This document shows positions 1-43,031 of a stretch of 43,031 nt of DNA, piece after piece. The DNA comes from a virus. The number at the start of each line of letters is the position of its first letter. Position 1 is the stretch's first letter. The position numbers and the translations under genes are program-made. The notes beneath the pieces are model-generated. The model made no database searches and had not been told where the DNA came from. It saw only the letters and a list, made by a program, of their open reading frames with translations. The stretch covers positions 1-43,031 of the IMG/VR virus record IMGVR_UViG_3300005264_000015. The stretch is one strand, 5' to 3'.

Positions 1-99
1 ATTCTATCACTAACCATTGCTTTTGTTAAAAAAAAAATTTGTATTTTTGGCATTTTTATAAAGCTTTCGGTTAGTGTGTAGCTTCTGCTTATGCAGGGC

Positions 100-227
100 A
101 CACACAACAAATATAAAATATAGTTGTTATAGTGTCAAATTTAAGCGATACTACTATTAATTAAGTTTTGAGATGTAATGAAACTGTATCGCATATTTCC
201 ACTACATTTTATATTTAAATCGTTACC
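100..227 (-). repeat. attC-like imperfect inverted repeat
   Basis: This noncoding stretch follows the stop codon of the 72-aa gene. Read on the minus strand it begins near TAACG and ends near GTTG. It contains an 11-bp perfect outer arm pair (109-119 with 206-216) and a 7-bp inner pair GCGATAC/GTATCGC (145-151 with 186-192), with short interruptions between them. Size and layout (outer core boxes, bulged inner arms, variable loop) resemble integron attC sites, but the core boxes do not match RYYYAAC/GTTRRRY exactly. A further short hairpin, GTGTGT...ACACAC with a CTGC/GCAG inner stem, lies at about 73-107. Confidence 0.4.
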
Positions 228-234
228 CATAATA

Positions 235-453
235 CTACAATTCGCTTTTCTTTATTTTTTTACAGAAATTAACTATCGAAGAGCAGTCACTACAAGTTAC
301 TCTTTCATTTGTTTCTATAAAATCTCCAGTTGTTGCTTTGTCTCTATCCATTGTTAATCCACATAGGGTAAAATCTCCACTTGATGCACTTTCAAAATGG
401 ACACCATTATCAACCACTCCATCTCCGTTGCCTATAAATTTTATTTTTCTCAT
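235..453 (-). CDS. small cysteine-rich protein, unknown function
   Basis: A 72-aa protein that I do not recognise as a named family. Its C-terminal half carries a TCSDC motif (about residues 53-57) and a further Cys before a basic tail FCKKIKKSEL. With Cys31 (LCGLTMD) this could bind zinc, as many small phage zinc-ribbon proteins do. It starts at ATG behind an A/T-rich leader without a clear Shine-Dalgarno. It is the last complete gene of a leftward array whose members are each followed by an attC-like inverted repeat. Function is unassigned; the zinc role is inference from cysteine spacing. Confidence 0.65.
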   Translation of the reverse strand: MRKIKFIGNGDGVVDNGVHFESASSGDFTLCGLTMDRDKATTGDFIETNERVTCSDCSSIVNFCKKIKKSEL

Positions 454-482
454 TTTTTTTTAATTTTAATTTAATGTGTTAA

Positions 483-569
483 TAAACGGTATAAACAAAC
501 CGCTATCAAGCTTATTACTAAATTTGAACTGTCTTATATGCGGTCAGTTCATACCGCAATTCGTTAGCC
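483..569 (-). repeat. attC-like imperfect inverted repeat
   Basis: It lies between the 120-aa and 72-aa genes. The arms CGGTATAAACAAACCGC (487-503) and GCGGTCAGTTCATACCG (540-556) pair at about 13 of 17 positions. Outside them the minus strand reads GGCTAACG at one end and CGTTTATTAAC at the other, so the ends also pair (TAACG with CGTTTA). The repeat overlaps the stop codon of the upstream gene, as attC sites often do. Confidence 0.45.
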
Positions 570-926
570 GTTATTGCTAAAAATAGTTTTTGCTTTATTT
601 GTCACGTAATTTAAAGCCCAATTTATACCATCTTGAAAACCTGCTCTTTTATATTGCCAATTAGTTTCTGTCGCTCTACCTGTTATATTATTTAGTCTTT
701 CATCAATAACATCTAATGTAGGCAACAAACGGCTAACATTATGTAAAGTGCATTCTTTCTTACTCGTGTTAGCTTCGTTCACTTGCTGTTGTGCGTATTC
801 TTCCATTGCTTCTAACACAACATTATACTCAGGTATTTTCTGCATTTCAATTAAAGTTTTGTAACTGGTATATATTCTGCCTACCAATTTCTTTAAGTGT
901 TTATTTAAAATATCTTCTTTTTTCAT
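564..926 (-). CDS. hypothetical protein in cassette-like array
   Basis: A 120-aa protein without a recognised domain. The middle contains a predicted helix (VVLEAMEEYAQQQVNEA, about residues 36-52) followed by NTSKKECTLHNV. That segment resembles in shape the TSDSNC motif of two other small genes here (9224-9598 and 41202-41549). The C-terminal part has a GINWALNY segment that could be amphipathic. The stop codon TAA lies inside the TAACG core of the following inverted repeat, which suggests the gene travels as a unit with it. Start ATG at 926 follows an A/T-rich leader. Confidence 0.6.
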   Translation of the reverse strand: MKKEDILNKHLKKLVGRIYTSYKTLIEMQKIPEYNVVLEAMEEYAQQQVNEANTSKKECTLHNVSRLLPTLDVIDERLNNITGRATETNWQYKRAGFQDGINWALNYVTNKAKTIFSNNG

Positions 927-976
927 CGTTCACTATTTAGTTAATTATTAAATTATTATCTCGTATCAAATTCTAT

Positions 977-1006
977 TTTAACGCACCTTACATTTATCGT
1001 TAGGCT
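977..1006 (-). repeat. dispersed short repeat at a gene boundary (CGTTAGG / CACCTTACAT)
   Basis: The plus strand shows ACGCACCTTACAT, four bases, then CGTTAGG. Almost the same string, ACACACCTTACAT, five bases and CGTTAGG, occurs at 41969-41993. Both copies sit just downstream of the stop of a small leftward gene or just upstream of the start of one. On the minus strand this gives GCCTAAC, which fits the attC R'' consensus RYYYAAC, with GTTAAA at the other end. It is much shorter than a normal attC and may be a truncated one. Confidence 0.4.
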
Positions 1007-1009
1007 TCA

Positions 1010-1330
1010 TTATCCTTGTTCATATTCACAACTCGTAAAATCATCAAGTATGCGGTCATAAACAATTACAAAATTAGCACTTGCATTTCTATTATCACTT
1101 TCATTTGCACCACCTAAGCACATTCCAAAATCGAAAACTATTTCTTTATCAGAAAATTCACTCTCATCTTCAAGTAATTCAAATTCATTAAATGCTTGTT
1201 CTTTGAAATCAATTATTTCTTTATAATGGTCAGCTTCGTATTTATGTTCTTCTAAAATATCTTCTTGCTCTTTATACAAGTCAATAAATAGTTTTCTGAA
1301 ATCAATGTAATCATTTATTTCTAAGTCCAT
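1010..1330 (-). CDS. hypothetical acidic protein, first cassette-like gene
   Basis: A 106-aa, strongly acidic protein with no domain I recognise. Residues 1-55 are mostly charged and probably helical. The middle contains DFGMCLGGANESDN, and the C-terminus is DFTSCEYEQG. It is the first gene downstream (leftward) of a palindrome-controlled promoter at 1454-1499 and of an attC-like repeat at 1353-1447. It is followed by the short CGTTAGG repeat. Acidic small phage proteins are sometimes DNA mimics, but nothing here proves that. Confidence 0.55.
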   Translation of the reverse strand: MDLEINDYIDFRKLFIDLYKEQEDILEEHKYEADHYKEIIDFKEQAFNEFELLEDESEFSDKEIVFDFGMCLGGANESDNRNASANFVIVYDRILDDFTSCEYEQG

Positions 1331-1352
1331 TCTATTAAATTTTAAAACGAAA

Positions 1353-1447
1353 GCCTAACACTAAATATAGCAAATAAGCCTTCAAAGTTTATACTAAATT
1401 ATTAAATTCGTTCTATGGCTTACTTGCCATATTATTTCCGTTAGCAA
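1353..1447 (-). repeat. attC-like imperfect inverted repeat, best copy
   Basis: Arms GCCTAACACTAAATATAGC (from 1353) and GCCATATTATTTCCGTTAGC (to about 1446) pair with bulges, and the inner GCAAATAAGCC (1371-1381) pairs with GGCTTACTTGC (1418-1428) with one mismatch. On the minus strand the distal box is GTTAGGC, an exact match to the attC R' consensus GTTRRRY, and the proximal box is GCTAAC. The length of 95 nt and the two-step stem with unpaired bases are typical of attC. It lies between the SF2 helicase gene and the first cassette-like gene. Confidence 0.55.
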
Positions 1448-1453
1448 CATTAC

Positions 1454-1499
1454 AAATATAGTAATAAATATAATATAAACACAATGTTTTACAACACAT
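1454..1499 (-). promoter_or_regulatory. leftward promoter with degenerate palindrome
   Basis: On the minus strand the -7 box TATATTTG (1454-1461) is preceded by 22 bp and then a degenerate copy of the genome-wide palindrome (1484-1499; arms TGTGTT and AACATT in place of TATGTT and AACATA). The palindrome overlaps the stop codon of the helicase gene. The spacing equals that at 6525-6569 and 40456-40501. It should drive the three small genes to the left. Confidence 0.5.
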
Positions 1500-3078
1500 T
1501 ACGACAAAATTCAACCGCTTTACGTTGTGTACCTGCACTCCATCCGTATTCATTACCAAAATTAATAATTGCACGTTCGCGACCTTTATACCATAATTGA
1601 CGCCATAACCATGCTGATTTGTACTTTTTTATTTTCCAATACGTATAGAGTTCTTCATTTGTCATATCTTTAATGCGTTTTACTTTAATCGCTCGTTGCA
1701 ATTCTGCGTCAAATGCTGTTGCTGATAATTCAATATCTTTTAGTTTTTTTTCAGGATATTTAAACCCGCAAATAGGACAAATTGTGTATGATGCCATAAT
1801 TAATCTACGACAACCACCTTCCCCTATTGGTTTTCCATCACTATCAAAACCGCATTCTTTTACTGGTGGTATTCCTTTACCTACATTTTGTTCGTGCCAT
1901 AACGACCATATACGTTTCTCAGAATAATAACCTAGTCGAGAACAATTACCTCCAAAATCAAGTATGTTAAAGTGTGTTTTATTTTCACTCAAGCGTGAGC
2001 CTCTCCCTATCATTTGCAGCAATAGAGTTACGGATATTGTCGCACGATTTAATATTATGGTTTCGATTGTTGGCTCATCAAAACCAGTAGTTAATATACC
2101 TGCATTTACTAATATTGCTCCTTTTGTGTTGTGAAACCATTCTAATATATTATCACGTTTACCGCTGTATTTTGTGAAATTTTTTTCATATAACTCAAAT
2201 ATTCTATTACGTTCATTATAGCGTGCAATTTGTCCGTCTGTTGCATTTTGCGGATATTTAGGTTTTGATACGTCAGATGTTAAAAATCTCACATCTAAGC
2301 CTTGTTCCGCAAATTCTATCACGGTTTTTATTGTATGCTCAATATTTACACAGAAAACAAGCGATTTTGTATTTGGTGTTAATTCCAGATAATTCTTCAC
2401 AACACCTTTGTATAGTTTTGGATTATTAAATTCGCTAAACATTTGCGAAACCTTATAATCTCCGCTTAAATGGTCAATCTTTACATTTGACATATTCGGA
2501 TTTGCAAGCCCGTAATAATCATCGTTTAACAGGTAATTCATTTCGATTAATTCAGCAACGTCTACAGTTTGAATGATACTTTCAAAATCCAAGCCTAATT
2601 GACGCATTTTACCGCTTCTCTTTGGCGTTGCCGTAAATCCAAGAACGTGTTTTTCTTGTATAAAATCAAGTTCAAATAACCAATTAAACTCCTGAATATG
2701 AATTTCATCAACTATAAATAAATCTATTGTCTTTAAAAAATCTAACCAGTACTGTTCAGTTATACGTCTACGTAATGTTTGCGACATTGCAACATATGAA
2801 TTGAACGTATTTGATACGGTTTTAATACCTGCTTGAATATAATACGGATTTAATCCAACACGTTTGAAAGAGCCACCAGCCTGTGTAAGTAATTCAGCTC
2901 TATTTGTTAGTACTAATACTTTTTTACCTTTTTGCGATACTTGTCTTGCAAGTTCTGAGAATACAACCGTCTTGCCTGCACCTGTAGGAGCTTGACAAAT
3001 GACGTGTTTTTTGCCATTTGCAAACTCCTTTCGACTGTCTTTTATTAATTGTTCTTGATATAGTCTGAGTTTAATCAC
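1489..3078 (-). CDS. DEAD/DEAH-box SF2 helicase with C-terminal zinc motif
   Basis: A 529-aa superfamily 2 helicase. Motifs seen: Q-like N-terminus LRLYQEQL, motif I PTGAGKT (31-37), motif II DEIH (124-127), motif III GFTATP (147-152), and C-terminal motifs with TGFDEPTIE and QMIGRGSR, the arginine-finger motif VI. After the helicase core a Cys-rich segment (CGFDSDG...GGCRRL...CPICGF) probably binds zinc. It resembles RadD/YejH-type and phage recombination helicases. The start is GTG at 3078, overlapping the preceding 54-aa gene by 8 nt. Together with the YqaJ nuclease and the SMC-like ATPase it forms the recombination/replication module. A role in branch migration or replication restart is inference. 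Confidence 0.9.
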   Translation of the reverse strand: MIKLRLYQEQLIKDSRKEFANGKKHVICQAPTGAGKTVVFSELARQVSQKGKKVLVLTNRAELLTQAGGSFKRVGLNPYYIQAGIKTVSNTFNSYVAMSQTLRRRITEQYWLDFLKTIDLFIVDEIHIQEFNWLFELDFIQEKHVLGFTATPKRSGKMRQLGLDFESIIQTVDVAELIEMNYLLNDDYYGLANPNMSNVKIDHLSGDYKVSQMFSEFNNPKLYKGVVKNYLELTPNTKSLVFCVNIEHTIKTVIEFAEQGLDVRFLTSDVSKPKYPQNATDGQIARYNERNRIFELYEKNFTKYSGKRDNILEWFHNTKGAILVNAGILTTGFDEPTIETIILNRATISVTLLLQMIGRGSRLSENKTHFNILDFGGNCSRLGYYSEKRIWSLWHEQNVGKGIPPVKECGFDSDGKPIGEGGCRRLIMASYTICPICGFKYPEKKLKDIELSATAFDAELQRAIKVKRIKDMTNEELYTYWKIKKYKSAWLWRQLWYKGRERAIINFGNEYGWSAGTQRKAVEFCRNVL

Positions 3079-3235
3079 GCTCTAAAACTTCAATTCTATG
3101 CGTAAAATCTTGTCTATCTTCTGGGTGCGTCATTGTCAGAAGTTTGTAGGTTTCTTGCTCATTCAACCACTTTTTATCTGCGTGTTTATTATACGCCTTA
3201 ATATTGCTTATCATTTCCTTTCTTATTTGTTCCAT
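3071..3235 (-). CDS. small hypothetical protein (54 aa)
   Basis: A short gene wedged between the SMC-like ATPase and the helicase. It begins MEQIRKEMISNIKAYNKHAD and ends in a charged helix HRIEVLERD. ATG at 3235 lies inside the end of the ATPase gene (13-nt overlap) and its stop overlaps the GTG start of the helicase. Such interlocked overlaps argue for translational coupling and for a real gene. No domain is recognised. Confidence 0.65.
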   Translation of the reverse strand: MEQIRKEMISNIKAYNKHADKKWLNEQETYKLLTMTHPEDRQDFTHRIEVLERD

Positions 3236-4938
3236 AATACTTCTCCTCCTTGTATTAAAATTTCGCCATCTTTTAGTTTATCTTGTGCAAAATCACCTGT
3301 TATGTTTAAAAATATTGTTAAATCTAATTTTTCACCCATTTGTTCCAATAGTGTTTCAGTCTTATTATCCATCGGTATATTGTCAATGAACATATATCGC
3401 ATAGCTTTTGGCTTTTGATTCAATAAATAGTTTTGAATTAATAAGCAAATAATAGGTTTTTGTGTTCCGCTGTATGCAGATAGTTTGATTAAATCTTTCT
3501 TCTCGTTGTTGAAATACTTAGGGTCGTATGTACCATCATATTTTAGAAAAATATCTAATTTTTCACCATTTTCTTCTGGTGCAATTTTTAATCCTTCAAC
3601 ACCTGTATCAACTTTTGCAAGTAATTTTACATATTGTTTTTTCAATTCTTTTACCTCGTCATCTGCTTGTTTCCATGCGTTCCAAGAATCAACAGCTTTC
3701 ACAACTTTATTTGTTTCTTTAGCTTGTTCTTTCAGGGTTGTTAAATTTAGTATTTCAGCATCAAAAAGTGTTAAATCTACAACTATCTGCTCGCTTGATG
3801 CTGTTTTGTATTGCTTACGTAATTCTTGGAGCTGTGTTAAGATTTCTTGGCCTTTCAATTGTGAATTAGTTGTTGATATGATTTTGTTTTCTTCGTCGAA
3901 TTGTATGTATTCAGGTTGTGCTATTTTAGGAATTTGCGGATACTTGATGTTTAATTGTATTGTTGATAATAATTCTTTTGCAATCACTTTATTAATAGCA
4001 TTCAAATTCATTAAACCTGTAATTCCATTTTCAATTTCACCAAATGTATTACTAATATTTTTATGTAATTCTACATCTACCTGCGAACGCTGTATCGCAT
4101 CATTATACTTATTTTTCAACTCACTATTAAACTGTACAGCCTTAGTGGTTAATTCGGATACTCTGGTTTTAATTTCTTGTATTCGTGCATCTTTTCCTGA
4201 TGTAGATTTTGTTTCTTCAATTGTACGCTGTTTTTCTTGTTCTTTTATTTGCGAATCTAATGACTCAATATTAATATATTCAGGAATAGTTGCAGGTCGT
4301 TCCGGGTCGCAACCGTTAGCAATTAAATCTTCTTTGATACCTCCAACTTGTTTACGCATCATATCTTTTTGTGAGCGTTCCTGTTCTGCTTGTTCTATTT
4401 TATATAATATAGTATCTTTATATTCTGGAGCAGATGTATCAAATACAACTCCTAATTTTTTAAATTCGTGTTGATATAATTTTAATAGAATTTTGCGTTG
4501 TGTTGTTGGATTTTCACTTGTTAATTCGTCAAGTTTCCAGGTAAGTTCAGTTTGTAATGTTTCCAAATATTTTGCAGGTGTAGCACGTACTCCATCAATT
4601 ACGGGTTCATTAATTCTCTTACCTTCTGCATCTTTTGTGTATAAAGTATAAGATAGACCGCCTTTTTTATCACTTTTACAGCCAACAAATATTTTCATAT
4701 CACCATCAAGCAATTGCACTTCCGTATCAATATTGCCATAAAGTTGTTTATCTGTTAGTGTTTTAGCACCTTGTGTTCCAAGTTGCAATGATTTTTGGAG
4801 CGTTGTTTTACCTTCACCTACACCACCTTTAATAATGTTTAATTTTGCATCTTTATCAAACTGCAATTGTACAGCTTGTAAAATACCTAATTGACTATTT
4901 ACGGATAGCCCTACGATTTTAACTTTTTTTTGTTCCAT
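3223..4938 (-). CDS. SMC/RecF-like AAA ATPase with coiled coil
   Basis: A 571-aa ATPase of the RecF/RecN/SMC type (AAA_23-like). Walker A is GGVGEGKT near residue 38. Long charged segments rich in Lys, Glu and Gln (about 170-430) look like an antiparallel coiled coil. The C-terminal lobe contains LSAYSGTQKP, possibly signature-like, and MFIDNIPMD, a Walker B-like strand. Start ATG at 4938 is chosen because it follows the YqaJ stop by 4 nt; an ATG 15 nt upstream would overlap it. The gene neighbours a YqaJ exonuclease, an arrangement reminiscent of SbcCD-like nuclease/ATPase pairs. A function in recombination or DNA end processing is inferred. Confidence 0.8.
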   Translation of the reverse strand: MEQKKVKIVGLSVNSQLGILQAVQLQFDKDAKLNIIKGGVGEGKTTLQKSLQLGTQGAKTLTDKQLYGNIDTEVQLLDGDMKIFVGCKSDKKGGLSYTLYTKDAEGKRINEPVIDGVRATPAKYLETLQTELTWKLDELTSENPTTQRKILLKLYQHEFKKLGVVFDTSAPEYKDTILYKIEQAEQERSQKDMMRKQVGGIKEDLIANGCDPERPATIPEYINIESLDSQIKEQEKQRTIEETKSTSGKDARIQEIKTRVSELTTKAVQFNSELKNKYNDAIQRSQVDVELHKNISNTFGEIENGITGLMNLNAINKVIAKELLSTIQLNIKYPQIPKIAQPEYIQFDEENKIISTTNSQLKGQEILTQLQELRKQYKTASSEQIVVDLTLFDAEILNLTTLKEQAKETNKVVKAVDSWNAWKQADDEVKELKKQYVKLLAKVDTGVEGLKIAPEENGEKLDIFLKYDGTYDPKYFNNEKKDLIKLSAYSGTQKPIICLLIQNYLLNQKPKAMRYMFIDNIPMDNKTETLLEQMGEKLDLTIFLNITGDFAQDKLKDGEILIQGGEVLWNK

Positions 4939-4942
4939 AATT

Positions 4943-5593
4943 CTAAAATTCATTAATTAATTCAATTTGTCTTTCAATATCAAATAAAAGCGTATCAGCT
5001 AAATCGTGAGCTTTTGTAACCGCTTCATGTATTGGCATCATTACAGGCTTTTTTTCTGTACCCATATTAATTTCACTTTGTGGTGTTAATTTCTTTATGA
5101 AATGTTTTACACTTTCTGGACGATACGCTATAAAATAAAACTCCTCCAGCTTTGGATTGACTGTAAAATAATGCAAACACTGGTTAATATTTTCATGCGG
5201 TATTTCGTTTGTTATAAGTGTTTTTGTATGCTGTTTTCTACCAAAACATTTAGTTTCACACATTTTAGTTTCACAGTCTGTTATTCCATCCGGACTAATA
5301 CCTAACAATTTATTTCTTTTGCTTTGTAACCAACCTACTTCACTAAACTGAACACCTACGTATTTACTTAGATATTCGCGTGCAAAAACTTCCATTTCAG
5401 AACCGCGTTGCATATCAGCAGATTGAAAACTATCCTCATCGTATTCAAATTCTTCTAAAAATTGACTCACTAAATCATTTAATAATGTCAATGATTTTAC
5501 AAATAATCCTTTTGATAATGTACCGCCTATTTTACGCCATTTTATCTCAAACCATTCTTCTGTTCCTTGCTTAATATTTTTATAAATATCCAT
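4943..5593 (-). CDS. YqaJ-family viral recombinase (lambda Exo-like nuclease)
   Basis: A 216-aa PD-(D/E)XK exonuclease of the YqaJ family. Visible motifs are QGTEEWFEIKWRKIGG near residues 9-24, GSEMEVFAREYL (about 65-76), LGISPDG (catalytic Asp, about 97-103), the ETKC segment holding the E-x-K pair (about 112-115), and HENINQCLHYF, the conserved QXXXY-type helix. Such enzymes degrade the 5' strand of duplex DNA to make 3' overhangs for single-strand annealing. Its partner could be the 174-aa protein encoded just upstream, whose end it overlaps by 14 nt. No Redbeta, RecT or Erf annealing protein is recognisable, which is a gap in the module. Confidence 0.88.
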   Translation of the reverse strand: MDIYKNIKQGTEEWFEIKWRKIGGTLSKGLFVKSLTLLNDLVSQFLEEFEYDEDSFQSADMQRGSEMEVFAREYLSKYVGVQFSEVGWLQSKRNKLLGISPDGITDCETKMCETKCFGRKQHTKTLITNEIPHENINQCLHYFTVNPKLEEFYFIAYRPESVKHFIKKLTPQSEINMGTEKKPVMMPIHEAVTKAHDLADTLLFDIERQIELINEF

Positions 5594-6104
5594 TTTTCTT
5601 TTTTTCTTTTAGTGCTACAACTGATGGCAATAATTGCTCATCTTTTGATATTTTGCTCCAATTTGCCTTCAACTCGTCCAAATTTTTAGAACCGCCAATA
5701 ATCTTTAAAGCATTGTTATCAGATATTGTAGGTGTTGGACTTTGCATTTTAATACGAATTCCGCCGGTTTTTTTACCCATCATTTTAACATTTTCATCAA
5801 AGTAAAGTTCCAATCTAATATTAGTCCAATTACCTGTATTTCGTGCTTCTTTTAATGTTATTCCTTTTTCACGCTTTACAATGTCAGTGATAATTTTTCT
5901 ATTTAAAGAATTAACAACCATATCTTTTATATTTTCGTGAAATGACATAAAATAGCCATCTGTTTTATTACCCGAAACATCTACTCCTGTCTCATACCAA
6001 CACTTTTTAATGGTTACAACTTTGTTATCCATCATATCTACATCAACACCAGCTAAATGAGTTGATTTGCGATATTTCATTGCATCAACATTTTCTTCTT
6101 TCAT
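5580..6104 (-). CDS. conserved phage protein of recombination module, unknown
   Basis: A 174-aa protein immediately upstream of, and overlapping, the YqaJ nuclease. I do not recognise a named domain. It has a mixed composition with KKCWYETGVDV, a region MVVNSLNRKIITDIV, WTNIRLELYFDENVKMMGKKTGG, and a lysine-rich C-terminus. The predicted beta-rich core and its place beside YqaJ suggest a DNA-binding or annealing accessory protein, which is inference from context only. ATG at 6104 lies 4 nt after the stop of the small membrane protein gene. Confidence 0.7.
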   Translation of the reverse strand: MKEENVDAMKYRKSTHLAGVDVDMMDNKVVTIKKCWYETGVDVSGNKTDGYFMSFHENIKDMVVNSLNRKIITDIVKREKGITLKEARNTGNWTNIRLELYFDENVKMMGKKTGGIRIKMQSPTPTISDNNALKIIGGSKNLDELKANWSKISKDEQLLPSVVALKEKKKNGYL

Positions 6105-6108
6105 AGTA

Positions 6109-6228
6109 CTATATATTTAGCCCAATCATTTGAGCGAATTTGTAAGTTAATATTAATGCCGTTGCTAACCCTATACAGATTATCGCAACCATTGCTTCGT
6201 AAGATACTTTTTCTTTTTCTTTTTTCAT
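6109..6228 (-). CDS. 39-aa single-pass membrane protein
   Basis: A very short gene: a basic start MKKEKEKVSYEAM, then a hydrophobic stretch VAIICIGLATALILTY (about residues 14-29) and a short tail. Its ATG shares one base with the stop of the upstream 81-aa gene (TAATG) and its stop lies 4 nt before the next gene, so it is embedded in the operon. Function is unknown. A small membrane protein among early genes could be an inhibitor or superinfection-exclusion factor, but no evidence decides this. Confidence 0.65.
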   Translation of the reverse strand: MKKEKEKVSYEAMVAIICIGLATALILTYKFAQMIGLNI

Positions 6229-6473
6229 TATAGTAGTCCTCTCATTATAACAGCATCAGCACCTAATTTAATAAAGGTTCTTTCCTGTTCAGTTAATATT
6301 ATATTGCATAATTTCTTTTGTGTACCTTCATAAATTATGCTCTGAGCTTCTGCAATTTTTAAATCAATTTCGCGAATTAAATTTTGATGTTGTATATGCA
6401 AAGGATGTTTTTTATATGCGTTTCCTTTATTTAATTCTGTTAGCTCTTCTACTGTGAAGTTTGTAAAATCCAT
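6228..6473 (-). CDS. small early protein, unknown (81 aa)
   Basis: The start MDFTNFTVEELTELN at 6473 is preferred over an upstream in-frame TTG at 6527, because the stretch between them coincides with the promoter and its leader. The protein is largely helical (HPLHIQHQNLIREIDLKIAE, about residues 22-41) and ends VIMRGLL. It is the first gene downstream of the palindrome promoter 6525-6569, so it heads its own transcript together with the membrane peptide, the 174-aa protein and YqaJ. No family is recognised. Confidence 0.6.
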   Translation of the reverse strand: MDFTNFTVEELTELNKGNAYKKHPLHIQHQNLIREIDLKIAEAQSIIYEGTQKKLCNIILTEQERTFIKLGADAVIMRGLL

Positions 6474-6524
6474 ACTTATTTGTTTTTTAATTCTGTATAA
6501 AAGTAGTATAAAATATAACACAAA

Positions 6525-6569
6525 CAAAATTAATATACAATAAAATTACGTTTTATGTTGTGTAACATA
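6525..6569 (-). promoter_or_regulatory. leftward promoter with 16-bp palindromic operator
   Basis: The operator TATGTTGTGTAACATA spans 6554-6569 with perfect 6-bp arms. It is followed on the minus strand by 21 bp and the -7 box TAATTTTG (6525-6532), an exact match to the Bacteroidetes TAnnTTTG element. A leader of about 50 nt leads to the ATG at 6473. Spacing and box are identical to the leftward promoter at 30066-30110. Confidence 0.65.
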
Positions 6570-6571
6570 CT

Positions 6572-6901
6572 TTATCGCTGCAATATATAAGTCTCTAATT
6601 CAGCCTTTGGAAACATTAAAAACTTTCCTTTTTTTATAAATGGTATCTTATCATCATTTACATACTGGTAAAGAGTTCTTTTACTTAATCCAGTTTTTTC
6701 AATAGCTTCTTGCATATTATAAAACTCCTTATCTTGTTCAATCCTTGCAAGCCGTTTGAAGTTCCATTTATCAATTTCCTTTTTATCAAATACTATTTTT
6801 GTACCTGTATTTGTAAATGGTATCTTATCAAATTGCACCATCGTATAAATTTGCTGCGTACTATACGCACCTAAATATTTAACTAATTCTTTTACGTTCA
6901 T
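6572..6901 (-). CDS. tandem helix-turn-helix (excisionase/MerR-like) DNA-binding protein
   Basis: A 109-aa protein with two copies of an HTH_17/excisionase-like fold. The first is YLGAYSTQQIYTMVQFDKIPFTNTG, about residues 9-33, followed by a strand-like TKIVFDKKEIDKW. The second is AIEKTGLSKRTLYQYVNDDKIPF (about 67-89), then KGKFLMFPKAELETYI. Each has the typical helix-turn-helix, IPF wing and K-E-hydrophobic end. A single chain with two heads could read two half-sites, making it one candidate for the protein that binds the palindrome, whose copy at 6554-6569 lies directly beside its stop codon. Its start overlaps the upstream gene by ATGA. Classic roles would be excisionase or transcription regulator. 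Confidence 0.8.
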   Translation of the reverse strand: MNVKELVKYLGAYSTQQIYTMVQFDKIPFTNTGTKIVFDKKEIDKWNFKRLARIEQDKEFYNMQEAIEKTGLSKRTLYQYVNDDKIPFIKKGKFLMFPKAELETYILQR

Positions 6902-7149
6902 TTCTTTTCTACTAAAAATATATATAAATATTCGCTTTTTTTAAAATAACCAAAAACAGACTGTCTATTTAATGTTTTTCCGGTTGCAATACGCATTAAA
7001 GCAACCGGAAACATTTCATCTCTATGGAATTTAAACCAATCAAAAACTTTCCATTCGTTTATTTCTTTTATTTCGGAAGGTTTTTCTGTTAGTTGTTCTT
7101 CCATTATCGCAATTAAGCGGGTATTTTGTTCTGTTAGTTGTATTTTCAT
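6898..7149 (-). CDS. hypothetical early protein (83 aa)
   Basis: No recognised domain. The sequence is mixed alpha/beta with INEWKVFDWFKFHRDEMFPVA (about residues 29-49), aromatic and charged. Its start is coupled to the HNH gene by TAATG and its stop to the HTH gene by ATGA, so it is translated within that operon. The role is unknown. Confidence 0.65.
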   Translation of the reverse strand: MKIQLTEQNTRLIAIMEEQLTEKPSEIKEINEWKVFDWFKFHRDEMFPVALMRIATGKTLNRQSVFGYFKKSEYLYIFLVEKK

Positions 7150-7706
7150 TATTCAACAACTTCAATGTTTAGACATTTACAGAAATCTAAAACAACATCC
7201 CTACTATCTAATAATAAACCTTGCTTATAATAGGCCACATCAATGGCAACTCTATACATAAGCCTTTCGTTATCATAAGAAGTGTATCTATGTAGTTTAT
7301 TGTGGTTAATCACTGACATTTCAATTACATCTTTTAAGTGTTCGTCATTATACGACCAATGATGTAAATTATTGCCTTTTATTTTACATTTTAAATTACT
7401 TGTCATATTTCTTGCTTTCTTTTTCTCAGGATATTTTTCATTATATCTATCCATTATTGCCTTTTTATTTTCTTTTGTAGGATTGTGCTTACCTCTATAA
7501 TTTAATCTATGATATTTTAAACGGTGTCTTTCTTTTTCTTTTAGAATCCATTCTTTATCATTCTTTTTTTGTTCAAGTCGGATTTTTGTATCTTTTTTTG
7601 TACAATCCTTACACTTACCTAAGTAACCATCTGACATAGCATTATGTTTATAATACTCTGTCAATGGTTTTACTTTTCCACATTTAAAACAAACTTTTTC
7701 TTTCAT
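7149..7706 (-). CDS. HNH-type endonuclease-like protein with N-terminal zinc motif
   Basis: A 185-aa protein. The N-terminus has CFKCGKVKPLTEYYKH followed by CKDC (residues 5-8 and about 32-35), a four-Cys zinc motif seen in many phage HNH and VSR-like proteins. A basic linker (about 38-105) precedes LHHWSYN and VIEMSVINHNKLHRY (about 117-141), which fit the H-N-H core with a His-His pair, Asn and His. Free-standing HNH nucleases in phages are often homing enzymes or aid packaging; here it sits among early genes far from terminase. It has its own putative leaderless promoter (TATATTTG, 4 nt, ATG). Confidence 0.72.
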   Translation of the reverse strand: MKEKVCFKCGKVKPLTEYYKHNAMSDGYLGKCKDCTKKDTKIRLEQKKNDKEWILKEKERHRLKYHRLNYRGKHNPTKENKKAIMDRYNEKYPEKKKARNMTSNLKCKIKGNNLHHWSYNDEHLKDVIEMSVINHNKLHRYTSYDNERLMYRVAIDVAYYKQGLLLDSRDVVLDFCKCLNIEVVE

Positions 7707-7710
7707 TTAA

Positions 7711-7718
7711 CAAATATA
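7711..7718 (-). promoter_or_regulatory. -7 box of a leaderless promoter for the HNH gene
   Basis: On the minus strand TATATTTG is followed by TTAA and then the ATG at 7706. This is the same TAnnTTTG-4 bp-ATG arrangement found at the late operons, but without the palindrome upstream. The predicted mRNA would begin at or within a base or two of the start codon. Confidence 0.5.
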
Positions 7719-7760
7719 CAATTAAAATGCTTAAAAAGGTAATTTATTTTAAATTATTTA

Positions 7761-8144
7761 CTAAAATGGTAACGAATCATCTGCATCAACACCGGGCGAT
7801 TCTTGAACAGCTCCTGTAGGTTGTTCATTTGAACTTTGTGAAAAGTCTTTTATATTACCTAATATTGGTAAGTTTTTAAACTCCTCTTTTTGCTCGTCAC
7901 TTGCTTCTTTGTAAACGGCCGATGGTGCTTGCTGTGATATAAACCCGTTTTGTTTATACTCGTTTTGTTCATCGTTTGTATGTACATTTACTGACATATA
8001 CAGATTACCATCTTTTTCTTCAATGTAGTTTGCATCAAGTGGTATAATTACAACTTTTACTATTCCATTTTTACCTTTTTGTTCTCTTACAACGTGTTTT
8101 AATTTTGCAAGATTTATTGAACCTGCGTAATTTTTCTTACCCAT
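7761..8144 (-). CDS. putative single-stranded DNA-binding protein (SSB-like tail)
   Basis: A 127-aa protein. Residues 1-65 look like a small beta-rich domain (NLAKLKHVV, IVKVVIIPLDANYIEEKDG, LYMSVNVHTND). A low-complexity Gln/Ser/Pro linker follows, and the protein ends DADDSLPF. An acidic C-terminus ending in a hydrophobic-Pro-Phe is the hallmark of bacterial SSB, through which partner proteins are recruited. The size and layout (compact domain, disordered linker, acidic tip) fit an SSB analogue. The core sequence is not obviously the usual OB-fold SSB, so the assignment rests mainly on the tail and the replication context. The SF3-type helicase here ends similarly, EEELPF. Confidence 0.6.
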   Translation of the reverse strand: MGKKNYAGSINLAKLKHVVREQKGKNGIVKVVIIPLDANYIEEKDGNLYMSVNVHTNDEQNEYKQNGFISQQAPSAVYKEASDEQKEEFKNLPILGNIKDFSQSSNEQPTGAVQESPGVDADDSLPF

Positions 8145-8187
8145 TTTATTAAATTTTTATTTATTTGCCTCCATTTATAGCGGTTGG

Positions 8188-8400
8188 CTATGCGTTAAAA
8201 AGTTTTTCCAATGTGAATAATTGAGTCCAAATTGTAGGCTGTTCGGTATCAGTGTTTAGTAGTTTATGCTCTAATCCTGTACCATGAAAAGCACACTCTA
8301 CATTATTAACAGCCATTGCAGCATCACGAATCGCTTGGTATATCTCCTTTTTCTTCTCATCGCTTAAATTTGCGTCTTGTATTAATTTTTGTATTTCCAT
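8188..8400 (-). CDS. small hypothetical protein (70 aa)
   Basis: The start MEIQKLIQDANLS at 8400 is chosen. An upstream in-frame ATG at 8463 would force the palindromic operator and the promoter to be coding. The product is helical with a His/Cys-containing centre (NVECAFHGTGLEHKLL). It resembles small phage proteins of unknown role. It is expressed from the palindrome promoter just upstream, together with the SSB-like gene. Confidence 0.55.
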   Translation of the reverse strand: MEIQKLIQDANLSDEKKKEIYQAIRDAAMAVNNVECAFHGTGLEHKLLNTDTEQPTIWTQLFTLEKLFNA

Positions 8401-8416
8401 GTCGTAAAAGTATAAA

Positions 8417-8460
8417 TAAATATAATAAGAAAATAATTTATTTATATGTTTTACAACATA
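8417..8460 (-). promoter_or_regulatory. leftward promoter with palindromic operator
   Basis: The operator TATGTTTTACAACATA is at 8445-8460, with perfect 6-bp arms and central TTAC. On the minus strand 20 bp separate it from TATATTTA (8417-8424), a one-mismatch -7 box. A second possible box TACTTTTA (8405-8412) lies 4 nt before the ATG at 8400. Which one is used cannot be told by reading. Confidence 0.5.
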
Positions 8461-8481
8461 CAATAAGCATAACAGTTAATA

Positions 8482-8510
8482 AAACAGCATTAAAACGCTG
8501 TTTATTTTTG
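8482..8510 (-). terminator. intrinsic terminator, probably bidirectional
   Basis: A 7-bp stem AAACAGC (8482-8488) and GCTGTTT (8497-8503) encloses an 8-nt A-rich loop. On the minus strand a T-rich tail follows, and on the plus strand TATTTTTG follows. It lies between the stop of the 73-aa gene and the next leftward promoter, where a terminator is expected. Confidence 0.55.
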
Positions 8511-8512
8511 TG

Positions 8513-8734
8513 TTATAGGGCATTTAAGTCCTTTATAATCATATCACACGCTTTTCCAAATCCAACTGCAAAGCTATTTGCTTTCTCTTGTGCCATTTCA
8601 TCACTTCCGTATAGGCTTACGAAGTGTTTCTGTAACTTCATTAAGTTTTCATCAGAATAACGCTCTATAACACTACCTATATGTAATGCCTCTTTTCCTA
8701 TTCCTTTTGGTGTTCTTACTATATCAGTTTTCAT
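8513..8734 (-). CDS. hypothetical early protein (73 aa)
   Basis: No family recognised. It begins MKTDIVRTPKGIGKEALHIG and continues with helical segments (DENLMKLQKHFVSLYG; ANSFAVGFGKACDMIIKDL). It is flanked by a terminator on its 3' side and by a noncoding inverted repeat (8782-8872) on its 5' side, so it is an isolated unit like the other cassette-like genes. ATG at 8734 follows an A/T-rich leader. Confidence 0.6.
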   Translation of the reverse strand: MKTDIVRTPKGIGKEALHIGSVIERYSDENLMKLQKHFVSLYGSDEMAQEKANSFAVGFGKACDMIIKDLNAL

Positions 8735-8781
8735 AATTCTTTATTTAATTATGTAGTTTTAATATCGGCACTACACATAGC

Positions 8782-8872
8782 CTTAACATTGTGTGGCATA
8801 TTGCTTGTGAAATATTGTAAGTAAAATTAACTATTTATAAAAACACAAGCAAAACGAACCACACAACACGCA
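8782..8872 (-). repeat. attC-like imperfect inverted repeat
   Basis: TTGTGTGG and TTGCTTGTG (8789-8809) pair with CACAAGC and CCACACAA (8844-8866), with a small internal bulge. The minus-strand end is GTTAAGGC, close to the attC box GTTRRRY; the other box is poor. The repeat fills the gap between the 97-aa and 73-aa genes, where no other feature was seen. Confidence 0.35.
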
Positions 8873-8888
8873 ATATAAAAAATGCTAA

Positions 8889-9182
8889 TTAATCACTCGT
8901 ATCATCTTTTTGCTCACGTTCATCTCTTAATGCAAACTTAAAGCATAATTGATTAGCCAAGTGGTTAAATTCAAGTGCTTGCTTTTCATCACCAGTAAAT
9001 TTTTGATAAAAATAAGATGGTGCAATATTTGCCAAAGCGTGAAAAAACTCTGTTAAATTATCACCCTCATTAAACTCATCTAAATCAATTTTAAAATCAC
9101 TATCACTGTCTTTGTCAAACAACTCACTTAACGCACCTATTATTTTACTTGCGTATTCTAAATTTTTGTCTTTCTTATTCAT
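8889..9182 (-). CDS. hypothetical acidic early protein (97 aa)
   Basis: The protein has a Lys-rich start, an acidic middle (DKDSDSDFKIDLDEFNEGDN, about residues 23-42) and a helical C-terminal part with FHALANIAPSYFYQ and ALEFNHLANQLCFKFAL. It ends DDTSD, encoded by the beginning of the same repeated string that encodes DTSDSNC in the neighbouring gene. No known domain. Confidence 0.55.
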   Translation of the reverse strand: MNKKDKNLEYASKIIGALSELFDKDSDSDFKIDLDEFNEGDNLTEFFHALANIAPSYFYQKFTGDEKQALEFNHLANQLCFKFALRDEREQKDDTSD

Positions 9183-9223
9183 TTTTATAAAATTTAATCC
9201 CTCCGCACCGTTGCTTTGGGCTG

Positions 9224-9598
9224 TTAATACTTCGTTTTTAGTTTATCTCGTGTTTTCGCACTTTTCATATTGCAACTTCGTTGTAGGCAATTAGTTTCCC
9301 ATTGATATTTACAAACACCACACATTACTATATTATATCTTTCGTCACTTACAATTACATTGCTTCCGCATCGAGGGCAAATTAACTGTTCGCTTCGCCC
9401 TACAACATCAGGTATAATGCAGTTGCTATCACTCGTATCAATATTATCGTTATGTTCGCTAAGTATTGTATTTGGTATTGTTTCTTTTATTTTATCCTTA
9501 ACCATTTCAAGCAGTTTTGCTCTCGAATAACTATCTCTATTATGGTGCAATTCATCTATAAAATTATACAATTCTTGTTTTTCTTGTTTTAAATCCAT
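9224..9598 (-). CDS. zinc-ribbon protein carrying a dispersed repeat
   Basis: A 124-aa protein. ATG at 9598 (MDLKQEKQEL) is preferred over an upstream in-frame TTG at 9619 that abuts the preceding stop. The C-terminal half has CPRCGSNVIVSDERYNIVMC-GVC (about residues 70-92), a classic CxxC...CxxC zinc ribbon. Just before it lies DTSDSNCIIP, encoded by a 30-nt string (9409-9438) that is identical to one in the gene at 41202-41549. Zinc-ribbon proteins of this size are common in phages and usually bind nucleic acid; the specific role is unknown. Confidence 0.6.
   Translation of the reverse strand: MDLKQEKQELYNFIDELHHNRDSYSRAKLLEMVKDKIKETIPNTILSEHNDNIDTSDSNCIIPDVVGRSEQLICPRCGSNVIVSDERYNIVMCGVCKYQWETNCLQRSCNMKSAKTRDKLKTKY
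9409..9438 (-). repeat. 30-nt exact dispersed repeat, copy 1
   Basis: It is identical over 30 nt to 41351-41380. In both places it is read in the same frame and encodes DSNCIIP with the flanking Thr-Ser. The host genes are otherwise unrelated. Confidence 0.75.
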
Positions 9599-9619
9599 AT
9601 CGCTCACCGTTACCAACAA

Positions 9620-9829
9620 CTACGAAATATCGCAAACCATTGTTATTTCATAAATAGACAATTTCACATTTTCATTATGTGCTAATTCAAGCCATTTAAA
9701 CATTTCTTCTTGGTTTACTTTTTTAAGTTCTCCGTTTTTGAAAACAACTTTTTCTCCATTAGCACCATCACCTTTAAAAAATTCTGCTTCTCCATTTTGG
9801 TAAAAGCATACTGCAAATTCTGTGTTCAT
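9620..9829 (-). CDS. hypothetical protein (69 aa)
   Basis: A small protein beginning MNTEFAVCFYQNGEAEFFKGDGANGEK. The N-terminal half looks like a beta-hairpin fold and the C-terminus is KLSIYEITMVCDIS. I do not recognise it. Its stop codon touches the next gene. Upstream lies the long inverted repeat 9852-9980. Confidence 0.55.
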   Translation of the reverse strand: MNTEFAVCFYQNGEAEFFKGDGANGEKVVFKNGELKKVNQEEMFKWLELAHNENVKLSIYEITMVCDIS

Positions 9830-9851
9830 AATTCTAATTTTTAAATCGCAG

Positions 9852-9980
9852 TTGGTAACACATTGTATGATTAATGGCTACTACTTGCTTTGTTTATAAT
9901 TTAATTTGTTATTTAATATTCGTTTCTCAATCGTAATTTAGTAGTTATTTCCGCCATTAATCATACAATAATTCGTTATT
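9852..9980 (-). repeat. attC-like inverted repeat with 17-bp perfect arm
   Basis: ATTGTATGATTAATGGC (9862-9878) and its exact complement (9953-9969) form a 17-bp stem. Inside it ACTACT/AGTAGT pair again after a bulge. Outside it the minus strand reads ATAACG at one end and GTTACC at the other, the attC-like ends seen at the other sites. No open frame covers the stretch. It lies between the 45-aa frame after the primase gene and the 69-aa gene. Confidence 0.45.
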
Positions 9981-9981
9981 A

Positions 9982-10119
9982 TTATTTAAAAACTTCAAAT
10001 ATATCATTGACAACATTATTTTGACGTTCTACTTTTTTAATCACCAACTTGTCGCGTATTTTCTTTTCAGCATCTAAACGACTATTTGCTTGTATTGTAC
10101 CAATTACGTCAATTTTAAT
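9982..10119 (-). CDS. possible 45-aa gene with non-ATG start after the primase
   Basis: An open frame of 46 codons with a coding-like sequence (KIDVIGTIQANSRLDAEKK, then IRDKLVIKKVERQNNVVNDI). It has no ATG: the first usable codon is ATT at 10119, with AAGGA about 12 nt upstream inside the primase gene. It overlaps the primase end by 16 nt. It may be a small separate gene started at ATT, or a former or frameshifted extension of the primase. Composition favours real coding; the start is uncertain. Confidence 0.4.
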   Translation of the reverse strand: MKIDVIGTIQANSRLDAEKKIRDKLVIKKVERQNNVVNDIFEVFK

Positions 10120-10967
10120 GGACTCATTTGTCCTTGGTTTATAAAGAAAAAAGCTGTCTTTTTATATCCTGCAACTCCTTTTTGTAGATATTGATTAGTT
10201 TCTATTAAAAAATAAATTAACTGAACAGCTTCATAGTATTCCATATATCCACTCGCTACATATCCACCTAATATAAGTGAGGAAGAACGTACCGTTTGGT
10301 GTCCTTGATTTGTAGCTTTACTCATCATACTTTTAATTATACCCTCAATTCTACGTTTATGTAATTCTGTCGGTTCTACGCGAGTTATATTGGATACGTC
10401 AGTTGGTTTAAATGCTCGTGGATTTACACCTTTTCCTTTCCACATTGTAGCATCTGTTCGCCATAATATATTAGTATCATATCCTAAAAATAATGGTAAT
10501 ACAGGGTTTTGTCCAGTTGTATCAAACCCATCATATTCCATCATTTTATCAGCTACACCCCAATAATATTCCTTAAATTGTTCTACTGTGGTGCATCCAG
10601 GTATTCGTATTATACATTTAACACCTTTTCCGCTTGGAGATATCCAGGCTGTTATAATAAAATCATATGTCTCAAATAAATGGTCGCGTAATTCTATAGC
10701 ATTTTCTATATGGTCAAAATCCAATACTAACAAACCCGTGAAATGGTCTATAGAACTGTAAGCTCTTTTTGATTGTACGACAACGCATGGCGTAAAAGCA
10801 TATAATTCAATCTTACGACTTTTATCACCTTTCTGTATGTCTTTTATTATATCTAAGACGTGCGGTTTAGGTGTTTCTGTTGATTGTATCAGCTGTTTAA
10901 GTGTCACATACCCTAACGGTCCAACTTTCTTTATATCGCCTGCGTAGTATTGGAATTTAGTTTTCAT
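10104..10967 (-). CDS. VirE/BT4734-type primase (AEP-like)
   Basis: A 287-aa protein. Residues 70-120 contain TGLLVLDFDHI (catalytic DxD at 83-85) and ISPSGKGVKCIIRI (109-122), the signature of the BT4734/BF3469-like VirE N-terminal domain found in Bacteroidetes mobile elements and related to archaeo-eukaryotic primases. The C-terminal part (about 210-287) is helical and fits a primase C-terminal domain. It would make primers or open the origin together with the SF3-type helicase two genes upstream. This type of domain is itself a strong sign of a Bacteroidetes host. The start ATG at 10967 lies 1 nt after the preceding stop. Confidence 0.85.
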   Translation of the reverse strand: MKTKFQYYAGDIKKVGPLGYVTLKQLIQSTETPKPHVLDIIKDIQKGDKSRKIELYAFTPCVVVQSKRAYSSIDHFTGLLVLDFDHIENAIELRDHLFETYDFIITAWISPSGKGVKCIIRIPGCTTVEQFKEYYWGVADKMMEYDGFDTTGQNPVLPLFLGYDTNILWRTDATMWKGKGVNPRAFKPTDVSNITRVEPTELHKRRIEGIIKSMMSKATNQGHQTVRSSSLILGGYVASGYMEYYEAVQLIYFLIETNQYLQKGVAGYKKTAFFFINQGQMSPLKLT

Positions 10968-10968
10968 C

Positions 10969-11322
10969 CTAATAAATTAAAACATCACTACAATTAACAA
11001 TTTCATCACTATACCATATCGTGCAATAATACTTTGAACGTATCATCGCTCCAAATCCATTTTGCGAGTCTACATATCCTGATACATTATATAACGTATC
11101 ATTTAATTGTTTTACTCCTTTTGTACTCCAATTAAAATCCGCTGTACTTGGTGATTTTAGATACATTTCAATAAATGCTTCTGCATCTATCTTTACCTCT
11201 ATTAAGGTGCGTTCTTGTTTCTGTTCTTCTACTGGAGCTTGCTTACTTATGCACGTTCCGATAAAAAACGCTGTGATTGATAGTATTACAATCCAACTGA
11301 TAATTCTTGTTTTTTTAGTCAT
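10969..11322 (-). CDS. membrane-anchored or lipoprotein-like small protein
   Basis: A 117-aa protein. Residues 1-7 are basic (MTKKTRI), followed by a hydrophobic segment SWIVILSITAFFIGTC (9-24), which is either an anchor or a signal peptide with a weak lipobox (IGTC). The rest would be outside the cytoplasm: YLKSPSTADFNW and YNVSGYVDSQNGFGAMIRSKYYCT, a combination found in a widespread uncharacterised family of secreted or membrane-tethered domains. A strong Shine-Dalgarno (AGGAGG) precedes the ATG, unusual in this genome. It lies in the replication operon. A superinfection-exclusion or envelope role is possible but unproven. Confidence 0.65.
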   Translation of the reverse strand: MTKKTRIISWIVILSITAFFIGTCISKQAPVEEQKQERTLIEVKIDAEAFIEMYLKSPSTADFNWSTKGVKQLNDTLYNVSGYVDSQNGFGAMIRSKYYCTIWYSDEIVNCSDVLIY

Positions 11323-11483
11323 TATAACACCCCTCCTAACGATATATCTATTTGTCTTAGTTGCTCAATTATAGCATCTGTCTGAGCTTTCTTATCATCT
11401 GCTTTAATTATCATAATTGCTTCATATTCTGTGATAGCAAATTCTGATGTCAATTCATTTACTTTTACTCTTAATTCTTTCAT
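11322..11483 (-). CDS. small hypothetical protein (53 aa)
   Basis: A short gene, MKELRVKVNELTSEFAITEY..., mostly helical (IIKADDKKAQTDAIIEQLRQI). Its stop shares a base with the start of the membrane-anchored gene (TAATG), and its final codons supply that gene's Shine-Dalgarno. It fills the space between the helicase and the membrane gene. No domain is recognised. Confidence 0.65.
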   Translation of the reverse strand: MKELRVKVNELTSEFAITEYEAIMIIKADDKKAQTDAIIEQLRQIDISLGGVL

Positions 11484-11495
11484 CTTTTTAAATTT

Positions 11496-12956
11496 TTAAA
11501 ACGGTAATTCCTCCTCAGGCTGCGATTGTGTAATCGGCTGTGCTGGTATATCATCTATACTTTTATTATTAAATCCTTTTGGTAGTTTTATTATGAAAGC
11601 TCTTGAACCACCACTATTTCGTTCATCTACATCTATTTTCTTGTATTTGAAATATAATTTAACCCATGAATTAAAGGTATGTGTCTTAAATCTGCTATTA
11701 TTAAAATCATCATACGATTTTACAAACTCTTCTTTAAAATCCTTTTTATACAAAGTCATATTATCAGTAAACGTATAATCATCCATAAAATCAATGAATG
11801 CTTTGTTTGTTTTGTCTATTAATTTACGTAATTCTAAATTAACGTGCTTACTTTCTACTAATCCATAGCGTAAATAGTACTGAACACATCTGAGCATGAA
11901 ATTATCAAACTTTGCCCATTCATTATCATTCCAATCTGTAAATAATTGATGCTTAAATTCTGTTTCCGGTTGATGATTGTCATTGAAATAATTACTGAAT
12001 TCTACCTCAAATTTTCTACGTTTTTCACTACCTCCACCATTATCTTTTATTGTGTAGTTTGTTGTGATTGTTATTTTAGGACTATCCTCATAGTTTAATA
12101 CAATAGGGTCTTTACCTTTCTTTTCAATAGTCATTCCTTCAGTTATTACACTGAATAATTTCTCAAAACTAAAACCCTTATTAACATCATCAAAATATAC
12201 TAATTGAGTATCTAAATGTATATGCTGATACAAAAATGGTTTATCAAAATTAAATGATTTACCATCAATTCTGTCTACTTTTTTAATGTGTTTAATTGCT
12301 TTATGAAATAGCCCTTTTCCACTACCTCCATTAGGTACATCACTTATCATTTCATCATTGAATATAATAGCTTTTGGAGTAGACGGGTCTTTGTATCCGT
12401 GCAATAAATAACCAATCACTGATTTAATGGTATAATATCGCTGTTTGTTCTTATTGCTTACAAGCCACATGAACCGCTTATATTCGCCTTCGCTTTCACC
12501 ATTCTGTACAAAATCCCTCTTTATAACCGTATTCTCCCATACATAACCATCTAAATTATCATATTTAATTAACTCGAATTTATCTTTCGTTACTTTTATG
12601 CAGGCGTTTTGATAATATAAAAATGCGTATTCTTTAGTGTCTTTAGCTACATTTATCTTACCAGTTTCTAACATATTTAAACTATTAGGCGAGAAAAAAG
12701 CTAATTTGTTGGTTAATAAATTCCATATATCAACATTATTCTCAACATAATCTAATACAAAATCCTTTATCAAAGCAACGGATATTTCATTAATAAACTT
12801 ATCTTTTCGCTTTATAAATATGTAATTCTGTCCAATATCATCCGTATAATACTTAAATATATTATTTTCAGACATAAATTTAACGAACTTATGGTTATCT
12901 ATACGAGGCACGGTTTTATTGCTTTTTATTTCTTCGTAATACCAAAATTCTGTCAT
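11496..12956 (-). CDS. phage SF3-type helicase / primase-helicase
   Basis: A 486-aa protein. An N-terminal region (1-170) precedes an SF3/D5-like ATPase: Walker A PNGGSGKG (208-215), Walker B LVYFDD (252-257), motif C ITITTN (295-300), and an Arg-rich KRRKFEVEF (about 312-320). The C-terminus ends EEELPF, an SSB-tip-like acidic hydrophobic tail. It should form a hexameric replicative helicase. It lies next to the control region with GTAC repeats and upstream of the VirE-type primase, so helicase and primase are separate chains here. No DNA polymerase is encoded in the window, so the phage would use the host's. Confidence 0.87.
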   Translation of the reverse strand: MTEFWYYEEIKSNKTVPRIDNHKFVKFMSENNIFKYYTDDIGQNYIFIKRKDKFINEISVALIKDFVLDYVENNVDIWNLLTNKLAFFSPNSLNMLETGKINVAKDTKEYAFLYYQNACIKVTKDKFELIKYDNLDGYVWENTVIKRDFVQNGESEGEYKRFMWLVSNKNKQRYYTIKSVIGYLLHGYKDPSTPKAIIFNDEMISDVPNGGSGKGLFHKAIKHIKKVDRIDGKSFNFDKPFLYQHIHLDTQLVYFDDVNKGFSFEKLFSVITEGMTIEKKGKDPIVLNYEDSPKITITTNYTIKDNGGGSEKRRKFEVEFSNYFNDNHQPETEFKHQLFTDWNDNEWAKFDNFMLRCVQYYLRYGLVESKHVNLELRKLIDKTNKAFIDFMDDYTFTDNMTLYKKDFKEEFVKSYDDFNNSRFKTHTFNSWVKLYFKYKKIDVDERNSGGSRAFIIKLPKGFNNKSIDDIPAQPITQSQPEEELPF

Positions 12957-12957
12957 T

Positions 12958-13116
12958 TTAATACTTTTTATTTAGTTCAGTTAAATATAGTTTTTCGCTC
13001 TCTTTCCATAAATCATTTTCTATTTTATTCATTAAAGTGCGATAATTTAGCTCCATTTTATCACATAACCATCCGACTGAATACTGACCAATTAATCGAT
13101 ATGCTATCTCTTTCAT
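12958..13116 (-). CDS. small helix-turn-helix regulator
   Basis: A 52-aa protein, first gene of the leftward operon. Starting at MKEIAYRLIGQYSVGWLCDKMELNYRTLMNKIEN it fits a helix-turn-helix: YSVGWLCDKM as the first helix and turn, LNYRTLMNKI as the recognition helix. ATG at 13116 is chosen over an upstream in-frame ATG at 13176, because the extra 20 residues (FVILNIYCIF...) cover the promoter. A -7-like box TATTTTTA with a short leader precedes it. It borders the GTAC repeat region, so control of that region is plausible, but this is inference. Confidence 0.6.
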   Translation of the reverse strand: MKEIAYRLIGQYSVGWLCDKMELNYRTLMNKIENDLWKESEKLYLTELNKKY

Positions 13117-13223
13117 ACTGTATTTGTTTAAATTTGCGTTTGTAAAAATACAATAAATATTTAATATAACAAACATAATGTAATAATATTTTAATAAATA
13201 CCGCTGTAATGCAACTATATCCT

Positions 13224-13280
13224 AATTTGTACGGGTTTGTACGCATTTGTACGCTATTTGTACGCATATTTGTACGCTTG
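13224..13280 (+). repeat. iteron cluster A: five direct TTTGTACG repeats
   Basis: GTAC cores begin at 13229, 13239, 13249, 13260 and 13272, giving intervals of 10, 10, 11 and 12 bp. All are preceded by TTT and followed by G. Helical phasing places them on one DNA face, as for iterons bound by an initiator or for regulator arrays. Confidence 0.75.
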
Positions 13281-13463
13281 TAACGTATTGGCATCTATAC
13301 ATTTATTCCTTATATCTTACATTTCGTACAAATTACACCCTATATATAGCATATATATAAAAAAAATAAACACACACATATATTATATATATATAAGTAA
13401 TATAGGGCTAAATTTGTACGTTTTTTTAAATATCGCTGTAAGTCGTTGTATGTATGTACGTTA

Positions 13464-13516
13464 GAAGCGTACAAAATTCCGTACAAATGCGTACAAGTTA
13501 GTACAAATTTGTACGA
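13464..13516 (-). repeat. iteron cluster B: GTACAAA repeats in inverted orientation
   Basis: GTAC cores start at 13469, 13481, 13491, 13501 and 13511, intervals 12, 10, 10 and 10 bp. The first four read GTACAA, the complement of cluster A, and the last forms the palindrome GTACAAATTTGTAC with its neighbour. Further single copies lie at 13326, 13416, 13456, 13555, 13577, 13679 and 13701. Confidence 0.72.
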
Positions 13517-13791
13517 ATAATTCTTATCTTGTTATGTGTTAGTGTGTTAGAAGCGTACAAATTTTTAATGTATTGAGTACGTGTTAGTTATATATATTGT
13601 ATTATTGCACGTGCTTATATATCTATGTGCGTTATGCGTGTATGTAGTTGTATTTCATTTAGTTACTGTGAAGAGTATGTACGTTTTACGGTATATGTTG
13701 GTACAGTCCGGTAAAAAAAAATTTGCACTGGTTTTTAAACGCTGTAAACATATTTGTATTACGTAAATTTTTATATTGTTTACAAAATGTT

Positions 13792-13803
13792 TACATTTGT
13801 ACT
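13792..13803 (+). promoter_or_regulatory. late leaderless promoter for the terminase genes
   Basis: TACATTTG (13792-13799) plus TACT leads directly to the ATG at 13804. The box is itself part of an ATTTGTAC copy of the iteron motif, so the protein that binds the repeats could control packaging genes. A direct repeat TGTTTACA occurs twice just upstream. The 16-bp palindrome of the other late promoters is absent. Confidence 0.55.
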
Positions 13804-14487
13804 ATGGCATTACTTACGAGAGGCGATATATGTGAAATGTATGGATTAACTCAATCATATTTGAGTGTAAATGCAGGACGTAAAAAATTAGTCATTACAA
13901 AAACAGGAGATGGTAAGCAATTAATTGACACTAATCATGAGGTTAATGTTAGATTTTTTAGCAAGAAGAAAAAAGTAAAAGAATTGGAGCAGGTAGTTTT
14001 TACTCCAGAACCCATACAACCAGCACAGCCGAAAATAGATTATTCACCTACTATTATCACAACTGAACAGAAAGTAAAAGAAGCTAAAGAAAAAGTAATT
14101 AATTTACTTCCAAACGAACCAGTCGTGAACGAATTATTATCAATATCCGACATAGAAAAAAAGAAAAAGCTATTAGATATTCAATTGCTTGAGGAAAAAA
14201 TAGGCATTGAAAAGATGAAAAAGCAAAAAATGGAGGGTGAGTTAATACCAGTTAAATTAGTAGAAAATCTTGTATCTGCAACACTCAAAGCATTTACAAA
14301 CAGTTTTTATCAGACTGCTGATAGTTTATCAAATACAATAGTGACATCACTTGGAGGAACACGTGAGGATATAATTGAAGTACGTAAAAAATTAAGAGAT
14401 GAGGTAAATATAGGAATCCGTAATGGTAAAAAAATAGCAACAAAGCAAGTAGATGTAATTGTAGAGGAATTTCAATATAAGAAATAA
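13804..14487 (+). CDS. putative terminase small subunit
   Basis: A 227-aa protein from MALLTRGDICEMYG at 13804; an upstream in-frame ATG (13723) would translate the promoter and is rejected. The N-terminus (RGDICEMYGLTQSYLSVNAGRKKL) resembles a winged helix-turn-helix like lambda Nu1. A Pro-rich linker (about 65-90) and a Lys/Glu-rich helix (about 118-150) follow, probably for oligomerisation. A C-terminal helical domain (SATLKAFTNSFYQTADSL..., 160-227) would contact the large subunit, whose gene starts 4 nt after. Identification rests on position and domain layout, since sequence similarity is not obvious by eye. Confidence 0.65.
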   Translation: MALLTRGDICEMYGLTQSYLSVNAGRKKLVITKTGDGKQLIDTNHEVNVRFFSKKKKVKELEQVVFTPEPIQPAQPKIDYSPTIITTEQKVKEAKEKVINLLPNEPVVNELLSISDIEKKKKLLDIQLLEEKIGIEKMKKQKMEGELIPVKLVENLVSATLKAFTNSFYQTADSLSNTIVTSLGGTREDIIEVRKKLRDEVNIGIRNGKKIATKQVDVIVEEFQYKK

Positions 14488-14491
14488 GTAT

Positions 14492-16504
14492 ATGAATAGA
14501 GACCAATATAAATCACATTTAATTAATATACTGAACAAGTTTGACTATGAATTCAAATCTGTATTACCATCTCAATTTGCGGAAGATAACAGAGTAATGA
14601 GTTCAGCGACTACACCAATACCTGGACGTTTTTCGTTTGAGAATACACCGTATTCAAAAGAGATATTAGATTGCGGACACCCTGACCACCCAGCTCGTAT
14701 AATAGCTATAATGAAATCTGCTCAAAGTGGTATATCAACAGGAGTATTAGAAAATTTTGTTGCTTGGGTTATTGCAGAAAGTCCGGGCAATGTAATGTGG
14801 TTATCAGCGAATGAAAAATTAATGGAAGAAGCCATGACTAACAAATTCGAGGAAGTTATTGATAGTTGTGGATTGCGTAAATATATTGGAATAAAGACTA
14901 CAAATAAAAAAAATAGACGTACAGGTGACACGAGTAAGAGTAAGGATTTTGCAGGAGGTAAATTATTCAGTGGCGGATTAAATGCTTTGAGTGCAAATAT
15001 GCGACAGCGTTCAATTCGCTATGGAATAATAGACGATTTTGATGCTGCAAAATACACAGAAAAAGCTGGAGGAAGTGTACGTTCTTTAATTGAAAGTAGG
15101 TTTACAGCATATTATAATAAGATGAAATTATTCTATATATCAACAGCTGAATTAAAAGGAAGTTCAAATATTGAGGATATATTTCTAAAAGGTGACCAAA
15201 GATATTTTCATTGGGAATGTCCAAGCTGTGGAGAGCGCATAGATTTACAATGGCGTATAAAAGTATCGGATGATAATTATGCTGGAATAACTTATAAGCT
15301 GGATAAAAATCACAAACTAATTGATTCAAGCGTTGGATATATTTGTCAGAAGTGCGGACATTTTATACAAGAAAAACATAAACATAAATTGAACTTATCC
15401 GGAAAATGGATACCAACAGCAGAACCGAGTGAACCTGGAATATATTCATATCATTTGAATGCACTTTATAATCCAACATTTTCAACTCCATGGATTGCAC
15501 TTGTAAGAAAGTGGATAGATATACATCCAATAGGACAACCTATTAATGTAGAAGAGTTGCATACATTTGTAAATACAGTCCTTGGACAAACATACGAGCA
15601 GCGTTCTAAACCAATAAAGACAAATAATCTACGTAGACAATCAAGACAATATACAATAGGAACGGTTCCGGTTAATTTAGCAGAAAAAGACGGAAATGGT
15701 AAAGTCGTAATGATTACCTGCGGAAGTGACTTAAACGGTAAGATTGATGATGCTCGATTAGATTATGAAATAGTTGCTCATTGTGAAAATGGCGCTACGT
15801 ACAGCGTGACTCATGGAAGCGTGGGTACATTTAAGAAGTCAAGAAAAGAAACGGCATCACAACGCGATAATCGTGTTAAATGGACATATAGAAACAACGC
15901 TACAGAAAACAATGTTTGGACAGAGTTTCAAAATATAGTCATGCAACAATTACCAACGGACGATGGTAGTGAAATGAATATAATGATAACAGGTGTAGAC
16001 ACTGGACAATTTACTGTTTACGCTTATAATTTCATTAACTCAATGCCCAGCAATGTAATAGGATTAAAAGGAGATGGAGCGGATTCGTTTAGAAAGAAAG
16101 ATAAGGATAACGCATATTTTACACAGTCAAAGGAAAATATGCGAAATTATTTAGTAGATGTAAATCTTGTAAAAGATGTAATCAGTGGACATTTAGAGTT
16201 AAAATGGGAGGATGAAGCACTTGCTCAGCCTGCTAATTACTGTAATTTTCCAGTCAGTAAAAATGGTAAATATACGTATAAAGACTTCTATTCACATTAT
16301 GAAGCAGAACATAAAGTTGCAGAAGAAAAGAATGGCAATACGAGTTTTTTATGGATAAAGCGTTCATCGAGTGTAGAGAATCACTTATGGGATTGTAGAG
16401 TATATAATTTCGCTTTACGTGAAGTTCTTGCTAATGCAGTATGTCGTGAAAGCAAAATATATAAAGGCGGGTTTAATGAATATGTGAGTATTATTTTAGG
16501 ATAA
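14492..16504 (+). CDS. terminase large subunit, GpA family
   Basis: A 670-aa protein of the phage lambda GpA type. The P-loop is KSAQSGIS (75-82), corresponding to lambda gpA KSARVGYS, in which the lysine sits at the front instead of before Ser/Thr. IIDDFD (about 177-182) serves as a Walker B-like strand. Two Cys pairs (CPSCGE about 242-247; CQKCGH about 284-289) form the zinc ribbon typical of the family. The C-terminal half contains the nuclease with acidic residues (CGSDLNGK, MITGVDTGQ). It packages DNA into the prohead formed by the genes downstream. Confidence 0.9.
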   Translation: MNRDQYKSHLINILNKFDYEFKSVLPSQFAEDNRVMSSATTPIPGRFSFENTPYSKEILDCGHPDHPARIIAIMKSAQSGISTGVLENFVAWVIAESPGNVMWLSANEKLMEEAMTNKFEEVIDSCGLRKYIGIKTTNKKNRRTGDTSKSKDFAGGKLFSGGLNALSANMRQRSIRYGIIDDFDAAKYTEKAGGSVRSLIESRFTAYYNKMKLFYISTAELKGSSNIEDIFLKGDQRYFHWECPSCGERIDLQWRIKVSDDNYAGITYKLDKNHKLIDSSVGYICQKCGHFIQEKHKHKLNLSGKWIPTAEPSEPGIYSYHLNALYNPTFSTPWIALVRKWIDIHPIGQPINVEELHTFVNTVLGQTYEQRSKPIKTNNLRRQSRQYTIGTVPVNLAEKDGNGKVVMITCGSDLNGKIDDARLDYEIVAHCENGATYSVTHGSVGTFKKSRKETASQRDNRVKWTYRNNATENNVWTEFQNIVMQQLPTDDGSEMNIMITGVDTGQFTVYAYNFINSMPSNVIGLKGDGADSFRKKDKDNAYFTQSKENMRNYLVDVNLVKDVISGHLELKWEDEALAQPANYCNFPVSKNGKYTYKDFYSHYEAEHKVAEEKNGNTSFLWIKRSSSVENHLWDCRVYNFALREVLANAVCRESKIYKGGFNEYVSIILG

Positions 16505-16516
16505 ATTAAATTAAAT

Positions 16517-16547
16517 TATGTTATATAACATATTTTTGTTATTTTTG
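16517..16547 (+). promoter_or_regulatory. late promoter 1: 16-bp palindrome, 7 bp, TAnnTTTG
   Basis: TATGTTATATAACATA (16517-16532) is a perfect palindrome. Seven bp later comes TATTTTTG (16540-16547), then TATT and the ATG at 16552. The whole arrangement is identical in spacing to 23089-23119 and 30095-30125. The palindrome occupies the place where a -33 element would be, so a bound activator may replace -33 contacts. Confidence 0.78.
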
Positions 16548-16551
16548 TATT

Positions 16552-16857
16552 ATGATAGTTTATCAAAGTGAAGCTTTCTATATTGCAAGCGTAACAGAAA
16601 AAAAAGCGAAAATTACTGCTATTAAAGCAATTATCGCAGCTTTAGAAGTTAAAGCATTATCTTCAATTGATAATATTGATGTTGAGGAATATATGTTAGA
16701 TGACGGGCAGACAAAGATTAAAACTACATTTCGTTCACCTGAAGCAATATGGAAAGCAATTCATAATTATGAAATACTATTGCAAAGGTATATTAATCAA
16801 TTAAATGGTCGTGTTGTTAGGTTACTTGATGCAGGTACGGCAACAAATATAAGATAA
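16552..16857 (+). CDS. gpW-like head completion / head-tail joining protein
   Basis: A 101-aa protein between the terminase and portal genes, the place of lambda gpW. It has an N-terminal helix (KKAKITAIKAIIAALEVKALSS), a central strand pair with IDNIDVEEYMLDDGQTKIKTTFRSP, and a C-terminal helix IWKAIHNYEILLQRYINQLNGR. This alpha-beta-beta-alpha layout fits gpW or related DUF6148-type proteins. It is the first gene of a late operon and is predicted to be translated from a leaderless mRNA. Confidence 0.6.
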   Translation: MIVYQSEAFYIASVTEKKAKITAIKAIIAALEVKALSSIDNIDVEEYMLDDGQTKIKTTFRSPEAIWKAIHNYEILLQRYINQLNGRVVRLLDAGTATNIR

Positions 16858-16861
16858 TATT

Positions 16862-18334
16862 ATGGGACTTTTTAGTATATTCAAGCGAGCGCCAGAATTA
16901 AAACAAACACAATACTCAGGATATTCTAATCCTATATTTGCAGTACATTTTGATGGTGAAAAAACACCTGGAGAAATGGGTAATATAAAAGATTATTATC
17001 CAGATTATTTTGCATTACGAGCAAGAAGTTGGCAATCATATTTAGAAAGTGATATTATTCAAACTATTGTAGGTAAATATATAATTTGGGTTATAGGTAG
17101 TGGATTAAGATTACAAACTGAACCTATTAAAGAATTATCTACAGAATTTGATTCTAATATATTGGAGACGAAATTTAGATTATTTGCAAAGAGTAAAATG
17201 TCTGCGTATAATAAAATTGATACAATTCATTCACTGGCTGTAAAAGCATTTAAAGAAGCAAAAATAGGAGGAGATTGTCTGGTTGTATTGCGTGTTAAAG
17301 ATGCACAATTAACTGTTCAAGTTATAGACGGAGATAATCTTACAACACCTTTTGGAGTTACAACTAAAAATATTCAAGACGGAATCGAATTAGGAAAAAA
17401 CGGTGAACATATTGCTTTTCATGTATATACAAAGGATGGTAATATAGAAGAAATACCAGCAAAAACAAACGGTATCATAACCGCTTATATGGTATATGGT
17501 TCTAAATATAGACTTGATGAAGTTCGTGGTATTCCTGCAATATCTGCAAATCTTGAAACTATTAAAAAACTTGATAGATATAAAGAAGCGACAGTAGGTG
17601 GAGCGGAAGAAAGAGCAAAAATACCATATTATATACATCACAAAACAGGCTCAACAGGTAGTAATCCACTAACTTCAAGCATTGCTAATGCAATGGCAGG
17701 AAATAAAGGTATTGCGCCAGAAACGGCAACAGATACAGATACGGCTCAAAAAATTGCACTTACAACGCAAAAGAGCGTATTTAATATGGAAATTGAAAGT
17801 GAATTAAAGTCACTTGAAAGTCGTCAAGAGCTTAATTTTGAAGAATTTTATACGACAAATGTAAAGAGTATATGTGCTAGTTTAATGATACCTTACGAGG
17901 TAGCATATTCAATGTATGATAGCAATTACTCAGCAAGTAGAGCGGCTATTAAAGATTGGGAGCATATTAAAAATGTAACAACTGAACACTTTTCACAGCA
18001 ATTTTATAAACCAATATATGATTTGTTTTTTGAATTGCAGATATTAACGGATGATTTAAACATCCCAGAATATTTACAAGCCGACGAATTAACTAAAGAA
18101 GCGTATAGAAATGCACGTTTTGTTGGTGTGAATGTAGCAAACATAGACCCACTAAAAGAAATTAAAGCAGAACGTGAAAAATTAGGTGAATTAGGTAAGT
18201 TTATACCGCTTACTACACTTGAACAAGCCACAGAAAACGTGAACGGAGGAGAATTTGCTCAAAATATAGAACGATTTACAAAAGAATTAGAACAAGCCAA
18301 AGAATTAATCCCAAAAGAAGATGTCAAAGAATAA
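16862..18334 (+). CDS. portal protein, lambda gpB family
   Basis: A 490-aa protein of the lambda portal type. Recognisable segments are YYPDYFALRARSWQSYLESDI and VGKYIIWVIGSGLRLQTEP near the N-terminus, a central EAKIGGDCLVVLRV and QVIDGDNL, and a C-terminal third with PYEVAYSMYDSNYSASRAAIKDWEHI, highly typical of the family. It forms the dodecameric ring for DNA passage at one capsid vertex. Its last 14 nt overlap the start of the next gene, indicating translational coupling. Confidence 0.9.
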   Translation: MGLFSIFKRAPELKQTQYSGYSNPIFAVHFDGEKTPGEMGNIKDYYPDYFALRARSWQSYLESDIIQTIVGKYIIWVIGSGLRLQTEPIKELSTEFDSNILETKFRLFAKSKMSAYNKIDTIHSLAVKAFKEAKIGGDCLVVLRVKDAQLTVQVIDGDNLTTPFGVTTKNIQDGIELGKNGEHIAFHVYTKDGNIEEIPAKTNGIITAYMVYGSKYRLDEVRGIPAISANLETIKKLDRYKEATVGGAEERAKIPYYIHHKTGSTGSNPLTSSIANAMAGNKGIAPETATDTDTAQKIALTTQKSVFNMEIESELKSLESRQELNFEEFYTTNVKSICASLMIPYEVAYSMYDSNYSASRAAIKDWEHIKNVTTEHFSQQFYKPIYDLFFELQILTDDLNIPEYLQADELTKEAYRNARFVGVNVANIDPLKEIKAEREKLGELGKFIPLTTLEQATENVNGGEFAQNIERFTKELEQAKELIPKEDVKE

Positions 18335-20270
18335 TACAGTAGGAATTTTTGAAGGCAAAATAGTTAAAAAAGCCGTCATATTAGATGGTGCTGTTGATTT
18401 AGGTAATTTGAATGATATATATGTGACTGTTGATGGAAAGAAAGCTGTTGCCATATATCAACTAGATGGTGTTGTTGATTGGCGAAATAATCAAAATCAT
18501 TTGGTTACGGTAGACACTCAAATTGCTATTGCAATGAAAGCGATAGATGGTGTTAATGATTATAAAAATTATCAATCAGCATTAATGAGCGTTGACGGTG
18601 AAATGTGTGTTGCCATTTATTTAATGACAGGAACCCCCACAACACTGAATAAACAAAGTAAAATGGTTGTAGTTGATAGGAAAAGGTCATTAGCAGTATA
18701 TGGTGTAGATGGTTTCTTCTGTTTTCCAAAAACAGGACTTTTACAATATTTAGGCGAAAAATCAGACACCCAACTATTAGACACCTACAACAAGGGCGAT
18801 GCAAGAGAAGTGCAACAAGCAAGGGCTTATGAGCTTGCAGGTAGTCAGTATATTGATACAGGAGTTAATGATGTGCTAACTTCATTTGTTGGGGAAATAA
18901 CATTTATTCTAACAGACTATACATCTACTGTATATCCTATTCTTTTTGGTAAAGGAACAACGGGGAGCTCTGAATTTATGTTTAGAGAAGCTGGAGGAAA
19001 ACTAAACTTATACGTAAATGGAGCTACTGTTATTTTAAATGGTGGAAATCTTACCTTGAATGTAGTTCATACAGCAAAAGTAATATTAACCCCAACAAGA
19101 CAAGAAGTAATACTAGATGGTGTTAGCACCGTAGCAACCAACACTATTGATTTTTCAACAACAAAAAACATAATGGTGGGTGGAACAGATGAATCATCTA
19201 ACCGTTTTTTGACAGGCAGAATATTTAACTATTCTTACATAATTAATGGAGGTAATGAAGTAGTTTATAATTGCGAAGAAAGAGCAGGTAATACATCATA
19301 CAGTACAACAGCAGGAGTAACAGCCGACATATACGGAAGTCTTACAGGCTTTCATGTAATAGACCACAGAAAAACTACTTGTTATTTAGATAGCGTAGGG
19401 TTTGCAATAGATAATACCAACCCCGATGTTGCTATACCAATAGGTACAGATGGCACACCAGTAGCAAGTTATGACACTTGGGACAAAGGGGTTGTGCCTA
19501 AAAATGTTAATTTTGTTAATGCAAGTTGCTTTCACTTCATTGCAGGGAGCAACATGATAGCAGGAATGACAGGTTTAACCGTAGTTGATTTTATTGCAGA
19601 AAGTGGAGTTACACCTATCATAAGTGGCGATAACCTGACAACCGATGTAGATGGTTGGGTTGCAATGGTTGAACTATCGAATGGAGCTAAATTAGTATTC
19701 ATAGGAGAGGGAACAAGCAACACGGTATATGACGTTAATAATGATACAGCGTATAGCATTGCAGGAACAATAACAGATGGTGTAAGTTGGATTACACAAG
19801 ACGCATATCACTTCAAAGAGAAGTATGGATATACAGCCCCCAATATACCCGCAAGTTTACTTAATATAGGACTTGATGTTTTAGGTGCAACTTTAGAATT
19901 TCCTCCTTGCGAAATAGGAAGTAATGATGGAAGCCAAAAACAATATCCTTTGGCATGCGATTTAATTCACGCTGATAATGATGAAATTTACTTCGATAAA
20001 ACAACACCTGAGTTAGTTGTGGCAAGAGAATTGAACAATGCAGACTTACCTGAAAATGGAGGTTATACAACCTGGAATAAAGTAGATAATTGCAAAATGC
20101 AAGGCTTGATGTATGACCACAATTTAAGTAATGACGAATTATACGATATTATTAAATGTTATAATAAAGGTATGAGCCTACCTATTGGTAAATGTATATT
20201 ACAAGATGGTTCAGGTAATGATTTAGTAGATTTTAATTTAATGGACTTAATTATAGGAGACTGCGTATAA
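18321..20270 (+). CDS. large virion protein with N-terminal repeats and LamG-like domain
   Basis: A 649-aa protein, unusual for its place between portal and head protease. Residues 1-135 contain about four repeats of 31-32 aa with the pattern VDG-x-Asn/Gln-rich-x-VTVDGKKAVAIYxLDG. Residues about 165-320 look like a concanavalin/LamG jelly roll (YIDTGVND, EITFIL, LNLYVNGATVIL, IMVGGTDES, GRIFNYSYI). The C-terminal half is unfamiliar and beta-rich. Proteins with such layout are often receptor-binding or capsid-surface adhesion proteins. The gene contains more C-rich stretches than its neighbours, which may indicate transfer. Portal coupling suggests virion location; the exact site is unknown. 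Confidence 0.55.
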   Translation: MSKNNTVGIFEGKIVKKAVILDGAVDLGNLNDIYVTVDGKKAVAIYQLDGVVDWRNNQNHLVTVDTQIAIAMKAIDGVNDYKNYQSALMSVDGEMCVAIYLMTGTPTTLNKQSKMVVVDRKRSLAVYGVDGFFCFPKTGLLQYLGEKSDTQLLDTYNKGDAREVQQARAYELAGSQYIDTGVNDVLTSFVGEITFILTDYTSTVYPILFGKGTTGSSEFMFREAGGKLNLYVNGATVILNGGNLTLNVVHTAKVILTPTRQEVILDGVSTVATNTIDFSTTKNIMVGGTDESSNRFLTGRIFNYSYIINGGNEVVYNCEERAGNTSYSTTAGVTADIYGSLTGFHVIDHRKTTCYLDSVGFAIDNTNPDVAIPIGTDGTPVASYDTWDKGVVPKNVNFVNASCFHFIAGSNMIAGMTGLTVVDFIAESGVTPIISGDNLTTDVDGWVAMVELSNGAKLVFIGEGTSNTVYDVNNDTAYSIAGTITDGVSWITQDAYHFKEKYGYTAPNIPASLLNIGLDVLGATLEFPPCEIGSNDGSQKQYPLACDLIHADNDEIYFDKTTPELVVARELNNADLPENGGYTTWNKVDNCKMQGLMYDHNLSNDELYDIIKCYNKGMSLPIGKCILQDGSGNDLVDFNLMDLIIGDCV

Positions 20271-20770
20271 TGGGATATATAGATGCGAAAGATTATTTCA
20301 GAGATAATATAGTAGGAATACAGAAAGCAATAGATGATTGTTCATCAGATGCAGGAGTAGTTACTATAAGCGATGTAGACGTATGGCACGAATATGTAAA
20401 TAACGGTTTAGGTTATAGAGATACAAGCGATGGCGATATATGGAATACTACAACTAATATAATAGACGTATCAGATAGGGTTTTATATGATGATATAGAT
20501 ATTACGTTAAAGACTACAGTTGAAACAAATTCAGCTAATAGTATGCTTCATGTAGAGCTATATATACCTGACCCTACTGGCGACATTCACGTAATGGGCA
20601 AAACCGTCACGCCGTCTAAGCAGAATATTCCTCACAGAGAAACAATTACATATCCTGCGTATATAGGAGCTAAGGCTAAACTTTACGGTTTTAAAATTCG
20701 CACAAAAGTAGATGCTACATTAAGTGGTATTTTTCAATTAACAGAACGTTCAATTTTAATAAGAATATAA
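20270..20770 (+). CDS. putative virion-associated protein (166 aa)
   Basis: It starts with TAATG overlap to the preceding gene. The N-terminus (MGYIDAKDYFRDNIVGIQKAI) is followed by GLGYRDTSDGDIW, which resembles the N-terminus of the next gene (MGYRDVSDLDTP). The C-terminal part is beta-rich (LHVELYIPDPTGDIHVMG). I do not recognise a family. The repeated GYRD module could be a shared docking element for fibre or decoration proteins. Confidence 0.5.
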   Translation: MGYIDAKDYFRDNIVGIQKAIDDCSSDAGVVTISDVDVWHEYVNNGLGYRDTSDGDIWNTTTNIIDVSDRVLYDDIDITLKTTVETNSANSMLHVELYIPDPTGDIHVMGKTVTPSKQNIPHRETITYPAYIGAKAKLYGFKIRTKVDATLSGIFQLTERSILIRI

Positions 20771-21429
20771 TGGGATATAGAGATGTAAGTGATTTAGACA
20801 CCCCTTTAAAAATAGGTAAAGGTACAGATACAACAGAGATAAGAGTAAATGGAACACAAAGATTAACGGGAGATGCTACCAGTTGGAGAGATATGATACT
20901 ATCCTTGATAGGCAAAAAGCTAACAGCTACAAATGGTAGAGTAGATTATGATTTTGACGAAATGTGTATCAAATTTCAAGATAATGGTTCTACTTCAAAT
21001 CCGAACGATTTTGTTGGTGGTAATATGGAAATAAACCACGACTTAATGGTCGGGACACAAGTTATCTTTAAACCGCACATTCATTGGTTTCAAGAAGTCG
21101 TAGGTGGTGTCGCACAAGAATGTGATTTAACTATGTTGTGGCGGATTCAAAACAACGACAATGCTAAAACTACTATATGGAATGAAGTAGAATGCAACAC
21201 TGGTGTTGGCGGTGATGATATATTTGATTTCACAAGTGAAGCAGATGGAATATATAATCAAATTTCAAGATTCCCAGATATGATTGTTGATTGCGGTATA
21301 AGTGATACTTTTCAAATTAAATTAGTTAGAACTGATAGTAATGGGGGCGATATGTTAGTTTACTTTTTTGATTTGCACGGAAAAGTAGATAGTTTTGGTA
21401 GTGATGAGGAAATAATGAAAATTAATTAA
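20770..21429 (+). CDS. putative virion-associated protein (219 aa)
   Basis: Coupled by TAATG to the preceding gene. The N-terminal MGYRDVSDLDTPLKIGKGTD is followed by a beta-sandwich-like domain with MEINHDLMVGTQVIFKPHIHW (about 85-105) and FQIKLVRTDSNGGDMLVYFFDLHG near the end. The HIHW pattern occurs in several phage fibre or decoration proteins of unknown structure. A role on the virion surface is inferred from gene order. Confidence 0.5.
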   Translation: MGYRDVSDLDTPLKIGKGTDTTEIRVNGTQRLTGDATSWRDMILSLIGKKLTATNGRVDYDFDEMCIKFQDNGSTSNPNDFVGGNMEINHDLMVGTQVIFKPHIHWFQEVVGGVAQECDLTMLWRIQNNDNAKTTIWNEVECNTGVGGDDIFDFTSEADGIYNQISRFPDMIVDCGISDTFQIKLVRTDSNGGDMLVYFFDLHGKVDSFGSDEEIMKIN

Positions 21430-21433
21430 TAAT

Positions 21434-21907
21434 ATGGAAGTAATAAAGAACAAAAGAAACATAGAGCTAATAGTCCCTTATACAGCAGTTAAAGGTGATG
21501 AGTATATTAAGGCACTGGTCCAAGAGGGGTTAATATTAGGACTTGACAGTGAGAATGTAACAGACGGTGAGCAATTATACAAAAGAGTATTCCTCAACTT
21601 CATAGAAGAAGATTTATTAGCTTATTGTATATCGCAAGGTTATGAAGTTAATTGGTTAAAACCTTATAATTACCCATATATTGAGTTAGGTGAGGGTACA
21701 GACACAGGAGAGCTTTATATTTATGAAAACCAACGTAGATATAAAGACGGTAAGATGCTAATAAGAATTGATAAGGCAGGAGACCAACAGAACCCATTAT
21801 TACCAACTTTTGAGGAATTAAAGGAATGGCAGAAATTAGGGAGTATTATTTGCGAGCCAAAGAATGTAGCAGATAAAATGAAAATTTACGATATTGATAA
21901 AATTTAA
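21434..21907 (+). CDS. hypothetical protein downstream of the surface gene group
   Basis: A 157-aa protein. The N-terminus (KRNIELIVPYTAVKGDEYIKALVQEGLILG) is alpha/beta, the middle is acidic, and the C-terminal part contains YIYENQRRYKDGKMLIRIDKAGDQ. No recognised domain. It is the last gene before the lysis genes and could be a small fibre chaperone or tail-like component, which cannot be decided. Confidence 0.5.
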   Translation: MEVIKNKRNIELIVPYTAVKGDEYIKALVQEGLILGLDSENVTDGEQLYKRVFLNFIEEDLLAYCISQGYEVNWLKPYNYPYIELGEGTDTGELYIYENQRRYKDGKMLIRIDKAGDQQNPLLPTFEELKEWQKLGSIICEPKNVADKMKIYDIDKI

Positions 21908-21911
21908 AATA

Positions 21912-22274
21912 ATGAAAGTAAATAAAAGTTTGATAATAGGATTATTACTTCTAATTGCAGGAGGGTTAGGCAGTATTTTATGGTTTTCGTTTAATACAAT
22001 TATCGAGAATAAGATAAACAACGAAAGCATTCAGAACAACCAAGTAATATTAAATAACAAATTTGACACATTTATCGCATTGCATAGTTCGCAAAATATA
22101 GAGTTAAATAAACGAATAGATGGCATTAAAGATAGTTTGGCGAAGCAGGGCGAACGAAACAATCAAGGTCATGACGAGATTATTCATAAAGTAAATAATA
22201 TTATTTATATTGAAAAAAAAACTGATAAGAATTTTCGGGAACTTTGGAATACAATTAACTTGACAGTAAGATGA
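21912..22274 (+). CDS. membrane protein with coiled coil, putative lysis accessory
   Basis: A 120-aa protein from ATG 21912 (MKVNKSLIIG); a longer in-frame start lies 18 nt upstream and overlaps the previous stop. One N-terminal membrane segment LIIGLLLLIAGGLGSILWF (7-25) is followed by a long helix rich in Asn, Lys and Glu (30-110), probably a periplasmic coiled coil. It is joined by ATGA overlap to the two-pass holin candidate. A spanin- or holin-modulating role is possible. Confidence 0.5.
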   Translation: MKVNKSLIIGLLLLIAGGLGSILWFSFNTIIENKINNESIQNNQVILNNKFDTFIALHSSQNIELNKRIDGIKDSLAKQGERNNQGHDEIIHKVNNIIYIEKKTDKNFRELWNTINLTVR

Positions 22275-22456
22275 ATATAAGGCAATACATAAGGGCAATA
22301 ATAACCGCTGTAATGATGTTAATTATTGTTATAGTTATCTTTGTTATTCATTACGACAATGTTTATTTGGACGTATTAAAAGAATTGAGCTTGCCTTTGA
22401 CTATTATACTTGGCGGTTATTTCTCCGTTGAGGCTGTTAAAAATATAAAGAAATGA
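22271..22456 (+). CDS. putative holin (two membrane segments)
   Basis: A 61-aa protein with hydrophobic segments ITAVMMLIIVIVIFVIHY (11-28) and LSLPLTIILGGYFSVEAV (39-56). Short N- and C-termini with basic residues fit a class II holin. ATGA overlaps link it to the membrane gene before and the endolysin gene after. Holins set the time of lysis by opening the inner membrane for the endolysin. Confidence 0.6.
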   Translation: MNIRQYIRAIITAVMMLIIVIVIFVIHYDNVYLDVLKELSLPLTIILGGYFSVEAVKNIKK

Positions 22457-22791
22457 AACACTTTAAAAAAGAGGAGTTTACAATGGGCGATATTAACGTA
22501 TTTGAAAAAATGGACGTTAAATTGCTCAATAATTTAGATAGTTTAAGAGAGCTTTGTGGCTTTCCTTTAAAAATCAATTCGTCATATCGAAGTGAAGAAT
22601 ATAATGAAAAAATACGAGGTGCAAAAAACAGCCAGCACTTGTTAGGAAAAGCAGTTGATATTTATTGTATAGATGCGACTAAGCGAAAAGAAATTGTAAA
22701 AAATGCTTTAAATTTAGGGTTTAGCGTTGGCGTTGCAAAGACATTTGTACATATTGACGTTAGAGAATTGCAATTATTATTTACTTATTAA
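22453..22791 (+). CDS. endolysin, peptidase M15 family
   Basis: A 112-aa protein of the M15 (VanY/L-Ala-D-Glu type) peptidase group. Zinc and catalytic residues are visible: S-x-H-x-x-G-x-A-x-D at 60-69 (SQHLLGKAVD) and a second zinc His in FVHID (100). The preceding SSYRSEEYN is also typical. It cuts the peptide stems of peptidoglycan. No signal peptide is seen, so export would depend on the holin. Single-domain, short form. Confidence 0.85.
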   Translation: MKHFKKEEFTMGDINVFEKMDVKLLNNLDSLRELCGFPLKINSSYRSEEYNEKIRGAKNSQHLLGKAVDIYCIDATKRKEIVKNALNLGFSVGVAKTFVHIDVRELQLLFTY

Positions 22792-22801
22792 AACATAACC
22801 T

Positions 22802-23086
22802 ATGAATTATTATCAAGTAGCGGAAAATTTAGGAATTACTTTAATCTCATTTACCGCAGGTGTAGCATTAGGTGCATTTGTTGTGTTCCAAGTCACAGAT
22901 ACTATTGTTGATAGTAACCAAAAAGTGCTAATTACAGCAATTAACAAGAACACTACCGAAGTATCTAATAATATCGGAAAAGTTAAGACTGGGAGAAAAT
23001 CAACAACCGATTTAGATTTAACCAACAATATCGACACAATAAAGAAAAAGAGACATTGGTGGCAAAGAAAAAATAAAAACAAATAA
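22802..23086 (+). CDS. small membrane protein of the lysis cassette
   Basis: A 94-aa protein with one membrane segment LGITLISFTAGVALGAFVVFQV (9-30), a polar region, and a strongly basic C-terminus KKKRHWWQRKNKNK. It lies last in the operon, before late promoter 2. It could be a second holin/antiholin or an i-spanin-like component. The basic aromatic tail probably lies at the membrane face. Confidence 0.45.
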   Translation: MNYYQVAENLGITLISFTAGVALGAFVVFQVTDTIVDSNQKVLITAINKNTTEVSNNIGKVKTGRKSTTDLDLTNNIDTIKKKRHWWQRKNKNK

Positions 23087-23088
23087 AT

Positions 23089-23119
23089 TATGTTATATAA
23101 CATATTTTTTATACATTTG
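23089..23119 (+). promoter_or_regulatory. late promoter 2: palindrome, 7 bp, TAnnTTTG
   Basis: TATGTTATATAACATA (23089-23104), 7 bp, TACATTTG (23112-23119), TATT, then ATG at 23124. It is identical in design to late promoters 1 and 3. It drives protease, decoration and capsid genes. Confidence 0.78.
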
Positions 23120-23123
23120 TATT

Positions 23124-24299
23124 ATGAACTATAAATTAGCAACTGAGTTATATCGCGGAGCGTGGTTTATGGACTATTTAACATTGAATAGTTATAATCA
23201 TATTTTAAACGATTTTAAGGCAGGAAAAGAGTTTACAGGCGAACCAACAGCTCGCGAATATTACGATTTAGTTGAGCAGGTAAAAACAGATAGAGCAATA
23301 AACGATTCTATTAATATACTTTCAATTGACGGTATTATTACAAAATATGGTGGTGCAAGCCATTATGGTATGCGTGAAATGGGTCAAATGCTTATCAAAG
23401 CAGACGCAGAGAATAACGTAAAAGGACATATTATTGTAATGGAGAGTGGCGGAGGTTCTACAAATGCTATTCCTGAAATGACAGAGGCTATGCAACAAGT
23501 AACTAAACCAATTGTTGTGTGGGTTGACGGTATAATGGCAAGCGCTGCAATGTATATAGGCTCGTATGCAGATTATATTTTTGCAAGTCGTAGCACTGAT
23601 ATGATAGGTTCAATTGGTACAATGATAGAATTTGCAGGAAAACCAAAACAAGCAGAAAACGGAAATACCAAAGATAGATTTGTACGTATATATGCTAACA
23701 AATCTACCAACAAAAATGGTATGTTCGAAGAAGCAATAAACAACTATAATTTCAAGCCAATTCAAGAAAAAATGCTCAATCCTGCAAACGAGCAATTTAT
23801 TCAAGATATTAAAGCAAATCGTCCCAACGTTAGAGAAATTGAACTAACAGGGGAGATTTTTAAAGCATCGGAGGTAGTTGGAACGCTTATTGATGAAATA
23901 GGCACATTTCAACAGGCTATTGATAAAGTTGTTTCCTTAACTGAACAAAAAGAAATTAATACTAAATTAAATACAAATATGAATCTCACAGAATTAAAAT
24001 CGAAACACCCTGAATTATTTGCAGAGGCTGTAAATATTGGAGTTTCGCAGGAAAATGATAGAGTGGGTGCTTGGATGGCATTCGTGGAAATCGACCCTAA
24101 AGCTGTAAAAGAGGGGATAAACAGCGGAGAGAATGTATCGCAAACGTTTATGGCGGAAATGGCTGTTAAACAAATGAAATCTAAAACTATCAATGATTTA
24201 GAAAAAGGTACAGTAGAAGAAGTTACAACAACAACTCCTAAGAATGACGAGGCGAAAGCATTAGAAGCATTTGAAAAGGAATTAAACGAATTGAAATAA
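23124..24299 (+). CDS. S49-family prohead protease with C-terminal scaffold-like region
   Basis: A 391-aa protein. Residues 62-260 form an SppA/ClpP-like S49 peptidase (lambda gpC type): INILSIDGIITKYGG, IIVMESGGGSTNA, and catalytic Ser140 in GIMASAAMY; GSIGTM follows. The last 105 residues (from NMNLTELKSKHPELF) are helical and charged like a scaffold. An internal ATG at MNLTEL (about 23979) could start a separate scaffold protein, as Nu3 lies inside C in lambda; no clear ribosome site supports or excludes this. The gene is first in late operon 2 and is predicted to be leaderless. Confidence 0.87.
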   Translation: MNYKLATELYRGAWFMDYLTLNSYNHILNDFKAGKEFTGEPTAREYYDLVEQVKTDRAINDSINILSIDGIITKYGGASHYGMREMGQMLIKADAENNVKGHIIVMESGGGSTNAIPEMTEAMQQVTKPIVVWVDGIMASAAMYIGSYADYIFASRSTDMIGSIGTMIEFAGKPKQAENGNTKDRFVRIYANKSTNKNGMFEEAINNYNFKPIQEKMLNPANEQFIQDIKANRPNVREIELTGEIFKASEVVGTLIDEIGTFQQAIDKVVSLTEQKEINTKLNTNMNLTELKSKHPELFAEAVNIGVSQENDRVGAWMAFVEIDPKAVKEGINSGENVSQTFMAEMAVKQMKSKTINDLEKGTVEEVTTTTPKNDEAKALEAFEKELNELK

Positions 24300-24300
24300 T

Positions 24301-24756
24301 ATGGGACAAGCTACACAAGTAGATACTCGTAATCAATTATACATTGATTCAGATATCGGAAAAATATTTGTTTGGAATAACAGATATTCAAAAGGTACAT
24401 TTACAAATGGTACAGGAGCAGAATTAACCTTAACAAGAGGAACATTACTAGGGCGTGTTGCGTCAAGTAATAAAATTGCGGTGATGAAATCAGCGTCAAC
24501 AGATGGTAGTCAATTACCTATTGGTATTTTAGCTGAAACAGTAACAATTGCAAATGGAGCAAGTCTTTCATTGAATTTTTGTGTTGCTGGCGATGTAGTA
24601 TCAAGCAAATTAATTTTTGATGGTACGGATACAGTATTAAAAGTAATGACACTATCAACAGATGATAATATTACTAAAACCTATGGAGATATAATTGCTG
24701 ATTTAAACATCAGACTCGTAGGTGGTGACGAATTAACCGCAGTAGATAACTCATAA
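24301..24756 (+). CDS. head decoration protein, lambda gpD-like
   Basis: A 151-aa protein just upstream of the capsid gene, as in lambda. It has a beta-rich fold with TLTRGTLLGRVASSNKIAVM and LPIGILAETVTIANGASLSLNFCVAGDVV, fitting the HDPD/gpD family, whose trimers clamp the expanded capsid. It starts 1 nt after the protease stop. Confidence 0.78.
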   Translation: MGQATQVDTRNQLYIDSDIGKIFVWNNRYSKGTFTNGTGAELTLTRGTLLGRVASSNKIAVMKSASTDGSQLPIGILAETVTIANGASLSLNFCVAGDVVSSKLIFDGTDTVLKVMTLSTDDNITKTYGDIIADLNIRLVGGDELTAVDNS

Positions 24757-24766
24757 ATAAATAGAT

Positions 24767-25840
24767 ATGGCTACAATTCCAATTTCGCAAGCAAAGGGTA
24801 TATTTACTCAGAAGTTAATTGCGACATACAAAGAGCAGAACACACCAACAAGTTTCTTGCGTTCGTTCTTTACAGTAAAAGAATCAGATACTTTATATAT
24901 TAGTATCGAAGTGCAGAGAGGCACGGAAAAAATTGCTGCTGACGTAATGCGCGGCACAGAAGGAAATCGTAATACTTTCTCAAAATCAAGCGAGAAAATT
25001 ATTCAACCTCCTTATTACAGAGAGTATTTTGATGCAACAGAATTAGATTTCTACGATACATTATTTGGCGAAGGTCAAGGCGTTGTATCTGCTGTTAAAT
25101 TCAAATCTTGGATGGACAAAATTATCGAGAAGATATTAATGCTACAATTCAAAATTGAAAGACGATATGAATTGCAAGCTGCTCAGGTAATGGAAGATGG
25201 TATCGTAACACTTACAAACGGTGATAATATTGATTTTAAGCGTAAAGCGTTATCAAAAGTAACTGTTTCTACAAAGTGGGATTCAGGTGCATCTGTACCA
25301 TTAACAGATATTGCTACAGGTTTAAAGTTTTTACGTACAGTTGGTAAAGCTGGAGGAGGAACATTTAATATGATTTGCGGTGAAAATGCAATAGCTGAAT
25401 TATTAAGTCATGCAGATATCAAAGAAAATGCAAATCTTAGAAATTATGATTTAGCATTTATTCGTGAACCACAACGTAATGCAGTTGGCGGAACATTACA
25501 TGGTCAAATATCAGTAGGTGCATACAAGGTTAATCTTTGGAGTTATCCTGAATTTTACGACAATGCAAGTGGTGTTTCTACATCATATTTAGATACAAAG
25601 AAAGTAACTTTACTTCCTTTAGCTCCTAAATTTGTAATGAGTTACGCAGGTGTTCCAAGATTAGTGGATACTCCTAAATCAACTGGTTTAAGTAAAGCGA
25701 TTGCACCTACAAAAGGAGCTTTTGTTGTTGGACGCTATATTGACGAAAGAAATACAACAGATGTATTTGATATTAAATCAGCAGGTGTTGCAATTCCTTT
25801 GGCAGTTGACCAAATTTACACAATGCAAGTTTTAGCCTAG
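24767..25840 (+). CDS. major capsid protein, lambda gpE family
   Basis: A 357-aa protein with the features of the Phage_cap_E family: TSFLRSFFTVKESDTLYISIEVQRG near the N-terminus, PPYYREYFDATELDFYD (about 80-97), the long helix around ERRYELQAAQVMEDG, and a C-terminal VTLLPLAPKFVMSYAGVP. Gene order (portal, protease, decoration, capsid) agrees. An intrinsic terminator follows, so the capsid mRNA can be made in excess over downstream genes. Confidence 0.92.
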   Translation: MATIPISQAKGIFTQKLIATYKEQNTPTSFLRSFFTVKESDTLYISIEVQRGTEKIAADVMRGTEGNRNTFSKSSEKIIQPPYYREYFDATELDFYDTLFGEGQGVVSAVKFKSWMDKIIEKILMLQFKIERRYELQAAQVMEDGIVTLTNGDNIDFKRKALSKVTVSTKWDSGASVPLTDIATGLKFLRTVGKAGGGTFNMICGENAIAELLSHADIKENANLRNYDLAFIREPQRNAVGGTLHGQISVGAYKVNLWSYPEFYDNASGVSTSYLDTKKVTLLPLAPKFVMSYAGVPRLVDTPKSTGLSKAIAPTKGAFVVGRYIDERNTTDVFDIKSAGVAIPLAVDQIYTMQVLA

Positions 25841-25856
25841 TTTTTGTTTTCATTAT

Positions 25857-25881
25857 AAAGGGTTGCAATATACCCTTTTTT
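25857..25881 (+). terminator. intrinsic terminator after the capsid gene
   Basis: A 7-bp perfect stem AAAGGGT (25857-25863) and ACCCTTT (25872-25878), loop of 8 nt, followed by T residues. Downstream genes lack a promoter with the palindrome, so it is probably leaky and sets the ratio of capsid to connector proteins. Confidence 0.7.
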
Positions 25882-25894
25882 AAAATTTTATAAG

Positions 25895-26272
25895 ATGGCA
25901 AATAAAAAATATAAAGTAATTAGTTTATCAGTTTCAGGAATGAATAATAACATTCATCGTTACGGCGATGTAGTTACTGAAAAAATGTTTCCGGGTAAAA
26001 ATGCTATGCAGCTTGAAAAAGAAGGTTTTTTGAAAGAATTCACTAAAAAAGAATACAAAAAAGAAGCTGATAAGGAAAAAGTTGCTGAAAAATTAGCAGA
26101 AGAACAAGCACAAAGAGAAGCTGAAAAATTAGCTGAAATTGAAGCGGAAGAAGCTGAAAAATTAGAGATTGAAAAATATGCAAAAAAAGAATTTAAAGTT
26201 GATATTGACCGTAGAAAATCATTAGAAGATTTAAAAGCGGAAGTTGAAGCATTAAAGAAGGCAAAAAAATAA
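25895..26272 (+). CDS. small capsid-adjacent protein with helical charged region
   Basis: A 125-aa protein. The N-terminus MANKKYKVISLSVSGMNNNIHRYGDVVTEKMF is beta-rich. The middle (45-95) is a long Lys/Glu/Ala helix, certainly coiled coil or single alpha helix. The C-terminus DIDRRKSLEDLKAEVEALKK resembles the small terminal helical domain seen in several phage head-tail proteins. It sits between capsid and connector genes, so a head completion role is likely. Confidence 0.55.
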   Translation: MANKKYKVISLSVSGMNNNIHRYGDVVTEKMFPGKNAMQLEKEGFLKEFTKKEYKKEADKEKVAEKLAEEQAQREAEKLAEIEAEEAEKLEIEKYAKKEFKVDIDRRKSLEDLKAEVEALKKAKK

Positions 26273-26644
26273 ATGGATATATTAACACAGGCGCGAAGTG
26301 ATTGGGATAGATTTACATCTAACGGAGGATTTCAAGTTGAAATCGCAATAACAACTCCATCGGGTGATGTTTATACTGTTTTTGGGCTTGCGGTTAAGCA
26401 TCATTTATCTATTGACCCTGACGGATTACCTGTTTCGAGTAAAGTTGCTCATATCACAATAACTGAACAAGTGTTACTCACAGCAGGTTATAATGTAAGG
26501 GATTCTAAACAAGAAGTTAATTTAATCAATAATAAAGTATCATATAAAGATAATTCAGGAGTATTAAAGCATTATATTGTATCAGAACAATATGCAGACG
26601 AAACAGTTGGTGCAATAACACTTAATTTAAACGATTATGAGTAA
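26273..26644 (+). CDS. putative head-tail connector/stopper
   Basis: A 123-aa protein directly after the preceding gene with no gap. It is beta-rich (FQVEIAITTPSGDVYTVFGLAVKHHLSID; AHITITEQVLL). In place and size it matches the connector/stopper protein between capsid and tail sheath genes in Mu-like phages. Its end overlaps the next gene by 8 nt. No diagnostic motif, so this rests on gene order. Confidence 0.5.
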   Translation: MDILTQARSDWDRFTSNGGFQVEIAITTPSGDVYTVFGLAVKHHLSIDPDGLPVSSKVAHITITEQVLLTAGYNVRDSKQEVNLINNKVSYKDNSGVLKHYIVSEQYADETVGAITLNLNDYE

Positions 26645-27242
26645 ATTAAATAATCCTATACCAGTACAAGCATACGAATTAATTCGTGACCAAATCGGTA
26701 TTATTATAACTGATGAACTTGCAAATCAATACGTGCTTACAAGTGATGAGGATTTGAATATTACTAATATATTTTCGGAGCGTTTTATTACTTTTGACAA
26801 ATCAGAATTAACAGCTATCAATATTTCATTACAGGATGGAAATTATGACGCACAAGATTCAATTGAAACAGATGCACATTATACATTTAATATAGATGTA
26901 GAAGTTGCCGCAAAATCAAGTGAATTATTGCGTGGCGATATTCATTCAAGGCAGAAATTACATAAAATAATTGGTAAGATTAGAGCTATTTTAATGGCGC
27001 CAGCTTATCAAACTTTAGGTTTTGAAATGCCTTTTATTAGTAATAGAAAAATAAATAGCATACAGAACGATACTACAATGCAACAACGAGACGCAATTAA
27101 TTCAAGTTTTGGTAGACTAATATTAGAAGTTAAAACAATCGAAACAGCAGAATTAATTCAACCAGTTATTGCAGCAGGTTATGATACGGAGGTTAAAATA
27201 AGTTTAACAGATAAAGGTTTTAAATACGTTTTTAATAATTGA
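26637..27242 (+). CDS. putative tail terminator / neck protein
   Basis: A 201-aa protein immediately upstream of the tail sheath. It has the mixed alpha/beta look of tail terminators (VQAYELIRDQIGIIITDELANQ; DAHYTFNIDVEVAAKSSELLRG; LHKIIGKIRAILM). Such proteins cap the tail at the neck. Family assignment is by position and fold impression. Confidence 0.5.
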   Translation: MSKLNNPIPVQAYELIRDQIGIIITDELANQYVLTSDEDLNITNIFSERFITFDKSELTAINISLQDGNYDAQDSIETDAHYTFNIDVEVAAKSSELLRGDIHSRQKLHKIIGKIRAILMAPAYQTLGFEMPFISNRKINSIQNDTTMQQRDAINSSFGRLILEVKTIETAELIQPVIAAGYDTEVKISLTDKGFKYVFNN

Positions 27243-27246
27243 TATT

Positions 27247-28776
27247 ATGGCAATTAGTGTAGCGGTTGGAACAGAAAGAGTTAGTAAAATAGTTGGCTAT
27301 ACAATTACAAAAGGTAATTTTAGCAATACAACTCCAAATTTACCTATGAGAATAGCTATATTAGGAGAAGCAAACACAGCTAATCAATCAACTTTAAGTA
27401 CAACCAAAAAAGAAGTAACATCAGCACAAGAAGCTGGTGAATTGTATGGTTTTGGTTCGCCAATTCATGCAATTATGCGAATATTACGACCTATTTCGGG
27501 TACGGGTATTGGAGGAATACCTACAATAGTATATCCTCAAAAGGAGGTAGCCGGAGCAGCTGCTCAAGTTACAGATGTAACACCAACAGGAACAGCAACC
27601 GGTAATGTAACTCATTATTTAAGAATTGCTGGTAGAGACAATATTGATGGCGAATTTTATTCGTATAATGTTGAAACAAGCGACAATGCTGCCGCAATTA
27701 TCGCTAAACAAGTTGCTGCCGTAAATGCAGTTCAAGGTTCACCTGTTATTGCAACAGACGGAACAACAAAATTAACACTCACATCTAAATGGAGAGGCGT
27801 AACCGCTGCTGATTTAGTTGTTGAAGTTGATACAAACGATGATGCAGCAGGTATTTCGTATGCAGTTGCAAGTTCAGCTTCTGGTTCAGGAGCAGTAGCA
27901 ATTTCAGACGCTCTAAACCAATTTGGTACAGACTGGAACACTATTGTAATTAATCCTTATGGAGTTGCTCAATTTACAACACTTGAATCATTTAATGGCG
28001 TTCCTGGTACATCGCCAACAGGTAGATATTCGGCAACAACATTCAAGCCGTTTATTGCACTTTGGGGTTCAACTGAAGATAGTAAGACAACGCTTGCAAT
28101 CATAACTGATGCAACAGCAAGAAAAGACCAATTAACGAATGCACTTTGTCCAGCTCCAAATTCAGATGGATTTCCATATGAAGCAGCTGCAAATGGAGCA
28201 TTATTATTTGGACGTGTTTCGCAAGATACACCTCATTTAGATGTTAGTTCGTTAAATTATGCAGATATGCCTACTCCAGAAGATGGAGTAATAGGTGATA
28301 TGAGTGATTATGAAAATCGTGATTACTTAGTGCAAAAAGGGTGTTCAACAGTCGAGTTGATTAATGGAAAATATACTTTTACGGATTTTGTAACTACATA
28401 CCATCCAGACGGAGAAATACCACCGCAATTTAGATATTGTCGTAGTTTAATTCAGGATTGGAATGTTAGATTTGCTTATTATTTGTTAGAAGCCATAAAT
28501 GTCGTTGGACATTCAATTGCAGCAAGTAATCAACCAGTAAATGTTGCAAATGTTGTAAAACCAAAACAATGGATTCAAATTCTTAACGGAATGGCAGATG
28601 ATTTAGGAGAACGAAATATTATTTCAGAGCCGGATTTTATGCAAGATTCAATTGAAGTTGGAACAAGTGATACAAACCCTGACAGGTTAGAAACTTTCTT
28701 TAGATATAAACGAAGCCCATACGCAAGAATAGCATCTACAACAGCAGAAGCAGGATTTGCATTTGGTTTAAAATAA
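27247..28776 (+). CDS. contractile tail sheath protein, Mu gpL-like
   Basis: A 509-aa protein with features of phage tail sheath: PMRIAILGEAN near residue 30, YGFGSPIHAIMRIL, a central domain, GRYSATTFKPFIALWG, RYCRSLIQDWNVRFAYYLLEA, and the C-terminal RLETFFRYKRSPYARIASTTAEAGFAF, very close in pattern to Mu gpL homologues. This defines the virus as a myovirus. The sheath contracts to drive the tube through the cell envelope. Confidence 0.88.
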   Translation: MAISVAVGTERVSKIVGYTITKGNFSNTTPNLPMRIAILGEANTANQSTLSTTKKEVTSAQEAGELYGFGSPIHAIMRILRPISGTGIGGIPTIVYPQKEVAGAAAQVTDVTPTGTATGNVTHYLRIAGRDNIDGEFYSYNVETSDNAAAIIAKQVAAVNAVQGSPVIATDGTTKLTLTSKWRGVTAADLVVEVDTNDDAAGISYAVASSASGSGAVAISDALNQFGTDWNTIVINPYGVAQFTTLESFNGVPGTSPTGRYSATTFKPFIALWGSTEDSKTTLAIITDATARKDQLTNALCPAPNSDGFPYEAAANGALLFGRVSQDTPHLDVSSLNYADMPTPEDGVIGDMSDYENRDYLVQKGCSTVELINGKYTFTDFVTTYHPDGEIPPQFRYCRSLIQDWNVRFAYYLLEAINVVGHSIAASNQPVNVANVVKPKQWIQILNGMADDLGERNIISEPDFMQDSIEVGTSDTNPDRLETFFRYKRSPYARIASTTAEAGFAFGLK

Positions 28777-28783
28777 TTAGATT

Positions 28784-29191
28784 ATGGCAGTTGGAGGCGA
28801 TATTATAGAAATAACATACAACCACCCTACATTAGGTTCAGGTACGTTGTATCCAAAGAGTGGTGAAGCTTTTACGCTTGACCAAGGAGGCATACGTTCA
28901 GCAGACGATGCAAATGGTATTGACGGTTCAGGTACACCTATTAGAACAATGAATTACGTTCGTTGGACTGTTGAGGGTATTATAAGTTGGAGTTCAAATA
29001 CCACAAATGAAGTTGACGTACTTTCAAAATTGGCAGCTGACCCTGTTGAGAGTGATTGGACGTTAGCGAGTATTAACGGAGTTGTTTGGGGAGGTAAAGG
29101 CTTTCCTGTAGGTGACATAAACGGAGATACAAATGCAGCAACTACATCTATTAAGATTAGTGGAGGTAAACTATTTAAAAAAATAGGTTAA
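28784..29191 (+). CDS. tail tube protein, Mu gpM-like
   Basis: A 135-aa protein next to the sheath gene, the constant partner. It is beta-rich with Gly and Asp loops (GGDIIEITYNHPTLGSGTLYPKSGEAFT; MNYVRWTVEGIISWSSN; ATTSIKISGGKLFKKIG). It forms the inner tube through which DNA passes. A terminator-like hairpin follows. Confidence 0.8.
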   Translation: MAVGGDIIEITYNHPTLGSGTLYPKSGEAFTLDQGGIRSADDANGIDGSGTPIRTMNYVRWTVEGIISWSSNTTNEVDVLSKLAADPVESDWTLASINGVVWGGKGFPVGDINGDTNAATTSIKISGGKLFKKIG

Positions 29192-29202
29192 TATATAATT
29201 AT

Positions 29203-29230
29203 GGGCGTTGAAATATACGCTCTTTTATTT
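29203..29230 (+). terminator. terminator-like hairpin after the tail tube gene
   Basis: GGGCGT (29203-29208) pairs with ACGCTC (29217-29222), including one G-T pair, followed by TTTTATTT. It is weaker than the one after the capsid gene, but likewise stands after a gene whose product is needed in many copies. Confidence 0.45.
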
Positions 29231-29252
29231 ACATTTTAAAGCACGAAATAAA

Positions 29253-29672
29253 ATGGCACAAATTAATTTACAAACAGCTCTGATTGAGCTTGACAAATGG
29301 TACGATTTCAAACGTATCAAACCATCAAAAAGGGAGACTGAAAAAGTAAATGGTGAACTAAAACTAAAACAAGAATCACCAATTCCAATAATTGTTGAAG
29401 CTATTATGTATGGCGATTTAGTTTTACAAAAAGATTTTAGTTTTAAACACAAACTGAACTTCCCTTTAGGTAAGATTGAAGAGTTTACATATAAAGCAAG
29501 ATTAACCAGTGGTGATGTTGCTAAGAAATTAAATGGTATTGATTCAACAAATCCATCAACTCTTTTGAATGCTTACGCTGCATTATTAGCTGATGAAAAT
29601 ACTCATGTAATCGCAGGACTCGACACAGAAGATAATCGAATCGCTCAAAGTGTTGCGATGTATTTTTTGTAA
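29253..29672 (+). CDS. tail assembly chaperone, upstream frame
   Basis: A 139-aa protein from MAQINLQTALIELDKW at 29253; an in-frame ATG at 29208 lies within the terminator hairpin and is rejected. Middle: PIPIIVEAIMYGDLVL, DFSFKHKLNFPLGKIEEFTYKARLT. Position between tail tube and tape measure is that of lambda G or Mu gp41. The last sense codons, TAT TTT TTG before TAA, contain the slippery heptamer T-TTT-TTG, and the -1 frame continues into the 53-codon frame that follows. So two products are expected: a short one and a fusion. Confidence 0.65.
   Translation: MAQINLQTALIELDKWYDFKRIKPSKRETEKVNGELKLKQESPIPIIVEAIMYGDLVLQKDFSFKHKLNFPLGKIEEFTYKARLTSGDVAKKLNGIDSTNPSTLLNAYAALLADENTHVIAGLDTEDNRIAQSVAMYFL
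29663..29669 (+). other. putative -1 ribosomal frameshift site (T TTT TTG)
   Basis: The heptamer fits X-XXY-YYZ in the reading phase of the upstream gene and lies directly before its stop codon. Slipping back by one base gives TTT TTT GTA AGT TTA CCG ATG..., which runs without stop into the next frame up to 29842. It is the standard position for the programmed frameshift in tail chaperones. No stimulatory stem-loop was established by eye. Confidence 0.6.
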
Positions 29673-29680
29673 GTTTACCG

Positions 29681-29842
29681 ATGTTAGATGTTATGATTAA
29701 ATCTGTAGTAAGATTATATCATTTTACACCAACAGATATTTCAAAAATGTATGTTGATACAGTTGATTATAACGGCTTAGAATATTGGTACAACGATGCA
29801 AAAGATTACAACGAAGAAATAAAGAAGGGCAGTAAAAAATAA
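29681..29842 (+). CDS. tail assembly chaperone, -1 frame extension
   Basis: A 53-codon frame (from ATG 29681) that should normally be made as the C-terminal part of a frameshift fusion. Its sequence VVRLYHFTPTDISKMYVDT, then EYWYNDAKDYNEEIKK, is like the T-domain of such chaperones: hydrophobic, aromatic, ending with a helix carrying a WYNDAKDY-type motif. It ends at the perfect terminator 29829-29857, which overlaps its last codons. Independent translation from the ATG is possible but less likely. Confidence 0.6.
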   Translation: MLDVMIKSVVRLYHFTPTDISKMYVDTVDYNGLEYWYNDAKDYNEEIKKGSKK

Positions 29843-29857
29843 TTTACTGCTTTTTTT
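29829..29857 (+). terminator. strong intrinsic terminator
   Basis: GCAGTAAA (29829-29836) and TTTACTGC (29843-29850) form a perfect 8-bp stem with a 6-nt loop and a run of seven T. It ends the capsid-sheath-tube transcript. It separates this from the short leftward gene 29861-30061 and may also stop that gene's transcript from the other side. Confidence 0.85.
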
Positions 29858-29860
29858 ATG

Positions 29861-30061
29861 TTAAACCGTAATAGTTAAACCGCCAAAACCATAAGCACAA
29901 ATATGAGTAATTAAAACACCATCAGGAGTTAAAAATAGACATTCTTCATCATTATTAAAATCAAATATAAGAATTGTTAGTTCATTATTTGTGAATTGTG
30001 TTCTAAATTTATACACGTCATTTTCGTATATAACCTCATTATTTTTAATTTTTAGTTTCAT
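29861..30061 (-). CDS. leftward small gene inside the late region (66 aa)
   Basis: A 66-aa protein, MKLKIKNNEVIYENDVYKF..., probably a small beta-rich domain (LTILIFDFNNDEECLFLTPDG; ICAYGFGGLTITV). It is the only gene on the minus strand within the late block. Its promoter has TAATTTTG followed by GAAT and ATG and lies 21 bp from the same palindrome that serves the tape measure gene in the other direction. No family recognised. Opposite orientation plus its own early-type promoter suggests a moron-like or regulatory gene. Confidence 0.65.
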   Translation of the reverse strand: MKLKIKNNEVIYENDVYKFRTQFTNNELTILIFDFNNDEECLFLTPDGVLITHICAYGFGGLTITV

Positions 30062-30065
30062 ATTC

Positions 30066-30110
30066 CAAAATTACAAAAAAAACAATACAATATTTATGTT
30101 ATATAACATA
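30066..30110 (-). promoter_or_regulatory. leftward promoter sharing the palindrome with late promoter 3
   Basis: On the minus strand TAATTTTG (30066-30073) lies 21 bp downstream of TATGTTATATAACATA (30095-30110). Then come 4 nt and the ATG at 30061. Box and spacing equal those at 6525-6569. So one operator serves two divergent promoters at different distances. Confidence 0.65.
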
Positions 30111-30125
30111 TTTTTAGTACTTTTG
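30095..30125 (+). promoter_or_regulatory. late promoter 3: palindrome, 7 bp, TAnnTTTG
   Basis: The palindrome is at 30095-30110, then 7 bp, TACTTTTG (30118-30125), TATT and ATG at 30130. It drives the tape measure and baseplate genes. Confidence 0.78.
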
Positions 30126-30129
30126 TATT

Positions 30130-32061
30130 ATGGCGACCACATTTACAGTACAGGCACAATTTCAAGCTGTTGACCACTTTTCGAGTAAGGTTAAGCAGAT
30201 GCAAAAGGCTACAATGACCTTTTCGCAGCGTGCCAGTGCTAATATTGCAAAAGTTGATAGACAGTTACGTAAACTTACTCCGTCAATTAGTGCTTTAGGT
30301 AAGCAGATGATTGCTATGGGTGTTTCTATGGCATTATTTGCAGGTGTTTCAAGCGCTGTAAATACAGTAAAAGACTTTGAACAAGCAAATGCAAATCTTG
30401 CGGCTGTATTACAAAAAACACGCGAAGAAATAAAACCGCTTACAGAATCAGCAAAAGCACTTGGAAAAACTACGGAATGGAGTGCGTCAGAAGTAACTGG
30501 ATTACAGGATGCTTATTCGCGATTAGGTTATGAGCAAGAAAATATAATTAAAGTTCAAGGAGCAACGCTTGAAGGTGCTACTGCATTACAAGCAGGATTA
30601 CAAGAATCGGCAGAATTAGTCGGTGGAACATTAAGAGCTTATGGAGAAGGAGCTGACCAAGCTCAAAGATATGTAGATGTTCTTGCAAAAAGTACAGCCA
30701 CATCAGCATTAAATTTTGAAAAACTAGCTACATCATTACCAATCGTAGGTAAGACTGCGGATGTAGCAGGTGTATCATTTGAGCGTACAGCGGCACAATT
30801 AGGTATTTTGAGTAATAATAACATTGACGCATCAACAAGCGGTTCTGCATTGAGAAATATTTATTTAGATTTAGCTAAAAAAGGTCTTACATATGACCAA
30901 GCAATGGCAAAAATAAATGGCTCTACAAATAAATTAAACACAGCAAATGAATTATTTGGCAAACGTGGCGCAACTGTAGCTTTAACACTATCTACTAACA
31001 TAAAAAATGTTGATAGTTTAGAAAAGAAATTAAAAAATGCAAGCGGAACAGCGAAAGAAATGGCTGAAAAGCAATTAAACACACTTGAAGGCTCATTAAA
31101 AATATTGAATTCAGCTTGGGAGGGTGCAGTTATTGACGTTGCAAATAATACTGAAGCAATGAGCAACCTTAAAAAAGTAGTTCGATTTTTATCAGATAAT
31201 CTTACAACTATTTTAAAAGTATTAGGATTGGTTGCTGCAGCTTTTGTGGTATTAAAAACAGTTATATGGGCATCAAGAACAGCTATGCTCGCGTATAATA
31301 TTATAATGGGTATTAGTGCCGCATTAACTGGTACATTAACTGCTTCATTGGCTACAAATACAGCGGCTCAATCAGCCTTTGCAATAGCAAGCAAAGTAAT
31401 TACAGGAGCTACATGGCTATGGAGTGCTGCTCAAACAGCTTTAAATGCTGTTTTATGGGCAAATCCTATTGGAATAATTATTGGAATAATAGTTATATTA
31501 ATAGCCGCAATAACTTATGTAATTAAAAAGACTGACGGATGGGGTAAGCAATGGGATATTACAATAAACGGAATGAAGGCAAGTTGGGAGTTATTTACGC
31601 TCAGTTTTATACATACTGGGCAAGTTATATCTGATAAATGGCATGATATAACTGAAAGCATTGTAAGGAAATGGCAGTGGGGTCAATACAAAATGGGATT
31701 AATGTCTGAAGTTGAGTATAAGAAAGAAATATTTCGTTCTCATGTTCAAGCTATACAGCGAAAAGGCGAGATAATGAAGACTACCAATGCAATGGTCGAA
31801 GCAAAGCGCAAAATGGATGAAAATAGCAAGTTTGTAATGACATGGAACGATAAATCAATTAGTGATATATCTGGAGAATTAATGGCTGATTTAGGTATGG
31901 GTGCTGACCCTGTAAATGCTCAACAAACGAGCATACAAAGACAAGAAAATATAACAAAAAATAATGTAAATGTGAATATAAAAGACCCAAATAATAATGC
32001 AACCGTAACAGATGGATTTGGTCGACCTATACCTGCTACATTACCAAATTTCTCATACTAA
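30130..32061 (+). CDS. tail tape measure protein, TP901 type
   Basis: A 643-aa protein. The N-terminal third has the TP901 core domain: FEQANANLAAVLQ (about 80-92), LGKTTEWSASEV, AYSRLGYEQENI, SAELVGGTLRAYGEG, KSTATSALNFEKL, LGILSNNNIDAST, GKRGATVAL. Hydrophobic membrane-like segments lie in the middle (VLGLVAAAFVVLKTVIW; WANPIGIIIGIIVILIAAITYVI, about 435-465). The C-terminus is polar. At 643 aa it suggests a rather short tail (about 1.5 Å per residue is the usual rule, so roughly 95 nm). It is first in late operon 3. Confidence 0.88.
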   Translation: MATTFTVQAQFQAVDHFSSKVKQMQKATMTFSQRASANIAKVDRQLRKLTPSISALGKQMIAMGVSMALFAGVSSAVNTVKDFEQANANLAAVLQKTREEIKPLTESAKALGKTTEWSASEVTGLQDAYSRLGYEQENIIKVQGATLEGATALQAGLQESAELVGGTLRAYGEGADQAQRYVDVLAKSTATSALNFEKLATSLPIVGKTADVAGVSFERTAAQLGILSNNNIDASTSGSALRNIYLDLAKKGLTYDQAMAKINGSTNKLNTANELFGKRGATVALTLSTNIKNVDSLEKKLKNASGTAKEMAEKQLNTLEGSLKILNSAWEGAVIDVANNTEAMSNLKKVVRFLSDNLTTILKVLGLVAAAFVVLKTVIWASRTAMLAYNIIMGISAALTGTLTASLATNTAAQSAFAIASKVITGATWLWSAAQTALNAVLWANPIGIIIGIIVILIAAITYVIKKTDGWGKQWDITINGMKASWELFTLSFIHTGQVISDKWHDITESIVRKWQWGQYKMGLMSEVEYKKEIFRSHVQAIQRKGEIMKTTNAMVEAKRKMDENSKFVMTWNDKSISDISGELMADLGMGADPVNAQQTSIQRQENITKNNVNVNIKDPNNNATVTDGFGRPIPATLPNFSY

Positions 32062-32450
32062 TGGATTTAACTATATACGAAACAGGAAATGGAGGCGATT
32101 TACAACTATTGAATAATGATGTCGCACAAACAGACAGCATATTTAATCAAGTTTATATCGCTTTATTTGCTGGCGTAGATTGGTGGGGCGATAGTATATT
32201 TGAAACGGATTTTAACACATTAACTGAACAGACTTTAAATACCACAGCATTAACGCCACAAGGTGTTGCAGAAATAGAAGAAGCAATAAAAACAGATTTA
32301 AAATTTTTAAATGATATTGCAGAAATTACAATAGAAAGTAATTTATTTGATGTTGATAAATTAAAAGTTGATATTAAAATACAGCAAACAAAATTGTCTT
32401 TTATATGGGATTCAACTAAAAAAGAAATAATAATTGATATAATTTTATAA
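32061..32450 (+). CDS. baseplate protein, Mu gp46-like
   Basis: A 129-aa protein. It begins MDLTIYETGNGGDLQLLNNDVAQTDSI, the typical gp46 start with a Gly-Gly-Asp turn, and contains FAGVDWWGDSIF and EIEEAIKTDLKFLND. It lies just upstream of the gp47-like gene as in Mu. It overlaps the tape measure end by 1 nt. Confidence 0.82.
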   Translation: MDLTIYETGNGGDLQLLNNDVAQTDSIFNQVYIALFAGVDWWGDSIFETDFNTLTEQTLNTTALTPQGVAEIEEAIKTDLKFLNDIAEITIESNLFDVDKLKVDIKIQQTKLSFIWDSTKKEIIIDIIL

Positions 32451-32451
32451 T

Positions 32452-33591
32452 ATGATACCTACAGTAAATTCATTATATTCAAGCATACTTGCAGATTTAG
32501 AGAGCGAATTAAGTATTAGCATACCATTAGTTGGTAAGATATTTTTAAGAGCTCTTGCGGGTGTACAAGCTGCAAAAATGTATCTTATATATTTACGTAT
32601 TGCAATGGTTCAGAAAAATATATTTATTGATACAGCAGATAGTGAATCAAGTGGAGGTACTTTGCAAAGATTTGGTAATGTATGGTTAGGTAGAGCTCCG
32701 TTATCAGCTACAAATTCAGTATTTATTTGCAGTTTTATAGGCAGCGGAACTATAAATGTAGGATTGACATTAAAAAGTGACGACAACTCATTAAATCAGG
32801 GTCAAATGTATGTTGTTACAAGCGTAGGAGCATCAACAATAAATATAACAAGTTTAAAAACGGGTATTGTAACTAATTTATCCGTAGGCGATACATTAAC
32901 ATTTACGGCTCCAATAGCGAATATAAATGACCAAGTAACAATTACAGCACTCACAACCGTTGCAACAGATAGTGAAGATTTAGAAGAATATCGTAGATTA
33001 GCTATTCAAAAAGTAAGAGTTGAAACACAGGGCGGAAGTAAAGGTGATTATATTATCTGGGCATCTGATGTAAGTGGTGTTCGTACAGTTTATCCGTATG
33101 TGATAGATACAGATATTGGTAAATTAGATTTATATGTAGAGTCAAATACAGCTGACGGATTACCTACTAATATAATGCTTGGGCAGGTAGAAAAAGCAAT
33201 TGAATATTCAAGTGATACAACACTTACAAATGCTGAAAGGTCAAGACGTCCAATGAGCGTTTTTGAAATAAATTATTTACCAATTGTTCAAGATGATATT
33301 GATGTTGAGATAACAGATTTACAAGACGCGACCCTTGCTGTACAAATAGCAATTCAAAATTCAATAGAAGATTTATTACAAACAGTTAGACCATTTATTG
33401 ATGGAGTTGATAATGTAAATGATAGAAACGATACGCTATATGTCAGCGATATTATAACAGCAATCCGTTCAGCTATTGCAACGGACAATAATTTTACAAA
33501 TGCAACATTCACATATAATTCAGCAAGCGTAACGAGTGTTAAATTTACAGATGGTGATATACCTGTATTAAATACGATTACTTATGTATAA
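32452..33591 (+). CDS. baseplate J-like protein, Mu gp47-like
   Basis: A 379-aa protein of the baseplate J family: ILADLESELSISIPL at the N-terminus, LQRFGNVWLGR near 70, a central domain with TFTAPIANINDQVTI, then LEEYRRLAIQKVRVETQGGSKGDYIIWASDVSGVRTVYPYV (about 175-215), strongly characteristic. It forms the wedge of the baseplate. Ends inside the start of the next gene (8-nt overlap). Confidence 0.9.
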   Translation: MIPTVNSLYSSILADLESELSISIPLVGKIFLRALAGVQAAKMYLIYLRIAMVQKNIFIDTADSESSGGTLQRFGNVWLGRAPLSATNSVFICSFIGSGTINVGLTLKSDDNSLNQGQMYVVTSVGASTINITSLKTGIVTNLSVGDTLTFTAPIANINDQVTITALTTVATDSEDLEEYRRLAIQKVRVETQGGSKGDYIIWASDVSGVRTVYPYVIDTDIGKLDLYVESNTADGLPTNIMLGQVEKAIEYSSDTTLTNAERSRRPMSVFEINYLPIVQDDIDVEITDLQDATLAVQIAIQNSIEDLLQTVRPFIDGVDNVNDRNDTLYVSDIITAIRSAIATDNNFTNATFTYNSASVTSVKFTDGDIPVLNTITYV

Positions 33592-34528
33592 GAGTGTATT
33601 ATTGAGAATAACAAAGGCATTATATCCAATTGGTAGAGCATTTTGGATTCCTATAAATAGTATTATAGAAAAGATTCATAATGCTTTAATTGAAAGTGAA
33701 AATGATGTTATTGAAGCGGGTGATGAATTACTTAACTCAATCCTTCCAGATAATAGCGATTTTACCACAGAAGATGCTACGCTTTGGGAGTTAAGATTAG
33801 GATTAACAGTTGATGCTTCTTTATCTATTGCGGTGCGTAAATCTAATATATTAGAAAAACTACAATATCCTGGTGATAAATTACCAAGAAATCATTATTT
33901 ATGGATGCAGAAAATGTTAGTTGATGCTGGATTCGGGGTATATGTGCATGAAAATAGGGTTAGAAATTCTTCCGATACAACAGAAACGATATCAGCTGTT
34001 TTTGCTTATGATACATTAATCAGTTTAGCACAATCAAATATAGCAAATGTACACCCTCAAGTTAGCACTTATCATTTCAAAGTTAAGCAAGGATTTGTAG
34101 AGTTTGTTGAAGGAATTGATTTTGAAGTTGATTATATACTTGGAAAAATAAAAGTACTATCAACAGGTATTATAGATAATACCGTAGATTTGAATTTAGC
34201 TTATAATTATTGGACTAATAATTATTATGTAAAGACATTGTCAGATTTAGGTATTACCACTACAACCGTTCAACATGGTAATTATCAAAGTGGAAATATA
34301 CAACACTCACAACAAATAGATATTGAAATAATTGCAAATACAATAGACGAAGAACCATATTTCGCATTCGGAGATAATGAAAATTTAAGAGCCAGTTTTT
34401 ACATCGGCGGTTCAACTATGGGTGATTATGCAAATGTTTTGAATACAAAAAAAGATGAATTAAGAGAACTTATTTTAAAATTAAAACCAGCACATACCGC
34501 TGGATATTTATTAATAAATTACGTATAA
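33584..34528 (+). CDS. baseplate protein, Mu gp48-like
   Basis: A 314-aa protein of the DUF2313/YmfQ type: an N-terminal segment with LLRITKALYPIGRAFWIP, EDATLWELRLGL (about 63-74), then VRKSNILEKLQYPGDKLPRNHYLWMQKML and DAGFGVYVHENR. The C-terminus LILKLKPAHTAGYLLINYV is typical. It links the baseplate wedge to the tail fibre, whose gene follows. Confidence 0.8.
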   Translation: MYKSVLLRITKALYPIGRAFWIPINSIIEKIHNALIESENDVIEAGDELLNSILPDNSDFTTEDATLWELRLGLTVDASLSIAVRKSNILEKLQYPGDKLPRNHYLWMQKMLVDAGFGVYVHENRVRNSSDTTETISAVFAYDTLISLAQSNIANVHPQVSTYHFKVKQGFVEFVEGIDFEVDYILGKIKVLSTGIIDNTVDLNLAYNYWTNNYYVKTLSDLGITTTTVQHGNYQSGNIQHSQQIDIEIIANTIDEEPYFAFGDNENLRASFYIGGSTMGDYANVLNTKKDELRELILKLKPAHTAGYLLINYV

Positions 34529-34531
34529 ATT

Positions 34532-35401
34532 ATGGCACGAGTATTAGCAAGTCAAACAAATGCACCAACTCCTGATGCTGATTATCCTAATAGTAGGATA
34601 AAAGATGATACAGGTACAGGTAATGGAACTTATGTAAGTGAAGCGATTCATGGTGATATAATTCAATTGTTTCAAAAATTATTAATTGATGCAGGAATTA
34701 CAGCAAATGGAAATCCTGACAATGTTAGTAATGGGTATCAATTTCTTGATGCTTTAAAAGCAATGAATAGACAGTATATTGCGCAAAATTATGATGGAAG
34801 TGGAACAATTGCAACACCAGCCGCAGGCGAGGTAAAATTAGGTAAAAACGGATTGGTAACTATCGAAGCCTTAGGAAAATTACTTGCGACTACACTTGAC
34901 GCACATGGTTCAGCTTCTACTAATTATAGTTGGTTAGACGCTTTAAAAATTGGTTCTACATTAACAGCTACATCATTTCCTTTAAATGGTATATTAGTTC
35001 AAGGAGCTTTAGCAAGTTTGTATCAAGTTTGGGTTCAAGATGCAGCGGGTGTCGTTGCTGCTAAAATGGAATCAAATGGAAATATAACATCTACTGGTAA
35101 ATTTATTGGTAATAATGCTCCAAAAATAGCCATCAGTATTGATGCAACAGGTGGGTTATTATACGATAAAGGTAGTAAGTCTGTAACAGTTACAACAGGT
35201 GCTGGGTATCAAGCGAATATTGCAGTGAGTGGCGGAATACCTACAAGTGCAATCGTTCTTGTCACAGGTTTAAGTTCATCAAGTACTGACTCGATGCATA
35301 TTAATTACTATTTTAATGGCAGTGATATTAGAGTGTATGCAGAAAATGCTGATGGGACAGGTAGTATATCAAGACAATTGAGTGTAATAGCATATTGGTA
35401 A
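34532..35401 (+). CDS. tail fibre protein
   Basis: A 289-aa protein. The N-terminal part (ASQTNAPTPDADYPNSRIKDDTGTGNGT and NPDNVSNGYQFLDALKAM) is the baseplate-attachment type found in Bacteroidetes phage fibres. The middle is Gly/Ala/Thr-rich and the C-terminus is a small beta-sandwich (AIVLVTGLSSSSTDSMHINYYFNGSDIRVYAENADG). It is short for a fibre, so host binding may also depend on the 649-aa protein elsewhere. Confidence 0.68.
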   Translation: MARVLASQTNAPTPDADYPNSRIKDDTGTGNGTYVSEAIHGDIIQLFQKLLIDAGITANGNPDNVSNGYQFLDALKAMNRQYIAQNYDGSGTIATPAAGEVKLGKNGLVTIEALGKLLATTLDAHGSASTNYSWLDALKIGSTLTATSFPLNGILVQGALASLYQVWVQDAAGVVAAKMESNGNITSTGKFIGNNAPKIAISIDATGGLLYDKGSKSVTVTTGAGYQANIAVSGGIPTSAIVLVTGLSSSSTDSMHINYYFNGSDIRVYAENADGTGSISRQLSVIAYW

Positions 35402-36097
35402 ATGGTAAACAACATAAACATAAATACCACCGAAATAGTTGCATTCACTAACAAGCTCGAAAAAATACATAGAGCAGCGTTACCAAATGCAGTAAGAAGC
35501 ACATTAAACGATTTGGCTTTTGATGTTAAATCTAACACTTTGCAAAGTGTTACCAACAGTACTTTTATCAAAAGAAAACCCTCGTTTTTTCGTGCTTTTT
35601 CAAGGGTTGATAGAGCTGTTGGTTTTAATATAAAAACCATGGTATCGTCTGTAGGCATGCGTAAAGATACGGCTACGGAAGGAATGGATAGCCAAGAAAA
35701 AGGAGGCTCTGAAAAACGTGCATTAATTGCTACAGATAAAGCTCGTGCAGGTAAAAATCCTAAAAAATTAGTAACAAAACGAAATAAATTTAGAGGCAAA
35801 AATATTGTAAAAGCAAACGGTAGAAGTAAACAAGCATTTTTGAGAGCTGCATATTGGGGATATAAAAAATATGGTAAAGGTGTTATTATTAGAACATATA
35901 ATGGTATGTTTAGAATTAATAATATACGTAAAAATCAAGGTATAAAAACAGAGCGTATATGGTCATTTAAAAAGAATCGTTCAGTTAGTGTAAAAGCAAC
36001 TCGTTTTATGGAAAAATCAGCTTTAAAATCTACCTCAAAAATGCCTTCGATATTCACAAAAAACGCACAATTTCAAATTAAAAAGTGGACAAGATAA
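35402..36097 (+). CDS. basic tail/virion morphogenesis protein
   Basis: A 231-aa, highly basic protein. It starts NININTTEIVAFTNKLEKIHRAALPNAVRSTLNDLAFDVK, an N-terminal helix pair like that of tail completion/minor tail protein Z-like and HK97 gp10-like proteins. The rest is rich in Lys and Arg (RGKNIVKANGRSKQAF; WSFKKNRSVSVKATRF). It begins directly after the fibre stop. A role in tail completion is likely but not certain. Confidence 0.5.
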   Translation: MVNNININTTEIVAFTNKLEKIHRAALPNAVRSTLNDLAFDVKSNTLQSVTNSTFIKRKPSFFRAFSRVDRAVGFNIKTMVSSVGMRKDTATEGMDSQEKGGSEKRALIATDKARAGKNPKKLVTKRNKFRGKNIVKANGRSKQAFLRAAYWGYKKYGKGVIIRTYNGMFRINNIRKNQGIKTERIWSFKKNRSVSVKATRFMEKSALKSTSKMPSIFTKNAQFQIKKWTR

Positions 36098-37311
36098 TGA
36101 GTTGGATAGAAAAAATAAAACAAAAAATAATCATTGTAACTGGTGATAAAAAGTCATTTGAAGTGCAATGGAACACAGCTACAAAAATAGTTGGTTATAA
36201 TGTATCATCGTTTGAATTTCCAAATATAGATGGTTCTCTCGTGAAACGTATGGCAGCAAAAGGCAACAAATACGCTGTTGAGTTTTATTTTCAAGGTGCT
36301 GACCATTTAGATAATTCACAGGCATTTGAAGACTCATCAAAAAATCCAAATGTATGGACATTAAAACATCCTTTATATGGCGATTTACAAGTACATCCTA
36401 CAGAATTAACATTTGATAATTCACAACTGAACATTACAAAGGTGTCAGGTAGTGTTTTGCAAACAATTAATAATGAATTTCCTGATAGTAGTATATCTGC
36501 TGTTGATGAAATTGCACAATTAAAAAGCGATTCAGACGTTCAATCAGCCAGTACAATGACTACACCGTCAGCCGATGCAGTTAATAAAATGGGTTCAATT
36601 GCTGATAATGCAGAAGAAATTTATAGTAAAAATATTTCATCAGAAGATTTAGCTATATTAAAATCTAAAATGATTGATGTTACAACTGCATTAAATAATG
36701 CAATAAATAAACCGATAAATGCTATTAGAACAATACAGGAGTTAATTAATTTTCCTATCATATTAGTTGATAGTATAGAAAATAGAGTATCTACGTTAAT
36801 AGAAATGATAGTCAGTCTTGGCGATACATTATCTGATACTGCTAATAATGAAAACAACTTGTTATATGAGATTTGTGGTGCTTCAATAATTACTGCAATG
36901 ATGAAATCTATTAGCTTACCACAGTCAAACGATTATCCTAATCGTAATAAAGTACTCGTCATGTCAGATATTGTTGCAGAGCAACATAATAACTACGTAA
37001 ATAACATAAATTATAGACAAAGCGATAGAGCTGATAAATCAGATAGCTACGTTCCAAATTATAACTCATACAAATTATATGATGATTGTGTTATTGCTTC
37101 TATTAGCAATATGTTTGATATTGCTTTTAAAAGTAAGCAAGAGCGAACTGAGATTTTAATGGAAAAAAGCAACATAATTTTATTAGCGAAAAAATATTAC
37201 GGATTAAAAAAAGATGATAGCACAATACAGGACTTCGCAAATCAAAACAATATTGGTTTAAATGAAGTGTTTGAATTACGTAAAGGTAGAGAGGTGGTTT
37301 ATTATGTTTAG
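36097..37311 (+). CDS. DNA circulation protein, Mu gpN (gp43)-like
   Basis: A 404-aa protein from MSWIEKIKQK at 36097 (TAATG overlap). The N-terminal domain, AYNV-like KIVGYNVSSFEFPNIDG, KGNKYAVEFYFQGADHLDNSQ, WTLKHPLYGDLQVHPTELTF, matches the DNA_circ_N family. The C-terminal part is helical. In Mu this protein is a baseplate/tail component. It overlaps the next gene by 8 nt. Confidence 0.82.
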   Translation: MSWIEKIKQKIIIVTGDKKSFEVQWNTATKIVGYNVSSFEFPNIDGSLVKRMAAKGNKYAVEFYFQGADHLDNSQAFEDSSKNPNVWTLKHPLYGDLQVHPTELTFDNSQLNITKVSGSVLQTINNEFPDSSISAVDEIAQLKSDSDVQSASTMTTPSADAVNKMGSIADNAEEIYSKNISSEDLAILKSKMIDVTTALNNAINKPINAIRTIQELINFPIILVDSIENRVSTLIEMIVSLGDTLSDTANNENNLLYEICGASIITAMMKSISLPQSNDYPNRNKVLVMSDIVAEQHNNYVNNINYRQSDRADKSDSYVPNYNSYKLYDDCVIASISNMFDIAFKSKQERTEILMEKSNIILLAKKYYGLKKDDSTIQDFANQNNIGLNEVFELRKGREVVYYV

Positions 37312-38299
37312 ATTAAAAATAAACAACAAAGAATTTAAGCACTTTAAAAACCTGCAAGTATCATTGAATTATAATGGTATTGGTTCAACATTTAGTTTTT
37401 CAGCTGTATTTGATACAAAATCAGAAACACATCTGGAGCTATTTAGACCTCTTAAATATAATCGTGTTAAGATTTACAAAGATGATGAATTAGTATTGAC
37501 AGGTGTTATATTGAATAATACATTTTCAAGCAAACCAACAAAACAACCCACTACATTTTCAGGTTATTCAATTACGGGTGTTCTTGGTGATTGTGAGATA
37601 CCAGTTGAAGCATATCCATTACAAAGTAATAATCGTACATTAAAAGAAATTACAGAGCACATACTCAGTTCGTTTTATTTTGATTTAGTTATTGATGATA
37701 TTGTTTTAAAAGACGCTAATACAGCTTATGATAAAAGTGTAGCAGATAACAATCAAACCGCAGCAAGTTATATAACTAACCTATGCAATCAGAAAGATAT
37801 TGTTTTATCACATACAGTTAAAGGTGAATTATTATTTACTCGTGCTAAATTTTTAGTACCAAAACGAATCAAATATTTATCAGCAGATTTAGCCGTAACA
37901 GGTCAAGGAATGCACGATAGAATAATGATACAACGTCAATCATCAATTAAAGGTGGTAATGCTGGCGAGTTTTTAATACATAATCCGTATGTTGATGAAA
38001 TACGCCCAAAAACAAAGCAACAAACATCTGGAACGGATAATGATACGGAATTAGCTTGTAAAAAAGCATTTGCAGAAGAATTGAAAAATATTAAATTGAC
38101 TGTAATTGTAGATAACTGGAATACGAAACCAAATACAATGATATTAATTAAAGATATTGAATTGTATTTGTTTAATGATACTAAATTTTTTGTTGAATCC
38201 GTAACATATTCAAGCACAAAAGACAAGCAAATATCTACTTTATCTTGTGTCATTCCTGAAGTTTACAACGGAGAAACACCTAAAAATATATTCAAATGA
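37304..38299 (+). CDS. baseplate hub protein, Mu gpP-like
   Basis: A 331-aa protein from MFRLKINNKEFKHF at 37304; an in-frame ATG 42 nt upstream lies in the preceding gene and is rejected. Features: strand-rich SLNYNGIGSTFSFSAVFDT, LELFRPLKYNRVKIYKDDELVLTGVI, FSGYSITGVLGDCEIP, then the hub-like GELLFTRAK region. This fits Mu gpP/44 and gp27-like hub proteins. It overlaps the spike gene by 4 nt. Confidence 0.75.
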   Translation: MFRLKINNKEFKHFKNLQVSLNYNGIGSTFSFSAVFDTKSETHLELFRPLKYNRVKIYKDDELVLTGVILNNTFSSKPTKQPTTFSGYSITGVLGDCEIPVEAYPLQSNNRTLKEITEHILSSFYFDLVIDDIVLKDANTAYDKSVADNNQTAASYITNLCNQKDIVLSHTVKGELLFTRAKFLVPKRIKYLSADLAVTGQGMHDRIMIQRQSSIKGGNAGEFLIHNPYVDEIRPKTKQQTSGTDNDTELACKKAFAEELKNIKLTVIVDNWNTKPNTMILIKDIELYLFNDTKFFVESVTYSSTKDKQISTLSCVIPEVYNGETPKNIFK

Positions 38300-38787
38300 G
38301 AATAATCAAAGTTATATCAACTGAACTTGATACTCAAAAACGTAGAATTACTAAATTCTTGCGTATGGGTAAGAGTGATATTCAAACAGCATATAATTCA
38401 ACTCAATACGGTATAGATACCAACCCCGTGAAAGATATGCAAGCAATACACACACCGACAGGTGAAAGTGGCGAAAGTGTTGTAATTGGTTACATTAATA
38501 CAAATCTACTTGCGGAGGTTGGTTCTATACGTTTATTTAGCGAAAATACATACCTGCATTTGCGTGAAAACGGTCAAATCGAAATAGGTGGTACAGGTGA
38601 TTATGCCGTTAGATTTAATGAATTAAAAAAAGGTTTTGACCAATTAAAAGCTGATTTTAATTCTCATATTCATACAACAACTGCAACGGTGGGAGCAAGT
38701 GCTGCTCCTGGTGTAATAACACCACCTACTGCTTCAAGTTCTGCGAATATTGATAACTCCAAGATTGAATATATTGAAGTAAAGTAA
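38296..38787 (+). CDS. baseplate spike protein, Mu gp45-like
   Basis: A 163-aa protein. An OB-like start (KVISTELDTQKRRITKFLRMG) is followed by a strand-repeated middle with VGSIRLFSENTYLHLRENGQIEIGG. The C-terminal tip contains FNSHIHTTTA (HxH, about 132-138), which binds iron in Mu gp45 and P2 gpV spikes. It pierces the host outer membrane. The last 62 nt overlap a convergent gene on the other strand. Confidence 0.83.
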   Translation: MRIIKVISTELDTQKRRITKFLRMGKSDIQTAYNSTQYGIDTNPVKDMQAIHTPTGESGESVVIGYINTNLLAEVGSIRLFSENTYLHLRENGQIEIGGTGDYAVRFNELKKGFDQLKADFNSHIHTTTATVGASAAPGVITPPTASSSANIDNSKIEYIEVK

Positions 38788-38959
38788 GATTATATTTTTG
38801 TTTTAGAATTAAAGATAATGCTCTATAACCTACATAATCATTAAATATCTCGCCACTGCAATTATTAGTCGCAGTAACAAGATACAAATCGCAGAATTGA
38901 ATATTTTGCGATATTATTAATATTCCAACACATTTATTTGATAAATCTTTTGCTAACAT
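38726..38959 (-). CDS. hypothetical protein, last gene of the right leftward block
   Basis: A 77-aa protein from ATG 38959 (MLAKDLSNKC); a GTG 9 nt upstream is possible. It contains ILIISQNIQFCDLYLVTATNNCSGEIFNDYVGYRAL and a basic-aromatic C-terminus. It overlaps the preceding gene start and runs 62 nt into the 3' end of the spike gene on the other strand. No terminator was seen at this convergent junction. No domain recognised. Confidence 0.5.
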   Translation of the reverse strand: MLAKDLSNKCVGILIISQNIQFCDLYLVTATNNCSGEIFNDYVGYRALSLILKQKYNLTLLQYIQSWSYQYSQNLKQ

Positions 38960-39222
38960 AAAAACCACCCTTTGCCAGCAAGTTTTCCGTTCTTGTGATA
39001 TAAGGTATCAAATACAGCGATTTTCTTTGTACGTAATCGCTTCATTCCTTGCTTTAATTCTTTTAAAGTGTAATCGTGTCTTGTATTTGTCTGTAATAAA
39101 TCGTAGCCTTGCCAAGATTTATTCCATCTCTTTAATACTTCTACAATGTCTTTTTCAATAGACTTCTGTTTAAAATTTTCACTTGAACAACGTATTGTCC
39201 ATATTAATTTTGCTACATTCAT
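38953..39222 (-). CDS. hypothetical early protein (89 aa)
   Basis: A basic protein, MNVAKLIWTIRCSSENFKQKS..., with LKELKQGMKRLRTKKIAVFDTLYHKNGKLAGKGWFLC at its end. The first third is helical. It overlaps the upstream gene by ATGA. Net positive charge suggests nucleic acid contact, otherwise unassigned. Confidence 0.55.
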   Translation of the reverse strand: MNVAKLIWTIRCSSENFKQKSIEKDIVEVLKRWNKSWQGYDLLQTNTRHDYTLKELKQGMKRLRTKKIAVFDTLYHKNGKLAGKGWFLC

Positions 39223-39422
39223 ACGAAATGATTTTTAATTATATTAATTATTACTTGTTTAATTCTTTTTTCAACTGGTGTTTGTATTTCAATACCTTTT
39301 AATTTAGTTATATTATTACCTGTTTTTAACGTGTCTACTACACATTTATATAATTTACGATTATGTAACACTTCTACTTCAAAAAACTTGACAGTACTCT
39401 TTAATTCTTGTTTAATTACCAT
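39219..39422 (-). CDS. hypothetical early protein (67 aa)
   Basis: A small basic protein with two or three beta strands (TVKFFEVEVLHNRKLYKCVVDTL) and a helical Lys/Ile-rich end (EKRIKQVIINIIKNHFV). It overlaps both neighbours and is therefore part of the operon. Not recognised. Confidence 0.55.
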   Translation of the reverse strand: MVIKQELKSTVKFFEVEVLHNRKLYKCVVDTLKTGNNITKLKGIEIQTPVEKRIKQVIINIIKNHFV

Positions 39423-39780
39423 ATCTAAAATAGTTTGTTATGTTGTAATATTGTTTTCCTTGCAATTCCGATTCTTGACGATAATTATCATACTTTTCAA
39501 GTTCAGTTAATGGTATATAATTCAATATGCAATAATACACTTCTTGACTATTAATTAATATGTCATTAATCTTATATAACCCTAATTCAATTATCTTTAA
39601 TTCAACACCGTATAAATAAGCAAGAAATAAAGCCATGCGGTCATTATTCATTTTCCAGCTTTTTATAATTTCGTTTCGTGTCGGTTTCGCACCTATTGCG
39701 GTGAATTGAGATACCCAGTCCTCAATTTCTTTCTTTATTTCGAGCGTACATTTGTTCGCAATATCGTATAATTCTTGCAT
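39412..39780 (-). CDS. hypothetical early protein (122 aa)
   Basis: It starts at MQELYDIANKCTLEIKKEIEDW, 39780, one nt after the upstream stop; an in-frame ATG at 39852 lies in the upstream gene and is rejected. Helical with WVSQFTAIGAKPTRNEIIKSWKMNNDRM and a Tyr-rich C-terminus. No domain assigned. Confidence 0.6.
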   Translation of the reverse strand: MQELYDIANKCTLEIKKEIEDWVSQFTAIGAKPTRNEIIKSWKMNNDRMALFLAYLYGVELKIIELGLYKINDILINSQEVYYCILNYIPLTELEKYDNYRQESELQGKQYYNITNYFRYGN

Positions 39781-39781
39781 G

Positions 39782-40042
39782 TTAAAGTTTTTTAGCAGTA
39801 TGAATAATATAATTGTTTGTAGCTCCTTTATTAGCCAAACCCATTGCAACATTTATAGTAAACGGGTCATTCATGTTTATATGTTCAGCTAAATAGTTTA
39901 TTTTTTCTACCGTTAAGTTGCTATTTGTTGTCATAAATAGCAAATTTATACCGTTTATTTTGCTTTTTTTAATTCCAAGTATTTTATATGCCAATTTATT
40001 TAAAAAGCGTATATCTTGGTCTTTACTTGTTTTTCTAAACAT
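39782..40042 (-). CDS. hypothetical early protein (86 aa)
   Basis: A basic protein, MFRKTSKDQDIRFLNKLAYKILGIKKSKING..., with VEKINYLAEHINMNDPFT and GLANKGATNNYIIHTAKKL. It starts 3 nt after the VRR-NUC stop. Unknown function, likely translated from the VRR-NUC transcript. Confidence 0.6.
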   Translation of the reverse strand: MFRKTSKDQDIRFLNKLAYKILGIKKSKINGINLLFMTTNSNLTVEKINYLAEHINMNDPFTINVAMGLANKGATNNYIIHTAKKL

Positions 40043-40045
40043 ATC

Positions 40046-40450
40046 TTAAAATTTTATAGTTTTTTCACCTTTTTCAATTGCACGTTCAATCCATGCAAAT
40101 CCATCTGTCACATAAAAAGTATCATTTATTATACCTGTTATAAACGCTTTTATTTCTTCAATATCGCTACATATCATATACACGCCACCATTCTTTATAA
40201 TGGTTGTACCCCATTCTAATTGCTGTGATATATGCGTTGTTTTGTGTGTGCTGTTCGGTGCTTTTACTTCAATGCCGGCAAATGTATTATTTACAAACAA
40301 CATTAAATCGCTCGCACCTTTGTGCATTCCGAGTGATTTTTTATGCTTGGAGTCTTCATTAAAAACACCCCATAAACAACCTCTATATTCTGGAAATGTA
40401 TGTGAAAACCACAATACGATTTCAACTTGTATTTTATCTTCTGGTTTCAT
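40046..40450 (-). CDS. VRR-NUC domain nuclease
   Basis: A 134-aa stand-alone VRR-NUC. Active-site residues of the PD-(D/E)XK fold: Asp48 in GASDLMLF, Glu61-Val-Lys63 in GIEVKAP, and Gln77 in HISQQLEWG. The second half IIKNGGVYMICSDIEEIKAFI is usual. Such nucleases in phages are structure-specific and act in recombination or resolve packaging intermediates. It is the first gene after the palindrome promoter 40456-40501. Confidence 0.88.
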   Translation of the reverse strand: MKPEDKIQVEIVLWFSHTFPEYRGCLWGVFNEDSKHKKSLGMHKGASDLMLFVNNTFAGIEVKAPNSTHKTTHISQQLEWGTTIIKNGGVYMICSDIEEIKAFITGIINDTFYVTDGFAWIERAIEKGEKTIKF

Positions 40451-40455
40451 GTTTG

Positions 40456-40501
40456 TAAAAGTATAAAAAAATATAACACGAAAAATATGTTACATAACAT
40501 A
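40456..40501 (-). promoter_or_regulatory. leftward promoter with palindromic operator
   Basis: TATGTTACATAACATA (40486-40501), perfect arms, then 22 bp on the minus strand, TACTTTTA (40456-40463; one mismatch from TAnnTTTG), then 5 nt to the ATG at 40450. It is the operator of the right leftward block. Confidence 0.6.
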
Positions 40502-40516
40502 CTACTCTATTGGCAT

Positions 40517-40843
40517 TTAAACAGATTGCATTAAATCGTTGGAAATGTGCGTATAAATTTCAGTCGTTTTACTACTTGAATGATTTAGTAGTTTTTGAAT
40601 TATACGTATATCAACACCATTTTCAAGTAATGTCGTTGCGAATGTATGTCTTATTTTATGCGTATAATGTTCGTTACCTAAGTATTTTTTAACTATTTTT
40701 AGTACTGAACTATCTGTATAATTTAAAAATTCAGTTAAATAATGACAATATATATTAACTGTATGTTTTGAATATCTGAAATAATTTAAAGTTTCAAAGT
40801 AAATCTTTAAATCTTGCTCGTTTGTCACATTTTGGATTATCAC
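40517..40843 (-). pseudogene. internally deleted tyrosine recombinase (XerC/D-like remnant)
   Basis: The 108-aa frame joins a short SAM-like N-terminal piece ([17 protein letters not shown], about 27-43) straight to the C-terminal catalytic half: [15 protein letters not shown] (62-75; HxxR), [15 protein letters not shown] (85-99; His88 and Tyr97). The first catalytic Arg, the Lys hairpin and about 150 residues between the pieces are missing compared with normal 280-320 aa integrases, so it cannot recombine DNA alone. The frame is intact. Its start lies within the upstream zinc-ribbon gene (50 nt overlap). It may be a deleted phage integrase or, given the attC-like sites, a relic of an integron-type enzyme; the family cannot be decided. 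Confidence 0.75.
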
Positions 40844-41165
40844 ATAAGAGTTCTCCTACTATACGAGCAAAACCACTTCTTGTCATTGTTGAACCACAAT
40901 TTCTACATATACTAGTCGAACCCTCTCTCATTATTCTATTTAATGGGAATGGTGGTGGTTTTGGTATTGTTCTCTTTTCAACCTCATTATGTATATCTAA
41001 TGCTTCATCAGTTGTCTTACCGAACTCTAACATTAATTCTGCTGTTGTTGCATATGTAAAACTCTCGCTAACACCAAATAAAAACAAAAACTGCTGTTTT
41101 GCTTCTTCTATATTTAGTTCTCCGTTGCGAAGTTTATCACTTATTTCTAATATTTTTTCTTTCAT
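40794..41165 (-). CDS. zinc-ribbon protein in cassette-like array
   Basis: A 123-aa protein. N-terminal helices ([27 protein letters not shown]) are followed by [10 protein letters not shown], encoded by an 18-nt string shared with the next gene upstream (41332-41349). After a Pro-rich linker (KPPPFPLN) comes [27 protein letters not shown] (about 87-113), a four-Cys zinc ribbon. Nucleic acid binding is probable; role unknown. Upstream is a CGTTAGCG box at about 41189-41196. Confidence 0.6.
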
Positions 41166-41201
41166 ACCGTTTCAGTTCTTATTATTATCGTTAGCGAGAA
41201 T

Positions 41202-41549
41202 TTAAGAAATTATTTTTTTATATACCATTTTAGTAGAATGACACATCTCGCCATTTACTACGAATTTCTTAAACCCATCTAAATCGTGTTCTATCTTCAC
41301 ATCTTTACTTAGAAGTATTCTACAAACATTGGTAAAACTCTCGCTAACAACAGGTATAATGCAGTTGCTATCACTCGTATTAAATCTCTGCAAGAGTTCG
41401 CTTAGTTTGTCTTGTCTATATTGGTATAATTTATCAGCCAATTCCGTTGGTGTTGCTTTGTTTTCTAAACATTCAGCATCTATGCCCATAACATTATGTG
41501 TTATTTCAAATATTAAATCTTTTAATTCTTCTTCTGTAAGTTGTATCAT
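41202..41549 (-). CDS. hypothetical cassette-like protein with two shared repeat strings
   Basis: A 115-aa protein. The N-terminal part is helical (ELKDLIFEITHNVMG; ELADKLYQYRQDKLSELLQRF). The centre, NTSDSNCIIPVVSESF, is encoded by the 30-nt string shared with 9224-9598 and the 18-nt string shared with 40794-41165. The C-terminus resembles a small alpha/beta domain. The sequence GTGAGCGAT directly before its start also precedes the gene at 9598. Function unknown. Confidence 0.58.
   Translation of the reverse strand: MIQLTEEELKDLIFEITHNVMGIDAECLENKATPTELADKLYQYRQDKLSELLQRFNTSDSNCIIPVVSESFTNVCRILLSKDVKIEHDLDGFKKFVVNGEMCHSTKMVYKKIIS
41351..41380 (-). repeat. 30-nt exact dispersed repeat, copy 2
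   Basis: It is identical over 30 nt to 9409-9438, 11 kb from the left edge. Immediately next to it (41332-41349) is an 18-nt string repeated at 41056-41073. Three unrelated genes are thus connected by exact in-frame repeats. Confidence 0.75.
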
Positions 41550-41627
41550 CGCTCACTTATTTTAATTCATCACTCGTTTTCAATTCTCTACGGTATTTAA
41601 AGGCAACCGACATCATACCTTTGGGCG

Positions 41628-41918
41628 TTAGTTGCAGTTAGCATTCATTTTGTAATAGTAATCTGATTCACCGTATTCTTTACAGAACTTAACACTATCA
41701 CCTACAAGCAAGCAACTGTAATATCCGAAAGTTGTATTTCTTGTTGTTCCGTCATTAAAAGCGAATTTGTAATAAGTCCAATTCTCATCATATTCTATTG
41801 TTTTTGCAATTACAGTTTTGTAAGTGCAAACTATTATTTCGCTTTTCGGTTCGTTTTTACAAGAAGCTATAAAAGCAACTAACACAATGTAAAGTGTATT
41901 TCTTAGTATCTTTTTCAT
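41628..41918 (-). CDS. predicted lipoprotein
   Basis: A 96-aa protein with an N-terminal signal MKKILRNTLYIVLVAFIASC; the lipobox IASC puts the acylated Cys at 20. The mature part is small, with Tyr- and Cys-rich strands (CTYKTVIAKTIEYDENWTYYKFAF; YYSCLLVGDSVKFCKEYG). A phage-borne lipoprotein of this type could block superinfection at the envelope or alter the host surface; this is inference. Its stop lies in a TAACGCCC box typical of the cassette ends. Confidence 0.65.
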   Translation of the reverse strand: MKKILRNTLYIVLVAFIASCKNEPKSEIIVCTYKTVIAKTIEYDENWTYYKFAFNDGTTRNTTFGYYSCLLVGDSVKFCKEYGESDYYYKMNANCN

Positions 41919-41963
41919 TACTTTATATTTTAATTATAAATTTATTTCTTTGTTAGTAAGGCA

Positions 41964-41993
41964 GTTAAACACACCTTACATCACCTCGTTAGG
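41964..41993 (-). repeat. dispersed short repeat, second copy
   Basis: GTTAAACACACCTTACAT, five bases and CGTTAGG; it matches 977-1006 closely. It lies upstream of the lipoprotein gene and downstream of the methylase gene. On the minus strand it gives ACCTAAC, fitting RYYYAAC, and GTGTTTAAC at the other end. Confidence 0.4.
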
Positions 41994-42084
41994 TGCAATA
42001 TTGCTTAGTGCCGTTCTATTAATCAAGTTCATCGTAAATTGACCAAAAAGAAAAAGCCACCGCACTGTGAGTTTTGCAAACTCA

Positions 42085-42849
42085 TTAAAAATCAAAAAGA
42101 GTAGGTTGCAAATCATAATTTGTTATTAATATTTCAATTCGTCTATTACCTATATTTTGTCTTTCACCAACAGTTTTTACATTTAAGTTGTGCTTTTCTG
42201 CTTGTGCTATTATAAATTTATGGTCAAATTCACTCATTGCAAATTTCACACCGCTCTCAACAAGCATATTAAATAAATCCTCACTATCAGCTTCTTTAAA
42301 AGAGTTGCTATAATTATCATCTGTATCTAAATAAGGTGGGTCGCAGTAACAAAAAGTCCTTTTTATATTTCCTTTATAATCGCATTTTTTAAAAAACTTT
42401 CTAAAATCTGTGTTAAAGAAATAAGCATCTTGTAAATAATTAAAAGTAAAATCAATATTATCTAAAATTTGTTTTTTAGGATTAACTGCCCCTATTCGTA
42501 AAGTATTTGGCTTTCCGTATAGCCCAAAATTAGAAATAAACAAAAATCGAATGGCGTTCATTAAGTCTGTATCTTCTCTTTTTCCTTTGCCCCATTCTTT
42601 AAATTGTGTCTCAATTACAGGCGTGTTTTTTAATACGGTAATTAACTCGGCTTTATTATCTAATAATTGCCTATATAATTTATAAACATCATCGTCAAAA
42701 TCATTTAGAAAATTGTATTTTGCTTTTGGTTTATTAAAATACATTCCTCCAGCCCCAAAAAACGGCTCCATATAAATATCGTGCTTCGGAAATTCTTTTT
42801 GTATCTCCTTTGCTATTTTAGTCTTATTACCCAATCTGTTTAATATCAT
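42085..42849 (-). CDS. DNA adenine methylase (D12 class)
   Basis: A 254-aa N6-adenine methyltransferase of the Dam/D12 type. Motif I is EPFFGAGGMYF (28-38), the SAM site. The catalytic motif IV is CDPPY (170-174). NRRIEILITNY near the end is the usual final strand. Such orphan methylases protect phage DNA from restriction or change gene control; GATC specificity is likely for the class but cannot be read from sequence. A G-rich AGGGAGGGG precedes its ATG, so it has a strong Shine-Dalgarno, unlike most genes here. A group II intron ends about 80 nt upstream. Confidence 0.88.
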   Translation of the reverse strand: MILNRLGNKTKIAKEIQKEFPKHDIYMEPFFGAGGMYFNKPKAKYNFLNDFDDDVYKLYRQLLDNKAELITVLKNTPVIETQFKEWGKGKREDTDLMNAIRFLFISNFGLYGKPNTLRIGAVNPKKQILDNIDFTFNYLQDAYFFNTDFRKFFKKCDYKGNIKRTFCYCDPPYLDTDDNYSNSFKEADSEDLFNMLVESGVKFAMSEFDHKFIIAQAEKHNLNVKTVGERQNIGNRRIEILITNYDLQPTLFDF

Positions 42850-42929
42850 AAAAAACCCCTCCCTTTTTTTCTTTTTTACTTTCGTTCATTTATTTATTTT
42901 TTACCGTTAATTAACCGCACCAGTCACAC

Positions 42930-43031
42930 AATCGAGTAGAGTGCCGATAGGCTAAGCCTATCGGAGACCCTCTCACACCACCGTACGTACGGTTCTCGTA
43001 TACGGCGGTTCTCTACATCATAGGAAATAGC
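42930..43031 (-). mobile_element. group II intron, 3' end (domains V and VI), continues past the window
   Basis: On the minus strand the stretch complementary to 43011-42975 folds as a domain V: ACCGCCGTA pairs with TACGGTGGT, and after a 2-nt CG bulge the inner TACG pairs with CGTA around an AGAAC loop. It is followed by GTGTGAGAGG and a 9-bp perfect hairpin CCGATAGGC/GCCTATCGG (42944-42964), a domain VI, and then CTACTCGAT, the end seen in many bacterial group II introns. The rest, including any reverse transcriptase gene, would lie to the right of 43031. The class is not assigned. Confidence 0.7.

Follow-up and report, generated by a model that had tools for sequence, protein, structure and literature searches.

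The three late operons of a phage that infects Flavobacterium-type bacteria begin with the same 16-bp palindrome, raising the question of which protein reads this element and which genes it controls. The window, i.e. the whole stretch of 43,031 nucleotides that was analyzed (IMG/VR record IMGVR_UViG_3300005264_000015), was scanned for further copies and for a candidate regulator, and both were compared with related phages, host genomes and known systems. The shared dyad is most likely bound by a single phage-made switch protein that times structural and replication operons.

Dyads at late and middle operons

On the plus strand, TATGTTATATAACATA was found as an exact match at 16517..16532, 23089..23104 and 30095..30110, followed each time by 7 bp, a TAnnTTTG box, TATT and the ATG. 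The boxes, TATTTTTG (16540..16547), TACATTTG (23112..23119) and TACTTTTG (30118..30125), lie where the initial annotation had placed them. The promoters had been called identical; this holds for dyad, spacing and TATT, but sequence differences are present in the 7-bp spacer and at the nn positions of the box. The first dyad lies between terL and the head-joining/portal operon (16552-23086, with a leaderless start at 16552), the second precedes the head protease-capsid-sheath operon (23124-29842, ATG at 23124) and the third the tape measure-baseplate operon (30130-38787, ATG at 30130). These plus-strand operons were assigned by PHROG head and tail matches and by synteny with phi3:1 and FCL-2. 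The gene names given earlier were retained, except that 'head joining' corresponds to PHROG 5196, of unknown function, and is named by synteny.

In Flavobacterium johnsoniae, the -7 box (consensus TAHHTTTG) spans -12 to -5 and the start lies 4-5 nt downstream (PMC6847099). By this numbering, the late dyads cover -35 to -20 and thus the -33 position, as had been proposed, and at all three late operons they are centered at -27.5 from the predicted start. All three late promoters match the sigma-ABfr-type box TAnnTTTG exactly; two middle promoters have TTTA instead of TTTG. Because the -33 signal is slight across F. johnsoniae promoters as a group (PMC6847099), a weak -33 element is no proof that an activator is needed. 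The terminase operon provides a contrast case, with the box TACATTTG at 13792..13799 (plus strand) and a 4-nt leader but no dyad.

The palindrome had been described as a late element only. This restriction was abandoned, as three more TATGTT-N4-AACATA dyads, overlooked before, precede minus-strand middle or early operons. The first, TATGTTATGTAACATA (40486..40501), is separated by 22 bp from TACTTTTA (40463-40456), is centered at -42.5 and precedes the VRR-NUC-like operon 40450-38953. The second, TATGTTACACAACATA (6554..6569), lies 21 bp from TAATTTTG (6532-6525), centered at -41.5, ahead of 6473 and the ATPase/helicase genes, and the third, TATGTTGTAAAACATA (8445..8460), lies 32 bp from TACTTTTA (8412-8405), centered at -52.5, ahead of an operon encoding a tandem winged-helix protein; at the latter two sites the choice of box is ambiguous.

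Divergent use of the dyad at 30095 and two weak sites had likewise been missed. A minus-strand box, TAATTTTG (30066..30073), lies 21 bp from the 30095 dyad (center -41.5) and is followed by GAAT and the ATG of a small ORF (30061-29861), this dyad serving both strands. On the minus strand, the weak site TGTGTTGTAAAACATT (1483..1498), with two arm mismatches and a gap of 22 bp to TATATTTG, is located at the helicase stop codon, matching the position of the exact dyad 9538 in the related phage locus L346. A tentative weak dyad, TTTGTTATATTAAATA (13158..13173, minus strand, three mismatches), lies 7 bp before TATTTTTA at the first early promoter, which has a consensus -33 TTTG. The first early operon, like the terminase operon, carries no exact dyad.

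Frequency, spacing and helical phase

Exact arms (TATGTT-N4-AACATA) occur six times, compared with about 0.007-0.01 copies expected from order-3 simulations, and the full 16-mer with at most three mismatches yields nine matches against 2.03 expected, a number reached in 0 of 100 shuffles. No other dyad with arms of at least 6 bp is as frequent in the whole window, the null maximum being 2-3. All six exact-arm dyads are intergenic and located at operon starts, intergenic DNA representing 8% of the window. A reading of the palindromes as terminators or chance repeats with no regulatory role is scarcely credible given a dyad count far beyond chance and the presence of dyads at the counterpart middle operons of the relative G411. 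Two of the late dyads do lie closely 3' of a stop codon and TTTTT follows all three, but the RNA hairpins reach only -2.6 to -3.4 kcal/mol, not better than shuffles, and the scan found no G-C-rich stem. Terminators were rejected on account of these weak hairpins and the missing stem.

The sites could also serve a lysogeny repressor as scattered operators of the kind known from stoperator phages, and their distribution over several operon starts as well as the C-terminal integrase fragment encoded at 40517-40843 would fit. This is nevertheless very improbable: the integrase consists of 108 aa only, with its N-terminal part missing, no CI-like gene was recognized in the window, and the first early promoter, which a repressor must hold, lacks an exact dyad. 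Moreover, stoperators are asymmetric sites in operons accompanied by a repressor gene, whereas the present sites are symmetric and linked to promoters, and helical phasing would not be expected of them.

Such phasing was observed. Middle gaps of 21, 22, 21 and 32 bp in the window and of 32, 23 and 32 bp in G411 fall on a common helical phase (R 0.93, P 2e-4; P 5e-3 with unambiguous boxes only). Using predicted starts, the window thus contains two registers, one at -27.5 at the late operons and one at -41.5, -42.5 or -52.5 at the minus-strand operons. The late register, with its gap of 7, deviates from the middle one by 0.67 turn, so that the same activating contact would be unavailable at late promoters.

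Candidate regulator and related phages

The gene at 6572..6901 (minus strand) is the best regulator candidate. Its 109-aa product has two predicted tandem winged-helix domains (HTH_17, MerR/excisionase-like), Pfam HTH_17 being matched in two stretches. An AF2 model, based on a two-row alignment, had a pLDDT of 86 and a pTM of 0.51, and Foldseek returned weak matches to excisionase, MerR and TraN proteins (best E 0.013). A PDB sequence search gave no match, a direct search of viral_contigs no clear homologue, and phages only weak partial matches, with no clear homologue in the dyad-less relatives. Following a variable-gap dyad scan combined with synteny, a homologue with 47-49% identity was reached in L346, the only clear one among the loci examined. 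The second helix-turn-helix candidate of the initial annotation, the 52-aa first early gene at 12958..13116 (minus strand), was dropped, having no family match and an uninformative AF2 model consisting of one long helix.

Among the matches listed, G411/L346 is the one close early-region relative (identity to the window 66% for the helicase, 55% for the ATPase and 65% for the VRR-NUC-like protein). It carries three copies of the dyad before the middle operons that correspond to those of the window, positioned at -43.5/-52.5, one helical turn apart; the G411 sequence spans no late promoter. In both phages the winged-helix gene lies inside a dyad-preceded operon, a co-occurrence based on two records. 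Conservation in related phages, which the initial annotation had proposed as a check, was found in G411 but not in capsid-related phages, the dyad being absent from the 12 capsid-related virus records searched and from phage isolates FCL-2, FL-1 and phi3:1. Among 71 loci of VirE-type primase relatives, a single dyad match was obtained, in two copies that apparently lie inside coding sequence, and the exact 16-mer was present in 49 apparently unrelated stretches of viral_contigs, nearly all without a box.

That the regulator is phage-encoded, as had been postulated, is favored rather than established, because 61 Flavobacteriaceae genomes showed no dyad excess (40 dyads versus about 57 in a reversed control) and 6572-6901 co-occurs with the dyad in G411. 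We tentatively prefer the explanation that the dyad is the site of one phage regulator, likely 6572-6901, activating middle and late operons. The tandem winged-helix protein, produced from an operon bearing its own site, would bind TATGTT-N4-AACATA as an internal or a true dimer. At middle operons it most likely activates from -41.5 to -43.5, or from a helical turn upstream at -52.5. At late operons, the site over -35 to -20 would substitute for the weak -33 element, binding there most likely recruiting RNA polymerase to a good -7 box or positioning the enzyme on it. The first early operon would be read by unaided host polymerase, the middle and late operons following. The sites, their geometry, the conservation in G411 and the co-occurrence with the winged-helix protein were observed; dyad binding, dimer form, activation and timing are inferred.

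An operator covering -35 to -20 is typical of repression. It is conceivable, if doubtful, that this phage protein works in both directions, as an activator of middle operons (-42/-52.5) and as a repressor of late ones from -35 to -20, the latter being freed when the protein is titrated by replicated DNA or removed. The late sites overlap the core promoter and differ in helical phase from the middle ones; they are also the most perfect of the palindromes, with an ATAT core in all three, and the tandem winged-helix protein TraN is a repressor (PMC10877727). An extra step would, however, be needed to release the late promoters, and dyads at -27.5 in late promoters of unrelated phages and in host FopS sRNA promoters look more like a positive element.

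Unrelated phages, host promoters and known systems

Those same promoters raise the question of a host regulator acting on a Bacteroidota host-type promoter element that several phages would have borrowed for late genes. All eight promoter-placed matches among those listed have the dyad at a gap of 5-9 bp before late genes (L013, L223, L301 (terL-portal junction), L018 and L347 (head protease), L285, L233 and L006), and in G409 two late sites of this kind occur although no homologue of the winged-helix protein was found there. The presence of late-gene dyads in phages whose examined sequence lacks the winged-helix protein counts against the proposed regulator. Furthermore, 395 Bacteroidia genomes yielded four exact gap-7 matches, three of which belong to FopS sRNA promoters (Rfam RF04319), where, in several Bacteroidales, TATG[TC]T-N4-AACATA lies exactly 7 bp before TATATTTG. 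With the dyad 5-9 bp from the box in late promoters of unrelated phages and in some FopS promoters, a host factor is possible, though unlikely. Against it stand the Flavobacteriaceae count, the lack of dyads in FCL-2, FL-1, phi3:1 and capsid-related contigs, and the absence of enrichment at gap 7 across 2 Mb of unselected DNA from related phages. The matches in unrelated phages are a raw count, unscaled to the total of promoters scanned or to shuffled dyads, and may also be due to chance.

A host-wide regulon, with 4 of the 395 Bacteroidia genomes matching at gap 7 versus 2 control matches, was rejected for Flavobacteriaceae, where there was no excess. It is possible, though unlikely, that TATGTT-N4-AACATA about 7 bp before TAnnTTTG is a Bacteroidota-wide control element of phage late and FopS promoters, used from the -33/spacer position by one host factor or by recurrent phage factors. 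FopS promoters differ in driving host sRNA genes. If the link is real, the dyad would point to the regulator proposed for FopS sRNAs, the identity of which is unknown (PMC11697453).

Returning to the preferred phage regulator, the statement that no such late-control system had been described was corrected, as phage Mu already uses dyads at middle and late promoters without a -35. Mor (middle) and C (late) are phage-encoded dimers with a 16-bp dyad replacing the -35, the Mor site being centered at -43.5 and C working at four late promoters (PMC4390567, PMC4287176). The window promoters similarly carry dyad-symmetric elements, six of them exact-arm, and with predicted starts those of the middle operons fall either at -41.5 to -43.5, in line with the Mor geometry, or at -52.5. 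Unlike in Mu, the late sites are centered at -27.5 (predicted starts), the arms are 6-N4-6 instead of 5-N6-5, one dyad serves both middle and late operons, and the candidate is a tandem HTH_17 protein at sigma-ABfr-type promoters. No Mor family match was found among the window proteins scanned.

In sigma appropriation by phage T4, the MotA box, centered at -30 and about 12 bp upstream of the -10-type box, replaces the -35 while the -10-type box is retained, and MotA binds this asymmetric element as a monomer, requiring AsiA (PMC2988021). The late dyad, ending 7 bp upstream of the box and centered at -27.5, is close to this position but is a perfect 16-bp palindrome. As for the protein, 6572-6901 is predicted to combine two winged-helix domains in one chain, as in the TraN/MerR/excisionase group; TraN of pIP501 is a DNA-binding regulator of transcription that likewise acts at its own promoter, but it represses plasmid transfer and has a 34-bp site (PMC10877727), and the Foldseek similarity is weak.

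In the open-licence literature searched, no middle/late switch was described for this phage type. Control of this phage would seem to resemble that of Mu, but in a bacterial group for which that literature offers no worked-out phage switch. With its two fixed registers, its named candidate regulator and the sites shared by a second phage, the dyad offers a model that can be tested directly for how genes are timed at sigma-ABfr promoters. Other, phage-specific dyads were noted in relatives of the FCL-2/phi3:1 type, in phi3:1/phiSM (TGCAAA-N4-TTTGCA) and FL-1 (TTACGCAAA/TTTGCGTAA). These differ in sequence, are centered near -37 and were not seen at structural operons, but they too are 6-N4-6 or similar dyads repeated at several promoters.

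Copies of the palindrome and their promoters

Direct inspection confirmed the three late palindromes reported in the initial annotation (TATGTT-N4-AACATA at 16517, 23089 and 30095, plus strand) in sequence, 7-bp gap, TAnnTTTG box, TATT and ATG. The set was incomplete, as three further exact copies at 6554, 8445 and 40486, directed into three minus-strand operons, had been overlooked. The six copies compare with ~0.007 expected in order-3 simulations, disfavoring chance as their origin. All six are intergenic, intergenic DNA being 8% of the window, and no second dyad is repeated as often in the window. On the plus strand, the dyad precedes the head-joining/portal, protease/capsid/sheath and tape-measure/baseplate operons; neither the terminase operon nor the first early operon carries an exact dyad. 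A role as terminators was disfavored by terminator and RNA hairpin scans, and a role as lysogeny operators was also disfavored.

The window, a virus record of 43,031 bases, belongs to a contractile-tailed phage whose relatives include Flavobacterium phages FCL-2 and FL-1 and Cellulophaga phage phi3:1 (37-38% identity in the terminase, 50-53% in the sheath); known phages include no close DNA relatives. As in phi3:1, replication genes lie on the minus and structural genes on the plus strand; the early, middle and late classes used here are inferred from gene content. The 40486 dyad adjoins a tyrosine integrase cut down to its C-terminal part (40517-40843, 108 aa), possibly a remnant.

The -7 box of F. 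johnsoniae promoters lies at -12 to -5, and transcription begins 4-5 nt further downstream (PMC6847099). By this numbering, using predicted starts, each late dyad covers -35 to -20 (center -27.5) and late mRNAs are predicted to start at the AUG itself. At the middle sites the box follows at 21 bp (6554, center -41.5), 22 bp (40486, -42.5) and 32 bp (8445, -52.5), but box choice is ambiguous for two of them, with candidates at 21 and 48 bp for 6554 and at 20 and 32 bp for 8445; 32 bp is favored at the latter because the counterpart site in a related record, G411, likewise has 32. The dyad at 30095 is also followed, in the divergent direction, by another box at a distance of 21 bp (center -41.5), which precedes ORF 30061-29861. 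Most operon-first genes carry the box 4-5 nt upstream of ATG (13804, 16552, 23124 and 30130, plus; 30061, 7706, 8400 and 40450, minus), and leaderless mRNAs are therefore predicted for most of them. The box-to-ATG distance peaks at 4-5 nt in related phages too.

Occurrence in other phages and in host genomes

The exact dyad was found in 0 of 12 virus records reached via the capsid protein; late operon starts of relatives often retain the TAnnTTTG box near ATG without it. It recurs in G411 (15.6 kb, locus L346), which surfaced in a variable-gap dyad scan, among the matches listed, and resembles the window in helicase (66% identity), ATPase (55%), VRR-NUC-like nuclease (65%) and baseplate genes (31-46%). 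It has three exact dyads, one upstream of the operon with the winged-helix gene (gap to TATATTTG 32 bp), one upstream of the ATPase/helicase operon (23 bp) and one upstream of the nuclease gene (32 bp).

Viral contigs were scanned in full for copies of the dyad lying 5-9 bp before TAHHTTTG. This yielded 34 stretches; once duplicates were removed, about half were inside genes. Eight hits had a gene start behind them, in 8/8 of a late gene: at the terL-portal junction (L013, L223, L301) or before the head protease (L018, L347), tail genes (L285, L233) or a DUF6549 gene (L006). The record of L285, G409, is related to L013 (portal 76%) and has a second site, with one mismatch, at its terL-portal junction. 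These placements in unrelated phages may be due to chance, because unselected relatives had no gap-7 enrichment and the scan gives no total of promoters.

Exact gap-7 dyads numbered four in 395 Bacteroidia genomes, three being promoters of the sRNA FopS (RF04319); more FopS copies bear the dyad at this gap with one mismatch. In Bacteroidales genomes (L350, L352, L354, L356, L358, L359), FopS promoters with TTTTTCATG leaders have TATG[TC]T-N4-AACATA, or a version with one mismatch, at a distance of exactly 7 bp from the TATATTTG downstream, and copies with TTTTTCATA leaders are without the dyad. A single dyad copy was present in one of two Allomuricauda host genomes, and Flavobacteriaceae genomes had no dyad excess.

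Candidate regulator and probable mode of action

Two HTH_17 winged-helix domains were found by profile search in the 109-aa protein at 6572-6901 (minus), in agreement with its predicted model, which has weak structural likeness to TraN, excisionases and MerR regulators. Among the loci examined, G411 encodes the only clear homologue (47-49% identity); none was found in G409 (43 kb) or G416 (36 kb). In both the window phage and G411 the gene lies within a dyad-preceded operon, consistent with autoregulation. This co-occurrence is thin, comprising two records, and further shared regulators could be missing from G411, since it is a fragment. For the other HTH candidate, the 52-aa protein at 12958-13116, no family match was found. 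In G409, the phage protein encoded at 3366-3776 of L343 contains the C-terminal DNA-binding domain of DnaA (PF08299).

The middle gaps of the window and G411 share a helical face (R 0.93, P 2e-4; unambiguous boxes only, P 5e-3), as would be required of an activator contacting polymerase; the late gap of 7 falls off this face. Most likely, a single phage regulator would bind every dyad, activating middle operons from -42/-52.5 and serving late operons from the -33 position. Late-site activation is the weakest step of this mechanism, and a dual activator/repressor instead of one activator is nearly as plausible.

The initial annotation knew of no described late-control system of this form. Such control logic is already known from Mu Mor, with a 16-bp dyad at -43.5 in place of -35, Mu C, whose dyad is bound at four late promoters (PMC4390567, PMC4287176), and T4 MotA, with its box at -30 (PMC2988021). 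On protein grounds, the candidate is not a member of the Mor/C family. What is new is the combination of a perfect dyad, two registers, sigma-ABfr-type promoters and a tandem winged-helix candidate.

Other dyads and arrays

Five copies of TGCAAA-N4-TTTGCA were observed in phi3:1 (L061; 30634, 33682, 36138, 43022, 44241), and the dyad also occurs in phiSM (L063). They belong to minus-strand promoters, lie 17-18 bp upstream of TATATTTG and contain the -33 TTTG in their right arm. FL-1 (L062) has two 20-bp dyads, TTACGCAAA/TTTGCGTAA (44728, 47370), with a TAnnTTTG box 14-15 bp downstream. In G009 (record of L029), a TATCAA/TTGATA multi-half-site array occurs three times (8712, 20359, 20711), abutting a TACCTTTG-like box and in one case preceding an XRE-like 88-aa ORF. 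In G004 (record of L021), a repeated GTGGGAC array occurs twice (6909, 20192), followed by AT-rich box-like sequence.
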